The notes beneath the pieces are model-generated. The model was not told the origin of the DNA, ran no database searches, and saw nothing but the letters and a program-made list of their open reading frames with translations. The position numbers and the translations under genes were made by a program. DNA of 64,000 nt from Bolinopsis microptera (Eukaryota; Ctenophora; Tentaculata; Lobata; Bolinopsidae), in the NCBI RefSeq assembly GCF_026151205.1, contig NC_087072.1:6868084-6932083 (forward strand). The letters run 5' to 3'. Positions 1 to 64,000 of this stretch are shown piece by piece. The first letter of the stretch is position 1. Every line of letters begins with the position of its first letter.

Positions 1-840
1 TGTATACGTTCTCTCTCCACATGTTAATCTTATCATAATACGATTCCTGCATACTTAGTACTACTGTTCCCGATTGATCCTTCAAGGAATTTGGCTTTGG
101 AGTTTTGCCTTCCTGAGGCAATATGACGGTGATACCCACCCACTTGCTCGGCCTGTCCTCAACCTAAGCTTCCACTGTAGGCATTGCTTTATTGATTCCC
201 CCTCTTCCTCGAGAAACACCGTGCGTCTCTATGTTAGACTCCGTGATGACCATGCAAGATGGTTAGTTCTAGTTGACATTCCAACTATATGAAAAGGTCC
301 AGATCGCCACTTTATATTCTTAATTCTTGAGAGAGAGTGATACGGAACAGCAACCTCGTGAATCATCCTATTTAATCGCTTCACCTCGCCACATTCGCCT
401 ACTTTTCATTTATTGGGGTAAAGGACATTATGACATAAGTTTTGAGATATGAGAGATAAATTAATATTTAGTCCTATTTAACCTATTATTTTACAACCCT
501 TTATTAACTTTGGTTTATATTGTTATCTATATCTTCAGATTATATATTCACATAATTTGATGTCCTAATTACAATAGAAATTACTGTCCAAATTGTATCT
601 GTACCACGAGAGTTTGGGCTGTGGGACTACTTCACAGAGAGATGTCTCAAACGGATAAGGACTTCCATAAACATCGGAGCTTGGAATTTCCATTACTTAG
701 TAAATAGGAGCACATTAATCGTAGTTAATTTAATTCATAACACAAAGTTATGAAATATAATAAATAAATTATCTCTAGAAGTCATGGAATTTGGAGCTTT
801 TTAAATTGGCCGTTATGAAGTGGTCGTGCTGAAAAACCGA
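1..840 (+). repeat. R repeat, copy 0 (left-truncated by the window)
   Basis: The right-hand part of the R block. It matches R1-R6 from the phrase tgtatccgttctctctccac through the gaagtcatggaaaattggag motif to the end at ...gtgctgaaacccga, and then passes into A. No supported gene. Confidence 0.9.
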
Positions 841-867
841 GTACGACAGTTAAACAAGCACATGCTA

Positions 868-882
868 CGAAGTAGCGCGCGC
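868..882. repeat. CpG word cgaagtagcgcgcgc at the left end of A1
   Basis: The word cgaagtagcgcgcgccg stands close to the A/R junction at the left of A and again at the right end of A (15044). A second gtagcgcgcg lies at about 922. The flanking sequence differs, so these are short end-specific direct repeats. Confidence 0.6.
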
Positions 883-1572
883 AGGGCCAGATTTGCTCTA
901 ACCAGTGACATCTCCGCTTGCAGTAGCGCGCGACTTGTGGTAACAAGCGCGTCACGCATACGCGTAGACCACAGGCTTGATGAAGGGGCCAGATCATTAC
1001 AGTGTGTCAATACTGTGACTAGGATAAGGACCCGAGTGCCTGTTCGCTTTTTTCGGACCCCTGGTGACAACTACTCTTGATAATTGCTCTACAACATTGA
1101 TATTTATTGTAGGTTTTTTAAATTACCAGGGCACGAGACGCCGAGTTGGAAGATGGAGTGACTGGACCGTCGACGGTCCAATATGGAACTATATATTGTA
1201 CAGAGTATTCACCCGTTAAATATTTGTATCCACTCGGCGGGTCTTGGTAGGTTATAGTTAGTACTATATACAAATACAAATACTGTAGGATGCTTAAAAA
1301 GACAATCTTTAAGTTTAATTTTAATGAAAGAAAAATATCACATATTCAATATTACATCTATATCAATAATTAACAAAGTACACTTTAAAATTTTGTTGAT
1401 ATATTGACCAAATCTATTAACAATTAATCTAGTTATTCTTGCAGTAGTATAATAGGTAGTAATAGTTATTTATATTGTCACACTGAAGGTTAGGATTTTG
1501 TAATGTCCGGTAGGGCGTAGCACCACTTTAAATTAATAGTTTGCGTTATTTAAAAATACCGTTTTCAACTGA

Positions 1573-1582
1573 GGGGGGGGGG
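1573..1582. other. 10-base G-run, private to copy 1
   Basis: The other copies read caactgaatattcttg at this place with no G-run. Confidence 0.8.
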
Positions 1583-2484
1583 ATATTCTTGAACTCAGTA
1601 AGTCAAAGTGATACCGTCATGATAAAATTTATATCTCATCAATGGCAAGCACAGAGAAACTTAAATTGAGCCTCCTAATGAAAAACTCATGATTGAAATA
1701 ATTATTCAAGCTTGAAGCTACACAAAGTCTTTCTAAACAATAAATTTACACCTAGAATTAGCAGTCATTTTGACCATTTCAAACAAACAGCACTTGCTGA
1801 TTTAGTCTTTTTGACTTGATGAGGCTCTGATAGTTTTGTAAGATCTGATAGAGGTGGAAGTGGGGGGAGAGAGTTGATTTGTTGCTAAGAAACGGTCGAG
1901 GACGCACTAATTTAACCGGCGTCTCCCTGTGAGATGAAAAAAGTTAGGCGAGTATATAACAGGATCCTGGATGTTTGAAATTTATGAAGTTATTTAGTTG
2001 CTCATATTTCACTAATTTCAAATTTGCTGTAAGTGATAATATGTTACTATGGAAACATTTCACTAAATTTGAATTGGATTAATCTAAGTTAACAGATCCA
2101 TGATATTGTAGTCGAGAATAAAAGGTACTTTTCAGCTTGACTTACTGCAGGCACAAACGATTCTGATTACGGCTGAGCAACGACATGGAGAACCAAGTGC
2201 GGGAGCCCTTTTCGTGCGACCTCCTTTTTTGACCGGAAGCTAGAACGCGATAATTTTAATTACCCTGGAGAGAGGAGAGGGTTTGGTTTGTCTAGTCTGT
2301 CCAGTGGAGATATCAACTTTTCAAACTTACAAGTAACCAAGGTAACAGTTACATTGTGTAGCACTAGCAACAAACAATCTTTTTAATATGAATCGTTTGC
2401 TTCTACATATTTACAGAGTGACAAGATTAAAATTACTGTATTAACTGGACACGATTTATGTTTTTTATAAGCACGTTGCTAAAA

Positions 2485-2550
2485 TTGTTCCGAACCATTA
2501 TTCCGAAACATTGTTGCGAACATTATTCACCATAATTGTTCCACGTTTCG
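2485..2550. repeat. Cluster of gttc/gaacatt words, copy 1
   Basis: Four to five short units, ttgttccgaacattattccg and relatives, repeat about every 15 bases. They contain palindromes of the gttcgaac type and end in ttccacgttcg. May be a binding-site cluster or a decayed short tandem repeat. Confidence 0.5.
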
Positions 2551-3348
2551 TGACAAAAGATATTTTGAGTGCTGGCAAAAGACCAAGCCTGGGTCGTTAG
2601 ATGTTTGCGGAAAAGTGCTACTGGGTAATGTAGTGATTAGTAGCGATTTAATATATCAGGTGCTCTTAAAAACTGGGTGGAATGCACACTGCTTTTCAGT
2701 TTCATGTGCTAGTGCATTGTTTTATGCCCGGAGTGGGATTGGAGCGCTTGCAGAGTGGACAGAACGCATTTGCGGATTGGCCAGAACGGGTGTCGTTAAG
2801 TAGAATCATTGTATGCATCAGGAAAAATCCGGAATTGTTTTCAGTCCGCTCTAAGGCCTTTGTATATGTATAATGGGCGTTTCTATTGGCTTCAAGTTTT
2901 ATGGCCATCTCAGTTGAAGGTTGTATTTTGATGTATAAATGAAGAACTGAAAATGAAAGAAAAATGTGGGGGTCAAAGGCAAAAAAGGCTTTAAAACAGA
3001 TCTTATCATGGACACTAACTTACCAATCAAACATTCTCGTATCTAGTATGCTTAACATTGATTCACATAAATATATAAATGATGTCATTGCATGGATTTA
3101 TTGGTTGGTTAGTTGATGTTGCTATATGGAGGAGATGATTCGAATGGATGTCATTGTACACGTGATGTCAGATTTCGTTCATATAATTGTGTTGCAATGA
3201 TAACGGTGAAGATGTTGTATACGGATCCATAGTTTTCATCAAAGATTACACGATCGTCAAATCCCGGTACCTTGATGGGCTGACTTGTAATATGTAAAAA
3301 CTGAGCTGTAAAATGAAGTGAGAGGGTGCGTAATTTCAATATTTATCA

Positions 3349-3374
3349 AGTGAAAGTGAAAGTGAAAGTGAAAC
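3349..3374. repeat. (gtgaaa)n microsatellite, copy 1
   Basis: Four units of gtgaaa followed by cgtgg. Confidence 0.8.
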
Positions 3375-3864
3375 GTGGATTAAAGTGCTGGACAATTTTG
3401 AACAGAGTGAGTGCTGTAGAACACGTGGCGAGTGAATACAAATATGACTTAGCATTAGTGTTCTGTCGTCATTGTGCAGTCTAGCGAAAATATAGATGTA
3501 ATAAGTTCTTTAGGCCTAATAGCTATTATTTATTCATGACTAATATGCAGCTTCGTTATACGAGTTATTTAACTACAATAACTAAGCTGATAATCCTGCT
3601 AACATAAAGTATCCGTTGAAAATTATAAACGAAACTGTAAGCGAATCTTCGTTACATAAAGCGAAAACTTATACAGGCTCCATTATTTTCATACTCACCG
3701 ACATGTACTGTTTCTTAGAGTTTTTGGTGATATACTTCTGTCTCGCTGTTGCTGCGAGTGCGTTTGATGGTGTGTCATGGGATGAGGTGGTGGGGTCGCC
3801 GAGTTTGGACCGCCGAGTGTAAACTTACAGGACTTGAGCTACGGGTAATCTTGGGATCAGGCTT

Positions 3865-3932
3865 ACAGAATCAGGACATGAATACGTAATTACTTATTGA
3901 TTAATTAGTACAGAAATCCAGGACATGAATAA
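3865..3932. repeat. Paired acagaatcaggacatgaata words, copy 1
   Basis: Two direct copies of acagaa(a)tcaggacatgaat with starts about 45 bases apart, in an AT-rich surrounding. Non-coding. Confidence 0.75.
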
Positions 3933-6494
3933 TCCAATGAACTGATACACAGTGAACATTGATTAGGACATTTTTAGAGCTTTTTTTTCTAGTAGTGGAC
4001 TAGTATGTATTGGTGGTTGAGACTCACTGAATATGAAAACACTTTTTTTGTTTCCTTCTAATAATTCAAAGAATTTGAATGTTCTCTCAACCGCTCCAAA
4101 AAATTTTTGCCCTACCACAATTGCTTACAGTTTTTTAGAAAATTGTTCGGTAATCTTTGTTAAATAGGCATGCTTTTAAGTACTGGTTCTTATAATAAAG
4201 CGATAATTTAACAACCATTAAATAGTTAAAAGTGCGTAAGTTAAATGTCTAAAGTTGGCAGATATATGTACTACGATTTATTTGTATTAGAACAGAAAGA
4301 GAAGTGCACCGGGTCGGTTTCCATTCCTTGTTTGTTCTTGTTGAACTTATATTTGTATAGCTTCTAAGTGGTTTTTAGAGTCAGCAATATAACATGCAAG
4401 TATTCAGGCCATATTGATTTTAACAGCAGCGTAAAAGTGTCTCATAACAAATTCTATAGAAGAAATGTATGTGCATTTTTAAAAAGTATGAGTTACAAAG
4501 AGGGAGGAAGATTGAACGAGTGTGTGAGTAATGTTAATGCAAGGTGATTGAGTTTAGGGCCAGCCCAGAAAATTTACAAAAAGGTCATTGAAAGGGACAG
4601 TGTATCCTGTTATTCATCTTAAAAATCTTTAATTCGTTATGTGTGATTTAGATATAGTGAATGTAACAATTATATTTACACGTTGACATGTTTTCAGGCA
4701 ACAGAAATAAAGGCACGGTCGATCTACACGTTTTTCTGTGTCATGAAAGAAACTTCACGACGACTAACTACAATCCTTAAAAAAAAGGTCGGAACCTAAG
4801 GTCCAAGAAAATACAGACTGAATCTCGAGTAACGATTCAAGATAATTCATAGCTGATCAGTGAAAAAACGTGTCATAGGATGATTCAGGGTGATTGATTA
4901 AGAAAACTCAATTCAGACAATCTAAAATCAAGTTCAGCAATCTTAAATTCGACTGTCTGAAGGATTCCCATATCAGATTCATTTAAAGATTGTTATGGGG
5001 GGACAGTTTGATAACACACCAGCGAACACCAAGCAGGAATACTTCTTGAGCGTACTATAGATGTCATTTCCGCCTGATCCTTGTCTGAGTGACTTTGCCT
5101 CGCTGTGAGATGAGCACATTAATAATTAAATTATTGAACATACTTATTTATTAACTGATTAATCGGATATTAAATCGGAAGGCTCGTGGATTGACTGTGT
5201 AGGCCAGAGCGATAAGTTGGGACGATTGGGATGGAAGATTGTTATTATTTAATCCTGTTTAATGAGAGAAAGGAATGTACATTCGTATTCTTGCCAAGCT
5301 ATTGCTGCAATACATGCAAATTCCAAAAACCTCTCTGACCTGTTATACGACAGTTGATGAAAAGGATTTAATGAATTAATGATATGAAAATGAACTGTTT
5401 AAATAATGGTTCGTTAATTCTGTTTGATGTCTCTCTGGGTTAAATGTAATATCTTTACAATCAGCATGCGGAAGTTAGCTTAACTTGCGACACATACACT
5501 TTAGTGCTAGTTTATTATATATACAAGAGTAACATGCAAAAGTATGAAGAAACGAGCTATTTAATTACTTATCGAAAAGTAATTAGCTTGTTTGTTTTGC
5601 TAATTGATATGGAGACACTAGCGGTCGATAGCAGGCAGCAATGCGACGAGTTACTTTGTGCGGGCACCTTTGAGATGTACAGCTGCTCACTGAGGTAACC
5701 TCCTTCTTAACATTCAGTAAAAACTTATCTCCTATCCTTCCAACCCCACCCGCTTGACAATATCAGCGCTTCCAATGTTTCGGAGTGATTACCAACTTTT
5801 TTAACTACTCTGCTTGAGCCGATATCAGCTGGATTATGCTGAGCAGAGCTAAGGTAGATCACGCATTCCTCTCTCATCATCATCGATTGTTGCATATTGA
5901 TACAGTTAAGGATTTTTAGTCTTATAATTGAATCATTTCGGTGCCTTTGTCTTCAACACCGTTCTCCAAAAATAATAATATATTTCTCATATAATATTGA
6001 GCATTTACATCTACCGTTATCCAAATGTATTTCAAAGTCTATCTGATGGTGTCCCTGAAGTTTTGGAGCCTTCTTATGAATCGTGAGTTACGATGACTCC
6101 AGCAACTCCAAATCTCACCACCACTTAACCCATCAATCCAATTATAAAAGTCATTACCTCCAATTATAAGTCATTTTCTACCAATTACCCTGTTTCAAAC
6201 TATTCCGCGTCTCTCTGGGACAGCAGCACAGTAAGACTAGTCATCCATTCTTGCTCCTCCTAGCACTGGAACCACCGTCTCACTTTCCTACCGCCTTTCT
6301 CCATGAAGCCCACGTTGGCTTACTAACCTTACTGTTACTCTCGTGGTGCTGCAACAATGGTCAGTATCGTACAGTACTGACAGAGGTGTCGAGAGAGATC
6401 CTCTTTACGAGCGTGGTGAAAGGGTAGAGTTGCTGCACACCGAACCAGCGCTTCCTCCTTACTTTTAAACCATGGTTTAGCCCACAGTCTCTCC

Positions 6495-6758
6495 TCACTC
6501 CATCCTGCGTGGTGTGGTCTTTCTGTACACTGAGGGGGCGTTTGTTGGAGCCGGAGGTTTGCCTAGTGACTGGTATTTGAAAGTTGTTGTTGAGGGTTTT
6601 GGAGCGGTGGAAGGGTCGGATGTGGTGTATGATTTCTCTACGTTTGTGGCGAGGGGGGAAGTTTGGTTTGTCGTTTGTGATGGGTGATTGCTGGTTAAGG
6701 TTGGGAAGGTGTTGATAAGTGAACCTTGTTGATCGATATACTTATATATGGCGCTCAT
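6495..6758 (-). CDS. Possible Ser/Thr/Pro/Asn-rich frame, copy 1
   Basis: Raw minus-strand frame of 87 codons from an ATG in an AT-rich, TATA-like context. It starts MSAIYKYIDQQ and contains SNHPSQTTNQTS and KPPAPTNAPS. Copy 3 has a longer raw frame with the same start (MSANNYRSTRFTYL) and the same tail words, but intermediate parts are in different frames. A low-complexity reading in C+A-rich DNA can stay open by chance, so coding status is doubtful. No family recognised. Confidence 0.22.
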   Translation of the reverse strand: MSAIYKYIDQQGSLINTFPTLTSNHPSQTTNQTSPLATNVEKSYTTSDPSTAPKPSTTTFKYQSLGKPPAPTNAPSVYRKTTPRRME

Positions 6759-8283
6759 ATAGACTATTTTATTTTTTTACGTTTCTTTTTTGGTTAAATC
6801 GTTGATTGGACATGTTACTTTCTGAGTTTACAGACATGTTCTTAGTTTGAAGTTTAGACTACCGACCGAGAGCGGGTTTATGCTGTTTCTCAATTTCCTG
6901 AAGGGACATTAAAAAACAATAAGTATTTTATTTTTTGAGTTGGACACAAGTTACAAACCAAACAAAACCGACAGACTTATTTAGATTCACGAACGGTAGT
7001 GTAACGGGTCCACAAATTTCACACAACTCAATTTAGACATAATACTAACCATCAAAGTCAGGTTTTTCCGTGCCTTTAATGATTTCAATTATGCAATTAT
7101 TATCCGGACAGTTAATATGATCCACTTGTCTTTGGTTGGAAATCTTCTTATTGAAAGTTGCCTTAAGTTTGCCACGCTTACAGTCGATCTTCTACTGTTC
7201 GACAGGAAAAACCGGTAGTTTTTTATATTTTACAGAGATTAATCTCCTAAACTAAATGAAAACGTTATTACACTAAATTTACAAACTTAATTTAACAAAA
7301 ATTTGTTCAACCGTAAAAAAATGCGCGCGTCATGTTGAACACGTTTACTCTTACAGACGGTCAGCACCCCAAAAATAAAAAAAAAATATAAAAATAAAAG
7401 CAAATCAATGTACACGGGGGTGCATAGGGCGTCACCCCTTATCCACGATGTAACCTAATTAGAGTATTTTTTAATTATTTATCATGAGCTCTATTTATCA
7501 TCTAAATTATTACGCTTATCGGTGAAGAATGTATACTAATCGTTTTTGTTCTCGTGGTTACAGAACAGCTAATATTGTGTTTGGTAGAGTCACTTCCCGA
7601 ATAGCCCCGTGATAGAACAAAATCTCAGGACACGGCTGAAAACTTTCCTCTCTCAGGATTCTAAGATTAATTAATTGATTGTATAATTATGTAAAAATGT
7701 ACGTTGTGAGACAATTAATGAGATTATTGAAGTAATAGCGGCATTATTCTCATTTTTCTGGTGCATCTTACAAAGCCAAGTGATGTCATTTTTCTTGATA
7801 ATGGTTAAAATTTAATTTTAGAACAACTGTGCAAAAGTAGAATGGTAACTACTATTCTTTTCTAGATTTTATTGGTAAAATCATACTGAGTACTAAGACA
7901 CTTCAAAAAATGTAACAGGATGTTAAAAAATGTTATTACTTATTAATATATCTAGCGGTATATTGTATATTGTTCAAAATTAAAATTGATATCATCAAAT
8001 TTTAAAGACGTATGCGCTCTTAAACACTTCTTATGCGGTGAAGTAGAAACGGATCTTACTGCTGACCTGTCATTAACTGCCCATAAACTGCATAAGTCAC
8101 TATTTGCTGAACTGCATTTAGGTTATTTTCTGTGACTAGTCAACACTTACAAAATCCATTGCGCTGACTGGAAGGGAGAAGCTTTCCAATTTTGTTGTAA
8201 TCATCTAGGATAAGCCCCCATATCAGTCAACTTACGGCTTTGTAAGTGAGGGGAGGTCGGGGGCGCTAACAAACTTTGATCTA

Positions 8284-8355
8284 TCAGACTAGGTCTTGCT
8301 CGGCAGGTAGAAAGCTGGTAAACTTGCCGTTATATCCCTAGTCATCTGTCTGCTT
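8284..8355 (-). CDS. E4: exon downstream of the ankyrin exon, copy 1
   Basis: On the minus strand, 220 bases after E3, a good acceptor (pyrimidine-rich tatcctcttag) is followed by a frame in which the 2-base start exactly completes the phase-1 codon left by E3. The joined reading runs LLIKE then KADKLTRDITASYQRSTAEQ, ending at a TGA two codons later. ADKxTRD resembles the start of a further, decayed ankyrin repeat. Alternatively a base is missing before the stop and the exon runs on to the GTAAGT donor at about 8230-8235. Phase match and splice signals are seen; the join is inference. Confidence 0.45.
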
Positions 8356-8576
8356 CTAAGTGAGGATAACATAGTTTAAAACTACTTACAGATTTTAAAA
8401 ATTCGAATGTGTTAGGTTAGTAGTGGGAGGGCGAATGTTCAACTCTTTTCAACTCTTTAAACATTTTTAAGTTGATCTCTTAAGCTTGCATTTTGCCTTT
8501 ATGTGCTTAAAGAAAAAAAAAATGTCCGATAAACCGTTTTCTTACACTAAAAAGCTAAACTGCCTAAAATACCTAC

Positions 8577-8674
8577 TGTCTTTGATGAGCAGGTCGATTA
8601 CATCCTCGTGGCCACACTGCGCGGCCATGTGTAGTGGAACCATTCCGTAAAAGCACGTGAGTTGACGGCGCTGT
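8577..8674 (-). CDS. E3: ankyrin-repeat exon, copy 1
   Basis: Best-supported coding piece. On the minus strand the majority sequence of the three copies encodes one ankyrin repeat, with the motif NGMVPLHMAAQCGHEDVI followed by DLLIK. This fits the family pattern G-x-TPLH-x-AA-x-x-GH-x-x-V/I-x-x-LL. Ankyrin repeats are protein-binding modules of about 33 residues, usually in series; one alone means flanking exons must supply more, or the gene is a fragment. The proposed acceptor is cag before ACAGCG (an alternative lies 4 bases downstream); the donor is GTAGGT after AAAGAAA, leaving phase 1. The frame is broken in this copy by private indels around 8645-8675 but closes in the majority sequence. 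Family-level call is firm; parent protein unknown. Confidence 0.75.
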
Positions 8675-9717
8675 TCTTCCGAGATCAGCACGTGCACCAT
8701 ATCTTAGTCTACCTTGTTTACTCGCCCAGTGCAGGCCTGAAGGTACAAGAGATGTTTAGATATTACTGTTAATCTATATTATCTTGGACTATTTGGAATT
8801 AGTCAGATGGCGTCTTGAATGTATTTTATTACTATAATCAAAGAACTACAAACTGTTACATTTATTCTATTTTCTTTAATATATGAGATCTACAAGTATG
8901 GGATCACTAGACTGTCGGCTTTGTAGTAATTTATTACAGTAACCAATTTTTGTACTGATTTGAATATCCTGCACAGCAGATTGAAAACTTTTTTCGATTT
9001 ATTTATTATTCTTGTTGTTTTATGTGTAATTTAATTTCTAATCTTATTCTAATTCTAAATTCTACTCAGAAATGATCAGAAGCTTCAAATTATTTTAGTA
9101 ATTATTACAGTAGTGTAGCACCATAGGGACTGGCTGCTCGGACTATTATTGTGTAGGTAGGTTTTACAAATATTAGACGTTTAATTATGGTGTTTTGCGG
9201 AAAAGATGAAATCTAAAAAAACTTACTAGGAAATGGTAATCCAAGAACTGATCTCAAAAACTATATAGTGACTCGTGAATCTAAAACTTGTGTGGAAATG
9301 GTCATGTGAAATGAAAGGGAATGTGTGTGAGCAGACTAATGGTGACAAAAATCTTTCAAATAAGGTGAACTAGAGCGGTAATTGAGAATGGGTTGGTGGT
9401 CAGTATGCATGGAGCTAGGTCTAAATGGTTGTCTAATTAATTGAGTGAAGCTTATTGGTTGAAGTGAAATGAATGGAAATGCGTCTACAAAACTTAATGA
9501 TAGTATGAAACTAATTGCTGGAAGAGGAAATGTGAACTCTTATACGATTTTAAGTGCGATCTGTTGTGTCTAAATGGACAAGTTTGAGTCAAATTTTAGA
9601 AACAAATATTTTAATAGTGGCTTTCTCCTTACAACCCACAAGTAAACATGGCTGCTTGCAACCATCTGTCGTTGTATCCAAATTAATAATAGTGGTTCGT
9701 AATTTCTATCTCATTTA

Positions 9718-9886
9718 CCCAGGGACAAAAGGAAATCGCGGCATGTACGGGATTCGCGATTTTTCCCCAATATTTGCGATACAAATTTTATGTTTAGTTT
9801 AATGTTATAGTCTGTTAAAATCGCGGTATATCGCGATTTTGGCAAAATAATCGCGAGATCCTTTTTGTCCCTGATATTTACCTGGG
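9718..9886. mobile_element. MITE-like element with TA-flanked inverted ends, copy 1
   Basis: 169 bases with inverted ends: left CCCAGGGACAAAAGGAAATC, right end reading inward CCCAGGTAAATATCAGGGAC then AAAAAGGATCTCGCG. The shared core is CCCAGG…GGGACAAAA…CGCG. It is flanked by TA on both sides (9716-9717 and 9887-9888), the target duplication of Tc1/mariner-type transposons. The interior is AT-rich with paired atcgcg words and no coding capacity. It lies in the intron between E2 and E3. The structural call is good; the superfamily is inferred from the TA alone. Confidence 0.6.
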
Positions 9887-10035
9887 TATGGACACTGGTA
9901 TGATCAAAAATCACTGTATCTCTTTTCCTTGTCACGCTTTCTCAGAGGAAGGAATACTTGCCGAACTTTACTATGGGCAATTAAGATTAATAATTAGGAA
10001 GATTAGTTCTCATCATTGATGTTCTCTGGGAAAAG

Positions 10036-10069
10036 ATATATAATTAATATATATATATTATATATATAT
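10036..10069. repeat. (AT)n microsatellite, copy 1
   Basis: Alternating TA tract in the intron between E2 and the MITE-like element. Confidence 0.85.
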
Positions 10070-10742
10070 CATTAAAACATACCTATTATATGTTTTCTGT
10101 TTTCCATGTATAAATTGTATTATATAGTAAGATTACTGAAATAATATCATTAGTTTTGTCAAACATACAATCAAAGATTTTAAAATCATTAATTTTTCAC
10201 ATATGAGATAAATTGCTGTACGTTGATCATGTATGTAGTTATTTGTTATCACTGCACTGGTACGATATAGAGTTGTACAGGGTGTGTTGCAAGTCTCGTG
10301 TCCAAATTTTTGAAAATGGCTCTCAAAATCTACAAATGAGGCAAACAGTTTATTTTGTTTCAAATCGTAGACAAATTATACATTTTTAAAATACCTTTTT
10401 GTTTTCTCTTCATGTCAAAATATATGTTTTACACTTTCTAAGTAGTTCAACAAGTTATTTGTGGCTCTCACAGCAACGTGTCGCACCGTTCCACTCACTA
10501 AAGGGTTACATTTCACAGTCAGTCAATGCTATTAAGTTGAGCCGTAATTTCAAGAGCATACACCATTATATTCTTCAATCCTTGATTTCACGCATTCCAT
10601 CTTAATATGAAGATTTTTAGTGTATATTTTCCAATAAGTATTAAAACGTAATATGTAATTTAGTAAATATTAGTAATTAGTATTTAGTGATTATTAGTAC
10701 CTTGATTACTCTTCCCAAGTCCCTGCAAACCACTCCATTACC

Positions 10743-10900
10743 ACGACCTGCCGGTTTCTCCGCGGTGGTTGGCCAGCGTGGGCAGGACTACAAACGAATT
10801 GTCTCTGTACACCATCACTGGTGCGGGAATCGGTCCGGCACCGAGCTAAACGTGCCTTGTGGATAGACCGTTCCTTCTTGAGCCATCTCGGACAGGAGCA
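10743..10900 (-). CDS. E2: Pro/Ser-rich exon, copy 1
   Basis: A 47-50% GC island in AT-rich surroundings, open on the minus strand in the majority sequence for about 55 codons. Readable pieces are MAQEVNGLIPQ, SSVPVPIPSTSDG and FVGLPHWQPPRRYWQ. An acceptor (atcccag) lies 14 bases before the ATG, so this is either a first coding exon or an internal exon starting one base after the acceptor, which completes the phase-2 codon left by E1. The donor is either CAG/GTCAGG (phase 0, compatible with E3) or AG/GTATGG (phase 2). I do not recognise the protein. The other strand is also largely open, so strand is the main uncertainty; the phase agreement with E1 favours minus. Confidence 0.42.
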
Positions 10901-11040
10901 CTGGATTATCTTATAATGTTAATATAGTATTACCGTAGGAATGATTTTAACCAGTTTTAACATTTTGAAACAAAATTCTAGAAAAAAAACGAGGAATGGA
11001 CAAAGTAGAAAAATGGAAAGTTCGAATTTCTATCTCTTAC

Positions 11041-11240
11041 CACTCTTTGTAAGTGGTAGGTATGATAAGATGTCTGGGTAATGACCACAACTCCTCCTCC
11101 CTGGTTGCTGGAGGCATCTCGGACATTGGTAATCCTTCAAGAAGAGCCGCTTAACACTGCGCTCTACTCTGGTTCGATCATTGGCGATCAACAAGCGTTG
11201 TGTGGTATTTGGATCTGCGAGTAATGATACACAGATGGGT
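11041..11240 (-). CDS. E1: basic, Gln/Arg-rich exon upstream of E2, copy 1
   Basis: Minus-strand majority frame of about 60 codons that ends at a strong donor (AAAGAGTG/GTAAGAG) in phase 2. The following E2 acceptor supplies the missing base. Readable pieces are WINTRRSKYHTT, EQSKAQCKAALLEGLQRRDA and PTTYKE. The upstream edge is uncertain because the copies disagree around 11235-11260. No family recognised; the QSKAQCKAALLEGLQRRDA part could form a short amphipathic helix. Exon status is inferred from open frame, donor and phase agreement. Confidence 0.35.
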
Positions 11241-11671
11241 TATTTATCAATACTCCTCGTCATTCCCTCCATTGCTTTTATTGCAGCTAGGGCTGCTAAT
11301 ATCCTATGCTAGATCTACAAATTTTGACACATTTAATGAGAAAAGACATTTTTTGAGAAAAGACAATTTTATTTATTTATCGCTAATTTATTACACAATC
11401 AATCAATAAATAATTCCGAAATGAATTATTCCCAACCTAAAGGTTGGCGCTAGGTGTTATAACCCTCTAAGATGTTAGGAAAATAATAAAAACAGAGCTT
11501 GTTTCATTAGCTCTTGTCGTCAAAAAATGCAGATTCTTCTTTTTAATTAAATACCAAAACCCTCCCATCTCCATATCCTATATGGCTCTGAGACGAGTAC
11601 TCAGATGACATCAACTTCATCAACCCATGTTAGAGACCTTTAAAAAGCTCTTCCTCAAGCCAAATCTGTCA

Positions 11672-11749
11672 AGAAAACAACATATTATTGTAGTATCAAT
11701 TAAGCAGACAAAATATTTTTTTATAATATATATCTAGCACGAACTTTAG
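11672..11749 (+). repeat. 80-base direct repeat, left member, copy 1
   Basis: Reads gaaaacaac…attt(t)at…tagtatca…ttaagcagacaaaa…ataatataTctagcacgaactttag. The same sequence recurs about 1.2 kb to the right at 12874. The pair brackets the plus-strand candidate frame. Confidence 0.75.
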
Positions 11750-11764
11750 GATCAGTTATCAAAA

Positions 11765-12149
11765 ATGCAGATTCTTCTGTGTTCGGAGAATAGAAATTAT
11801 AATCTGTCATCAATTACGAGTAAAACCGAGTATGTCACTTCTATTTGGCGACCCAAAAACCTTAGAAAAAGGGAAAGTTGTTGTGGGAAGGAACTGCCTA
11901 CTGGGCAAGGCAACCATGGAGAACACACAAGACCTTATGCTTATCTTATGTGCAGCGAGAAAGACATCAAGCATAGTTGTATACTTGGCAACGTTGACTT
12001 TCAGAAAATTTGAGAATATTGGTGAAGAAAACAAAAATATCACTGAGTCATAAGTCAGATATTTATCAAAGCTCAAGTGGTTTCCATCTTCTTGTTTTAA
12101 TTGCTACTCTGGGCTGCCCCTGCAGCATCCTTCAGTACCTTGATTGTAA
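11765..12149 (+). CDS. Candidate plus-strand frame of unknown function, copy 1
   Basis: From the ATG at 11765 the majority sequence stays open for roughly 70 codons, with readable pieces CHFYLADPKTLEKEKVVVGT, GEHTRTYALLCAREKDIS and, after one uncertain frame step near 11985, FRKFEEYLAEENKNITSL. The composition is charged and protein-like. No family recognised. The minus strand is also partly open and has an intron-like acceptor (tttttgttttcttcag) at about 12010-12035, so a minus-strand exon is the alternative. The frame lies between two 80-base direct repeats (11672 and 12874). Confidence 0.3.
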
Positions 12150-12873
12150 CTCACAAGAGACACCTACACACCTTTCGTCAACATCTAAATGGCCTACGAT
12201 TCTTCACCAATCAGACCTGTACAAATATAGTGGACACCCACCTCCCTACCTGAAGTGTAATCGCTCTTTCGTTGGTGTATGATTGGACACATCATTGGAG
12301 GGAATGGATGAACTTCCAGCCTATTTTCAATCTTTATTTGCTATTATTCATGAGACTGACGTAACTTTTAAAGGGAGGGCTTGGTAAACCTTGTATAAAT
12401 TTATTTGATTAGATAATGACCCTTAAATCGAAAGAAAATGTTTATTCTTAGATCAATTTCAGGATTTTGGAGATTTGAGAGCAATTGTATTTCTCTTGAT
12501 TGAGGTTACTGGAGTTTTTTGAGAAAATTTAGTTTTATATTTTGAAGGACCTTTATTTTTTGGGGGTCACAGCTACAATAAGTTTTTAGAATTGCTGTTT
12601 TCAGTTTTTGAACTTTGATATGGTTTATATATAAATAATTTAAAGTTTCAAGCTACCACACTACCACACACACACTAGTGAAACAAATTTTTAGTGAAAC
12701 AAATTAAAGTTTTACCTTTATTTTACAATCATAATATTATTATATTTATAAGCCTCGTTTGAAAGTTTTAAATTGTAATATAGATCCACATTTTTATTTT
12801 AAATTCAATTTTATGTATTAAATCTATTAACTGCCGCAAAGCGCGCCATTCTTCAAGGAAACAAACAATTCAA

Positions 12874-12947
12874 AGAAAACAACAATTTTATTTAGGATCA
12901 GTTAAGCAGAGACAATAATTATTTTAATAATAATAGTGCAAACTTAG
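12874..12947 (+). repeat. 80-base direct repeat, right member, copy 1
   Basis: Reads gaaaacaacaattttattta, then gatcagttaagcag, and ends in actagtgcaaactttag-like sequence. Partner of the copy at 11672. Confidence 0.75.
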
Positions 12948-13576
12948 TCCAATTATTATCTTGGGGACTTGGAGTAGCAAGAGTGGTGACAAGAATGTAT
13001 ATGTATACTTTTACCAAAAATACGTCGTAATGAAATCCAGGTGATACAGGAATCTGAGAGTGCAGGACCTTAAAGTTTACGCACACTCCCTTGCCTCTCG
13101 GATTTATTGGTTGGATATTTGATAGGACAAATATGCAAAATGGTCGTTTATACTCCAAATCCCTTTGTTAATAGAAGTAGTATTAATTATGTCTGGAGTT
13201 AGCTTTATTAAAATAACAATATCCAATATAATCAATATTAATATCAATTTCAGACTAAAACTATCAAATAAATATATTATCAATATCATTATGAATTCAC
13301 TCTGATTAAAAAGTTATTAAAATTTAGGATATCTAATTTTTAAGAATTACAAACTACAAGTTGTTAAAAACGCCAAACCAAAGTAGATCTGATATATTTT
13401 CAGGTCTGTAGTACAATAATGATAGCAATAGTTTAAATTATGTGCACGCTGCAATTAGATTAAATTACTGAAACTTCATAATTTGTTTGGAGTCCATGTA
13501 TCTTTCAGTCAGCAGCCTGTGATTGTAGTAATAGTGCTTTCGTTCTCAATTTTTATCAGGTTAATGGAAGTTTCTA

Positions 13577-13594
13577 GGGGGGGTGGGGGGGGGG
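13577..13594. other. G-run, private to copy 1
   Basis: Seven Gs, one T, ten Gs, where copies 2 (about 34365) and 3 (about 55090) have ordinary AT-rich sequence. Probable artefact. Confidence 0.8.
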
Positions 13595-14205
13595 ACCCAA
13601 AAATTTTTCGCTTGAAGTTAAATTTTTTTCTGAACTGTGTTCCAAAGCCTTGGCTGCCTTTAACAAAAAGGTATTTGATTTATTTAGAAGATTAACCGTT
13701 AGACTCGTTGCACGGTGTGTGAAATGTTGATCGCCTCTTGAAAACAGGATTAACTTGTTTATAGGTATACGACAGTGACAATGTATAATTTAAAACTTTC
13801 CGTGCTTTTAAAAATATAAATTATAAATATACTCTAAAATCTTATGTAGCGCGATGACACTACTGGGCCGGGCCGCGCATCTTCTCGCGGGAATCCAACA
13901 GATGCAGATTGATCGGCGAGTTGACATCGTTGAATCTAACCTAAATCCAAAGCCAGCTAACCAGCTTTGTAAATTTATTATTTAGTCTATTAATATATCG
14001 TCATTTCTAAATATTTATCATGCAATATTTCATTAATTGTTAATTAATCTATAAACAATGAACAGCGTATCCAGCCCCTAAAGCAGCACTCTTACTGTGC
14101 CGCGCGCGCGCAGAGCTGCGGTGCAATACGAAATGCATCGTCAAACTCTATTAATTCTTATGTGTTATTATTTGACATACGCTGTAACCCCTTTTGAAGC
14201 GCGCC

Positions 14206-14228
14206 GCGTGCCACGATTCGCGTGCACG
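14206..14228. other. GC-rich hairpin in a CpG patch, copy 1
   Basis: Majority sequence cgtgcacgcttcgcgtgcacg is a near-perfect inverted repeat: cgtgcacg, a cttcg loop, then cgtgcacg. It lies in a CpG-rich patch (14097-14360) with alternating gcgcgcgc runs that could adopt Z-form DNA. This copy has one extra base in the left arm. Function unknown. Confidence 0.5.
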
Positions 14229-15043
14229 AGTAGTTACACGTGTAGCAAAGTTGTTATATGCGGCGGCGCCCCACACTGCGTATTATTTTTACTTTTTGCT
14301 TTCTAATAAATATGTGTCAATGTTGTTCGTCTAAGTGTGGTAGTTGCGCCATCGACAGTGGCGCGCGTGCCGACTGTAGGATGGTTTTTTATCGTATATT
14401 TCGGGCAGTACAATTTTATTCAAACAAATTGATATTCGAGTATTTCTTCCCGACCTCCGATTGCTCAAAATAATTTGGTAAGATTACTCATAGACTTACA
14501 AGGAAAGTGTTCAAAAAATTTAAAGCATATCAACATCAGACATTATGTTACAGCTAAAAGCAGCGTATTTTAGGACCATACTCCCATTTTGTACTATATA
14601 AATCGTTATCCACCAAATTTTTTGGCAGTTGTGAAAGCCTTATTGGAAGGTCGTCGCGATTTTCTGATTGATTCCCATTCATGGACTGAAGATTTATCAA
14701 AATAATACGACAAATAATCAAACGCGCAAAACGAATTTGGTTCAAATTTGGTCAAATTACGCGGACTTTTACAGCTACTTTTGCTCCCAAAATCACAAGC
14801 CGCGCACATCAATATATGGCACCAAGGTGAAACTCACTAATTCATTCCAATAAGGTTATGACAAATTGGTTACTGTGATAAATAATTCTCACAGTCTCTT
14901 AGAAAACAATGGTAACAAAATTTTTTTAAATTACGTGGCAAGTTTATTTTTTATAGTGCCACCAACCCTACTAAGTGTTCATTGTTTTGTGTAACTGAAT
15001 TAATTGAGACTTGTGTTGCAGATGTTAATCGTCTAATTTCTAC

Positions 15044-15058
15044 GATGTAGCGCGCGCG
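15044..15058. repeat. CpG word at the right end of A1
   Basis: Reads cgatgtagcgcgcgcg, about 30 bases before R1. Partner of the word at 868. Confidence 0.6.
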
Positions 15059-15086
15059 TTTCTTCTCGTAAATGGCCGATAGCATC

Positions 15087-16437
15087 TGTTAGATTGGGGT
15101 ATAGTGAATTGAGGAGTGAACAGGTTTGCATTATCTCACGGCCTGTATTATGTATTTATAGACAAATTGTTTTTGTGGTTACTGAAAGACTGGTAGTCGA
15201 TCTAGATGGTTAGTCTGATAAGTTTTGAAGTTTTATCTATTAGGGTTGCAATTGTCCAAGGCGTGTAGGCTGTTGTTAGTATTTTTAAGTCTCTTCGATA
15301 TAATTAGTTGTTTTTTAGAGTTGTGTTCGTTACGGTGGGGAAAAGCTGTAGGCATTAATAGATTGTTATAAAGTTTCAATTTATTAGAGCTTATAGTTAA
15401 AAGAATACTTTCATTATTGTAACAGCATTGTTTTTTGATTTATTGAGTTGACAAACTAGCGTGGTGTTTACAAGAGTGCCAGAGAACCAGCTCAGCTTCA
15501 AACTCCAAAGACCTGTCAACCAGCACGTACAAAAAGGTAGCTCGCCTTCCGCCTTCGCCTTTCGCCTTCTGCATTACCTGTTCCTATCATGGCCCGGGTG
15601 TCTTGGCCTGCCTGTATCCGTTCTCTCTCCATTGTTACTCATTTCTATTATAGATTCCTCGCTCTACTAGTACTACCTGTTCCCGATAGATCCTTCAGAA
15701 TTAGCTATGGAGTTCCTTTCCTGAGGCTATTTGACGGTGTTACCCTCCCCACTGCTCTGCCTGTCCTCACCTAAGCACACCAGTCGCATTGCTTTATTGA
15801 TTCCCCTCCTTCTCGTGAACCGTTCGTCACTATGTTAGTCCTCGAGAGACCATGCAGATGGTTCAGCTCTAGTTGAACATTCCACTATATGAAAAAGGCC
15901 AGATCGCCACTTTATATTCCTTATTACTTGTGAGAGAGAGAAAGGAACTGCGACTCGTGAATCATCCTATTTAATCGCTTCAACCTCGCCTACCATTCGA
16001 TACTACTCAATTTATTGGGGTAAATGGAATTATGACTAAGTTATGAGATATGAGTGATAAATTAATATTGTATAGTCCTTTTAACCCTATTATTTTTCAA
16101 CCCTTTATTAACTTGTTTTAATTGGTTATCTTCCAGATATAAATTCCATAAAATTCTGAGTCCATTATTACAATAGAAATTACTGTCCACTAAATGTATC
16201 TGTACAAAGAGAGTTTGGGCTGGAATACTTTCCCCGAGAGGAGTCTCAAACGGAAAGACTTCCCATTAACATCGGAACTTGATTTTCCATTACTCTTGTG
16301 ATAAGGAGCCCATTTTACGTAGTTAATTTATTACCATCACATATAGTATGAAATATAATAATTAATAATCTCATAGAAGTCATGGAAAAATTGGAGCATT
16401 AAATAGGCGTTAAGTAAGTTGTCGTGCTGAAACCCGA
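15087..16437 (+). repeat. R repeat, copy 1 (A-R-B side)
   Basis: A block of about 1.35 kb that recurs at 19772 in direct orientation and again in each unit. It begins near tgttagattggggtatag and ends near gtgctgaaacccga. Inside it lies a C+T-rich stretch around 15541-15610 (cgccttccgccttcgcc-like) and an AT-rich right end with aataaataaataat. Left flank is A, right flank is B. Short open frames in its centre change frame between copies and are not supported as a gene. The length and direct arrangement around B resemble long terminal repeats, but I see no primer-binding site, gag or pol. Confidence 0.92.
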
Positions 16438-17100
16438 AATTTATTTTTGTGCGCTTAACAATGTAGCCCTAATGCGGCTCTCTCTGTATCAAATTTTGTA
16501 GCAAAAAATTTTCAAAAAATATTGAAGAGACACAAACTTTAGTTTGATTGTTTTTATAGTGCACCGTTAAGTGCAATTTATTTTATGTTACATTGATATT
16601 AGTTGTTGCAGCCATCGCCATAAAATGAGAAGTCACAACAGAGTAGTAGGTTGAAAGAGATAAAAGTGATGTAATAATAATGAGAATAAGAGAAGAAGAT
16701 GTTTAAAGAGAAAGAAGTTGATATATTATAGGAAATATTCGCCGTTATTATTAGATAAAGATAGAATGATGCGGAGAGATGTATGATGTTACGAGATATT
16801 GTGATTTATGCTATTATGAGATTTGAATGTGAGACAAGTTATATTAGGGGAGATATATCAAACTGCAGTATAAATTATTAGCGGCTAAGGGATACGGGGT
16901 TCAGAAGATGTTGTGAAGTTTTTTGGGTGGAGGGTGCTATAATGGTTGTTGACAGGTGTTAGTTTTAATTAGTAGATGGGTTCTTATCTGTTTTCTTGAG
17001 TGTTGTGATACTCCAAAAGAGCCTCATGCGTGGGTTAGAAAACACTTCGATTCAGCCCCTACGACCTTCGAACTTTGAAACTAAGATTGGCACATGATTT

Positions 17101-17395
17101 TGCCGTTAAAATAGGTATGCGGACGTGAAGAAGAGAAGATATGTACAGGAGGGGTGATTTGATAAAGGGGTTTGTTGTTTAAAAAGATAAAGATGATTGC
17201 GTAATAGGTATGCGGGGACGTGAAGAAGAGAAGTTTATTATGAATTATGATGACACAGGAGGGGAGATTTTGATAAAGGGTTTGTTGTTTAAAAAAATAA
17301 AGTTGATTTAGTTTGCAATAGGGTATGCAGACGTGAAGAAGAAAGGAAGATTTTTTTAAAAAATGAAGTAGATACTTAGAGAAGTGATAATTTGA
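17101..17395. repeat. Three tandem subrepeats of ~95-115 bases in B, copy 1
   Basis: Three successive units, each with tatgcggacgtgaagaag then a tacaggaggggagat-like word, gataaagg, ttgttgtttaaaaa and aagatgattt. The tatgcgg words are at about 17116, 17209 and 17324. The second unit has an extra aattatgatga segment. The third ends early and passes into aagattattttaattgagtag. Confidence 0.85.
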
Positions 17396-17479
17396 TATAG
17401 TAAGTGGCTGTTGTTTAAAGTTGGCATGTGGAATCATGATGGGAAATAAGGATGGGAAGAGGGATGTGCTCCTTATAAT

Positions 17480-18212
17480 CCAGTTCCTTAACAGGGGGAG
17501 CGGATCCGCAAGATCCGGGGACACGTTAACATTTATATAGGTGGAGAGGTAAAACTGAAGGCTCCGTGTCTACCGAAGTGTAGAATTATCACTCTGCTTG
17601 GTACCCTCCTAGTCGGCCGTGTGTTTTCGGGCTACCTGGTGTTCAGTACCTGGAGCCTTGTCACCCCAGTGACTGGTGATACGTCCCAGGCATGTGGGAA
17701 CACGAGTGGTACGTGGACGCGTCCACAACCTAGCTAGTATCTTATCTTTTTGAACCACTCATAGGTGGAAATTTACCTGAAAGGGTGTTAAATATAAATT
17801 TGGAAGTTAAGATCTAGTGAACGGCAAGCAAGAGAAAACGGTCAAAGTTATAGTTGTGACAGCCTAAGTCTCTTTGGATAAGGACCGTCGGTGGAACATA
17901 GTGTGCCAATCCAATTACTGGTATATCCTTCGCTACAGACTGGGTCCTTGCCGAGTAGGTTTACATATGCGTTACATCCTTTTATGTAAAAGGTTGCGTG
18001 ATCTGCTCAATGTACAGTCGGGCCTACATAAGCTAATAGAGACTTGGTCTTTTGATCGTACAGTTAGTAAGCGAATGTAGCTGTTGTGATCGATGGGATT
18101 AAAGTGAACCTCGGGAGCAATGGGCAGTTCTTTAAAACTGCGAAATGGGTCAGCTCAGGACTGCGCCTGTTACACATATGATTAAGTATGAATAAATAAG
18201 TAAGTAAGTTGT
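17480..18212 (+). mobile_element. Retroposon-like block with simple-repeat tail, copy 1
   Basis: A GC-richer block of about 700 bases in AT-rich DNA. It starts near cggatccgcaagatccg, which can form a short hairpin (17501-17517). It ends in gcgcctggttacacatatga followed by ttaagtaagaataaataagtaagtaag. A unique block ending in a short tandem tail is typical of the 3' end of a truncated LINE or a SINE. I see no reverse transcriptase frame, no A/B-box promoter and no target duplication, so the assignment is tentative. Confidence 0.35.
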
Positions 18213-19771
18213 GCATAAAAATGAATGTTATGTTGAGTTGAAGATGTTGAAATGTGACAAGGAGTCGAAGACCAGAAGTGACATAATTTTGTTGAAGTTG
18301 GATGTAAATTTACGTGTGAAATATGGCTGGTGGCTGCTCATTATTACTACTGCATTAGGCCATTTATAGATTTATGAAGAAATATGTAAGTACTACTATG
18401 ATTATTTTTGATTCTCACCGCCGAATACCGAAAAAGTTACGAACAAGTTGAGAGAAACTGTACAAGGTCAGATGTTGTAGCGATTATAATTAATTAGAAA
18501 AATTGCCCTTTGTAGCTGCAAATCCTTTGCTCTGGTTAGAATTGTTTATGCTGTGTGATGTAGTTACCGTCCGGCTGATGAGTGAGGCGCTTAGTAGTAT
18601 CATATTTAAAATAAGTCAAGTCGTTTAGATAAGAGTGGTAGTATTCGAATTAAGATAGTATGTATTATTGATTAAGTAATTCGGTGAATTAAGTTATAAA
18701 CGCTGATCGAAGAATAGCCAAGTAGAGTTGCGTTTTTTACTTTGTTTTTTAAAAGTTTTATTTTGTTGTGATTTTGTGAGACAAATGTGCTATAGAGATT
18801 TATCGTCATAACATGTATTGTAGATCATTATTAGTATGGTTTAATGTTAATAAAAAAAAAAGATAATAAGAGTAAAAAATTATAATAATAAAATAAAGAT
18901 AAGTAAGTAAGAAGATTAAAAAGTATGATTGGTCGAAATTTTATTTTTATTATTTTTCTTAAGTTATGAAGTATCACTATGTGAGTGAGCTATTAACAAC
19001 GTCGAGACCTCCTATTTCTATAAGATTCCGATATAATAAAACTAAACGATAATAAAATTAACACTATAATATTGGATAACATGCTTAAATTATTATTTTT
19101 GTTTTAACGTGTATTGTTAACACGGTGTCTCTCTATCGGGAGGAGTACAGACTTTTAATGTTGTGCTGTAATACCGCTGAAGTAGTGTTATGTGAAAAAT
19201 ACCTTGAGGTGAGACCACTTTATAGATTTTAATTTAAGTGCTATTAGCTGTTTGTAAGGTATGATCCGATATTTGTATTTGTTTATTATTAATTAATTAT
19301 TAAACAATTTAAAATGTATTAGTAAATTTAACAAACGAAAAAAGTATTTCTTAAATGTACGAGATGGAAGTTTTTAAGAGGACATTACCATGAGGTACAC
19401 GTTAACGATGACTATAAGTATAGAGAAAAGTGTATACCTCCACTGAACATTCATTTTCGCACTGTTCTCTCTAAACTCAGTACACAGAATAGGAATACAA
19501 TTACAAACGAATTTTACTTTTAAATATTAATTTGGTAAATTCAAATGTTTGTTTGTACGATTATATTTATTTTGTTGGTTGTGCGCGAGAAAATTCGATA
19601 GGTCTTTAAATTAACGATTTTTTACCATAGAAAACGGGCATACCTTATTACTAATTGTTCTTTTGGAAATTTTTTAAAAGAAAAAGAAGAAGAAGGTTGT
19701 TGATTTATCATATTCTTTAAAGTATTAGATAGTTTTGCTTTGGATGGTCGTCATTTAATTTCGATCTGGGA

Positions 19772-21117
19772 GATGTAGATAGGGGTTATAGTGAATTGGA
19801 GGGTGAAAAGGTTTGCATTCTCACGCCTCTGTATTATGGTAATTTATAGAATAGTTTTAGTTTTATGAAAGACTCGGTAGTCGATCTAGACTGGTAGTCC
19901 AGATAAGTTTTGAAGTCTTTATCAATGGGTTGCAATTGTCCCACGGCGTGTGAAGCTGTAGTTAGTAATTTTAAGTCTTCGTAAATTAGTAGTTATTTAG
20001 AGTTGTGAAAGTTCCCGGTGGGAAGAAAGCAGTGGCTTAAAGATTGTTAAAGTTTCAAATTTATTAGTGCTTATAGTTAAAAGAATACTTACATTTATTT
20101 TAACAGCATTGATTTTTGATTATTGTGTTGGACAAACTAGCGAGGTGTTACAAGAGTGCCATGAGAACAGCTCTGCTTCCATCTCCCAAAGACCTGTCAA
20201 CCAGCACGCGCTACAAAAGAGGGTGCTCAGCCTTCCGCCTTAGCCTTTCGCTTATGGCATTCACCTGTTTCTATCATGGCCCGGGTCTGGATCTGCTGTA
20301 TCCGTTCTCTCTCTCCACTGTACTCATTTCTGTATAGATTCTCGCAGCATAAATAGTATACCTGTTCCGAATTGATCCTTCCAGAATTAGGCTAAGGAGT
20401 TCCTTTCCTGAGGCTAATATGACGGTGATACCACCACTTGCTTGCTGTCCTCACCTAGCTCCTCCAGTCGGCATTGCTTTTTTGTTACCCCCTCCTTCCT
20501 CGAGAACCGTCGTCACTATGTAGATCCTCGAGATGACCATGCAAGATGGTTCTGTTCTAGCTTGACATTCCACTTATGAAAAGGCCAGATCGCACCTTTA
20601 TATTTTATTCTTGAGAGAGAGTGAACCGGAACAGCATACCTGTGAATCATCCTATTTAATCGCTTCACCCTCGGCCACATTCGATACTACTTCAATTATT
20701 GGGGTAAATGTACATTTAGACCTATGTTATGTGATTGAGAGATAAATTAATTATTGTAGTCTATTTAACCTATTATTTTAATCCTTTTATTACTTGTTTT
20801 AATTGGTTAACTCTATATCTTCCAGATATATTATACCATAAAATTCTGAAGTCCATAATTACTATTGAATTTTACTGTCCAAAAGGTATCGTACAAGAGT
20901 GTTTGGGGGGGACACTTCCAACGAGGAGTCTCAAACGAAGACTTCCATAACATCGGAACTTGATGTTCCATTCTCTAGTTAGAAGGAGCCCATTATACGT
21001 AGTTAATTTTATTCCATCACAAAGTAATGAAATTTATATAAAATAAATATCTCTGAAGTCATGGAAAATTGGAGCATTAAATAGGCGTTAAGTAAGTTGT
21101 TCGTGACTGAAACCCGA
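19772..21117 (+). repeat. R repeat, copy 2 (B-R-A side)
   Basis: Same block as at 15087, separated from it by the 3.3-kb B segment. Its left flank is B (…gtcgtcattaattttcgatc…) and its right flank is the start of A (gtacgccagttaac…). The identity of R stops abruptly on both sides, which defines the edges to within about ten bases. Confidence 0.92.
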
Positions 21118-21145
21118 GTACGCTAAGTTAACAAGGCACATGCTA

Positions 21146-21162
21146 CGAAGTAGCGCGCGCCG
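21146..21162. repeat. CpG word at the left end of A2
   Basis: Exact cgaagtagcgcgcgccg just after R2. Confidence 0.62.
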
Positions 21163-22780
21163 GGCAGATTTGCTCTAACCAGGAGCCCTCTCGGCTTGCA
21201 GTAGCGCGAGTCTTGTGAACAAAGGCGCGTCAGCTGTACGCGTTGACACTTGGCTATGTGAGGGCCAGATCATGATCGTGGTCAAGACTAGTGACAAGGA
21301 TAGGACCCAAGTGCCTGTACGGCTTTTCGGACACCTGTTGACCACTTACTCTTGAAATTGTCTACAACAATGAATATTTTATTGTAGGTTTATAAATTAC
21401 CAGGACGCGCGCCGAGTTGGAGCTGGAGTGCTGGACTCGTTTCGACGGTCAAATGGAACCAAAATTTTTACGAGTATCACCGTTAAAAAATATTTGTATC
21501 CAACTCCGGCGCGCGTCTTGGTAGGTTATAGTTATTACAATTTACAAATACCAAACTGTATGTTGCATAAAAGACAATCTTTAAGTGTAATTTTTAATGA
21601 ACGAAAAAATATCAATATTCAATATTACATCTTATCCAATAATTTACCAAAGTACACTTTAAAATGTTGTTGATATATTGAAATATCTATTAATACAATT
21701 AAATCTAGTTTATCTGCAGTAGTATAATAGTTAGTATAGTTAAAATATAGTGGCACACTGAAAGTTAGATTTGGTAATGACGGTTGGGCCGGTATGCACA
21801 AACTTTAAATTTAATATTATGCGTATTTAAAATTACCGTTTTCCAACTGATTATTCTTGAACACAGTAAGTCTATGTGATACCGTCATGATAAAATTTAC
21901 TTATGTCACATCAGAATGGCAAGCACAGAAGAAAACATAAATTGCGCCTCTAATGAATAACTCATGATGGAAATAATATACAAGCTTGATGAAGCTACAC
22001 AAGGTCTTTTAAACAATAAATTTACACTAGGAATTAGCAGGTCATTTTGACCTTTCTAACTACATGCACTTGCTGATTTAGTACTTTTTTAGACTTTGAT
22101 TGTGGCTCTGAGTTTTTTGTAGATCTTGATTGAGGTGGAAGTGGGGGGAGAGAGTTTGATTTTGATGCTAAGGAAACGGTTCGAGGGACGCACAAAATTT
22201 AACCGGCGCTCCCGTGAGAGAAAAAAGTTAAGGCGATGTATTTAACAGGTTCCTGGAAGATGAAAAACTTATGAAGTTATTTATGTTGCTCTATTTCCCT
22301 AATTCAATTGTTGCTGGTTAAGTGTTATATGTTTAATATGAAAACATTTCCACTATAATCTGAACTTGATATTAATCATGTCTAACAGGATCCATGAATA
22401 TGTAGTCGAGAATTAATAGGTTACATTTCAGCTTGACTTACTGCAGCAAAAACGATCTGACTACGGCGAGCAAAGATCAGGAGAAACCAGTGCGGGAGCC
22501 CTTTCGCCTCTTCATGCCGACCTCCCTTTTTTGACAGGAAGCTAGTATCGGATAAATTTAATACCTGGAGTGAGAGAGGGTTTGGTTTGTCAGTATGTCC
22601 TGTGGAGATATCAACATTCAAACTTACAAGTAACCAAGGTAACAGGTACATTGTATTAGCACTTGCATACTAACAAAGTTTAAATGAACGTTTGCTACTC
22701 AAATTGACAAGAGTTGGACAAGATTAATATGACTGTATTAACTGGGCACGATTATGTTTTTTAATAAAGCACGTTGCTAA

Positions 22781-22847
22781 AAATTGTTTCCGGTAACATT
22801 ATCCGAATACATTGTTCGAAATTCTTCCATAAATTGTTCCTGTTCGT
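22781..22847. repeat. Cluster of gttc/gaacatt words, copy 2
   Basis: Same cluster in the second unit. Confidence 0.48.
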
Positions 22848-23651
22848 GACAAAAAGATATTTTGAGGTGTGCTGGCAAATGACAAGCCTGGGAGTTAGAT
22901 GTGATGAAAAGTGCTATGGGTAATGTCGTGTTTAGTAACGCGATTTTATTCTGGTGTCTCAAAAACTGGTGGATGGAATTGCATGCTTTTCAGTTTCATG
23001 TGCAATGTGCATTGTCCCCGGAAGTGGGGTGAAAAGAGCGCTTGCAAGAGTGGACAAGACGCTTGCGGATTGGCTCAGAACGGTTGTCAGTAGTAGATAT
23101 CATAGTATGGCATCAGAAAATCACGGAATTGTTTTTTTCAGTCCGCTCTAGCCTTTGTAATGAATTAACTGGGCGATTTCTAGGCTTTCAAGTTTTATGG
23201 CATCTCAGTTGAGGTTGTATATTGTGTAAATGAAGAACTGGAAAATGAAAAGAAAAATGGGGTTCAAGGCAAAAAACGCTACTAAGATCTAAACATGGGA
23301 CACTAACTTACCAATATATACAATGCTCCGTATCTATGTATGCTTAAACATTGAATTCACTAAAAATATTAATGATGTAATGCGTGGATTTATTGGTTGT
23401 TAGTTGATTGGTTGCAATAATGGAGGAGGGATTCGTATGGATGTCATTGTACACGAGATGTCGAGATTCGTACATATATTGTGATGCATGTCTACAGGTG
23501 AAGATGTGGTATACGGTTCATATCGTTTCAAAAGTTCACAACGAACTCTCAATCCTGTACCTTGATGCCCCTTACTTGATGCGTTGACTTGTAATTGTTA
23601 AGAACTGCAGCTGTAAATGAGAGAGGCGTGCGTCATTTTCAATATTTAACA

Positions 23652-23676
23652 AGTGAAGTGTAAGTGAAAGTGAAAC
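23652..23676. repeat. (gtgaaa)n microsatellite, copy 2
   Basis: Same site in the second unit, with one unit altered to gtgtaa. Confidence 0.75.
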
Positions 23677-24170
23677 GTGGATAAAAGTGCTGGACAATAT
23701 TGAACAGAGTGCGTGCTGTGAAACACGTGACGGTGAATACAAATATGAACATAGCATAGTGTTCTGTCCGTCAATGTGGTCTAAGCGAAAATAGGTGTTA
23801 AACGTTTACTTCCGGATAAATCAGACTAATATTTAATTCATGCTAATATGCAGCACTCGTTATAAGGTTATTTAAACTACAATAACTAGAGAGCTGATAA
23901 TACTGCATAACAAATATCTGTTGAAACATGAAAAACGAAACTGAAGGAAAGCGAATCATCTTAACAAAAGTAACTTAAAATGCTCCATATATTATCAACT
24001 CACGACATGATGTGTTTCTTAGAGTTTTTGGAGATACTTTCCTGTCTCGCTGTTGCTGCGAGTTCGTTTGATGGTGTAGTCAAGGGAAGAGGTGGAGGGT
24101 CGCCGAGTTAGGTCCGCCGAGTGAAACTTCCAGAGACTCTGAGCACCGGGTAATCATTGGGATCTGGATT

Positions 24171-24237
24171 ACAGAATCAGGACATAGTACGTAATTACTT
24201 TATTGATACTTAGTACAGGAAATCAGGACATGAATAA
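24171..24237. repeat. Paired acagaatcaggacatgaata words, copy 2
   Basis: Same pair in the second unit; the first word has lost two bases. Confidence 0.7.
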
Positions 24238-27200
24238 TCAATTGTCACTGTACACATTGAACATTGATTAGGACATTTTTATAGATGCTTTCTTGGTAGT
24301 GGACAAGTATGTAATAGGTGGTTGAGCTCACTGAATATGAAACACTTATTTTAGTTTCCATTCTTAAATTCAAAGAATTTGAATGTTCTCTCAACCGCAA
24401 ATAAATATTTGCCACCACAATTGATACAGTTTTTTAGAAAAATTTGGTCGGTAATCTTTGATAAATAGGCCTGCTTTTAATTACTGTCTTGTAAAATGCG
24501 GATTAAGTTAACAACCATTAAACAAGCATAAAGTGCGGTCACAGTTAAAAGTCATAATGTTTGCAGATATAGACTACGAGTAATTTGTTTTTGATACAGA
24601 CAGAGAGTGCAAGGGTCCCGTTCATTCCTTGTTTGTTCTTGTTGAAACTTATATTTTATAGCTTCAAGTTGGTATTTTATATTCAGCAAAATAACATGCA
24701 AGTATTCAGCCATATTGATTTTAACAGCAGCGTAAAGTGTCTCATAACAAATTATCTATAGAATGATATGTATGTGCTTTTTAACAAGTATATGAGTTAC
24801 AAAGAGGGAGGGAAGAAATTGAAGAGAGTGTGAGTAATGTTAATGCAAGGTGATTTTGGCCAGCCCAGAAATAAAAAGGTCATTGAAAGGGCCAGTGTAT
24901 CTGTTTATTTTCTAAAAATCTTTTATATCGTTGTTTTAGATATTAGTGGAAAAGGAAACAATTTTAAAATTACAAGTTGGACTGTTTCAGGCAAACAATG
25001 AATAAAGGCTCTCGGTCGATCTACACGTTATTCTGTTGACATGAAAGAAAACTTCACGACGACTAACATCAATCCTTAAAGTGGAACAAGGTCAAGGAGA
25101 TTCGATGAGTAACGAATCAAATTAATTCAGTGATAGTGAAAAAGTATCAGGATGATAGGGTGATTAAGGAAACTCAATTCAAGGAAATCTACCTTCAAGT
25201 TCAATACCCCCCCCAAACACATCTAACAATAACTTCCTAACAGAATGGAAGATTTCTCCATAGATCAAGAATTTTCATTTAAGATTGCTATAAGGACAGT
25301 TGGATACAATCACCAAAAGACAGTCACACAGCAGGAATTACTTACTTTTGAGCGATCGCGTCATAGCGTGTCATGTATATCCAGACCTGATCCATTGACT
25401 GAAGTGACTTTCATGCTCTGCCCATGATGAGAATACGAGCTTCCTTAAGCTAATTAAATATAACAAACTTTTTTATTAACTGAGTTAATCGGATAATTAA
25501 CTTCAGAGGCTTTCGTGAGTGGAATTGATCGTGTAGGCCTAGAGGCGATAAGTTGCCTTTGAGTGGACGAAGTGAGTAAGAATAGATTAGTTTTTATTTT
25601 AATCCTGTTTTAATGAGAGACAAAGAATGCATACTATTCGATTTCTTGCAAGCTATTGCTGCCAATACATGCAAATTTCAAATACATTCTTCTGACCTTG
25701 AGTTAACGAACCTGTTGAATCCGAAAAGATTATTTTAATGAAGTAAATTAGAATGAAAAATGAAAAGTTTAACATAATAATGGTTCGTTAAATCTGTTTT
25801 TGATGTCTTCTCTGGGGGTTGCAGTTAAAGTAAAACATCATTTACTTCAGCATGCGAGATGTTTAGCTAACTTGCGACACATACATTCTACACTTTAGTT
25901 CACGTAGTAATATATCCCGCATGTAAATGCCAAAAGTATGTGAAAACGAGCAATTTAATTAACTTAGTCGAAAAGTAATTAGCTTAGTTAGTTTAGCTAA
26001 TTTGATAGTGGAACTTGCAGACGTTTAGACAGCAGCTATGCGATCGAGTACATTGTTGCGGGCACCTTTGATATTGTAGCTGCTCTACCTGAGGTCACCT
26101 CCTTCTAACCAATCTTGTAAAATTATCTCCTCTCCTTCCACCTCCCCGTCGTATCGCATCATATTTTTCCAGCCCGCTTCCAAAGTTTCGATGTGTATTT
26201 TCCCCAATTTTTTACCCACTCTGCTTGAGACGGAATATCATGCTGAATAGTCTAGCCGAGCAGCTGGTAGATCACGCATTCCTACTCTCATCATCATCGA
26301 TTTGTGCATATTGATACAATTTAAGGATTTTTTGTCTTCATAGATGAATCATTTTCGGTGCTTTAGTCTTCAACACCGGCCGAAATTATATTCATAAATA
26401 ATATTGTAGCATTTCATCTACGTATAATAAGTAGTTTCAAAGTCTATTGATGTGTCCTGAGATTTTGGGAGCCTCGATGCAATCTGTGATGTAATCGAAG
26501 TGCAGCAACTCTCAATATCTGCACATACTTTAACCCATCAAACCAATTAGTAATATGTCTTAGTTATCCATCCAATTATAAAGTTAAATTATCTACCAGT
26601 TACCACTGTTACAAACTTTTCGCTGTCTCCTCCTGCGGACAGCAGCACAGTTGATCTAGTCCTCTCATTGCTCCTCTAGCCCTTGCGTACCCCCAGGTCA
26701 CTTGCTCTCCCTCATCTCCTGAAGCCCACGTGGTTAAATTAACGCTATCTTCTGTTAGACTTCTCGATTGCTTTAATGATAGCGAGCAACAAAGGCATCA
26801 AAGTATCTGATAGTAGTACTGTCAGAGGTGACTATGTTCCGATAGAGAGATCCGTGTTCGTTTTATCAGTGCGTCTCGTTGGTGAAAGGGTTGAGTTAGC
26901 TGACACCGACTCCAGTCGCACTTCATCCTTACTTTTAACCAATGCGTAAGCCACCCATTATGCTGCTCTCATCCACAAAAATACTCCATCCAGCACGTGC
27001 ATCGTGGATGCATCATCACGTGTAGTGACCACTGAGGGGGCGTTTTGTTGGAGCCGGGAAGTTGTTTGCCTAGTAGATGGTATCATGTTTGAATGTATGT
27101 TGTTGAAGGGATTTTGGAGCGTGTAGTAGGGATCGCGATTGTGGTTGTTGCTCGCTTATATCTATGACGACTCCGGTTGTGGCCGACGGTAGGAGATGTT

Positions 27201-27731
27201 GGTTTGTCGTTTGAGACTGTGTGATGCTGGCGATATGTTGCGACAAGAGGGTGCTTCGTTAGATAAGTGTACTGTTGTTGTTCGTATATTTTATATTGGG
27301 CTCATATATTATTATTATTTTATAACGTTACTGTTTTTGGTTTACTATACGTTGTTTATTTGCATGATACTTTCTGAGTTTCAAGAAGCAGTGTTCTTAG
27401 CTTGAAAGTTTAGACACCGACGAGATAATGATGGGGCCTCGAGAGCGGGTTTTTGCTATTTTCTTCATTTCTGAAGTGACATAATAAACAAAAGATATTT
27501 TTTTTTGAGTGACACAAGTACAATCCAACAAAAACCGTAAGTAGGTGGGTGTGGGCATGGTTCGGGTTGGGGGATGGGTTTCGGAGTCCTCAAATTTCAA
27601 ACAAATCATTTAAGACATAAAACTAAACCAATCAAAGCCAGTTTATCCGTGCCTTTATTATATCATTTATGCAATTATTATCCGACAGTTTAAAATTGCA
27701 ACCCCAACACTTGTTCTCCCCCTTCCCAATA

Positions 27732-27755
27732 CCCCCACCCCCCCCCCCCCCCCCC
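27732..27755. other. C-run (18 uninterrupted), private to copy 2
   Basis: Lies in a poorly matching C-rich stretch that copies 1 and 3 lack at this place. Probable artefact. Confidence 0.8.
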
Positions 27756-28956
27756 AAAATGATTGGAGTAGAAAGTTACCCCCTTATCCTATGAAAGGTG
27801 TTGCCCTTAAATATGTTTGCCCATCTGCTTGAAGCAGATCGAATTTCGTGTTTGTCTATCCGTAGGCCTGTAGTCCGACTGGATACACGTGAGTTATATC
27901 GCTAGGACTTTACAGGATTATACTCACAACTAAATGAAAACGTTACTTACATAATTTACAAACTTAATTTACAAAAAATGTACAACCGTAAAAAAGCCGC
28001 ACGCGCGTTCATGTTGTACACGTTTTACTCTCAAGACGGTCTAGCACAATATTTAAAAGCCAAAATCAATGTACACGGTGCATAGCGTCACCCTTATAAC
28101 GAGTAGTAAACCTAATTAGAGTAATTAATTAATTAATTATCAGCAGCTCTATTAATCTCAAAATTATTATTTCGTTATCGGTGGCGCATGTAAATATCGT
28201 GTTATCGGTGGTACAGAACAGCTAAATTTTTGTAGGAGTGACTTTCACGAATAGCCGTGATAGAACACAATCTCAGGACGGCAGAAACATTCCTCTCTCA
28301 GGATTCTAAGTTTAATTAATTGATTGTTTTAATTATGTAAAATGTACGTTGTGAGACAACATAATGAGATTATTGAAGTTAATAGCGGCATTATTCTCCT
28401 TTTTAGGTGCATCTATCAAATGTCCAAAGTGATGTATATTTCATGATAATGGTTTAAAATTTAATTTTAGAACAACTGTGCAAATGTAAGAATGGTAACT
28501 TCTATTCTTTCTAGTTTTTTTTGGTAACATCATACGGAGTACTAAAGGACACTTCAAAAAAAAATGTTAAACGGAATGTTAAATTTTATTACTTATTAAT
28601 ATTATGTAGCCGGTTATATTTTGTAATTATTGATTCAAATAAATGTATCATCAAATTTTTAAACAGGACGTAAGCGCTTAAAACATTTTGTCTTTTTGCG
28701 GTGAAAGTTGGGAAACGATCTTACTGCTGACCTGCTCTTTAACTGCCCATTAACTGCATAAGTCACTATTTGATGAACTGCATTTAGGTTATTTTTCTGT
28801 GACATCAGTCAACACTTATACAAATCCAGTGCTTACTGGATGGGGAGTAGCTATCCCAATTTTGTAAAACCATCTAGGATAAGCCCCCCTTATCCAGTCA
28901 ACTTACCGGACTTTGGTAGTGAGGGAGGCAGGGGGCGTAACAACTCCTTTTTCCTA

Positions 28957-29027
28957 TCAGAAGTCTTTGCTCGGAAGTAGAACGCTGGTAACTTGCCGTT
29001 ATTATCCCTTAGTCAACTTGTCTGATT
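28957..29027 (-). CDS. E4, copy 2
   Basis: Same exon in the second unit, with private differences at the acceptor (tgattctgaagg) and an intact tail up to the tcagaagtc stop region. Gap to E3 is about 220 bases, as in copy 1. Confidence 0.4.
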
Positions 29028-29245
29028 CTGAAGGGAGGCATAACATGTTTTTAAACTACTTACAGAATTTTAAAAATATTCGATTAGTGTTTGTTAGGTA
29101 GTGGAGGGCGTATGTTCAACTCTTTCAATCTCTTTAACATTTTAAATTGTCTCATAAGCTTGCATTGCATTTATGGGCTTAAAAGAAAAAAGTCCGATAA
29201 ACCAGTTTCCTTACACCTAAAAAGCTAATACTGCTAAATACCTAT

Positions 29246-29341
29246 TTCTTGATGAGCAGGTCGATTACATCCTCGTGGCCACACTGCGCGCCATGTGTAG
29301 TAGGAACCTTTCGTTAAAAGCCGTGAGTTGGACGTCGCTGT
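29246..29341 (-). CDS. E3: ankyrin-repeat exon, copy 2
   Basis: Same exon in the second unit. The block from the PLH region to LLIK is intact apart from one missing G in the GCGCGGCC part. The upstream acceptor context (tcggcag on the minus strand) is readable here and helped place the exon start. Confidence 0.72.
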
Positions 29342-30369
29342 CTGCCGAGTTCAGCACGTGCACCATATCTTGTCTACCTAGTTTACACGCCCCTGTGCAG
29401 CCTGAAGGGGTCAAGAGATGTTTTAGATAATTCTGTAATCTATATTATCTGGACTATTTGGAAATTAGTAAATGCGTCTTGAATGTTTTTTTTACTATAA
29501 ATCAAAGCACTTACAAATCTGTTACATTTATCTATTCATTAAGATATGAGATCTACAAGTATGATCACTAGACTGTCGGCCTTTTTAGTAATTTATTACA
29601 GTAACAATTTTTGAACTGATTTGAATATCCTGCACAGCAGATTGAAACTTTTTTGATTTATTTATTATTCTTGTTGTATTTCTGTGTAAATTTAATTCTT
29701 ATTCTTATTCTAATTCTAATTCTACTCAGACACATGATCAGAGCTTCAAATTATTTTTAGTAATTTATTACAGTAGTGTAGCACACTAGGTGTACATGGC
29801 TGCTCGACATATTAGTGGTAGGTAGGTTTTACAAATAAAAGACGTTAATATATGGAGTTTTGCGGAAAAAAAAGATGAAATCTATAAAAACTTACTAGAA
29901 ATGGTAATCCACAGAACTGTTCTCCAAATTCTAATCGTGACTCGTGAATCTAAAACTGTGAGGAAAGGTCATGTGACATGAAAGTGGGATTGTGTGTGAG
30001 CAGTCTAATGGTGACAAACTCTTTCAACAAGGTGAACTAGAGCGGTAATGAGATATGGGTGGTTGGTCACGTGATGCATGGTCAACTAGTCTAAATGGTT
30101 GGACCGAATTATTAGAGTGAAGATTATTGGTTGAAGTGAAATGCGTCTACAAAACTTTATGAAAGGTATGAAACTAATTGACTGGAAATGTGAACTTATA
30201 CGATTTTATGGCTGATTGTTGATTCTAAATGGACATGTTGAGTAAAATTTTAGAAACAAATATTTAAGTGGCTTTCTCCTACAACCACAAGTAAAACTTG
30301 GCAGCTTGCCACCATCTGTCGTAGTATCACAAATATATTAATTGTGGTTCGTATTTTTATCTTATATTA

Positions 30370-30535
30370 CCCAGGGACAAAAGAAATCGCGGCATGTTCG
30401 GAATCGCGATTTTCCTTTATTTGACGACAAATTTTATGTATAGTTTATAATATGTATAGTCTGTTAAAAATCGGGTATCGCGATTTTTGGCAAAAATAAT
30501 CGGCGAGACTCCTTTTTGTCCTGATTTTACCTGGG
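30370..30535. mobile_element. MITE-like element, copy 2
   Basis: Same element at the same place in the second unit, with CCCAGGGACAAAAG at the left, CCTGGG at the right and TA on both sides. Confidence 0.58.
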
Positions 30536-30571
30536 TAAGGGACTGAGTACAGATCAAAAATCACAGTTTCT

Positions 30572-30587
30572 CCCCCCCCCACCCCCA
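30572..30587. other. C-run, private to copy 2
   Basis: Copies 1 and 3 lack it between cacagtttc and tttttccttgtc. Confidence 0.78.
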
Positions 30588-30709
30588 CTTTTTCCTTGTC
30601 AGCTTTCTCAGTGGAAGTAATACTTAGTCCGAACTTTACCTAATGGGCAATTAAGATTAATAAATTTGAAGACCTTACGTCTCATCATTGATGTTCATCT
30701 GGAAAAAGA

Positions 30710-30737
30710 TTATATTATATATAATTTATATATATTT
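30710..30737. repeat. (AT)n microsatellite, copy 2
   Basis: Same tract in the second unit; shorter and interrupted. Confidence 0.8.
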
Positions 30738-31425
30738 TCAGAACATACACTATTATATGTATTACTGTAATTCATGTATAAATTGTATTTTTAGTAGATT
30801 ATCTGAAATATTTTCATAGTTTTTGTCAAACATACAATAAAAGATTTTAAAAAAAATTACATTTTTCACTATATGAGATAAAAGTGTAACGTTGATCTGT
30901 AATGTAGTTATTTGTTAATCACTGCACTGGTACGATAGAAGAGTTTTTACTGGGTGTTGCATAAGACTCGTGTCAATTTTTCGTATGGCTCTCAAAATTC
31001 TAACAAATGAGGCAAAACTGTTTATTTTGTTTCCAAATCGTAGACTAAATTATTACTTTTTAAAATTACCTTTTTGTTTTCTAACATCATGTCAATTATA
31101 TGTTTTTACTTTCAAGTAGTTCAACATGTATTTGTCTGCCTCAACGTCAACTGGGTTCGCACGTTTTCCCACTCTCTAAAGGGTACATTTCACTAGATCA
31201 GTCAATGCTATTTTATAAGTGAGCCCGTATTTAGCGCCATACACCATTAATATTCTTCATCTTGATTTTCACGCCCATTCCATCTTATATGAGTTTTTTA
31301 GTGTATATTTTCCTATAAGTATTAATACGTTATTTAGGTAAATTTAGTAACTATTTGTATGAGTATTTTAGTGATTATTTGTACCTTGGAATACTCATAC
31401 CCAAGTCCCTCCAACCACTCCATAC

Positions 31426-31593
31426 CAGACCTGACCCAGTATCTCCGCGGTGGTTGCCAGTGTGGCAGACCCTACAACGAATGTCTCTGTACACCTATCA
31501 CTGGTGCTGGGAATCGGGACCAGGCACCGAGACTATAAACGTCATGCCTTGTGGGATCAGACCGTTCACTCTTGAGCCATCTCGACAGGAGCA
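31426..31593 (-). CDS. E2, copy 2
   Basis: Same island in the second unit. Private insertions (for example around 31510-31530) break the frame; flanking acceptor and donor words are intact. Confidence 0.38.
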
Positions 31594-31731
31594 CTGGGAT
31601 TATTTATATGTTATATATAGTTTTTAAGTGAATGATTTTAAACAGTTTTAACATTTTTGTATACACAATTCTAGAATAAAAACGAGGAAGTGCAAAGTGA
31701 TAAATGGAAGTTCTTATTTCTATCTCATTAC

Positions 31732-31926
31732 CACTCTTTGTAAGTGGTAGGTATGATAGATGTCTGGGATAATGACCACACAACTCTCCTCCATGGTGCT
31801 GAGTTTCTCGACTTTGTAATCCTTCTCAAGAAGAGCCGCTGTAATCTGCGCTTCTTCTCTGTACGATTTAATGGATCACAAGCGTTGTGTGGTATGGGAT
31901 CTGCGGAGTTTGATCCACAAGCCAGG
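31732..31926 (-). CDS. E1, copy 2
   Basis: Same block in the second unit. The donor region reads cattaccactctttg on the plus strand; several private indels lie in the QRRDA part. Supports the majority sequence but is frame-broken alone. Confidence 0.3.
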
Positions 31927-32352
31927 TATTTTAATCCTCGTCACTTCCCTCCATTGCTTTACTGCAGCTAGGGTGCTTATATCCTTCTCTAGATCTACAT
32001 TTTGAACACATTTCATGAGAAAAGATCAATTTTTTGAGAAAAGACAATTTTTTATTTATCGCTAAATTTATTACACAATCAATCATATAAATTTACATAC
32101 GAATGAATTATTCCAACTTATTGTTGGCGCTAGGGTGTTTTAAATCCTCTAAGAGGTTGAGACAAATAAATAAACAGAGGCTTGTTATCATATAGCTTTG
32201 TCGTCAATAATGCAGATTCTTTTTTTAATTAAATACAACCCTCCCATCTCCATATCCGATATGCTCTTGAGACCGAGTACTCAGATGACATCAATTCACC
32301 TAACCATGTCTGAGACCTTTAAAAAGCTCTTCCTCATAGCCAAATCTGTCTA

Positions 32353-32431
32353 AGAAAACAATCAATTTTATTTAGTATCATTATGCTGACAAAAATTTAT
32401 TTTTATATATATATAACTAGCACGAACTTTA
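32353..32431 (+). repeat. 80-base direct repeat, left member, copy 2
   Basis: Same as the member at 11672, ending aactagcacgaactttaga. Confidence 0.75.
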
Positions 32432-32444
32432 GATAAAGTTCAAA

Positions 32445-32815
32445 ATGAGATTCTTCTGTGTTCGGAGATATATTCTGTTTCATCAATCGAGTAAAACCGA
32501 GTATGTGTCACTTCTATTTGGCGGACCCAAAAACCTTTAGAAAAGAGGAAGTTGTTGGTGGAAATGCCTACAGGGGCAAGGAACTTGGAGAACACACAAG
32601 AACTTTTGCTCTCTTATGTGCACGCGAGAAAGACATAGCATCGTTGTAACGTGTTGGCAACGTTGCTTCAGAAATTGGAGAAATCATGGCTGAGAAAACA
32701 AAAATATCACTAGTATAAGCTCAGAATTACAAAGCTCAAGTCGTATTCCACTCATCCTTGCTATAATGCAACTCCTGGGCTTTGCCCTGCAGCATCTTCA
32801 AGTACTTGTGTACTT
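32445..32815 (+). CDS. Candidate plus-strand frame, copy 2
   Basis: Same region in the second unit. The raw sequence is open from 32458 to 32649 and contains CHFYLADPKT and GEHTRTFALLCAREKDI, matching the majority reading of the other copies. Confidence 0.33.
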
Positions 32816-33618
32816 CACAGGGAGACACCTACACACATTCTCAACATCAAATGGACTACCTGATCATCACCAACCTCAGACCTATACAAAAATCTTGATC
32901 GATATTTTATTCTGTCTGCTTGGAGACCAATTTCTCTATTCCCTACTAGAACGTGTAAAATGAATTTCATTATACTATAATACCCATATATTCTTGGAAG
33001 ACTCTCAGCCTATTTTTCAATCTTTATTGCCTTCAATCCTGAAGACTGGAACGTCCATTTTAACGTAGAGGCTTGGTACATGGCCCTTGTTATTTATTGA
33101 TTAGGATAAAGATAAACGTGAGAAAAGTGTTATATTTCTCTTTTATACGTTCAATTTTCAGATTTTGCGAGATATGCGATGTTTTCAAAGAGCCGATTAG
33201 TATGCTCTTGAGTTAGAGTTACTATGGAAGTGTTTTAGAGATAAGATATGTTTAGTTTTTATATTGTGTGACGGACTTTTTATTTTTTGGATCAGTACAT
33301 AAATGTTTTTAGAATTGCTGGCTTTCAGATATTTTGAACTTTGATATAATGAATCAACTCCTCCAAAATTCATAGTATACTAGCATCACTACACTACCAC
33401 ACACACATCAGGATGAAACAAAATTTTTAGTGAAACACATTTAAAAATTTTTAACCTTATATTTACAATCATGTTTTATATAATCTTTATAAATGCAACT
33501 CCAGTTTATGAAGTTTTAAATTGTAATTATATCCACATTTTATATTTTAAATTCAATTTATGTATAAGATAATAACTGCCGCCAAAGGCGCATTCTTCAA
33601 GAAAAGAAAAATTCAAAG

Positions 33619-33697
33619 AAAGCAAACAATTTTATTTGTTTCAGTTAAAGCAGACAAAAACTTTTTTTATTAAATTATAACTAGTGCAACCTTTAGA
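33619..33697 (+). repeat. 80-base direct repeat, right member, copy 2
   Basis: Same as the member at 12874, ending aactagtgcaacctttaga. Confidence 0.75.
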
Positions 33698-34085
33698 CAT
33701 ATATCTTAAGGAGCTTGAGAATGTTAGCAGGAGATAGGGAGACAGTGAACGAGAAAGTATATTTGTATACTATTTACCCATAATAAAAATACGTCGAACT
33801 GAATCCAGGTGATACAGGAAGTCTGAGATTGCAGACCATAAAGTTTACGCACCCCACCTTGCTCCTGAATTCTTGGTTTAGGATGACAAATATGCAAAAT
33901 TGGTTCGTTTATACTCGCAAGGTCCCTTTGTTAATAGAAGTAGTATTATTTATTGTCTGGAGGTTAGCCTTCATTCAATAATAACAATATCAATTATTCA
34001 CATATTTATAATCAATATCAGACTAAACTATCAATTAAATAATTTATCAATACTCAAATTATTAATTCACTCTGATTTAAAAGTT

Positions 34086-34107
34086 CCCACCCGCCCCCCT
34101 CCCCCCG
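34086..34107. other. C-run, private to copy 2
   Basis: Interrupted C-run where copies 1 and 3 read aagttataaaatttaggat. Confidence 0.78.
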
Positions 34108-34999
34108 CTTAATTAGTGATATTATATTTAAGAATTACAACTACAAGTTGTTTAAAACGCCCAAATTGATCTGAGATATTTTAGTCTGTAGTACAATATG
34201 ATAGATATAGCGTTGTAAATATGTTAGCTGGCTAGCATGTATTATGATTAAAGTACTGTATTATTAAACATGCCTTTTGAGTGACAATGTTTCTTTCTAG
34301 TCAGCAGCCTGTGATTGTATTAGTATATAGTGCTTTCGTTCTCATTTTATCAGAGTAATGAAAGTTTCTTGAACTAATTGCTGAAAGCTTAAATATGTTT
34401 TTTTATGAACCCCCAGTGTTCCCCAAAGTGCGTGCCATAACAAAAAGTTGATTATGATTTATTTTAGAAGAATAACCGTTAGACTCGCCTTTGCACGGTT
34501 TGAAATGTTGATAGCCTCTTGAAAACAGATTAATTTGTTTTAGTAGTTTATAGACATGACAATGTAAATTTAAAACTATCCGTGCTTTGTATTAAAATTA
34601 AATTTATACTTATACCTAGATCTTGTTAGCGCGATGCATATCTGGGGCCCGCGCGACGCCGACTTCTTCACGCGAAACACAGATGCTCAGATCTGATCGC
34701 GAGATTGACATCGTGAATCAACCTAAATCCAAAGCCAGCTAACCAGGCTTTGTAAAATTTATATTAGAATCATATTATATATCGTCTAATTCTAATGTCA
34801 TTTACAAGCCAATATTTCATTATATTGTTGAATTATTCTATAAACATATGAACATTAGCTGTACTCCAGCCCCTTCACGCAGCTATCACTACTGTGCCGC
34901 TCGCGCGCAGAGCTGCGATGCAATGAATGGACTCGTCAAACTCAATTAATGCTTATGTGTTATTATTTGAGCATACGCTGTAACCCCTTTTGAGCGCGC

Positions 35000-35025
35000 C
35001 GGCGCTGCACGCTTCGCGTGCTCGT
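35000..35025. other. GC-rich hairpin, copy 2
   Basis: Same hairpin in the second unit (ctgcacgcttcgcgtgctcg), with one private change in the right arm. Confidence 0.48.
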
Positions 35026-35905
35026 AGAGGGTATACAACGTGTAGCCAAGTTATTATATGCGGCGCGAGCCCACACGCGTATTTTTTTTGTATACTTTTT
35101 GCTTTCTAATAAATATATCGGTCAATGTGTACGTCTATGTGTAGGTAGTGCGCCATCGACTGTGAGCCGCGCATGATCTAAATAATAAGTACGTGCACGA
35201 CTGTAGGATGGTTTTTATCGGCTTAATTTCGGGCAGTACATTTTTCTTCAAACAATATAGATATTTGAGTATTTTTCCGACTACCGCAATTGGCTACAAA
35301 ATGGTAAGCTTAACTCATAGACGGTTTCAAGCGAAGTGTCCAAAAAATTTTGAAGCATAATCCACCATCAGACATTATGTTACAGCTAAAAGGCCAGGGG
35401 TATTTGCCCCGTACCATTTTGCGCATCTATTCATATCATATATCCGATATGTACACCAAATTTTTTTGGACTAGTTGTGAAAAAGCTCTATTGTAAAGTC
35501 GTCGCGAATTTCAGAATAATCTATTCAAGGAACTGTAGATTTATCAAATTCATACGATCGAAAAATCAACGCGCAACGAATTTGGTCAAAATTTGACCGA
35601 TCAAATTACGCTGTTTTACAGCTATAGTTGATCCTGCTAATCTGACTCTTCTCAGAAGCGCACATCAAATATGGCACTAAGTGAAACTCGATAATCTTCC
35701 TAAAGTTTCTTCTTTTTTATGACTAATTTGTACTGTGAAAATTCACGTCACAGTCTTAGAAAAGAATTGTGCAAAATTTTTTAATCCGTAGCAAGTGTAA
35801 TTTATATCGTGAACCCCCCAAACCACTACTTAGTGTTCATGTTTTGTTGTATAACTGATCATGAGACTAGTGTTGGACAATGTGTTACTCGTCTATAATT
35901 TCATT

Positions 35906-35924
35906 CGAAGCTAGCTGCGCGCCG
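35906..35924. repeat. CpG word at the right end of A2
   Basis: Reads cgaagctagctgcgcgccg, with private insertions relative to the other copies, just before R3. Confidence 0.55.
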
Positions 35925-35953
35925 CTTTCTTCTCGAAATGCCCGAGATTAGCA

Positions 35954-37339
35954 TCTGTATAGCTAGGGGTATTGTGAATTGAGGGAACAGGTGTGCAATA
36001 TATCTCACGGCTGTATCTATGGTAATGTTATGATTAGTTTTAGTTTTACTGAAAGACTGGGTAGTCGATACTAGACTGGTAGTCGATAAGTTTTTTGAGT
36101 CTTTATCAATTAGGGTTGCAAATGACCACGGCGTGAAGCTGTAGTTAGGTATTTTTCTAAGTCTTCGTAAATAGTACTATTTAGAGTGTGACGTTCCCGG
36201 TGGAAATAGCAGTGGCTTAAGAGATTGTTGCAAAAGGTCAAATTTAATTTAGATGCTTATAGTTAAAGAAATCAACTTACTAAGTTATTTTAAACAGCAT
36301 TGGGATTTTGATTATTGTGTGACAAATAGCGAGGTTTTACAAGAGTGCAATGAGAACAGCTCCTCAGCCTTCCAACTCCCCAAAGACCTGTCTACACAAA
36401 AGCACAGCTACAAAAAAGGGAAGTCGCTTCGCCTTCCGCCTTTCGCTCTTCTGCATTCACGGTTCCCTTTACATGGCCCGGGGTCTTGCTTCTGCTGTCA
36501 TCCGTTCTCCTCTCTCATGTTACTACATTTTTTTTTAGATTCTCGCTACTACTAGTACTTACCTGTTCCCGATAGATCCCTTCAGTATTTGGCTATGGAG
36601 TTTCTCCTTTTCCAACTGAGGCAATTATGACGGTGATACCTCCCCACTTGCTCTGGCTGTCCTCACTAAGCCTACCTGTCGCATTGCTTTATTGTTTCCC
36701 CTCCTTTCGAGAACCGTTCGTTTCACTATGTTAGATCCTCTAGATGACCATGCAAGATGGTTCAGTTTAGGTTGAGTTCCATTTATGAAAAGCAGATCGC
36801 ACTTTTATTCTTTATTCCTTGAGAGAGAGGAACCGGCAACAGCGACCTCGTGTATCATCCACTATTTAATCGCTTCACTGCACATTCGCGATACTACTTC
36901 AATTATGGGGTTAAATGGAATTAAGACTAAGTTATAGATGATATGAGAGATAAATTAATTATTGTTGTCTATTTAACCCTATTATTTTACAACGTTTTAT
37001 TAACTGTTATTAATTGGTTATCTTCAGATATAAATTACATAAAATTCTGAAGTCCATAAATTACCAATAGAAATTACTGTCCATAAAATGTATCTGTACT
37101 AGAGCGTTTGGCTGGGACTACTTTCCCCGTGAGAGTCTCCAAACCCCAGAAGCTTCAATAACATCGGAACTTGTATTTTCCTTACTCTAGTTTAATGGAG
37201 CCCATTATACGTAGGTAATTTAATACCCTCACAAGAATGAAATATAATAAATAATAATCTCTATGAAGTCATGGAAAATTTATGGATTATGGTAGCATTA
37301 TATAGGCCGCCTAAGTAGTTTGTCGATGCTGAAACCCGA
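35954..37339 (+). repeat. R repeat, copy 3 (A-R-B side)
   Basis: Counterpart of R1 in the second unit. The right end again passes into the B-type flank (aatagcgcttaacaatgtag). Extra private bases make it slightly longer than the others. No supported gene. Confidence 0.9.
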
Positions 37340-38034
37340 AATAGCCGCTTATCAATGTAGCCCTAAAGCGGCTCTCTCTGTACAAAATTTTGTAGCAAAT
37401 TTTCAAAATATCTGGAGGTAGGGAGCCACAACCTTAGTTTGCTTGTTTTTATAGTGCACGTTTGGTGAAACTTATTTATTTACATTGATATTTGTTGTGC
37501 AGCATCGCCATAACTGATGAAGTTCACCAACAGCGAAGTAGGTAGACGAGATATAAGACGGTGATGTAATTTATAAGAGAGTAAGCGAAGAAGAGTTGTA
37601 AAGCAGAAGAAGTGATAATATTATATGGAAATTATCCGGCGTGATATTAAAACTAGATAAAGATAGGATAATGATGCGGAGAGATTGTATGATGTACGAG
37701 ATATGAGATTATGCGATTATGAGATTTTGAAAGTTGTGAGGAACAATGTTTCACTTTCTGATCGGGGGATATATCTAATCTGCAGTATAAATGATTAGCG
37801 GTAAAGGGATACGGGGTCTGGAAGATGTTTGTGACGTTTATTGGGAGGAGGTGCTATAATGGTTGTTTGACAATTTGGTGATAGGTCTTTTTTGATTCGA
37901 TATAGTAGAGATAGTTGCTTTCATGTAATCTTGTATCTATTTGAGTGTTGTGATACTCAAAAGTAGTCTTGTGGTTAGAAAACATTCAGGATTCAGTACG
38001 ATCCCTGCGAACTTTGACTAGATGGCAACATGAT

Positions 38035-38330
38035 TTTAGCTGTAATTGGTAATGACGGGACGTGATGAAGAGAGATATGATACAGAGGGAGATTGATAAA
38101 GGTTTGTTATATGTTTAAAATATAAGATGATTTTGCGTAAATAGGGTATGCGACGTGAAGAGAGAGATATTTGAATTATGATGATACGATGGGAGAATTT
38201 GATAAAGGTTTGGTTGTTAAAAATAAGATGTTTTAGTGACAAATTAGGGTATGCGGACGTGAAGAGAAGGAAGATATTTTAACTGATAGTAGATTACGTA
38301 GTGAAGAACGTGATTTGAATATAGAAGTGA
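38035..38330. repeat. Three tandem subrepeats in B, copy 2
   Basis: The same three units, with gacgtgaag-type cores at about 38056, 38150 and 38256, and the same extra aattatgatga segment in the second. Confidence 0.83.
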
Positions 38331-38399
38331 TGTAGTTAAAAGTTGCATGTGGAATCATGCGGGGAAAATAAGGAATTGGAGTGGGATGAGCTCCTTATA

Positions 38400-39138
38400 A
38401 TCACAGTCCTTTAAGGGGGAGGGTGATCCGCATGGATCCGGGGACACGTTAACTTTCTATATTGCTGGAGAGGGAAACTGAAGGCTCCCGTGTCTAACGA
38501 AGTGTGAATTAAACACACTGCCTGGTACCCTCTAGACCGCGTGTTCGGGCTACCTCGGTGTTCTGTACCTGGAGCTGTCACCCAGGACTGAGGAATACGT
38601 CCCAGGCAAGTGGTGGAACACGGTGTACGTGGACGACAGTCCACACTAGTTGTATCTTATCTTTTTGAACCCCCTAAGGTGGAAAATTAACCAGAAAGGG
38701 AGTAAATAAATAATTGGTTGTTAAGACTCTTGTGAACAGGCAAGCGCCATGAGAAATACGTCAAAGTTCATAGATGTGACAGCTAAGTCCTCTATGATAA
38801 TGACCGTCGGTGAACACTAGATGTGCTATCCCACTTACTGGTCATCATCGCTACAGACTTGGGTCTTGCCTTGGTAGGTATTCACATAGATGGTATCTCT
38901 TGTTATGCTAAAATGGTTCGCGTGATCTGCTCTTGTACGTCGGGCTCATACATAAGGCTAAAAGCGACTTGGTCTTTATGATCGTCAGTTAGTAAGCGAA
39001 TGTTGTGGTTGTGGATCGAGGGGATTTAAAAAGTGAACCTCGGAAGCATGGGCTGTCTTTTTAAAATGCGAAATGGGGTCAGGCAGGAATGCGCCTGGTT
39101 ACACATAATGATAAGTAAGAATAAATAAGTATGTAAGG
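38400..39138 (+). mobile_element. Retroposon-like block, copy 2
   Basis: Same block in the second unit, ending gcgcctggttacacataatga and a taagtaagaataaataagta tail. Confidence 0.34.
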
Positions 39139-40762
39139 GTGATAAATGAAAGTTATGATGAGTTGAAGAAGTGAAATGTGACAAGGAGTCGATAGACTGA
39201 AGTGACAAATTTGTTGACAGTTGGAGTAATTTACGTTGTGAAATATGGCTTCGTTTGCTGCACTTAATTACTGCATTAGGCACATTTATAGAATTTATGA
39301 AGAATTAGTACAGTACTATACTAAGCTTATTTTATTTTTTCTTTTTTCCTCGAGATTTACGTCTAAAAAGTTAACGAACAAGTTGAAGTGAACTTACAAG
39401 GGTCAGATGTTGTAGCGATAATAAATTAATAGAAACATTGCCCTTGTGCAGCAAATCCTTTTGCACTGTGTTAGAATTGTTTATGCTGTGTGAAAGTCAG
39501 TAACCGTCGCTGATCGATGTATAGCCGCATAGTTGTATCATATTTAAAAAAAAGTCAGTAGGTTAGATAAGAGTTGTAGTATTCGAATTAATGAATGGAT
39601 GTATTATTGATTAAAGTAATTGCGTGAATTTAAAGATATAAACGGGCTGATCGAAGAATAGCATGTTGAGTTTCGTATGGTTAAGTATGAATCTAGATCA
39701 TGAATGAGTAGTTCGTATTTAACTTTTTTTTAAAAGTTTATTTTGTCGTGCTTTTGTGAGAAAATGTGCTATAGAAATTTTATCGATCATAAATGTAATT
39801 GTAGAATCTTATAGTATGGTTTAATGTATAAAAAAAAAGATAAAAAAGAATTTGCTAAAAAATAATATAAATAATAATAGCTAAGTAAGTAAGAAGATAA
39901 AAAGTAGAATGTCGAATTTTTATTTTATTATTTCTCTTAAGTTATGAAGTATACGCTATGTGAGTGAGGCTTAAACAGTCGAGGACCTCCTATTTTTTAA
40001 AGATCGGAATATATTGAAATAACTTATTAAACGATATTATACCATATTAATACACTATAATGATAAACAAGTCTTAAATTATAATTTTGTTTTTAACGTG
40101 TATTGTGTACCACGGTGGTCTCTATATCGGGGGAGTCAGACTTTTTAATTGTTGTGCTGTAATTACCGTGATGTAGAGTTATGTGTAAAAACCTGAGGAG
40201 GACACTTTATAAATTTTATTTAAGTTGCTATTAGCCTGTTTGTAAGTGATGATCGATAACTGTATTTGATTAATAATTAATTACTTATTAAACAATTTAA
40301 AAATTATTAGAAATTTAACAAAGAAAAGTATTATCTAATGGTACCGAGATGGAAAGTATTTAAGAGACATTTCCATGATGGTACACGTAACCGAAGACTA
40401 TAAGTATTGAGTAAGTGTATTCCTCCTCTGTACATATATTTCGCATGTTCTCTAAACTCAGTACAACCCAGAATAGCATACAATTACAACGACTTTACTT
40501 TTAAAATTAACTTTATGGTAATTACATAGTTTGTTTGTACGATTTTATTTTATTTGCGTTTGGTTGTGCGCGAGAAATTCGATAGGTCTTTAATAACGAC
40601 TTTTTTACCATAACGAATCGGGGCACTACCTTATTACTTATAGTTCTTTTTGAAATTTTTTAAAAAGGAAATTATAAAAGAAGAAGGTTGTAGATTTTTT
40701 CATTTTCTTTAATGTATAGAGAGTTTTGCTTGACGTGGGCGTCATAATTTTCGATCGGGAGA

Positions 40763-42110
40763 TGTTAGGTTCGGGGTATGTGAATTGAGGGTGAACAGGT
40801 TTGGCAATTATCTCACGGCCTGTATTATGGTAATTTATAGAATGTTTTAGTTTTACTGAAAAGATGGTAGTCTTGATCTAGATGGTAGTCAGATAAGTTT
40901 TGAGTTCTTTATCATAGGGTTTCGCAAGGTCCCGTCGTGGCTGTGAAGTGTGGTAGTTATTTTAAGTTCGTAATTATGTGTTATTTTAGAGTGTGATAGT
41001 CCGGTGGAAAAGCAGTGCCTTAATGATTGTTAAAGTTGTCTAATATTTATATGGGGCTTCTAGTTAAAAGATCATTACTATTATTTTACATACAGCATTG
41101 AATATTTGTTTGAATTATTGTTGTTGACAAACTAGGAGTATGTGTTACAAGCGTGCCTTGAGAACAGCTCAGCCTTCAACTCCCAAAACCTGTCAACAGC
41201 ACGTACAAAAAGGAGCTCGCCTTCCGCTTCCGCCTTTCGCCTTCTGCATTCCACTGTTCCTATCATGGCCCGGGGTATTGCTTTGCTGTATCGATTCTTC
41301 TCCACATGTTATCATTTCTATTATTGATTCCTCGCACTACTTAGTACTACCTGTTCCCGATAGATCCTTCCAGAATTTAGGCTATGGAGTTCTTTCTGAG
41401 GCATTGCGTGATTACACACCCATTGCTCTATGCTGTCCTCACCTAAAAGCTCCACCAGTCCATTGCTTATTGATTCCACCTCTTCTCGAGAACCGTTCGT
41501 CACTATGTTACGATCCTCGAAGATTGCACATGCAAGTTGGTTCAGTTTAGTGACATTCCACTATATGAAAGGCACAGAATCGCCTCTTTATATTCTTATT
41601 CCTTGAGAGAGACGGGAGAACGGAACAGCAACCTTCGTGAATACTATTTATCGCTTCACCTCGCCACATCGGCTACTAATTCAATTATTGGGTAAAGGAC
41701 ATTAGACTTATTATGAGATATGAGAGATGTAATTAAAATTGTAGTCCTATTTAACCTATATTTTTACAACCCTTTATTAACCTTGTTTTATTTGGTTATC
41801 TATATCTTTCCAGATATAAAGTCACATAAATTCTGATGTCAATAATTACAATTAGAAATTACTGTCCAAAATGTAGTCTGTACAAAGAGAGTTGGGGCTG
41901 GGACTACTTCCCCGAAGAGAGTCTCAAACCGGAGTACTTCCATAACAGCGGAACTTGAATTTCCATACTTAGTTAAAAGGAGCCCATATTCGTAGTTATT
42001 TAATACCATACAACGTAATGAAAATATAATAAATAAATAATCACCTAGAGTCATGGAAATTGAAGATTAAATTGGCCGTTAAGTAATGTTGTCGGTGATT
42101 AGATACCGAG
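40763..42110 (+). repeat. R repeat, copy 4 (B-R-A side)
   Basis: Counterpart of R2 in the second unit, passing into A at gtacgccagttaa. A 136-codon open frame on the plus strand (41140-41550) lies here. It is not reproduced in frame in the other six R copies, so I treat it as chance. Confidence 0.9.
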
Positions 42111-42137
42111 TACGCCAGTTAATACATGCACATGCTA

Positions 42138-42156
42138 CGAAGATAGTCGCGCGCCC
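42138..42156. repeat. CpG word at the left end of A3
   Basis: Reads cgaagatagtcgcgcgccc, with private indels, just after R4. Confidence 0.55.
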
Positions 42157-43724
42157 TGGGGCCTGATTGTCATCAACCTGTGCCTCTCGCTTGCAGTAGG
42201 CGCGAACTTGTGAAACAGCGCTGATCACGCAGTACGCGTAGAAACAATGGTATGTGAAGGGCCAGATATTAACAGTGGTAAATACTGTGGACAAGGATAA
42301 GGAGCCCAAGTGCCTAGTACGCTTTTTCGGACCCTGTTGACCACTACTCTTGAAATTGCTCTACAACATTGATGTTTTATGTAGGTTTATAAATTACAGA
42401 CGCGCGCGAGTTGGTGTGGATGGACTGATCTGGTCGAACGGTACACATGGATCCAATATATTTTCGAGTATCACGTTAAAGTATTTGTATCAATCGGCGC
42501 TCGTTTGGTAGGTTATATAGTTATACAATATACAAAATACAAACTGGTATGATGCCATAACAAGACTATCTTTTAGTAATTTTTAATGAAAGAAAAATAT
42601 TCATATTCAATAATAAATCTTATATCCCATTAATATTTACAAAGTACACTTTAAATTTTTGGTGATATATTGACAAATCTATTAACAATTAAATTAGTTA
42701 ATCTTGCGGTAGTTAGTATAATAGTTAGTAATAGTTACTCCTTTAGTGCACACTGAAGTTAGATTTTGTAATGACCGTGGGCGGGAGCACAACTTTATTA
42801 ATATTATGGTATTTAAAAATTAACGTTTTCAACTGAATATTTCTTGAACACAGCTAAGTCAAAGTGATACCGTATGATAAAATTTACTTATCACCTCAGA
42901 ATGGCAAGCACAGAAGAAACATAAATGCGCCTCTAATGAAAACTCATGATGATATTATATTAATGCTTGAAGTAAACAAGGTCTTTCTCAAACAATAATT
43001 TTACATAGAATTGAGTCATTCTTGACCTTCAAACAAAGACTGGTGATTTAGTGCTTTTTGATCTTTGATTGAGCTCTGAAGTTTTTGTATTAGGTTCTTG
43101 ATAGAGTGGAAGTGGGGAGAGAGTTTGAATTGTTGTATGAACGGGTCGAGGACGCACAAATTTACCGGCGTTCCCTGTGATAGAGAAAAATGTAGGCGTG
43201 TATTAAACTCAGGATCCTGGTAAGATGAATATCTTAGAAGTTATTTAGTTGCTCTATTTCCCTATTCAAATTGTTGCTGTAAAGGATAATATGTTAATAT
43301 GAAACATTTCACTAAATTTGAAACTTGATTAATCACAGTTAAACAGATCCATGATATATGTTAGTCGAGAATAAATAGGTTACATTTTCAGTTGATTACT
43401 GCAGCACCAATACGATTCTGATACGGAGCCAAAGATCGGGAGAACCAGTGCGGGAAGCCCTTTTCGTGCGACCTCCTTTTTTGAACGGAAGCTAGAACGG
43501 ATAAATTTTATTACCCTGGATGAGAGAGAGGGTTTGGTTTGTCATTGTCTGTGGAGATTCAAATTCAAATTACAAGTAACAAGGTAAAACTGTTACATGT
43601 AGTTAGCACTAGCAACAACAAAAGTTTAATGAACGTTGTAACTACCAATTTACAAGAGTGACAAGTTTTAAATTTTATGTATTAATGGGAACGATTTATG
43701 TTTTTTTAATAAAGCACGTTGCTA

Positions 43725-43787
43725 AAATGTTCGACATTATTCCGAACATTGTTTCGAACATTCTTCCATAAATTGTTTCCACGTTCG
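43725..43787. repeat. Cluster of gttc/gaacatt words, copy 3
   Basis: Same cluster in the third unit. Confidence 0.5.
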
Positions 43788-44567
43788 TGACAAAAGATAT
43801 TTGAGGTGTGGCAAGACATAAGCCTGTGGCTATGTTAGATGTTGACTGAAAGTGCTACTGGTAATGTCGTTCTTGTGTTTAGTACGCGTTAATAATAGGT
43901 GCTCTTCAAAAAATGGTGAATGCAATGCTTCAAGTTTCATGTGCATGTGCATGTGCTCGAGTGGGATAGAGCGCTTCAGGTGGACAAGAACGCTGCGATT
44001 GGCCAGATACGGTTGTCAGTAAGTAGATTCATAGTATGCATCTCTCCCCCAGTAAAATCAGGAATTGTTTTCAGTCGCTCTAGCTTGTAATGAAATAATG
44101 GGCGATTCTAAGGCGTTCATGTTTTATGGATCTCACGTTGAGGTTGTATTTGATGTAAATGAAGACTGAAAATGAATAAGAAAAATGTGAGTGTAAAGCA
44201 AAAAAGCTAAAACAGATCTACAAAATGGGACACTAATTACCAATTAACATTCTCCGTTTTCTATTGTATGCTTACATTGAATTACATAAAATATAAATGA
44301 CTGTCAAGCAATGGAATTATTGGTTGAGTTAGTTGATGGTTGCAATAACGGAGGAGATGAATCGAATGGATGTCATTGTACACGAGATGTCGAGATTCGA
44401 TCATATAATTGTGATGCATGACTAAGGTGAAGATGTGGTATACGGATCCCATCGTATCACAAAGATTCACACGAACTCTCAATCCCTGTACATTGATGCG
44501 GTGACTTGTAATTATGTATAAGATCTGAGCTGTAGATGAGAGATGGTGGTCATTTCAATATTTAACA

Positions 44568-44592
44568 AGTGAAAGTTGAAGTGAAGTGAAAT
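44568..44592. repeat. (gtgaaa)n microsatellite, copy 3
   Basis: Same site in the third unit, with private indels. Confidence 0.75.
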
Positions 44593-45084
44593 CGTGGATA
44601 AAAGTGTACTGACAATAAAGTTGTTCAGAGTGCGTGCTGTAGAACACGTGACGGTGAATACAACAATATGATCATAGCCATAGTTGTTATGTCCGTTCAT
44701 GTGCGTCTAAGCGAAAATATAGTGTAAACGTTTCTTCCGGCTAATCAGCTAATATTTAATCATGCTAATATGCAGCTCGTTATACGAGTTATTTAACTAC
44801 AATAACTAAGCTGATAATCATGCTAACAATATCTGTTGAAACATTAAAAACGGAAACTGAAAGCGAATCATCTCTAACAAAAGTGAAAACTTAAAACATG
44901 CTCCATATATTATCACTCAACGACATGTACTGTTTCTTAGAGTTTTTGGAGATTACTTCAGTTCGCTGATGCTGCGAGTTCGTTTGATGTGTGTCAAGGG
45001 AGAGGTGGAGGGTCGCGAGTTAGGACGGCCGAGGTGAACTTTCCAGTAGATCTGAGCATCCGGTAATCATTGGGATTTCAGGAT

Positions 45085-45150
45085 TACAGAATAGGTATGA
45101 ATACGTAATTACTTAATTGATTACTTAAGTACAGAATCAGGACATGAATA
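45085..45150. repeat. Paired acagaatcaggacatgaata words, copy 3
   Basis: Same pair in the third unit. Confidence 0.7.
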
Positions 45151-46084
45151 ATCAATTGAACTGATTAACATTGAACATTGATTAGACATTTTTAGAGCTT
45201 TCTAGTAGTGACAAGTATGTATTAGAGTGGTTGAAGCTCACTGAATATGAAAACACTATTTTTAGTTTCCATTCTAAAAAATCAAAGAATTGAATGTTCT
45301 TTCAACCGCCAAAATAAATATTTGCCCACCACAATTGCATACACAGTTTTTTAGAAAATTCTTTGATCGGTAATTCTTTGTGATAAACTTGGCATCGTTT
45401 TAATTACTGTCTTATTAAAAGCTGATTAATTTAACAAACCATTAACTAAGCTATAAAGTGCCGTCACAGTATAAAGTCATAAGTTTGCAGATATAGACTA
45501 CGATTATTTGTATTAGAAAAAGACAGAGAGTGCCGGGTCCGGTCACATCCTTGTTTGTTCTTGTAGTCGAACTTATATTTTAATAGCTTCAAGGTGCGAT
45601 GATTATATATTCAGCAATATAACATGCAAGTATTCAGCCATATTGATTTTAACAAGCAGGTAATCAGCTGTTTCTCAGTATCAAATCTCCTTACTTAGAG
45701 AAAATGTAGATATGCTTTTTAATAAGAAGCAGTTAAAAGAGGGATGGGAAAGATGAATGAGAGTAGATGAGTAATGTTATGCAAGGTTGATTTTGCCATG
45801 CCCCAGAAATTTTAAAAAAGGTCATTGAGAAGGGCCGTGTCTCCTTGTTTTATTTCTGTAAACTTTATATATTCCGGTTGAGTGTGATAAACGCACACAG
45901 AGATGGATTAAAGGAAACCCATTTACATTTACCAAAGTTGACAGTTTTCGCAACAGAAATACAGGACGGTCGAAATTACACGTTATTCTGTTGTCATGAA
46001 GAAAACTTCACGACGACTATCAATCCTTAAAGTGCGAAACATAGATCAAGGATTTGACTGAGGTAAATAGATTCAAATCGATTT

Positions 46085-46430
46085 AATTCAAACGCTGCAT
46101 CACGTAAAAAACGCTCATCATGATTATATATATCAACTCTTCCCACCAACCTCCTAACCCAGCTTTTCTATATAACCTCACCATACTACAATACTTCAAC
46201 TTTCATAGTAAACTAAAACGATTTATTAAAGATGATAAGGGCCTAAGAACCACCCAATACCAAGCCCGACTACATTTCTTGATCATGACTACATTAGTGT
46301 CATTCTCAGCTCTAGAATCCTTAGATCCTGATTGTTAACCTCAATGGCATTCATGGACGAGAATGATCGCCATTAACATCTGCTTATATAAAATAAATTA
46401 AAACCCCCAAACTTTTACTTTATGTAACTG
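46085..46430. other. Copy-3-only G-poor replacement in A
   Basis: Copies 1 (about 4900-5110) and 2 (about 25160-25440) share recognisable words here. Copy 3 instead has unrelated G-poor sequence, including a 72-codon frame at 46120-46338. Because it is private to one copy I regard it as low-quality sequence. Confidence 0.6.
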
Positions 46431-47360
46431 ATTAAATCAGAGATAGATTAATCAGAAGGCTTCGATGGATGAATCGTGGTAAGGGCCATGAGCGATAAAG
46501 ATGGGCGTATTGAGAAGAAGATAGTTATTATTTAATCCTGTTAATCTGAGAGCAAAGGAACATGATTCCATCGTTCTTGTCCCAAGCTATTGCTGCTACA
46601 TGCAAATTCCCAAAAAAGACCTCCTCCTTGATCTGTTTATACCTGAACCGAGATTGCCTGAATGGTATTTAATTGAAATATTGAAAGAAGTGATAAAGGT
46701 TTAGACCAAGTGTATGGTGTCGTTATATCTGTTTGGATGTCTCTTTGGCGGTTTTAAAGTAAAATCATTAATATCAGCATGCGAGAAGAAAGTTGATTTA
46801 ACTTGCGAATCACATACACTTTAGTTACCGTATAATATATTAACATAGAGCTAACAGCAAATAGAAGAAAAGAGCAATTTAATTAACTTATCGAAGTAAC
46901 TTGCTTAGTTGTTTAGCTTAATTGATAAGGAACTAGCGGACGATAGCAGGCAGCATGACGAGTACATTGTGCGGGACCTTTGAGATGTAGCTGCTCTCAC
47001 TGAGGTCACTCCTTCTACCAATATCAGTAAAAAACTTAATTCTCCTTCTTCACCTCACCCTTTGACCAATATCAGCCGCTTCCATCAAAAGTTTGAGTGA
47101 TTTCCCCATTTTTTTGCACTCTGCTGCCGATATCAGCTGATTCTGTGGGCAGAATAGATATAGAGAGAGGATGATATATGATCAGCATAATTCCTCTCCA
47201 GCTCTGAATTGTGCATAGATACAAGTAGAGGATTTTTAGTTTCATAATAGAATCATTTCGTGTGCCTTTGTCTTCAAACACGTCCAAAAATATATTCATA
47301 AAATATTGAGCTTTTACATCCTACCCGAGTTATCAAAAGTATTTCAAAGTCTATCTGATT

Positions 47361-47362
<2 letters not shown>

Positions 47363-47391
<29 letters not shown>
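47363..47391. other. 29-base C-run, private to copy 3
   Basis: Absent at the matching place in copy 1 (about 6050) and copy 2 (about 26455). Probable artefact. Confidence 0.8.
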
Positions 47392-47782
47392 TTTTTGTGT
47401 CTGAGTATTTGGAGGTCGAATGAATCGTGAGTATCGAAGACCCAGCAATCCTAAATGCCTCCACCACTTAACCCATCAACCATTGAAGTCATTACCACCC
47501 AATTATAAGTCATTATCTACCAATTACCACTGTTACAAACTATTCCGCCGTTCCTCTGGGACAGCAGCACAGTTGACTAGTCCTCCTCATTGCCTCCTCC
47601 TAAGCCTCTGAACCCCCGTCGGAGCTCATCTTCGTGCCAGTCCTATCCTATCTCATGAAGCCCCCCGTGAGTTATCTAAACCTAGGTTTCTCTCGAAAGG
47701 CTGTGGCATTTGCAGCAACAATTTCTGCGCTCAGGCTTCGATACATGGGATATATCGCAGACCAGATGTGTTTTTCGAGAGC

Positions 47783-48187
47783 TCATAAGAACTGTCTATA
47801 TAGATTATGAGAGATCGACAGTACCGAGACCAAGACCCCCAGCAATACCCAGTTAAGAGCCCCCCAGTTCCTCTTACTTTTAACCATGGTAGCTCCAGTC
47901 TCTCCACCTCCATCCAGCGTGATGTGGGTCTTTCCTGATCCCCACTGGGGGCGTTTGTTGGAGCCGGAGTGTTTGCCTAGTGCTGGTATTTGAGTTGTTG
48001 TGAGGTTTTGGAGCGGTGGTAGGTAGTGGGCGGAATGTGTAGTTGTCTGATTTCTCTCGTTTGTGGCGACGTCGGAGGAGGGAGATACTGAAGTTTGGTT
48101 TGTCGTTTGAGACTGGGGTGATTGGTGGGATAGGTTGGGAAGTGTTAGATAAGTGAACCTTGTTGATCGATAATTATTGGCGCTCAT
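47783..48187 (-). CDS. Possible Ser/Thr/Pro/Asn-rich frame, copy 3
   Basis: Longest raw open frame of the A segment (134 codons). Begins MSANNYRSTRFTYL, passes through SQTTNQTS and ends in a hydrophobic run (WVLLGVLVSVLSI). The hydrophobic end lies in a stretch (47700-47880) that does not match copies 1 and 2, so it should not be read as a membrane anchor. Confidence 0.22.
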   Translation of the reverse strand: MSANNYRSTRFTYLTLPNLSHQSPQSQTTNQTSVSPSSDVATNERNQTTTHSAHYLPPLQNLTTTQIPALGKHSGSNKRPQWGSGKTHITLDGGGETGATMVKSKRNWGALNWVLLGVLVSVLSISHNLYRQFL

Positions 48188-49709
48188 ATATTTATATCTA
48201 TTTTATACGGGTTTTTTTTCTTTTTTAGGTATCGTTGATTTGCATGATGACTTTCTGAGTTTACAGACATGTTCTTAGTTTGAAGTTTAGACACGACCGA
48301 GAGCGGGTTTTTTGCTATTTCTCAACTTTGTGAGTGACATAAATACAAAAGATATTTTATTTTGAGTTGACCTAAGGTACAAACCAACAAAAGAAAGACT
48401 TATTTACGAGGTCATGATCGGTAGTGGAACGGGTCCACAAATTTCACACAAATCATTTTAAGACATAAAATAATCCAATCAAGCCTGTTTATTCGTTGCC
48501 TTTAATTATTTCAATTATGCAATGATTATCCGACAGTTAAGATTGATCCTTGTCTGGGTTGGAAATCCTACTCTTTTGAATGTTGCCTTAATGTTTGCCA
48601 CCGCTTACAGTCGATCTTATACCTGTCCGACTGGGAAAAACGGGAGTTATTTATGATTTACAGGATTATCTAACAACTAAATGAAAACGTTACTTATCAC
48701 TAATTACAAACTTATTTAACAAAAATTGTCTAACAAGTCATGTTGAAGTGAGTGTCAGCGCGGTGCCATGCTTTGAACACGTTTACTTCTCTAGACGGTC
48801 AGCACAAAATAAATAAGCATAATCAATGTACACGGTGCATAGCGTTACCTTATAACGAGGAAACTAATTAGAGTAATTAAATAATTAATTATCAGAGCTC
48901 TATATTCTCAAATTTATTATCGTTTTCGGTGGAAGCTTGTAAATATCGTTGTTTATCGGTGGTTACAGAACAGCTAAAATTTTGTGTAGAGTGACTTTCC
49001 GATAAGCCCGTGATTGAACACAATCTCAGACGGCTGAAACATTCCTCTCTCAGGATTCTAAGTTTAATTAATTAGATTGTATTAATTTGTATAAAATGTA
49101 CGTTGTGAGACAACATAATGAGTTTATTGAAGTTATACGCGGCTTATTCTCCTTTTTCTGGTGCATCTATCAAAGTCCAAGTGATGTCATATTTCATGAT
49201 AATGGTAAAATTTAATTTTAGAACAAACTGTGCAAACGTTAGAATGGTAAACTATATTCCTATTCTAGGATTTTATTGGTAACATCATTAATGAGTACTA
49301 TGGGACAATCAAAAAAATGTTAAACGGAATGTAAAATGTTATTACTTATTAATTATTATGTAGCCGGTTATATTTGTATTTTGATTCAAATAAATGTTAA
49401 TCAGCAATTTTAAAGACCGTAAGCGCTTAAAACTTTCTTTTGGGTGAGTTGTGAAACGATCTTACTGCTGACTGTCATTAAATGCCCATTTAACTGCAAT
49501 TTAAGTACACTTAATTGCTGAACTGCTTTTAGGTTATATTCTGTGACCTAGGTTCTAACACTTAACTTAAAATCATTGCTTTCTGGAAGGGGAGATGCTA
49601 TCCCAATTATTTGTAAACCATCTATGATAAGCCCACTTATCCAGTCAAACTTACGGACTTTGGTAGTGAGGGGAGGAAGGGGCGCCTTATCAACTCCTTT
49701 TATCCTCTA

Positions 49710-49781
49710 TCAGAAGTCTTGCTCGGCAGTTAGAACGTTGGTAACTTGCCGTTTATTTTATCCCTGTCAAACTGGTCGCTT
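49710..49781 (-). CDS. E4, copy 3
   Basis: Same exon in the third unit. The acceptor tatcctcttag is intact here (plus-strand ctaagaggata at 49782), which is the main support for this splice site. Confidence 0.42.
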
Positions 49782-49994
49782 CTAAGAGGATAACTTAGTT
49801 TTAATTACTTACAGAATTTTAAAAATTCGTATAGTGTAGTTAGTAGTGGAGGGCGAATGTTCAACTCTTTTCAACTCTTTAAACATTTTAATTGTTCTCT
49901 TAAGTTGGCATTGCCTTTTATGTGCTTAAAAGAAAAAAGTCGATTAAACCGTTTATTTACACCTAAAAAAGCCTAAACTTGCTAAAATTCATAC

Positions 49995-50104
49995 TTTCTT
50001 TGATGAGCAGGTCGAATTTTACCATCACGTCGTGGCCACTCTGCGCGGACATGTGTAGTGGAAAACCATTCCGTTTTAAAAGCACGTGAGTTGGACGTCG
50101 CTGT
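49995..50104 (-). CDS. E3: ankyrin-repeat exon, copy 3
   Basis: Same exon in the third unit. It is longer (110 bases against 96-98) because of private insertions that shift the frame inside the GHEDV part and before the NGM motif. Agreement with copies 1 and 2 elsewhere supports the shared exon. Confidence 0.7.
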
Positions 50105-51148
50105 CTGCCGAGATCAGCCCGTTGCACCATATTTAGTCTACCTAGTTTACACGCCCAGTGCAGGCCTGAAGGGACAAGAGATTGTTATAGATAATACTGT
50201 AATCTTTTTTTATCTGGGGACTCTAATTTGGAATTAGTCAGATGCTGTCTTGAATGTGTTTTATTCTATTAATCTAAGCACTTCAAATCTGTGACATTTA
50301 TCTATTCATTATGATATGAGACTTCAAGTATGATCACTAGACTCGTCGGCCCTTTTTAGTAATTTTTTACAAGTAACTATTTTTGAACTGATTTGAATAT
50401 CTGCACAGCGATTGAAAACTTTTTTGATTTATTTAATATTCTTGTTGTATTTCTGTGTAAAATTTAATTCTTTTTCGTATTCTAATTTTCCTAATTTACT
50501 CAGACTATGATCAGAGCTTCAACTTATTTTTTAGTAATATTATTACAGTAGTGTAGCACATAGGTGTACCTGGCTGCTCGACTATTAGTGGTAGGTAGGT
50601 TTATACAAATAAAGTGACGTTAAATATGGGAGTTTTGCGGAAAAGATGATAAATCTAAAACTTACTAGAAATGTAATCCACAGAATGATCTCCAAAACTA
50701 TTCGTGACTCGTGAATCTAATACTTAGTGAGAAATGTCATGTGCATGAAAGTGGAAGGTGTGTGAGCAGTAAATCGTGACAAACTCTTTCTACATAGGTG
50801 ATACTAGAGCGGTAAATGAGAAATGGGTGGTTGGTCACGTGATGCGTGGAATTGATGGTCTAACTGGGATGGACTATTTATTTGAGTGACAGCTTATTGG
50901 TTGTGTGAAATGGTCTACAAAAACTTTAATGAATGGTTTGAAACTAATTGCTGGGAAATGTGAACTTATACGATTTTAGTGCTGAACTGTTGATTCTAAA
51001 TGGACAAGTTTGACGTCTAATTTTAGATGCAAATATTTTAAGTGGCTTTCTCTAATACCACAAGTAAAAACATGGGACTGCTTGCTCCATCTGTCGTAGT
51101 TTATTCACACAATTATAATAGTGGTTTCGTATTTCATTTCTCTTATTA

Positions 51149-51307
51149 CCCAGGGACATAAGGTAATCGCGGGCAGGTAAGGAATCGCGATTTTCCCTTT
51201 ATTGCAGACAAATTTATGTATAGTTTAATGTATATGTTGTTTAAAATGCGAGCTAATCGCGATTTTGGCAAATAACGCGAGATCCTTTTTGTCCATGATT
51301 TTCCTGG
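51149..51307. mobile_element. MITE-like element, copy 3
   Basis: Same element in the third unit; the right end has lost one G (CCTGG-TA). TA flanks both ends. Confidence 0.56.
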
Positions 51308-51455
51308 TAAGGGACTGAGTCAGATCAAAAATACAGTTCTTTTTTCCTTGTCAGCTTTCCAGAGGAATTAATACTTAGTCCGAACTTTACCTAATGGCAA
51401 TTAAGATTAATAATTAGACAGATTACGTCTCTCATAGATGTTCATCTGGGAAAAG

Positions 51456-51487
51456 ATATATATTATATATACTATATATATATATAA
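51456..51487. repeat. (AT)n microsatellite, copy 3
   Basis: Same tract in the third unit. Confidence 0.82.
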
Positions 51488-52195
51488 TCATAAATACCTA
51501 TGATATGTAGACTGAATTCTTGTTTAAATTGTATTTATAGTAAGATTTCTGAAATATTATCATAGTTTTTGTCAAATCATACAATCAAAGATTTTGAAAA
51601 ACATTAATTTTTCACAATATGAGTTAAAATGCTGTTGTAACGTTGATCATGTAATGTAGTTATTTGTTATCACTGCACTGGTACGATATTAGTGTTTTAC
51701 AGGTGTTGCTAGACTAGTGTCCAAATTTTGAATGGCTCCATAATCTAACAAATGAGGAAACAGTTTATTTTGTTTCAAATCGTAGACAAAATTATTACAT
51801 TTTAAAATACCTTTTGTTTTTCTACCATCATGTCAAATAATGTTTTACTTTCAGTAGTTAACAAGTCTTGTTCTGCCTCACGCAACTTGTCGCACGTTTC
51901 CACTCACCTAAAGGTACTTTTTCACAGATCAGTCTATGATAATTAAAATTGAGCCGTATATTTCAAGAAGCATACACCATTAATATTCTTCAATCCTTGA
52001 TTTCAGCATGCCATCTTAATATGAATGATTTATAGTGTAATTTACTATACTGTATTATAACGTAATTAGTAAATATTTGTAACTGCTAATTATTTTTACA
52101 TACTGAGTAATTAGGATTAGTGCCTATTAAGTTGTATTAAGTATGATACATGTAGCATTATATCATCGTCCAAGTCCCCTGCAACCACTCCATAC

Positions 52196-52364
52196 CTGAC
52201 CTGCCAGTATCTCCGCAGGTGGTTATGCCAGTGTGGCAGACCTACAAAACGAACTTGTCTCGTCTGTACACCATCCATTGGTGCTGGGTAATCGGGGACC
52301 GGCACCGAAGCTATACGTGCTTGTGGGATCAGACCGTTCACTTCTTGAGCCATCTCGACAGAGC
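52196..52364 (-). CDS. E2, copy 3
   Basis: Same island in the third unit. Here a minus-strand frame from the ATG at 52353 runs 78 codons in the raw sequence. It shares MAQEVNGLIPQ, the SVPVP piece, FVGLPHW and RRYWQVRYG with the majority reading, but is out of frame in the middle. Confidence 0.42.
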
Positions 52365-52506
52365 ACTGGGATTAGTATACTGTTAATTAGTTTTACACGT
52401 TGGAATGATTTTAAACGTTTTAACATTTTTGTATACAAAAAATTCTAGAATAAAACGAGAAGGAAGTGGCAAAGTAGAATAATGGAGTTCTTATTTCTAT
52501 CTCTTC

Positions 52507-52702
52507 CACTCTTTGTAAGTGGTTGGTATGTTAAGATGTCTGGGATTATGACCACAAAACTCTCCTCCCTGGTTTGCTGTGCATCCTAGACGTTGTAATC
52601 TTCAAGAAGAGCCCGATTACACTGCGCTTTACTCTGTCGATCATGGGATCATCAAGCATTGTGTGGTTTGGTTCTGCTCGTAGTACTGATCCACATGCCT
52701 GG
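52507..52702 (-). CDS. E1, copy 3
   Basis: Same block in the third unit. The donor has lost one base (ctcttccactc on the plus strand). It contributes the third vote for the MIEQSKA part. Confidence 0.3.
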
Positions 52703-53146
52703 TATATTCAATCCTGTCACTCCTCCATTTTGCTATTACTATGGCAGCTAGGGCTGCTATTATCTTCTCTAGATCCTACAATTTTGACACATTCAAGAGA
52801 AAAGTCAAATTTTTTGAGGGAAATAGACAATTTTATTATTTATCGATAATTTAGTTCACAATCAATATAAATATAATTATACATCAAGAATGAATTATTC
52901 CCAATTATTGTTGGCGCTTGGTGTTATCAATCCTCTAATTATGTTAGGACAATAAATATAACAGAGCTGGTTTTCTATAGCTCTTGTGTGCATATTGCAG
53001 ATTTCTTCTTTTTAATTAAATTACCTATCCCTACCATCTCCATATCCTATATGCCTCTTGATGACCGGAGTACTCAGATGACATCAACTTCAACAACCAT
53101 GTTAGAGACTTTAATATGCTCTTCTCTCATATGCCAAATCTGTCAA

Positions 53147-53225
53147 GTAAAACAACAATTTTATTTATATCATTAAAGCTGATAAATTATTTTGTAGTTT
53201 ATATATAAACTTGCACGAACTTTAC
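53147..53225 (+). repeat. 80-base direct repeat, left member, copy 3
   Basis: Same as the member at 11672, ending cttgcacgaactttacga. Confidence 0.72.
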
Positions 53226-53240
53226 GATCAGATATCATAA

Positions 53241-53631
53241 ATGAAGATTCATATGTGTTCGGAGGAATATAAATCTGTTCATCAATACGAGTATAACCCG
53301 AAGTTAGTGTTCACTTTATTTGGCGGACCCAAAACCTTAGAAAAAAAGAGAAAGTTGTTGTAGGGAACTGCCTACAGGGCAAGGAACCATGGAGAACACA
53401 CAAGTACTTATGACTCTCTTATGTGCATGCGAGGAAAGACATCCAGCATCCCGTTGTATACTGGCAACGTTTGCTTTCAGAAAATTTGAGGAATATCTGG
53501 CTGAAGAAAACAAATATATCGCTTAGTCTATAGCTCAGAATATACAAAGCTCTAGGTCGTTTCCATAATCTTGTATTATTGCAAATCTCATGGGCTGCCC
53601 TGCTGCATCCTTCAAGTACCTTATGATGTAA
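53241..53631 (+). CDS. Candidate plus-strand frame, copy 3
   Basis: Same region in the third unit. Frame-broken by private indels; the second part (FRKFEEYL-type) is well preserved. Confidence 0.28.
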
Positions 53632-54388
53632 CTCACAAGAGACTCACTAACACAACATTCTCAACCTCAAATGGGCCTACCAGATTCTCACCTACTCTAG
53701 ACTTGTACGAAGATATGAGTGACACACTCCCTACCTGAACGTGTAATCGCCTTTCGATGTGTATGCTTGGTACATCCTTGGAGGATTGAAATGAACTCTT
53801 CCAGCTATTTTTCAATTCTTATTTGATTTTATTCCTGATGACGAAGTAACTTTTAAAGGGATAGCTCGTTGGTAAAACCTTTGTCTAAATTTTATTTTGA
53901 TGTAGAAATGACACGCTGATACGAAAGAAAATGTTTTGAGTAATCTCTACGTTCTATTCAGATTATTGGAGATTGAGAGCCATTGTATTGCTCTTGATGA
54001 GTTACATGGACGTTTTTTAGAGGAAATTTAGTTTTATATTTTGAGACCTTTCTAGATTTTTAAGGACAGCTACCAATATAGTTTTTAGAATTGCTGTTTT
54101 CAGTTATTTTTGAACCTTTGATTAAGATGTTGTATAATAATAAATTATTAAAGTTTCAAAGCATTAAACCACTACCACACACACACTAGGTGAAACAATA
54201 TTTTTGGTGAAAACAATTTAAAATTTTTAACCTCTTTTTTACAATCATAATATTATAATATTTATAAGCTCCGTTTTGAAAGTTTTTATTTGTAATATAT
54301 CCTCATTTATATTATAATTAAATTTTATGTATAAATCATTAAACTGGCCGCCAAAGCCGCGCATTCTTCAGGAAAACAACAATTCAAA

Positions 54389-54467
54389 GAAAACAACAAT
54401 TTTATTTCGTATACAGTTAAAGCAGATCAAAAAATTATTTTTAAATATAACTAGTGCAAACTTTAGA
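54389..54467 (+). repeat. 80-base direct repeat, right member, copy 3
   Basis: Same as the member at 12874, ending aactagtgcaaactttaga. Confidence 0.75.
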
Positions 54468-55726
54468 CCATATATCTTAGGGTGACTTGATTAGCAAGAG
54501 AGTGACCAGAAGTATATGTATATTTTACCAAAAATACGTCGAAATGAACCTGGGTTTAAGGTCTGAGAGTGCAGACAATAAGTTTACGCACCCACCCTTT
54601 GCCTCCTGAATTCTTGGTTGGATAGACTAATATGCAAAATTGGTCGTGTATACTCCATGTCCCTTTGTTTAATAGATGAGTTGTATTATTATGTCTGGAG
54701 TTAGTTTCATTCAATAATAACAATATCAATATAATCAATATTAATTTCAATTTTCTGACTTAAAACTATTCATATATATAAAATTATTCAAATATCAATT
54801 ATTAATTCACTCTGATAAAAAGTTATAAATTAGGTTATCTTAATTATTTAAGATTTTCAACTACAAGTTGTTAAAAACGCCCAAAATAGATCTGAGATAT
54901 TTTCAGTCGTTGTTGAGTGACGATCATATAGGATAGCATTGAGTTTTAAATTATGTTCCGCTGCAATTAGATTAAATTACTGTAACTTTATAATTGTTTG
55001 GGAGTCCAAGTAATCTTTCAATGTCAGCAGCTGTGATTGTATTATTAGTGTTTCGTTCTCAATTTTATAGGTTAATGGACAGTTTCTAGTCAATTGCTTG
55101 AAGTTAAAATTTTTTTATGAAACAGTGTTCCACAAAGCTTGGCTGCATTAATAACATAAAAGGTATTTGTTTTATTTAGAAGAATAAACCGTTAGACTCG
55201 GTTGCAGGTTTGAAATGTTGATAGCCTCTTGAAACAAAGGATTAAATTGTTTATAGGTATACGGGACAATGTCCAAAGGTAAATTTAAAACTTTTTCCGT
55301 GCTTTTTTAATCAGTAAAATTATAATTATACCTAATTCTTGTAGCGCACGATGCACTACTGGGCGTCGGCTCCGCGCATCTTCTCGCGGAAACCACAAGT
55401 TGCAGATCTGTCGGCGAGCATGGACATCGTGAAATCAAACCTTAATCCAAGGCCAGCTAACCTGCTTGTAAAATTTATTATTTTGTATCATATTAATATA
55501 TCGTCAATTCTAAATATTTACAATGCTTTATTTCATTAATTGTTGATTATCTTATAAACTAAGAACAAGAGTACTTCAGCCCCTACACGCAGATACTCTA
55601 CTACTGTGCCGCGCGCGCTGAGCTGCGATGACGAATGAAAATATGTCATCGTCCAAAACTCACTTTAATTTTCTTTTGTTGTTATTATTTGACATTACGC
55701 TTGTAACCCCTTTTGGAGCGCCGCCA

Positions 55727-55749
55727 GCGTGCAACGCTTCGCGTGCACG
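55727..55749. other. GC-rich hairpin, copy 3
   Basis: Same hairpin in the third unit (cgtgcaacgcttcgcgtgca then cga), with one extra base in the left arm. Confidence 0.48.
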
Positions 55750-56543
55750 AGAGGTATTAACAACGTGTAGCAAGTTTTCATATGCGGGCGCCCACACGGC
55801 GTATTATTTTATTACTTTTTGCTTTCTAATAAATATCGTGGTCAATGTGTACGTCTATAGTGTAGGTAGTGCGCCTCGACAGTGAGCCGCGCGTGCCGAC
55901 TGTAGGATGGTTTTTTATCGCTAATTTCTGGCAGTACAATTTCTTCAAACAATTAGATATTGTGTATTTTTCCGACCTCCGTTTGCTACAAAAATTGGGT
56001 TAAGCTTACTCATAGACATTAAAGGATAGTGTCAAAAAATTTAAGCATATCCACATCAGACATTATGTTACAGCTAAAAGCGCGTATTTGCTCCCTATAC
56101 CATTTGTTCCTTATATCAACTCGATACACCAAATTTTTTGGACAGTTGTGAAAGCCTATTTGAAGAGCGTTCGCGTATTTTCAGATATGATCCCTGTTTC
56201 AAGAACTGAAGATTTATCCAATATAATACGACCCAAAATTCAACGCGCAACGAATTTGGTCAAATTTGTCAATTTACGCGACTTTTACAGTACTTTTGCT
56301 CCAAAACACTAAAAGCCGCGCACCATCAAATATGGCCACCAAGGTGAACTCACTTAATCATTCCAAAGGATGTCAATTTAGGATCTGTGAAATTCTGCAG
56401 TCGCTAGAATACAATGAGTCTCAAAAATTTTTAAATCGAGCAAGTTTATTTTTATCGTGCACCCCGTACTATGTGTTCTTGTTTTGTGTAAACTGAATCC
56501 AATTGGATAGTTGTTGACAGATGTTACTCGTCTTAAATTTCTT

Positions 56544-56560
56544 CGAAGTAGCGCGCGCCG
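56544..56560. repeat. CpG word at the right end of A3
   Basis: Exact cgaagtagcgcgcgccg, about 35 bases before R5. Confidence 0.62.
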
Positions 56561-56593
56561 CTTTCTTCTCGAAATGAGCCCGCCCGATAGCAC

Positions 56594-57943
56594 TGTTAGA
56601 TAAGGGTATAGTTGAATTGGGAGGGTGAACAGGTTTGCAATATCTCTCGGCCTGGTTTATGGTTATTTTTTAGAATTGATTTTAGTTTTACTGAATGATG
56701 GTAGTCGATCTAGCTGGTAGTCAGATAAGTTTTGAAGTCTTTCTCAATAGGGTCTGCAATGTCCCACGGCGTGAAGCTGTAGTTTGTATTTTAAGTCTTC
56801 GTAAATTTGTAGTTATATTTAGTGTTGTGAAGTTCCCGGTGGAAAAGAGTGGCTTAAAGATTGTTAAAGTTTCAAATTTATTAGAGTTTTGTAATATGAA
56901 TACTTATCAATTATTTTAACAGCATTGATTTTGGATTAGTGTGTTGACAAAATCTAGCCGAGGTGTTACAAGAGTGCCCATGAGAACCAGCTCAGCCTTC
57001 AACATCCCCCCAATGATACTGTCAACCAGCACGACCTATATATAGGGAAGCTCGCCTTCCGCCTTCGCCTTTCGCCTTCTCATTCACACTGTTCATATCA
57101 TGGCCCTGGGTTCTTGCTCTGGCTGTATCCGTTACTCTTCCAATGTTATCATTTCTCTATTATGTTACTCGCACTATTAGTACTACCTCGTTCCGATAGA
57201 TCCTTCCAGAATAGGCTATGGAGTTCTTTACTGAGGCTATATGACGGTGTAACCCACCCATATGCTCCTGACCTCGTCTACATAAGCCGTCCACCAGTCG
57301 CATTGCACTCTTATGATTCCCACCTCTCCTCTGAGAAACCGTCGTCACTATGTTAGATCTCGAGATGACATGCAAGAGGTTCAGTTCTAGGTTGACAGAT
57401 CCATATTATGAAAAGGCCGATCGCCACTTATATTCTTTTTCCTTGAGAGAGAGAGAACGAAACAGCGACCTCGTGTTTCATCCTTTATCGCTTCACCCTC
57501 GCCACATTCCGCTACTACTTCCAATTATTGGGGATTAAATGGACATTAAGACTACGTTATGAGATTTGAGAGATAAATTAATAATTGGTAGTCCTATTTA
57601 CCCTTATTTTACAACCTTTATTAACTTGTTTTTATTGGTTATTCTTTCCAGATATATAATCACATAAAAGTTTCTGAAGTCCCTAATTTCATTTAAATTA
57701 ATGTCCAAAAGGTATTCTGTACAAAGAGAGTTTGGGCTGGGACTACTTTCCGAGGAGTTCAACGGAAGACTTCCATAACATCTGGAACTTGTATTCCATA
57801 CTCTGTTAAAAAGGAGCCCATTATACGTAGTTAATTTAATACCATCACAAAGTAATGAATATAATAAATAAATTAATCTCTAGAAGTCATGGAAAATTGG
57901 AGCATTAAATGGCCGTTAAGTATAGTTGTCGTGCTGAACCCGA
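56594..57943 (+). repeat. R repeat, copy 5 (A-R-B side)
   Basis: Counterpart of R1 in the third unit; begins at tgttagataagggtatag and passes into the B-type flank at its right end. No supported gene. Confidence 0.9.
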
Positions 57944-58604
57944 TATAGCGCTTAACAATGTTGCCCTTAATGCGGCCTCTCTCTCTGTACAAAATTTTGT
58001 TAGCAAAAAAAAATTTACATATATAATTCTGGATAGAGAGACACCAAATTCCTTGTTAGCTTGTTTTTATAGTGCACCGTTAGTGCATTTATTTATTACA
58101 TTGATATTAGTTGTTGCAGCCATCGCATAAATGATGAAGTCACAACAGAGAAGTTGGTAGAAGAGATAAAGAAGTGATGTACCTCTATAATGAGAAGTAA
58201 GGAGAGAAGATGTTAATAGAGAAGAGTGATATATTATTGAAATATACGGCCCGTTTAATTTGATAAAGATAGGAATGATGCGAGAGATGTATGATGTTAT
58301 CGAGGATAATGTGATTATGACTATTATGAGATTTTGTAATGTGAGGACAAGTATTTTATGGGAGAATTATATCAAAATGCCAGTATAAATTCATTAGCCG
58401 GCTTATAGGGTTACGGTCAGAAGTTGGTGTGAAGTTTATGGGAGGAGGTGCTATAATGGTTGTTGTCAAGGTGTTAGTTTTATTAGTAGATGGGCTCTAT
58501 CTGTTATTTGAGTGTTGTGATACTCCAAAGAAGTTCTTGGTGGTTAGAAACACTTCAGATTCAGTAGACCATTCGAATTTGAAACTAAGATTGCAACTTA
58601 TGTT

Positions 58605-58880
58605 TTTGCGTAATAGGGGTATGCGGACGTGAAGAAAAGGGAAGATATGATACAGAGGGAGATTGATAAAGGCGTTTGTTGTTTAAAAAATAAGATGATT
58701 TTAGCGTGGCTAGGGTAATGCGGACGTGAAGAGAGAAGATATTTCGAATTATGATGATACAGAGGAGATTTGATAAAGGGTTTGTTAGTTTAAAAATAAA
58801 TGATGATTTAGCTTGCAAATTTAGGGTTTTGCGGACGTGAAGAAGATAGGGAGATTATTTTAATTGAGTAGGATACTTAG
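58605..58880. repeat. Three tandem subrepeats in B, copy 3
   Basis: The same three units, with gcggacgtgaag cores at about 58621, 58720 and 58831. Confidence 0.83.
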
Positions 58881-58977
58881 AGAAGTGTATTTGATATAGA
58901 AGTGATGTGTTGTTAAAGTTGCATGGTTGGATTCATGCTGGGAATTAGGGATGGGGAAGAGGGATTGTGCTCCTTAT

Positions 58978-59727
58978 ATTCCAGTCCTTAAAGGGGGAGG
59001 CGGATCTCCGCAAGATCCGGGGACAGTTAAACATTTCTTTAGTGTGGAGAGGAAACGAAGAGCTCCCGTGTCTAAGATCAGTGAGAATTTAACACAATGC
59101 CTTGCTGTTCCTCTAGTCAGACCGTGTTTTCGGGGCTACCTGGTGTTCTGGAACTGGAGCTTGTCCCCCCCAGGACTGGAGATACGTCCCAGGGGCAAGT
59201 GGTACACGGTGGTACGTGGACGGACAGTCCCCACCTAGCTAGTATCTTATCTTTTTGAACCACAAAGGTGGAAATTTACAGAAAGGGAGTAATAGAAAGA
59301 GTTAGGTAAGATAAGATCTCGTGAACAGGCAAGGCAAGAGGAAAACGTCAAAGTTCATAGTTGTTGATCATCTGCTAAGTCCTCTAGATATATGACCGTC
59401 GGTGGAACCTAGGAGGCAAATCCCATTACTGTCATCCATCGCTACCTGACTGGTCCCTTGCCGGTATGTTCACATAAGGTAATCATCCTTTTATGTAAAA
59501 GGTTGCGTGATTTCTCAATGTACAGTCGGCTACATAAGCTAAAAGCGACTTGGTCTTTATTGATGGCCAGTTAGTAAGCGAAGTGTAGCTGTTGTGATCG
59601 AGGGATTAAAAAGTGAGACCTGGAAGGCATTGGGCAGTCTCTTTAAACTGCGGAAATGGGGTCAGCTCAGACTGCGCTCATGGATTACACTAATATGATT
59701 AAGTAAGAATAAATACAGTAAGTAAGG
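58978..59727 (+). mobile_element. Retroposon-like block, copy 3
   Basis: Same block in the third unit. The tail (taagtaagaataaatacagt then aagtaag) is the last well-matching sequence before the anomalous block that follows. Confidence 0.34.
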
Positions 59728-59755
59728 TGCATAAAATGTAAAGTTATGTTGAGTT

Positions 59756-60484
59756 GTAATACTACAATATTTACATTATTTGTTTCATGTACTATCCTAA
59801 TACCTATCTCATACCCAATAATCATAATTAATACAATAACCTATTTCATATATAAAAAATTATTAATTCATCAAAAAAAAACATAAAATTAAAACATCTA
59901 AAATTCAATTAAAAATTAAATACACCATATCACTAAAAAAAAAAAACATCTAAAACCTAAAAATAAACTAACAATAATATCTCCAAACATTATCATAATA
60001 ATCTAACAACAAAACAAATAAACAAATCCAAATAATCATTCACTTCCAAAATCATATAAATCCAATAAACATATATATCCTACTACTACATACCACAACC
60101 GAGACCAATACGATCGACCCAATTAACTCCCTCCCCACTCTATATAAAAATACCCTATACTATCCCCACCCCCCCCCGCATTAACGCTCTCTTCCTCTTC
60201 CCTAAATATAATACTCACGAAGAGATCCATCGAGCTCGTGCGCCCTCGTCTCTCCAGCCAGCTAGCCTATATAACTAACAGAACGAGCACTGCGTTACGT
60301 GTCGAGTCCCCCCTCTCACATACCTACACGCGACTCTCGACACGCTTTATTATCCCTTAATTAGCTAGACCCCCCATATCGCCTCTTCCCATCAACAATT
60401 CCGCGGCAAGAGAGAGTCATTGTCGAGCGAAGCAGCCCCTCCGAGTGATGAGAGCCGCGATTCCCAGTGAACCGTGTTGTGTCT

Positions 60485-60521
<37 letters not shown>

Positions 60522-60620
60522 CCCCCCCCAGGTCGTAGCAGTCTGCGACTAAGTAGCTATTGTGATGCGAATGGTGATGTCTGCTCTGGAATTAGAGACA
60601 TGAAATGAGAGCTAAACATA
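59756..60620. other. Copy-3-only anomalous block, G-free then C-rich
   Basis: Homology with B1 and B2 stops at gttatgttgagttg and resumes near 60620. In between, 59790-60100 contains no G at all over 311 bases. A C-rich part follows and then 34 consecutive Cs at 60487-60520 with eight more after one G. The corresponding stretch in copy 1 is about 600 bases of ordinary sequence. Most likely base-calling failure or a bad join, not a real insertion. Confidence 0.75.
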
Positions 60621-61639
60621 AAAATAATAATAATAATATTAATGATACAAGTTAAGTAAGAAGGATAAAAAGTAGGAATGTCGAATTTTATTTTAATTAT
60701 TTCTTAAGTTATGAGTTTACACTATTGTGGAGTGAGTCTTAACAGTCGAGTACTCTATTTCTATAGAAGTAATCCGATTTTATACTAACATAAGTCGATA
60801 TTCTAACATTATGCTCGACCTATATAATGATAACAAGCTTAAATTTAAATTTTGTTTTAGACGTGTATTGTTCTGAACGGTGATGTCTCTCTATCGCGGA
60901 GGAGTACAGACTTTTATATTGTTGTGCAATGTAATTACCGCTGATGACGTAGAGTTATGTGAAAAAAACTTGAGTAGGAGAGACACTTTATAATTTTTAA
61001 TTTAAGTTGCCTATTAGTGTTTGTAAGGGAATGATTCGATAAATGTATTTGATTAATTATTAATTACTATAAAACGAATTAAAATTATTAGAAAATCAAA
61101 CAAACGAGAATGGTATTGATCTAAATTGTACTGAATTGATGGGAAGATATTGTAAGGGACTTGTTCAAAAAATGCTTATTAGCCGTATGGAGTACCTCGA
61201 TTAACAGAAAGCTATAAGTATAGAGCAAGTTGAGAGGATATATACCTCCATCTGGACATCAAAGGATATCCGCAACGGTTCTCTCTAAACTCAGTACACG
61301 TTCAGAATAGGCATTATTTCAGACAAGATTACACCTCACCTTGTTTGATTCTTAATATATCCGTTAAGTCTCCACACAAACAGTTACTTCTTGAGCTAGT
61401 TGATTTTAGCCAAATGGCTTTGTTTGTACGTTTATTTTTAATTTTGTGGTTGTGCGCGTGAATACGATAGGTCTTTAAAATTACGATTTTTTCCATAAGA
61501 ACGGGCATACTTATTACTAATAGTTCTTTTGGAATATTTTTTAAAAGAAAAAGATGAAGGTTGTAGATTTATCATTTTCTTTAAAGTATTAGATAGTTTT
61601 GCTTTGACGTGGTTCGTCATTAATTTTCGATCGGGGAGA

Positions 61640-63013
61640 TGTTAGATGGGGTATACGTGAATTAGTGGGTGAACAGGTTTGCAATATCTCACGGGACCTT
61701 TATTATCGGTAATTTATAGATTTAGTTTTTAGTTTTACTGAAAGATGGTAGTCGATCTAGACTGGTTGTCAGAAAGTTTGAAGTCTTTATCAATAGGGTT
61801 GCTATTGTCCCTCGGCGTGAAGCTGTAGTTAGTATTTTAAGTCTTCGTAAAATTTAGTAGATATTGTAGAGTTGTGAGTTCGGTGGGAATAAAGCAGTGG
61901 ATTAAAGGATTGTTAAAGTTTCAAATTTATTAGAGCTTATAGTTTAAAGTAATATCTTAAGTTATTTTAACAGCATTGATTTTTGTTATTGTGTTGACAA
62001 ATGCCGAGGTGTTACATAGAGTGCAATGATGAACCAGTCAGCCTTCAACTCCCCAAAGACCTGTCAACCTGCCGCTACAAAAGGGAAGCTCGCCTTCCGC
62101 CTTCCGCCTTTCGCCTTCTGCATTCTCCTGTTCCTTTTCATGGCCCGGGGTCTTGCTCTGCTGTATCCGTTATCACTCCACATGTTACTCATTTCTATTA
62201 TAGCATTCCTCGCACTTCTAGTACTATCCTGTTCCGATAGATCCTTCCAGAATTAGGCTATGGAGTTCCTTTCCTGAGGCAAATATGACGGTGATACCAC
62301 CCCACTTTGCTATGCCTGTCACTCACATCATAAGCTCCACCTGTCGCTTTGCTTTATTGTTCCACCCTCCTTCATCGTGAAACCGTTCGTAACTATTTTA
62401 GTTCCTCGAGATGGACCTTGCAAAGATGGTTCTCGTTCTAGTTGACATTCCACTATATGAAAAGCCTGATCGCCATCTTTATATTCTTATTCTTGAGAGA
62501 GAGAGATCCGGATAACTGCAACCTCGTGTAATCATCCTATTTATCGCTTCACCATCTCCATCATTAGCTATTACTTCAATTATTGGGGTTAAATGGACAT
62601 TAAGACTAAGTTTATGAGATATGGAGATAATTTATATTGTGTGTCCTATTTAACACTATTATTTTACAACCCTTTATTAACATGTTTTATTGGTTATCTA
62701 TATCTTCCGATATAAATTCACATAAAAATCTGAAGTCCATTAATTACAATAGAAATTACTGTCCAAAAATGTATCTGTACAAGAGAGTTTGGGACTGGGG
62801 ACTACTTCCCGAGAGAGTCTCTTATCCGGAGACTTCCATTAACATCGGTAACTTGATTTTCAATAATCTAGTTAAAAGGGAGCCCATTATACGTAGTTAA
62901 TTTATTTACATCACAAGTTAATGAATATAATTAATAAATAATCTCTCTAGAAGTCATGGAAAATTGGTGCATTTAAATAGGCCGTTAAGTTAGTTGTCGT
63001 GCTGAAACCCTGA
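61640..63013 (+). repeat. R repeat, copy 6 (B-R-A side)
   Basis: Counterpart of R2 in the third unit, followed by the partial fourth A segment. No supported gene. Confidence 0.9.
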
Positions 63014-64000
63014 GTTTACGCCAGTTAAAAGCACTTGAACGAAGTAGTAAGCGCGCGCCGGGCCAGATTTGCTCTAACCGAGCCCTCTCGCTTGCAGAGT
63101 AGCGCGCGACTTGTAGAAACAAGAGCGTCACGCTGACGCGTAGTAGTCTCATGGCTTATGTGAAGGGCAAGATCATTAACAGTGGTCATACTAGTGGGTA
63201 TTGGATAAGGACCTAGTGCCTGTTCGGCTTTTCGGACCCTGGTTGACATCTTACTTTGAAATTGCTCTACAATTGGAATATTTATTGTTGTTTATAAATT
63301 ACCCAGGACGCGCGCGAGTTGGGAGCTGGAGTGACTGGACACTCGTCGACGGTCCATATGAACTAAATATTTTACGAGTGTCACCGTTTAAAATATTTGT
63401 ATCCAAATTCGGCGCGGCCCTCGTGGTAGGTGATGTTATACAAGATTACAAATACAAACTGTATGATGCATTAAAAAGACAATTCTTTAAGTTTATTTTA
63501 TTGAAAGAAAATATCACATATTCATATTACATCTATATCCAATAATTTACAAAGTACAACTTAAAATGTTTGTTGATATATTGACAAATCTATTATACAA
63601 TTAATTAGTTTATTCTGCAGTAGTATATTAGTTAGTAATTGTTAACTATAGTGCACATGAAGTTAGATTTTGTAATGGACGGTAGGGCGTAGCACATTCT
63701 TTAAATTATTATTATGCGTATTTGAATTTACCGTTTTCAATGAATCTTCTTGAACACAGTAAGTCATAAGTGATACCGTCATGATAAAAAATCTACTTAT
63801 CACATCAGAATGGCAAGCACAAGAAGAAAACTAAATTGCGCCTCATAAATGAAAAATATGATGAATAATATACAAGCTTAAGCTTACACAATGTCTTTCT
63901 AAAACAATAAATTTACACTAGAATTAGCAGTCATTTTGACCCTTTAAAACAACAGACTTTGCTGATTTAGTCTTTTTGACTTTTGATTGAGGCTCTGAAG
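63014..64000. repeat. A segment, copy 4 (right-truncated by the window)
   Basis: The first 987 bases of a fourth A segment, matching 841-1840 of copy 1. It shows that the array continues. No supported gene. Confidence 0.9.
63040..63060. repeat. CpG word at the left end of A4
   Basis: Reads cgaagtagtaagcgcgcgccg, just after R6. Confidence 0.55.

What the first reader, a model, noticed from the sequence alone, without database searches (positions are those of the whole stretch)
1..64000. A ~21-kb macrosatellite-like array with the compound layout A-R-B-R
Three full units and part of a fourth follow head to tail, with the same landmarks in the same order. Units this long, with two copies of a 1.35-kb block inside each, differ from ordinary satellites and from rDNA or histone arrays, whose genes are absent here. 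It could be an amplified chromosomal locus, a sex- or B-chromosome repeat, or a concatemer of a circular element.
Basis: seen in the sequence. Interest (0 to 1): 0.8.

Follow-up and report, generated by a model that had tools for sequence, protein, structure and literature searches.

The report
Uncorrected long-read patch of 20-kb repeats
The repeated 21-kb units are really there in the assembly, but the stretch looks like raw error-filled sequencing read used to plug a gap, so the apparent 20% differences between units are sequencing errors; the true unit is a nearly identical 20-kb block carrying one old mobile element, in what is probably a comb jelly genome.

Summary
Confirmed: the window is about three periods of a head-to-tail repeat, part of a ~5.9-unit stretch at C1:6819151-6941947. 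But its sequence looks like uncorrected long-read data. Against one cleaner copy on C8, units U1-U4 show 5.4-5.9% mismatches, 4.5-5.6% insertions and 2.4-2.8% deletions, U5 more. A>T outnumbers T>A in all 49 bins listed. Of 3,562 substitution alleles, 3,139 are private to one unit. Error alone around one shared template predicts 77.3% identity between units; 79.2% is seen, so no real divergence is detectable. The true period is about 19.98 kb. R-B-R is one inherited LTR-retrotransposon insertion (TG...CA ends, 5-bp target duplications in 4 of 4 clean copies read) without long ORFs. The genome fits Bolinopsis microptera, whose published pipeline closed gaps with TGS-GapCloser and PacBio CLR reads. 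The flanks are two haplotype-like copies of one locus, and the left join falls on the edge of a dispersed repeat, so the C1 placement is unreliable. Most likely a real, young 20-kb tandem duplication, badly represented. Interest low.

The parts
1..64000 (+). About 3.07 periods of a ~5.9-unit head-to-tail stretch (C1:6819151-6941947) of raw-read quality; period starts at about window 1, 20297, 41287, 62162
1..834 (+). R, partial: end of the 3' LTR of the R-B-R element of the preceding unit
15087..16437 (+). R, 5' LTR of the R-B-R element
   Evidence: termini of clean copies
16438..19775 (+). B, internal part of the LTR element (longest stop-to-stop ORF in the clean C8 copy 103 aa)
19776..21117 (+). 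R, 3' LTR
35956..37280 (+). R, 5' LTR, next unit
37281..40762 (+). B, internal part, next unit
40763..42094 (+). R, 3' LTR, next unit
56594..57943 (+). R, 5' LTR, third unit
57944..61639 (+). B, internal part, third unit; holds a poly-C run at 60487-60529
61640..63010 (+). R, 3' LTR, third unit
9680..11669 (+). T segment (about 2 kb): once per unit here, but at both ends of the C8 copy as T-I-T
30340..32363 (+). T segment, second occurrence in the window
51111..53143 (+). T segment, third occurrence in the window
30336..30762 (+). 427-bp island exactly identical to C8:16981833-16982259 inside otherwise erroneous sequence; probably a polishing patch (inferred)
12657..12945 (+). Stretch holding a copy of the ~185-bp dispersed repeat X; the array's left join on C1 falls at the edge of X
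47363..47391 (.). Run of 29 C, read as a low-quality patch
60487..60529 (.). Poly-C run (43 bases, 95% matches), read as a low-quality patch

Best explanation
The stretch is one (or at most a few same-strand) uncorrected PacBio-type long read inserted into the C1 scaffold as gap fill between two haplotype copies of one locus. The molecule read carried about six head-to-tail copies of a ~19.98-kb block that differ too little to be told apart. The block looks like ordinary intergenic DNA: a 2-kb segment T, next to it a 179-aa ORF that I read as a retroelement tail (recalled; only a sub-threshold Pfam match), a ~185-bp dispersed repeat X, and one LTR-retrotransposon insertion without long ORFs (R-B-R) that was there before the block multiplied. 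A cleaner ~1.1-unit copy (T-I-T) stands on C8. Most likely mechanism: recent tandem duplication by unequal exchange, at the C8 locus or a near-identical one; the placement on C1 is unreliable. Shown: raw-read-like error pattern, LTR element at a shared site, duplicated flanks, join at X. Inferred: which program made the patch, one molecule, unequal exchange, true location.
For: Against the C8 copy, U1-U4: mismatch 5.4-5.9%, insertion 4.5-5.6%, deletion 2.4-2.8%; U5 7.1/7.3/3.2%; U6, over its alignable parts, 6.2/5.2/2.9%. In the longest window alignment to C8 there are 941 gap openings and 876 mismatches over 17.3 kb. Private substitutions in U1-U5: 787 transitions to 3,210 transversions; those shared by 4 or 5 of 5 units: 52 to 58. 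A>T 1590 vs T>A 333 before C1:6898419 and 714 vs 233 after, A>T ahead in all 49 bins listed, one sparse bin left out: the asymmetry expected of a single-strand read. Simulated error on one template gives 77.3% pairwise identity (6 repeats, 77.1-77.6); observed mean 79.2% over 10 pairs. 110 of 18,268 positions (0.6%) differ from C8 in 4 or 5 of U1-U5. Quality drops near C1:6807500, and 694 cleaner bases at C1:6818457-6819150 are followed by the noisy array at 6819151. C1:6780750-6819150 and 6946824-6984345 are collinear, 99.0-99.7% identical in their best blocks. C1 length 26,206,493 and 264.65 Mb total fit B. microptera (26.2 Mb, 265 Mb), assembled from CLR reads with wtdbg, TGS-Gapcloser and pilon; TGS-GapCloser fills a gap with the single best-scoring candidate. 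LTR termini and target duplications.
Against: No raw reads or gap-filling log were seen; the origin of the patch is inferred from the error pattern and published methods. A 123-kb CLR subread is unusual (recalled). The scaffold count differs (232 here, 346 in the table). The degraded patch to the left (C1:6807500-6813889) does not show the A>T bias, so the bias is not general to poor stretches here. An excess of gaps is not unique to the array: one haplotype control had 19 gap openings to 16 mismatches, though at 0.8% total difference, and the C8 T copies show 34 transversions to 14 transitions, so the C8 reference may itself hold some error. No sequence at the right end could be tied to a flank. 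Substitutions shared by 3 of U1-U5 (61 sites) look more than simple independent error would give (my rough estimate), so a little real polymorphism may exist.
Confidence: 0.8

Rival explanations
1. The read belongs to the C8 locus: one haplotype carries about six units there, the C8 assembly shows a collapsed 1.1 units, and gap closing put the read on C1 by mistake. This refines the best explanation rather than opposing it.
For: Outside C1 the only multi-kilobase match to the A part among 40 scored candidates is on C8. The array differs from C8 at about 0.6% of sites, close to the 0.3-0.8% in three comparisons of the haplotype-like C1 flanks. The left join on C1 coincides with the edge of dispersed repeat X. 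C1 flanks carry R-B-R relatives that could mislead read mapping.
Against: Neither raw end shows C8 flank sequence, even after homopolymer compression. C8's right T differs from five of six array T copies at most readable diagnostic sites.
Confidence: 0.5
2. False tandem: the locus has a single unit and the assembler or gap closer laid several raw reads of it end to end.
For: Units are indistinguishable apart from error. Cleaner islands at C1:6818457-6819150 and window 30336-30762 could mark joins.
Against: A>T ahead of T>A in all 49 bins listed, without a step at the 427-bp island. Among exact runs to C8 inside the array one is 427 bp; the next are 125 and 101 bp. C8 independently shows T repeated 19.98 kb apart. 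The gap closer selects one candidate per gap.
Confidence: 0.12
3. The read went several times round a ~20-kb circular DNA molecule, so six units are six passes over one molecule.
For: Units identical apart from error. Recombination between the two T copies on C8 would release a circle of exactly this unit.
Against: A T x T circle should carry a right-then-left hybrid T in every unit; 5 of 6 T copies look left-type at the readable diagnostic sites (L:R counts 28:3, 34:0, 32:2, 28:0, 26:0), and the sixth is hybrid with its right-type part within the exact 427-bp island. A circle without adapters should rarely be read (recalled).
Confidence: 0.07
4. An old macrosatellite whose units really differ by about 20%.
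For: The blastn identities of about 80% taken at face value.
Against: Indel excess, transversion excess, strand asymmetry, star-like private differences and error-only simulation.
Confidence: 0.01

Closest known systems
Gap fill by TGS-GapCloser with uncorrected PacBio CLR reads (PMC7476103, PMC10232365: passages from term searches)
   Same: Named in the published B. microptera pipeline; steps between clean and noisy sequence; one candidate per gap; clean polish-like islands
   Different: No gap log or reads available here; the filled stretch (about 123 kb) is unusually long; the tool's paper describes an error-correction step that would have had to be skipped or to fail here
Tandem segmental duplication / macrosatellite (D4Z4 and DXZ4 named from abstract starts in the listing only)
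   Same: Head-to-tail multi-kilobase units, near identical
   Different: No conserved gene or array function found; copy number and place unverified; only about six units
Non-autonomous LTR retrotransposon (LARD-like; class name recalled)
   Same: R-B-R: near-identical direct repeats of 1.4-1.8 kb, TG...CA ends, 5-bp target duplications
   Different: No primer-binding site established and no coding capacity found; here it is a passenger in every unit, not shown to have multiplied the unit

Membership tests
Uncorrected long-read patch | Indels about as frequent as mismatches, against a cleaner copy | tested here: met
   one low-divergence control also had more gaps than mismatches, 19 to 16
Uncorrected long-read patch | Strand-asymmetric, transversion-rich differences private to each copy | tested here: met
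Uncorrected long-read patch | Abrupt change of quality at the edges | tested here: met
   Left: near C1:6807500 and at 6819150/6819151; right end runs into degraded sequence up to about 6946823
Uncorrected long-read patch | The original read or gap log | not testable with these tools
   No read archive on hand
Macrosatellite / tandem array | Head-to-tail multi-kilobase units | tested here: met
Macrosatellite / tandem array | Array confirmed on native DNA by depth or spanning accurate reads | not testable with these tools
   No reads
Macrosatellite / tandem array | Real sequence differences between units | tested here: inconclusive
   None detectable above error; one T hybrid coincides with the exact island
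rDNA or other structured-RNA array | rRNA, tRNA or other Rfam family in the unit | tested here: not met
   0 Rfam matches at gathering score in window, L001, L002; 0 tRNAs in L001-L003 (the window was not scanned with ARAGORN)
Histone gene array | Histone genes in the unit | tested here: inconclusive
   No histone family in 8 of the 11 ORFs of at least 90 aa listed for L001 and L002; the unit's ends on L017 and L003 were not scanned
LTR retrotransposon (R-B-R) | Near-identical terminal direct repeats | tested here: met
   99.05% C8, 99.87% C9, 99.06% C1 left, 99.93% C7
LTR retrotransposon (R-B-R) | TG...CA ends and target-site duplication | tested here: met
   5-bp duplications in 4 of 4 clean copies read: AGCAC (C8), CTGGG (C9), GCTAG (C1), CCCTC (C7)
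LTR retrotransposon (R-B-R) | Primer-binding site and polypurine tract | tested here: inconclusive
   GGGGAGA precedes the 3' repeat; no tRNA match was tried
LTR retrotransposon (R-B-R) | gag/pol coding | tested here: not met
   Longest internal stop-to-stop ORF 103 (C8), 109 (C9), 221 aa (C7); the C8 ORF has no Pfam match, the other two were not scanned

The most novel reading that the evidence does not exclude
The read is several passes round, or one pass along, a near-identical 20-kb repeat set free from the T-I-T locus on C8 by recombination between its T copies: an extrachromosomal circle or a very young amplification in a comb jelly.
Probability: 0.08. Interest if true: 0.4.

Novelty: new member of a known kind. 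Interest (0 to 1): 0.15.

Why it matters
Mainly as a warning. Raw-read gap fills in a published ctenophore reference can look like old, diverged arrays without genes; ages, gene losses or selection estimates taken from such stretches would be wrong. A real tandem duplication of a 20-kb block is ordinary biology.

Tried and rejected
Old diverged array: rejected by error spectrum and simulation.

R as a satellite block: rejected; LTR of one insertion with target-site duplications.

A real unit-specific conversion tract in the T of window 30340-32363 (12 right-type sites, then left-type): at first it looked like proof of real unit differences; the right-type part was then found to coincide with a 427-bp exact island, so it may be polishing. 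Left open.

Tying the raw ends to flanks: homopolymer-compressed searches found no convincing match for C1:6941960-6946820 and 6813900-6818450. The best local alignment scores were 1.11-1.17 times the best of 6 shuffles, which is no better than the 1.15 reached by a control stretch of the array against targets without its repeats; the 6 shuffles were scored against one target only.

Two reads instead of one: tested as a change of error profile at the 427-bp island; no step seen, though rates rise somewhat after it.

Recount: searches counted 84 filler N of U3 as mismatches (or used a rate that did); the numbers given in the report are those without them, except for the A>T and T>A counts (N does not enter those), the pair patterns, and the observed pairs and the 1% simulation.

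Species check through 18S rRNA: one search gave no usable answer and was not repeated; the species rests on assembly size, largest chromosome and methods.

Papers: PMC10232365, PMC11797021 and PMC7476103, passages from term searches only; other papers seen only in search listings.
Full report
OBSERVATION. The window (C1:6868084-6932083 of a 264.65-Mb genome) is a head-to-tail repeat: long collinear matches at about 20.3-21.0 kb and twice that, about 77-84% identical. Each period holds two copies of a 1.35-kb block R around a 3.3-3.7-kb segment B. The stretch continues on both sides: six successive units U1-U6 match one cleaner copy on C8, over C1:6819151-6941947, about 5.9 periods.

QUALITY. 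The C8 relative stands at C8:16961850-16984112. Aligned to it, units U1-U4 show 5.4-5.9% mismatches, 4.5-5.6% inserted and 2.4-2.8% deleted bases; U5 is worse (7.1, 7.3, 3.2%) and U6 aligns only in seven pieces. Single-base indels dominate. Clean comparisons in the same genome (three haplotype-like flank blocks, one LTR pair) differ by 0.3-1.0%; gap openings to mismatches were 1:7, 2:4, 19:16 and 1:7, so one of the four also has more gaps than mismatches. The two T copies on C8 differ by 5.6% with 34 transversions to 14 transitions and 21 gap openings, so part of C8 may carry residual error too. Over 12,804 positions covered by all six units there are 3,562 substitution alleles against C8: 3,139 in one unit only, 306 in two, 50 in three, 15 in four, 30 in five, 22 in six. 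Those shared by two units are spread over all 15 pairs (14-27 each), without tree-like structure. In U1-U5 transitions make up 20% of private alleles and 47% of those shared by four or five units. A>T exceeds T>A in all 49 bins listed, as a single-strand read would give. The array also holds runs of up to 88 C. With the measured error rates on one shared 4.1-kb template, simulated pairs are 77.3% identical; the ten real pairs average 79.2%. With 1% true divergence per unit the simulation gave 75.7%. The simulation uses unbiased errors, so biased real errors agree more often; a small true divergence cannot be ruled out, a large one can. The mean period of about 20.7 kb is inflated by insertions; on C8 it is 19.98 kb.

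SURROUNDINGS. C1:6780750-6819150 and 6946824-6984345 are collinear: 99.0-99.7% identical in the best blocks, 92% over 6780853-6788747, 78-86% where the left copy is degraded, with kilobase-size insertions in one or the other. I read them as two haplotypes placed one after the other (inferred). The left copy is nearly exact until about 6807500, then erroneous, has 694 cleaner bases at 6818457-6819150 (99.0%), and then meets the array. That join lies at the edge of a ~185-bp repeat X dispersed over the genome (878 first-look candidates, 40 scored), with short shared sequence at the junction. The right end fades into sequence that I could not place, until about 6946823. The left degraded patch lacks the A>T bias, so it is probably a different read. 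Another stretch of the same poor kind is at C1:19113253-19118259.

ORIGIN. C1 is 26,206,493 bases long. A published table gives B. microptera 265 Mb, 13 chromosomes, largest 26.2 Mb, GC 38.5% (PMC11797021, passage); its 346 scaffolds differ from the 232 contigs here. The assembly paper states PacBio CLR reads, wtdbg, HiRise, TGS-Gapcloser, Purge Haplotigs and pilon (PMC10232365, passage). TGS-GapCloser fills a gap with its best-scoring candidate read fragment (PMC7476103, passages). This would explain the steps in quality, the one-strand error pattern, and short clean islands such as window 30336-30762, 427 bases exactly as on C8. Polishing would fail where short reads fit many near-identical units (inferred).

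ANATOMY. R-B-R is an LTR element: 99.05-99.93% identical repeats, TGTTAG...TTAACA ends, 5-bp target duplications in the four clean copies read. C8 and the array share the insertion point: long alignments run unbroken across it, and the window shows the C8 flank through errors. So the element was inserted before the block multiplied. Eight of 11 ORFs of at least 90 aa on L001 and L002 were scanned with Pfam: one match below its cut-off (DUF6451, E 0.0049), none otherwise. A 191-aa ORF (L002:5425-5997, minus strand) is longer than in 50 shuffles of the unit (maximum 172); it has no family. The C8 copy begins and ends with T: 1,999 aligned columns, 94.4% identical. At 42 isolated sites that tell left T from right T, five of six array T copies are left-type where readable (L:R 28:3, 34:0, 32:2, 28:0, 26:0); the T at window 30340-32363 has 12 right-type sites, then 21 left-type and no further right-type. 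The right-type run coincides with the exact island, so it is either polishing or a real hybrid of the kind unequal exchange makes. This is unresolved.

MECHANISM. Most likely a 20-kb block with one LTR insertion was duplicated in tandem recently, by unequal exchange, and one long molecule of it was read. One strand, unbroken phase and the C8 T-I-T copy argue that the tandem order is real; indistinguishable units leave a circular template or stacked reads possible. Location on C1 is doubtful; the C8 locus is at least as likely, as the array differs from C8 by about 0.6%, near the 0.3-0.8% of three comparisons of the C1 flanks.

VERDICT. What remains is an ordinary tandem duplication that needs reads to verify.

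Noticed in passing
L003:3554-8275 (C8:16986553-16991274): A non-LTR retroelement beside the C8 copy: a 537-aa ORF with an AlkB-like 2OG-Fe(II) oxygenase domain (Pfam PF13532, E 4e-18) and a 1001-aa ORF with endonuclease and reverse transcriptase. The first ORF has 15 other full-length, stop-free matches at 98-100% identity and a second family at about 66% (capped list). One paper search (6 of 27 papers listed) showed a listing on a demethylase (AlkB) domain in orchid Ty3/Gypsy elements and none on a ctenophore element.
   Followed up: partly
C1:6780750-6819150 and C1:6946824-6984345: Stretches of about 38 kb, collinear and about 99% identical in their best blocks apart from kilobase insertions, on either side of the array: probably two haplotypes left in one scaffold.
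   Followed up: partly
L022 (C1:19113253-19118259): Another very low-quality stretch with dozens of T and G runs. Part of it matches, on the other strand at 69-80%, the C-rich part of the array's last unit at about C1:6937214-6938625.
   Followed up: no
C1:6780853-6781997 and C1:6946927-6948664: A satellite with copies about 28 bp apart in both flanking stretches, of different length.
   Followed up: no
L002:5425-5997, minus strand: 191-aa ORF in the clean C8 unit, longer than in 50 shuffles (maximum 172), with no Pfam match.
   Followed up: partly
window 30336-30762: 427 bases identical to C8 at the start of its right T, inside raw-quality sequence; it carries right-type alleles that the other array T copies mostly lack.
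   Followed up: partly
L024 (C8:17059463-17060230): A 768-column match at 94.9% to C8:16973547-16974288, a part of the unit, 86 kb further along C8.
   Followed up: no
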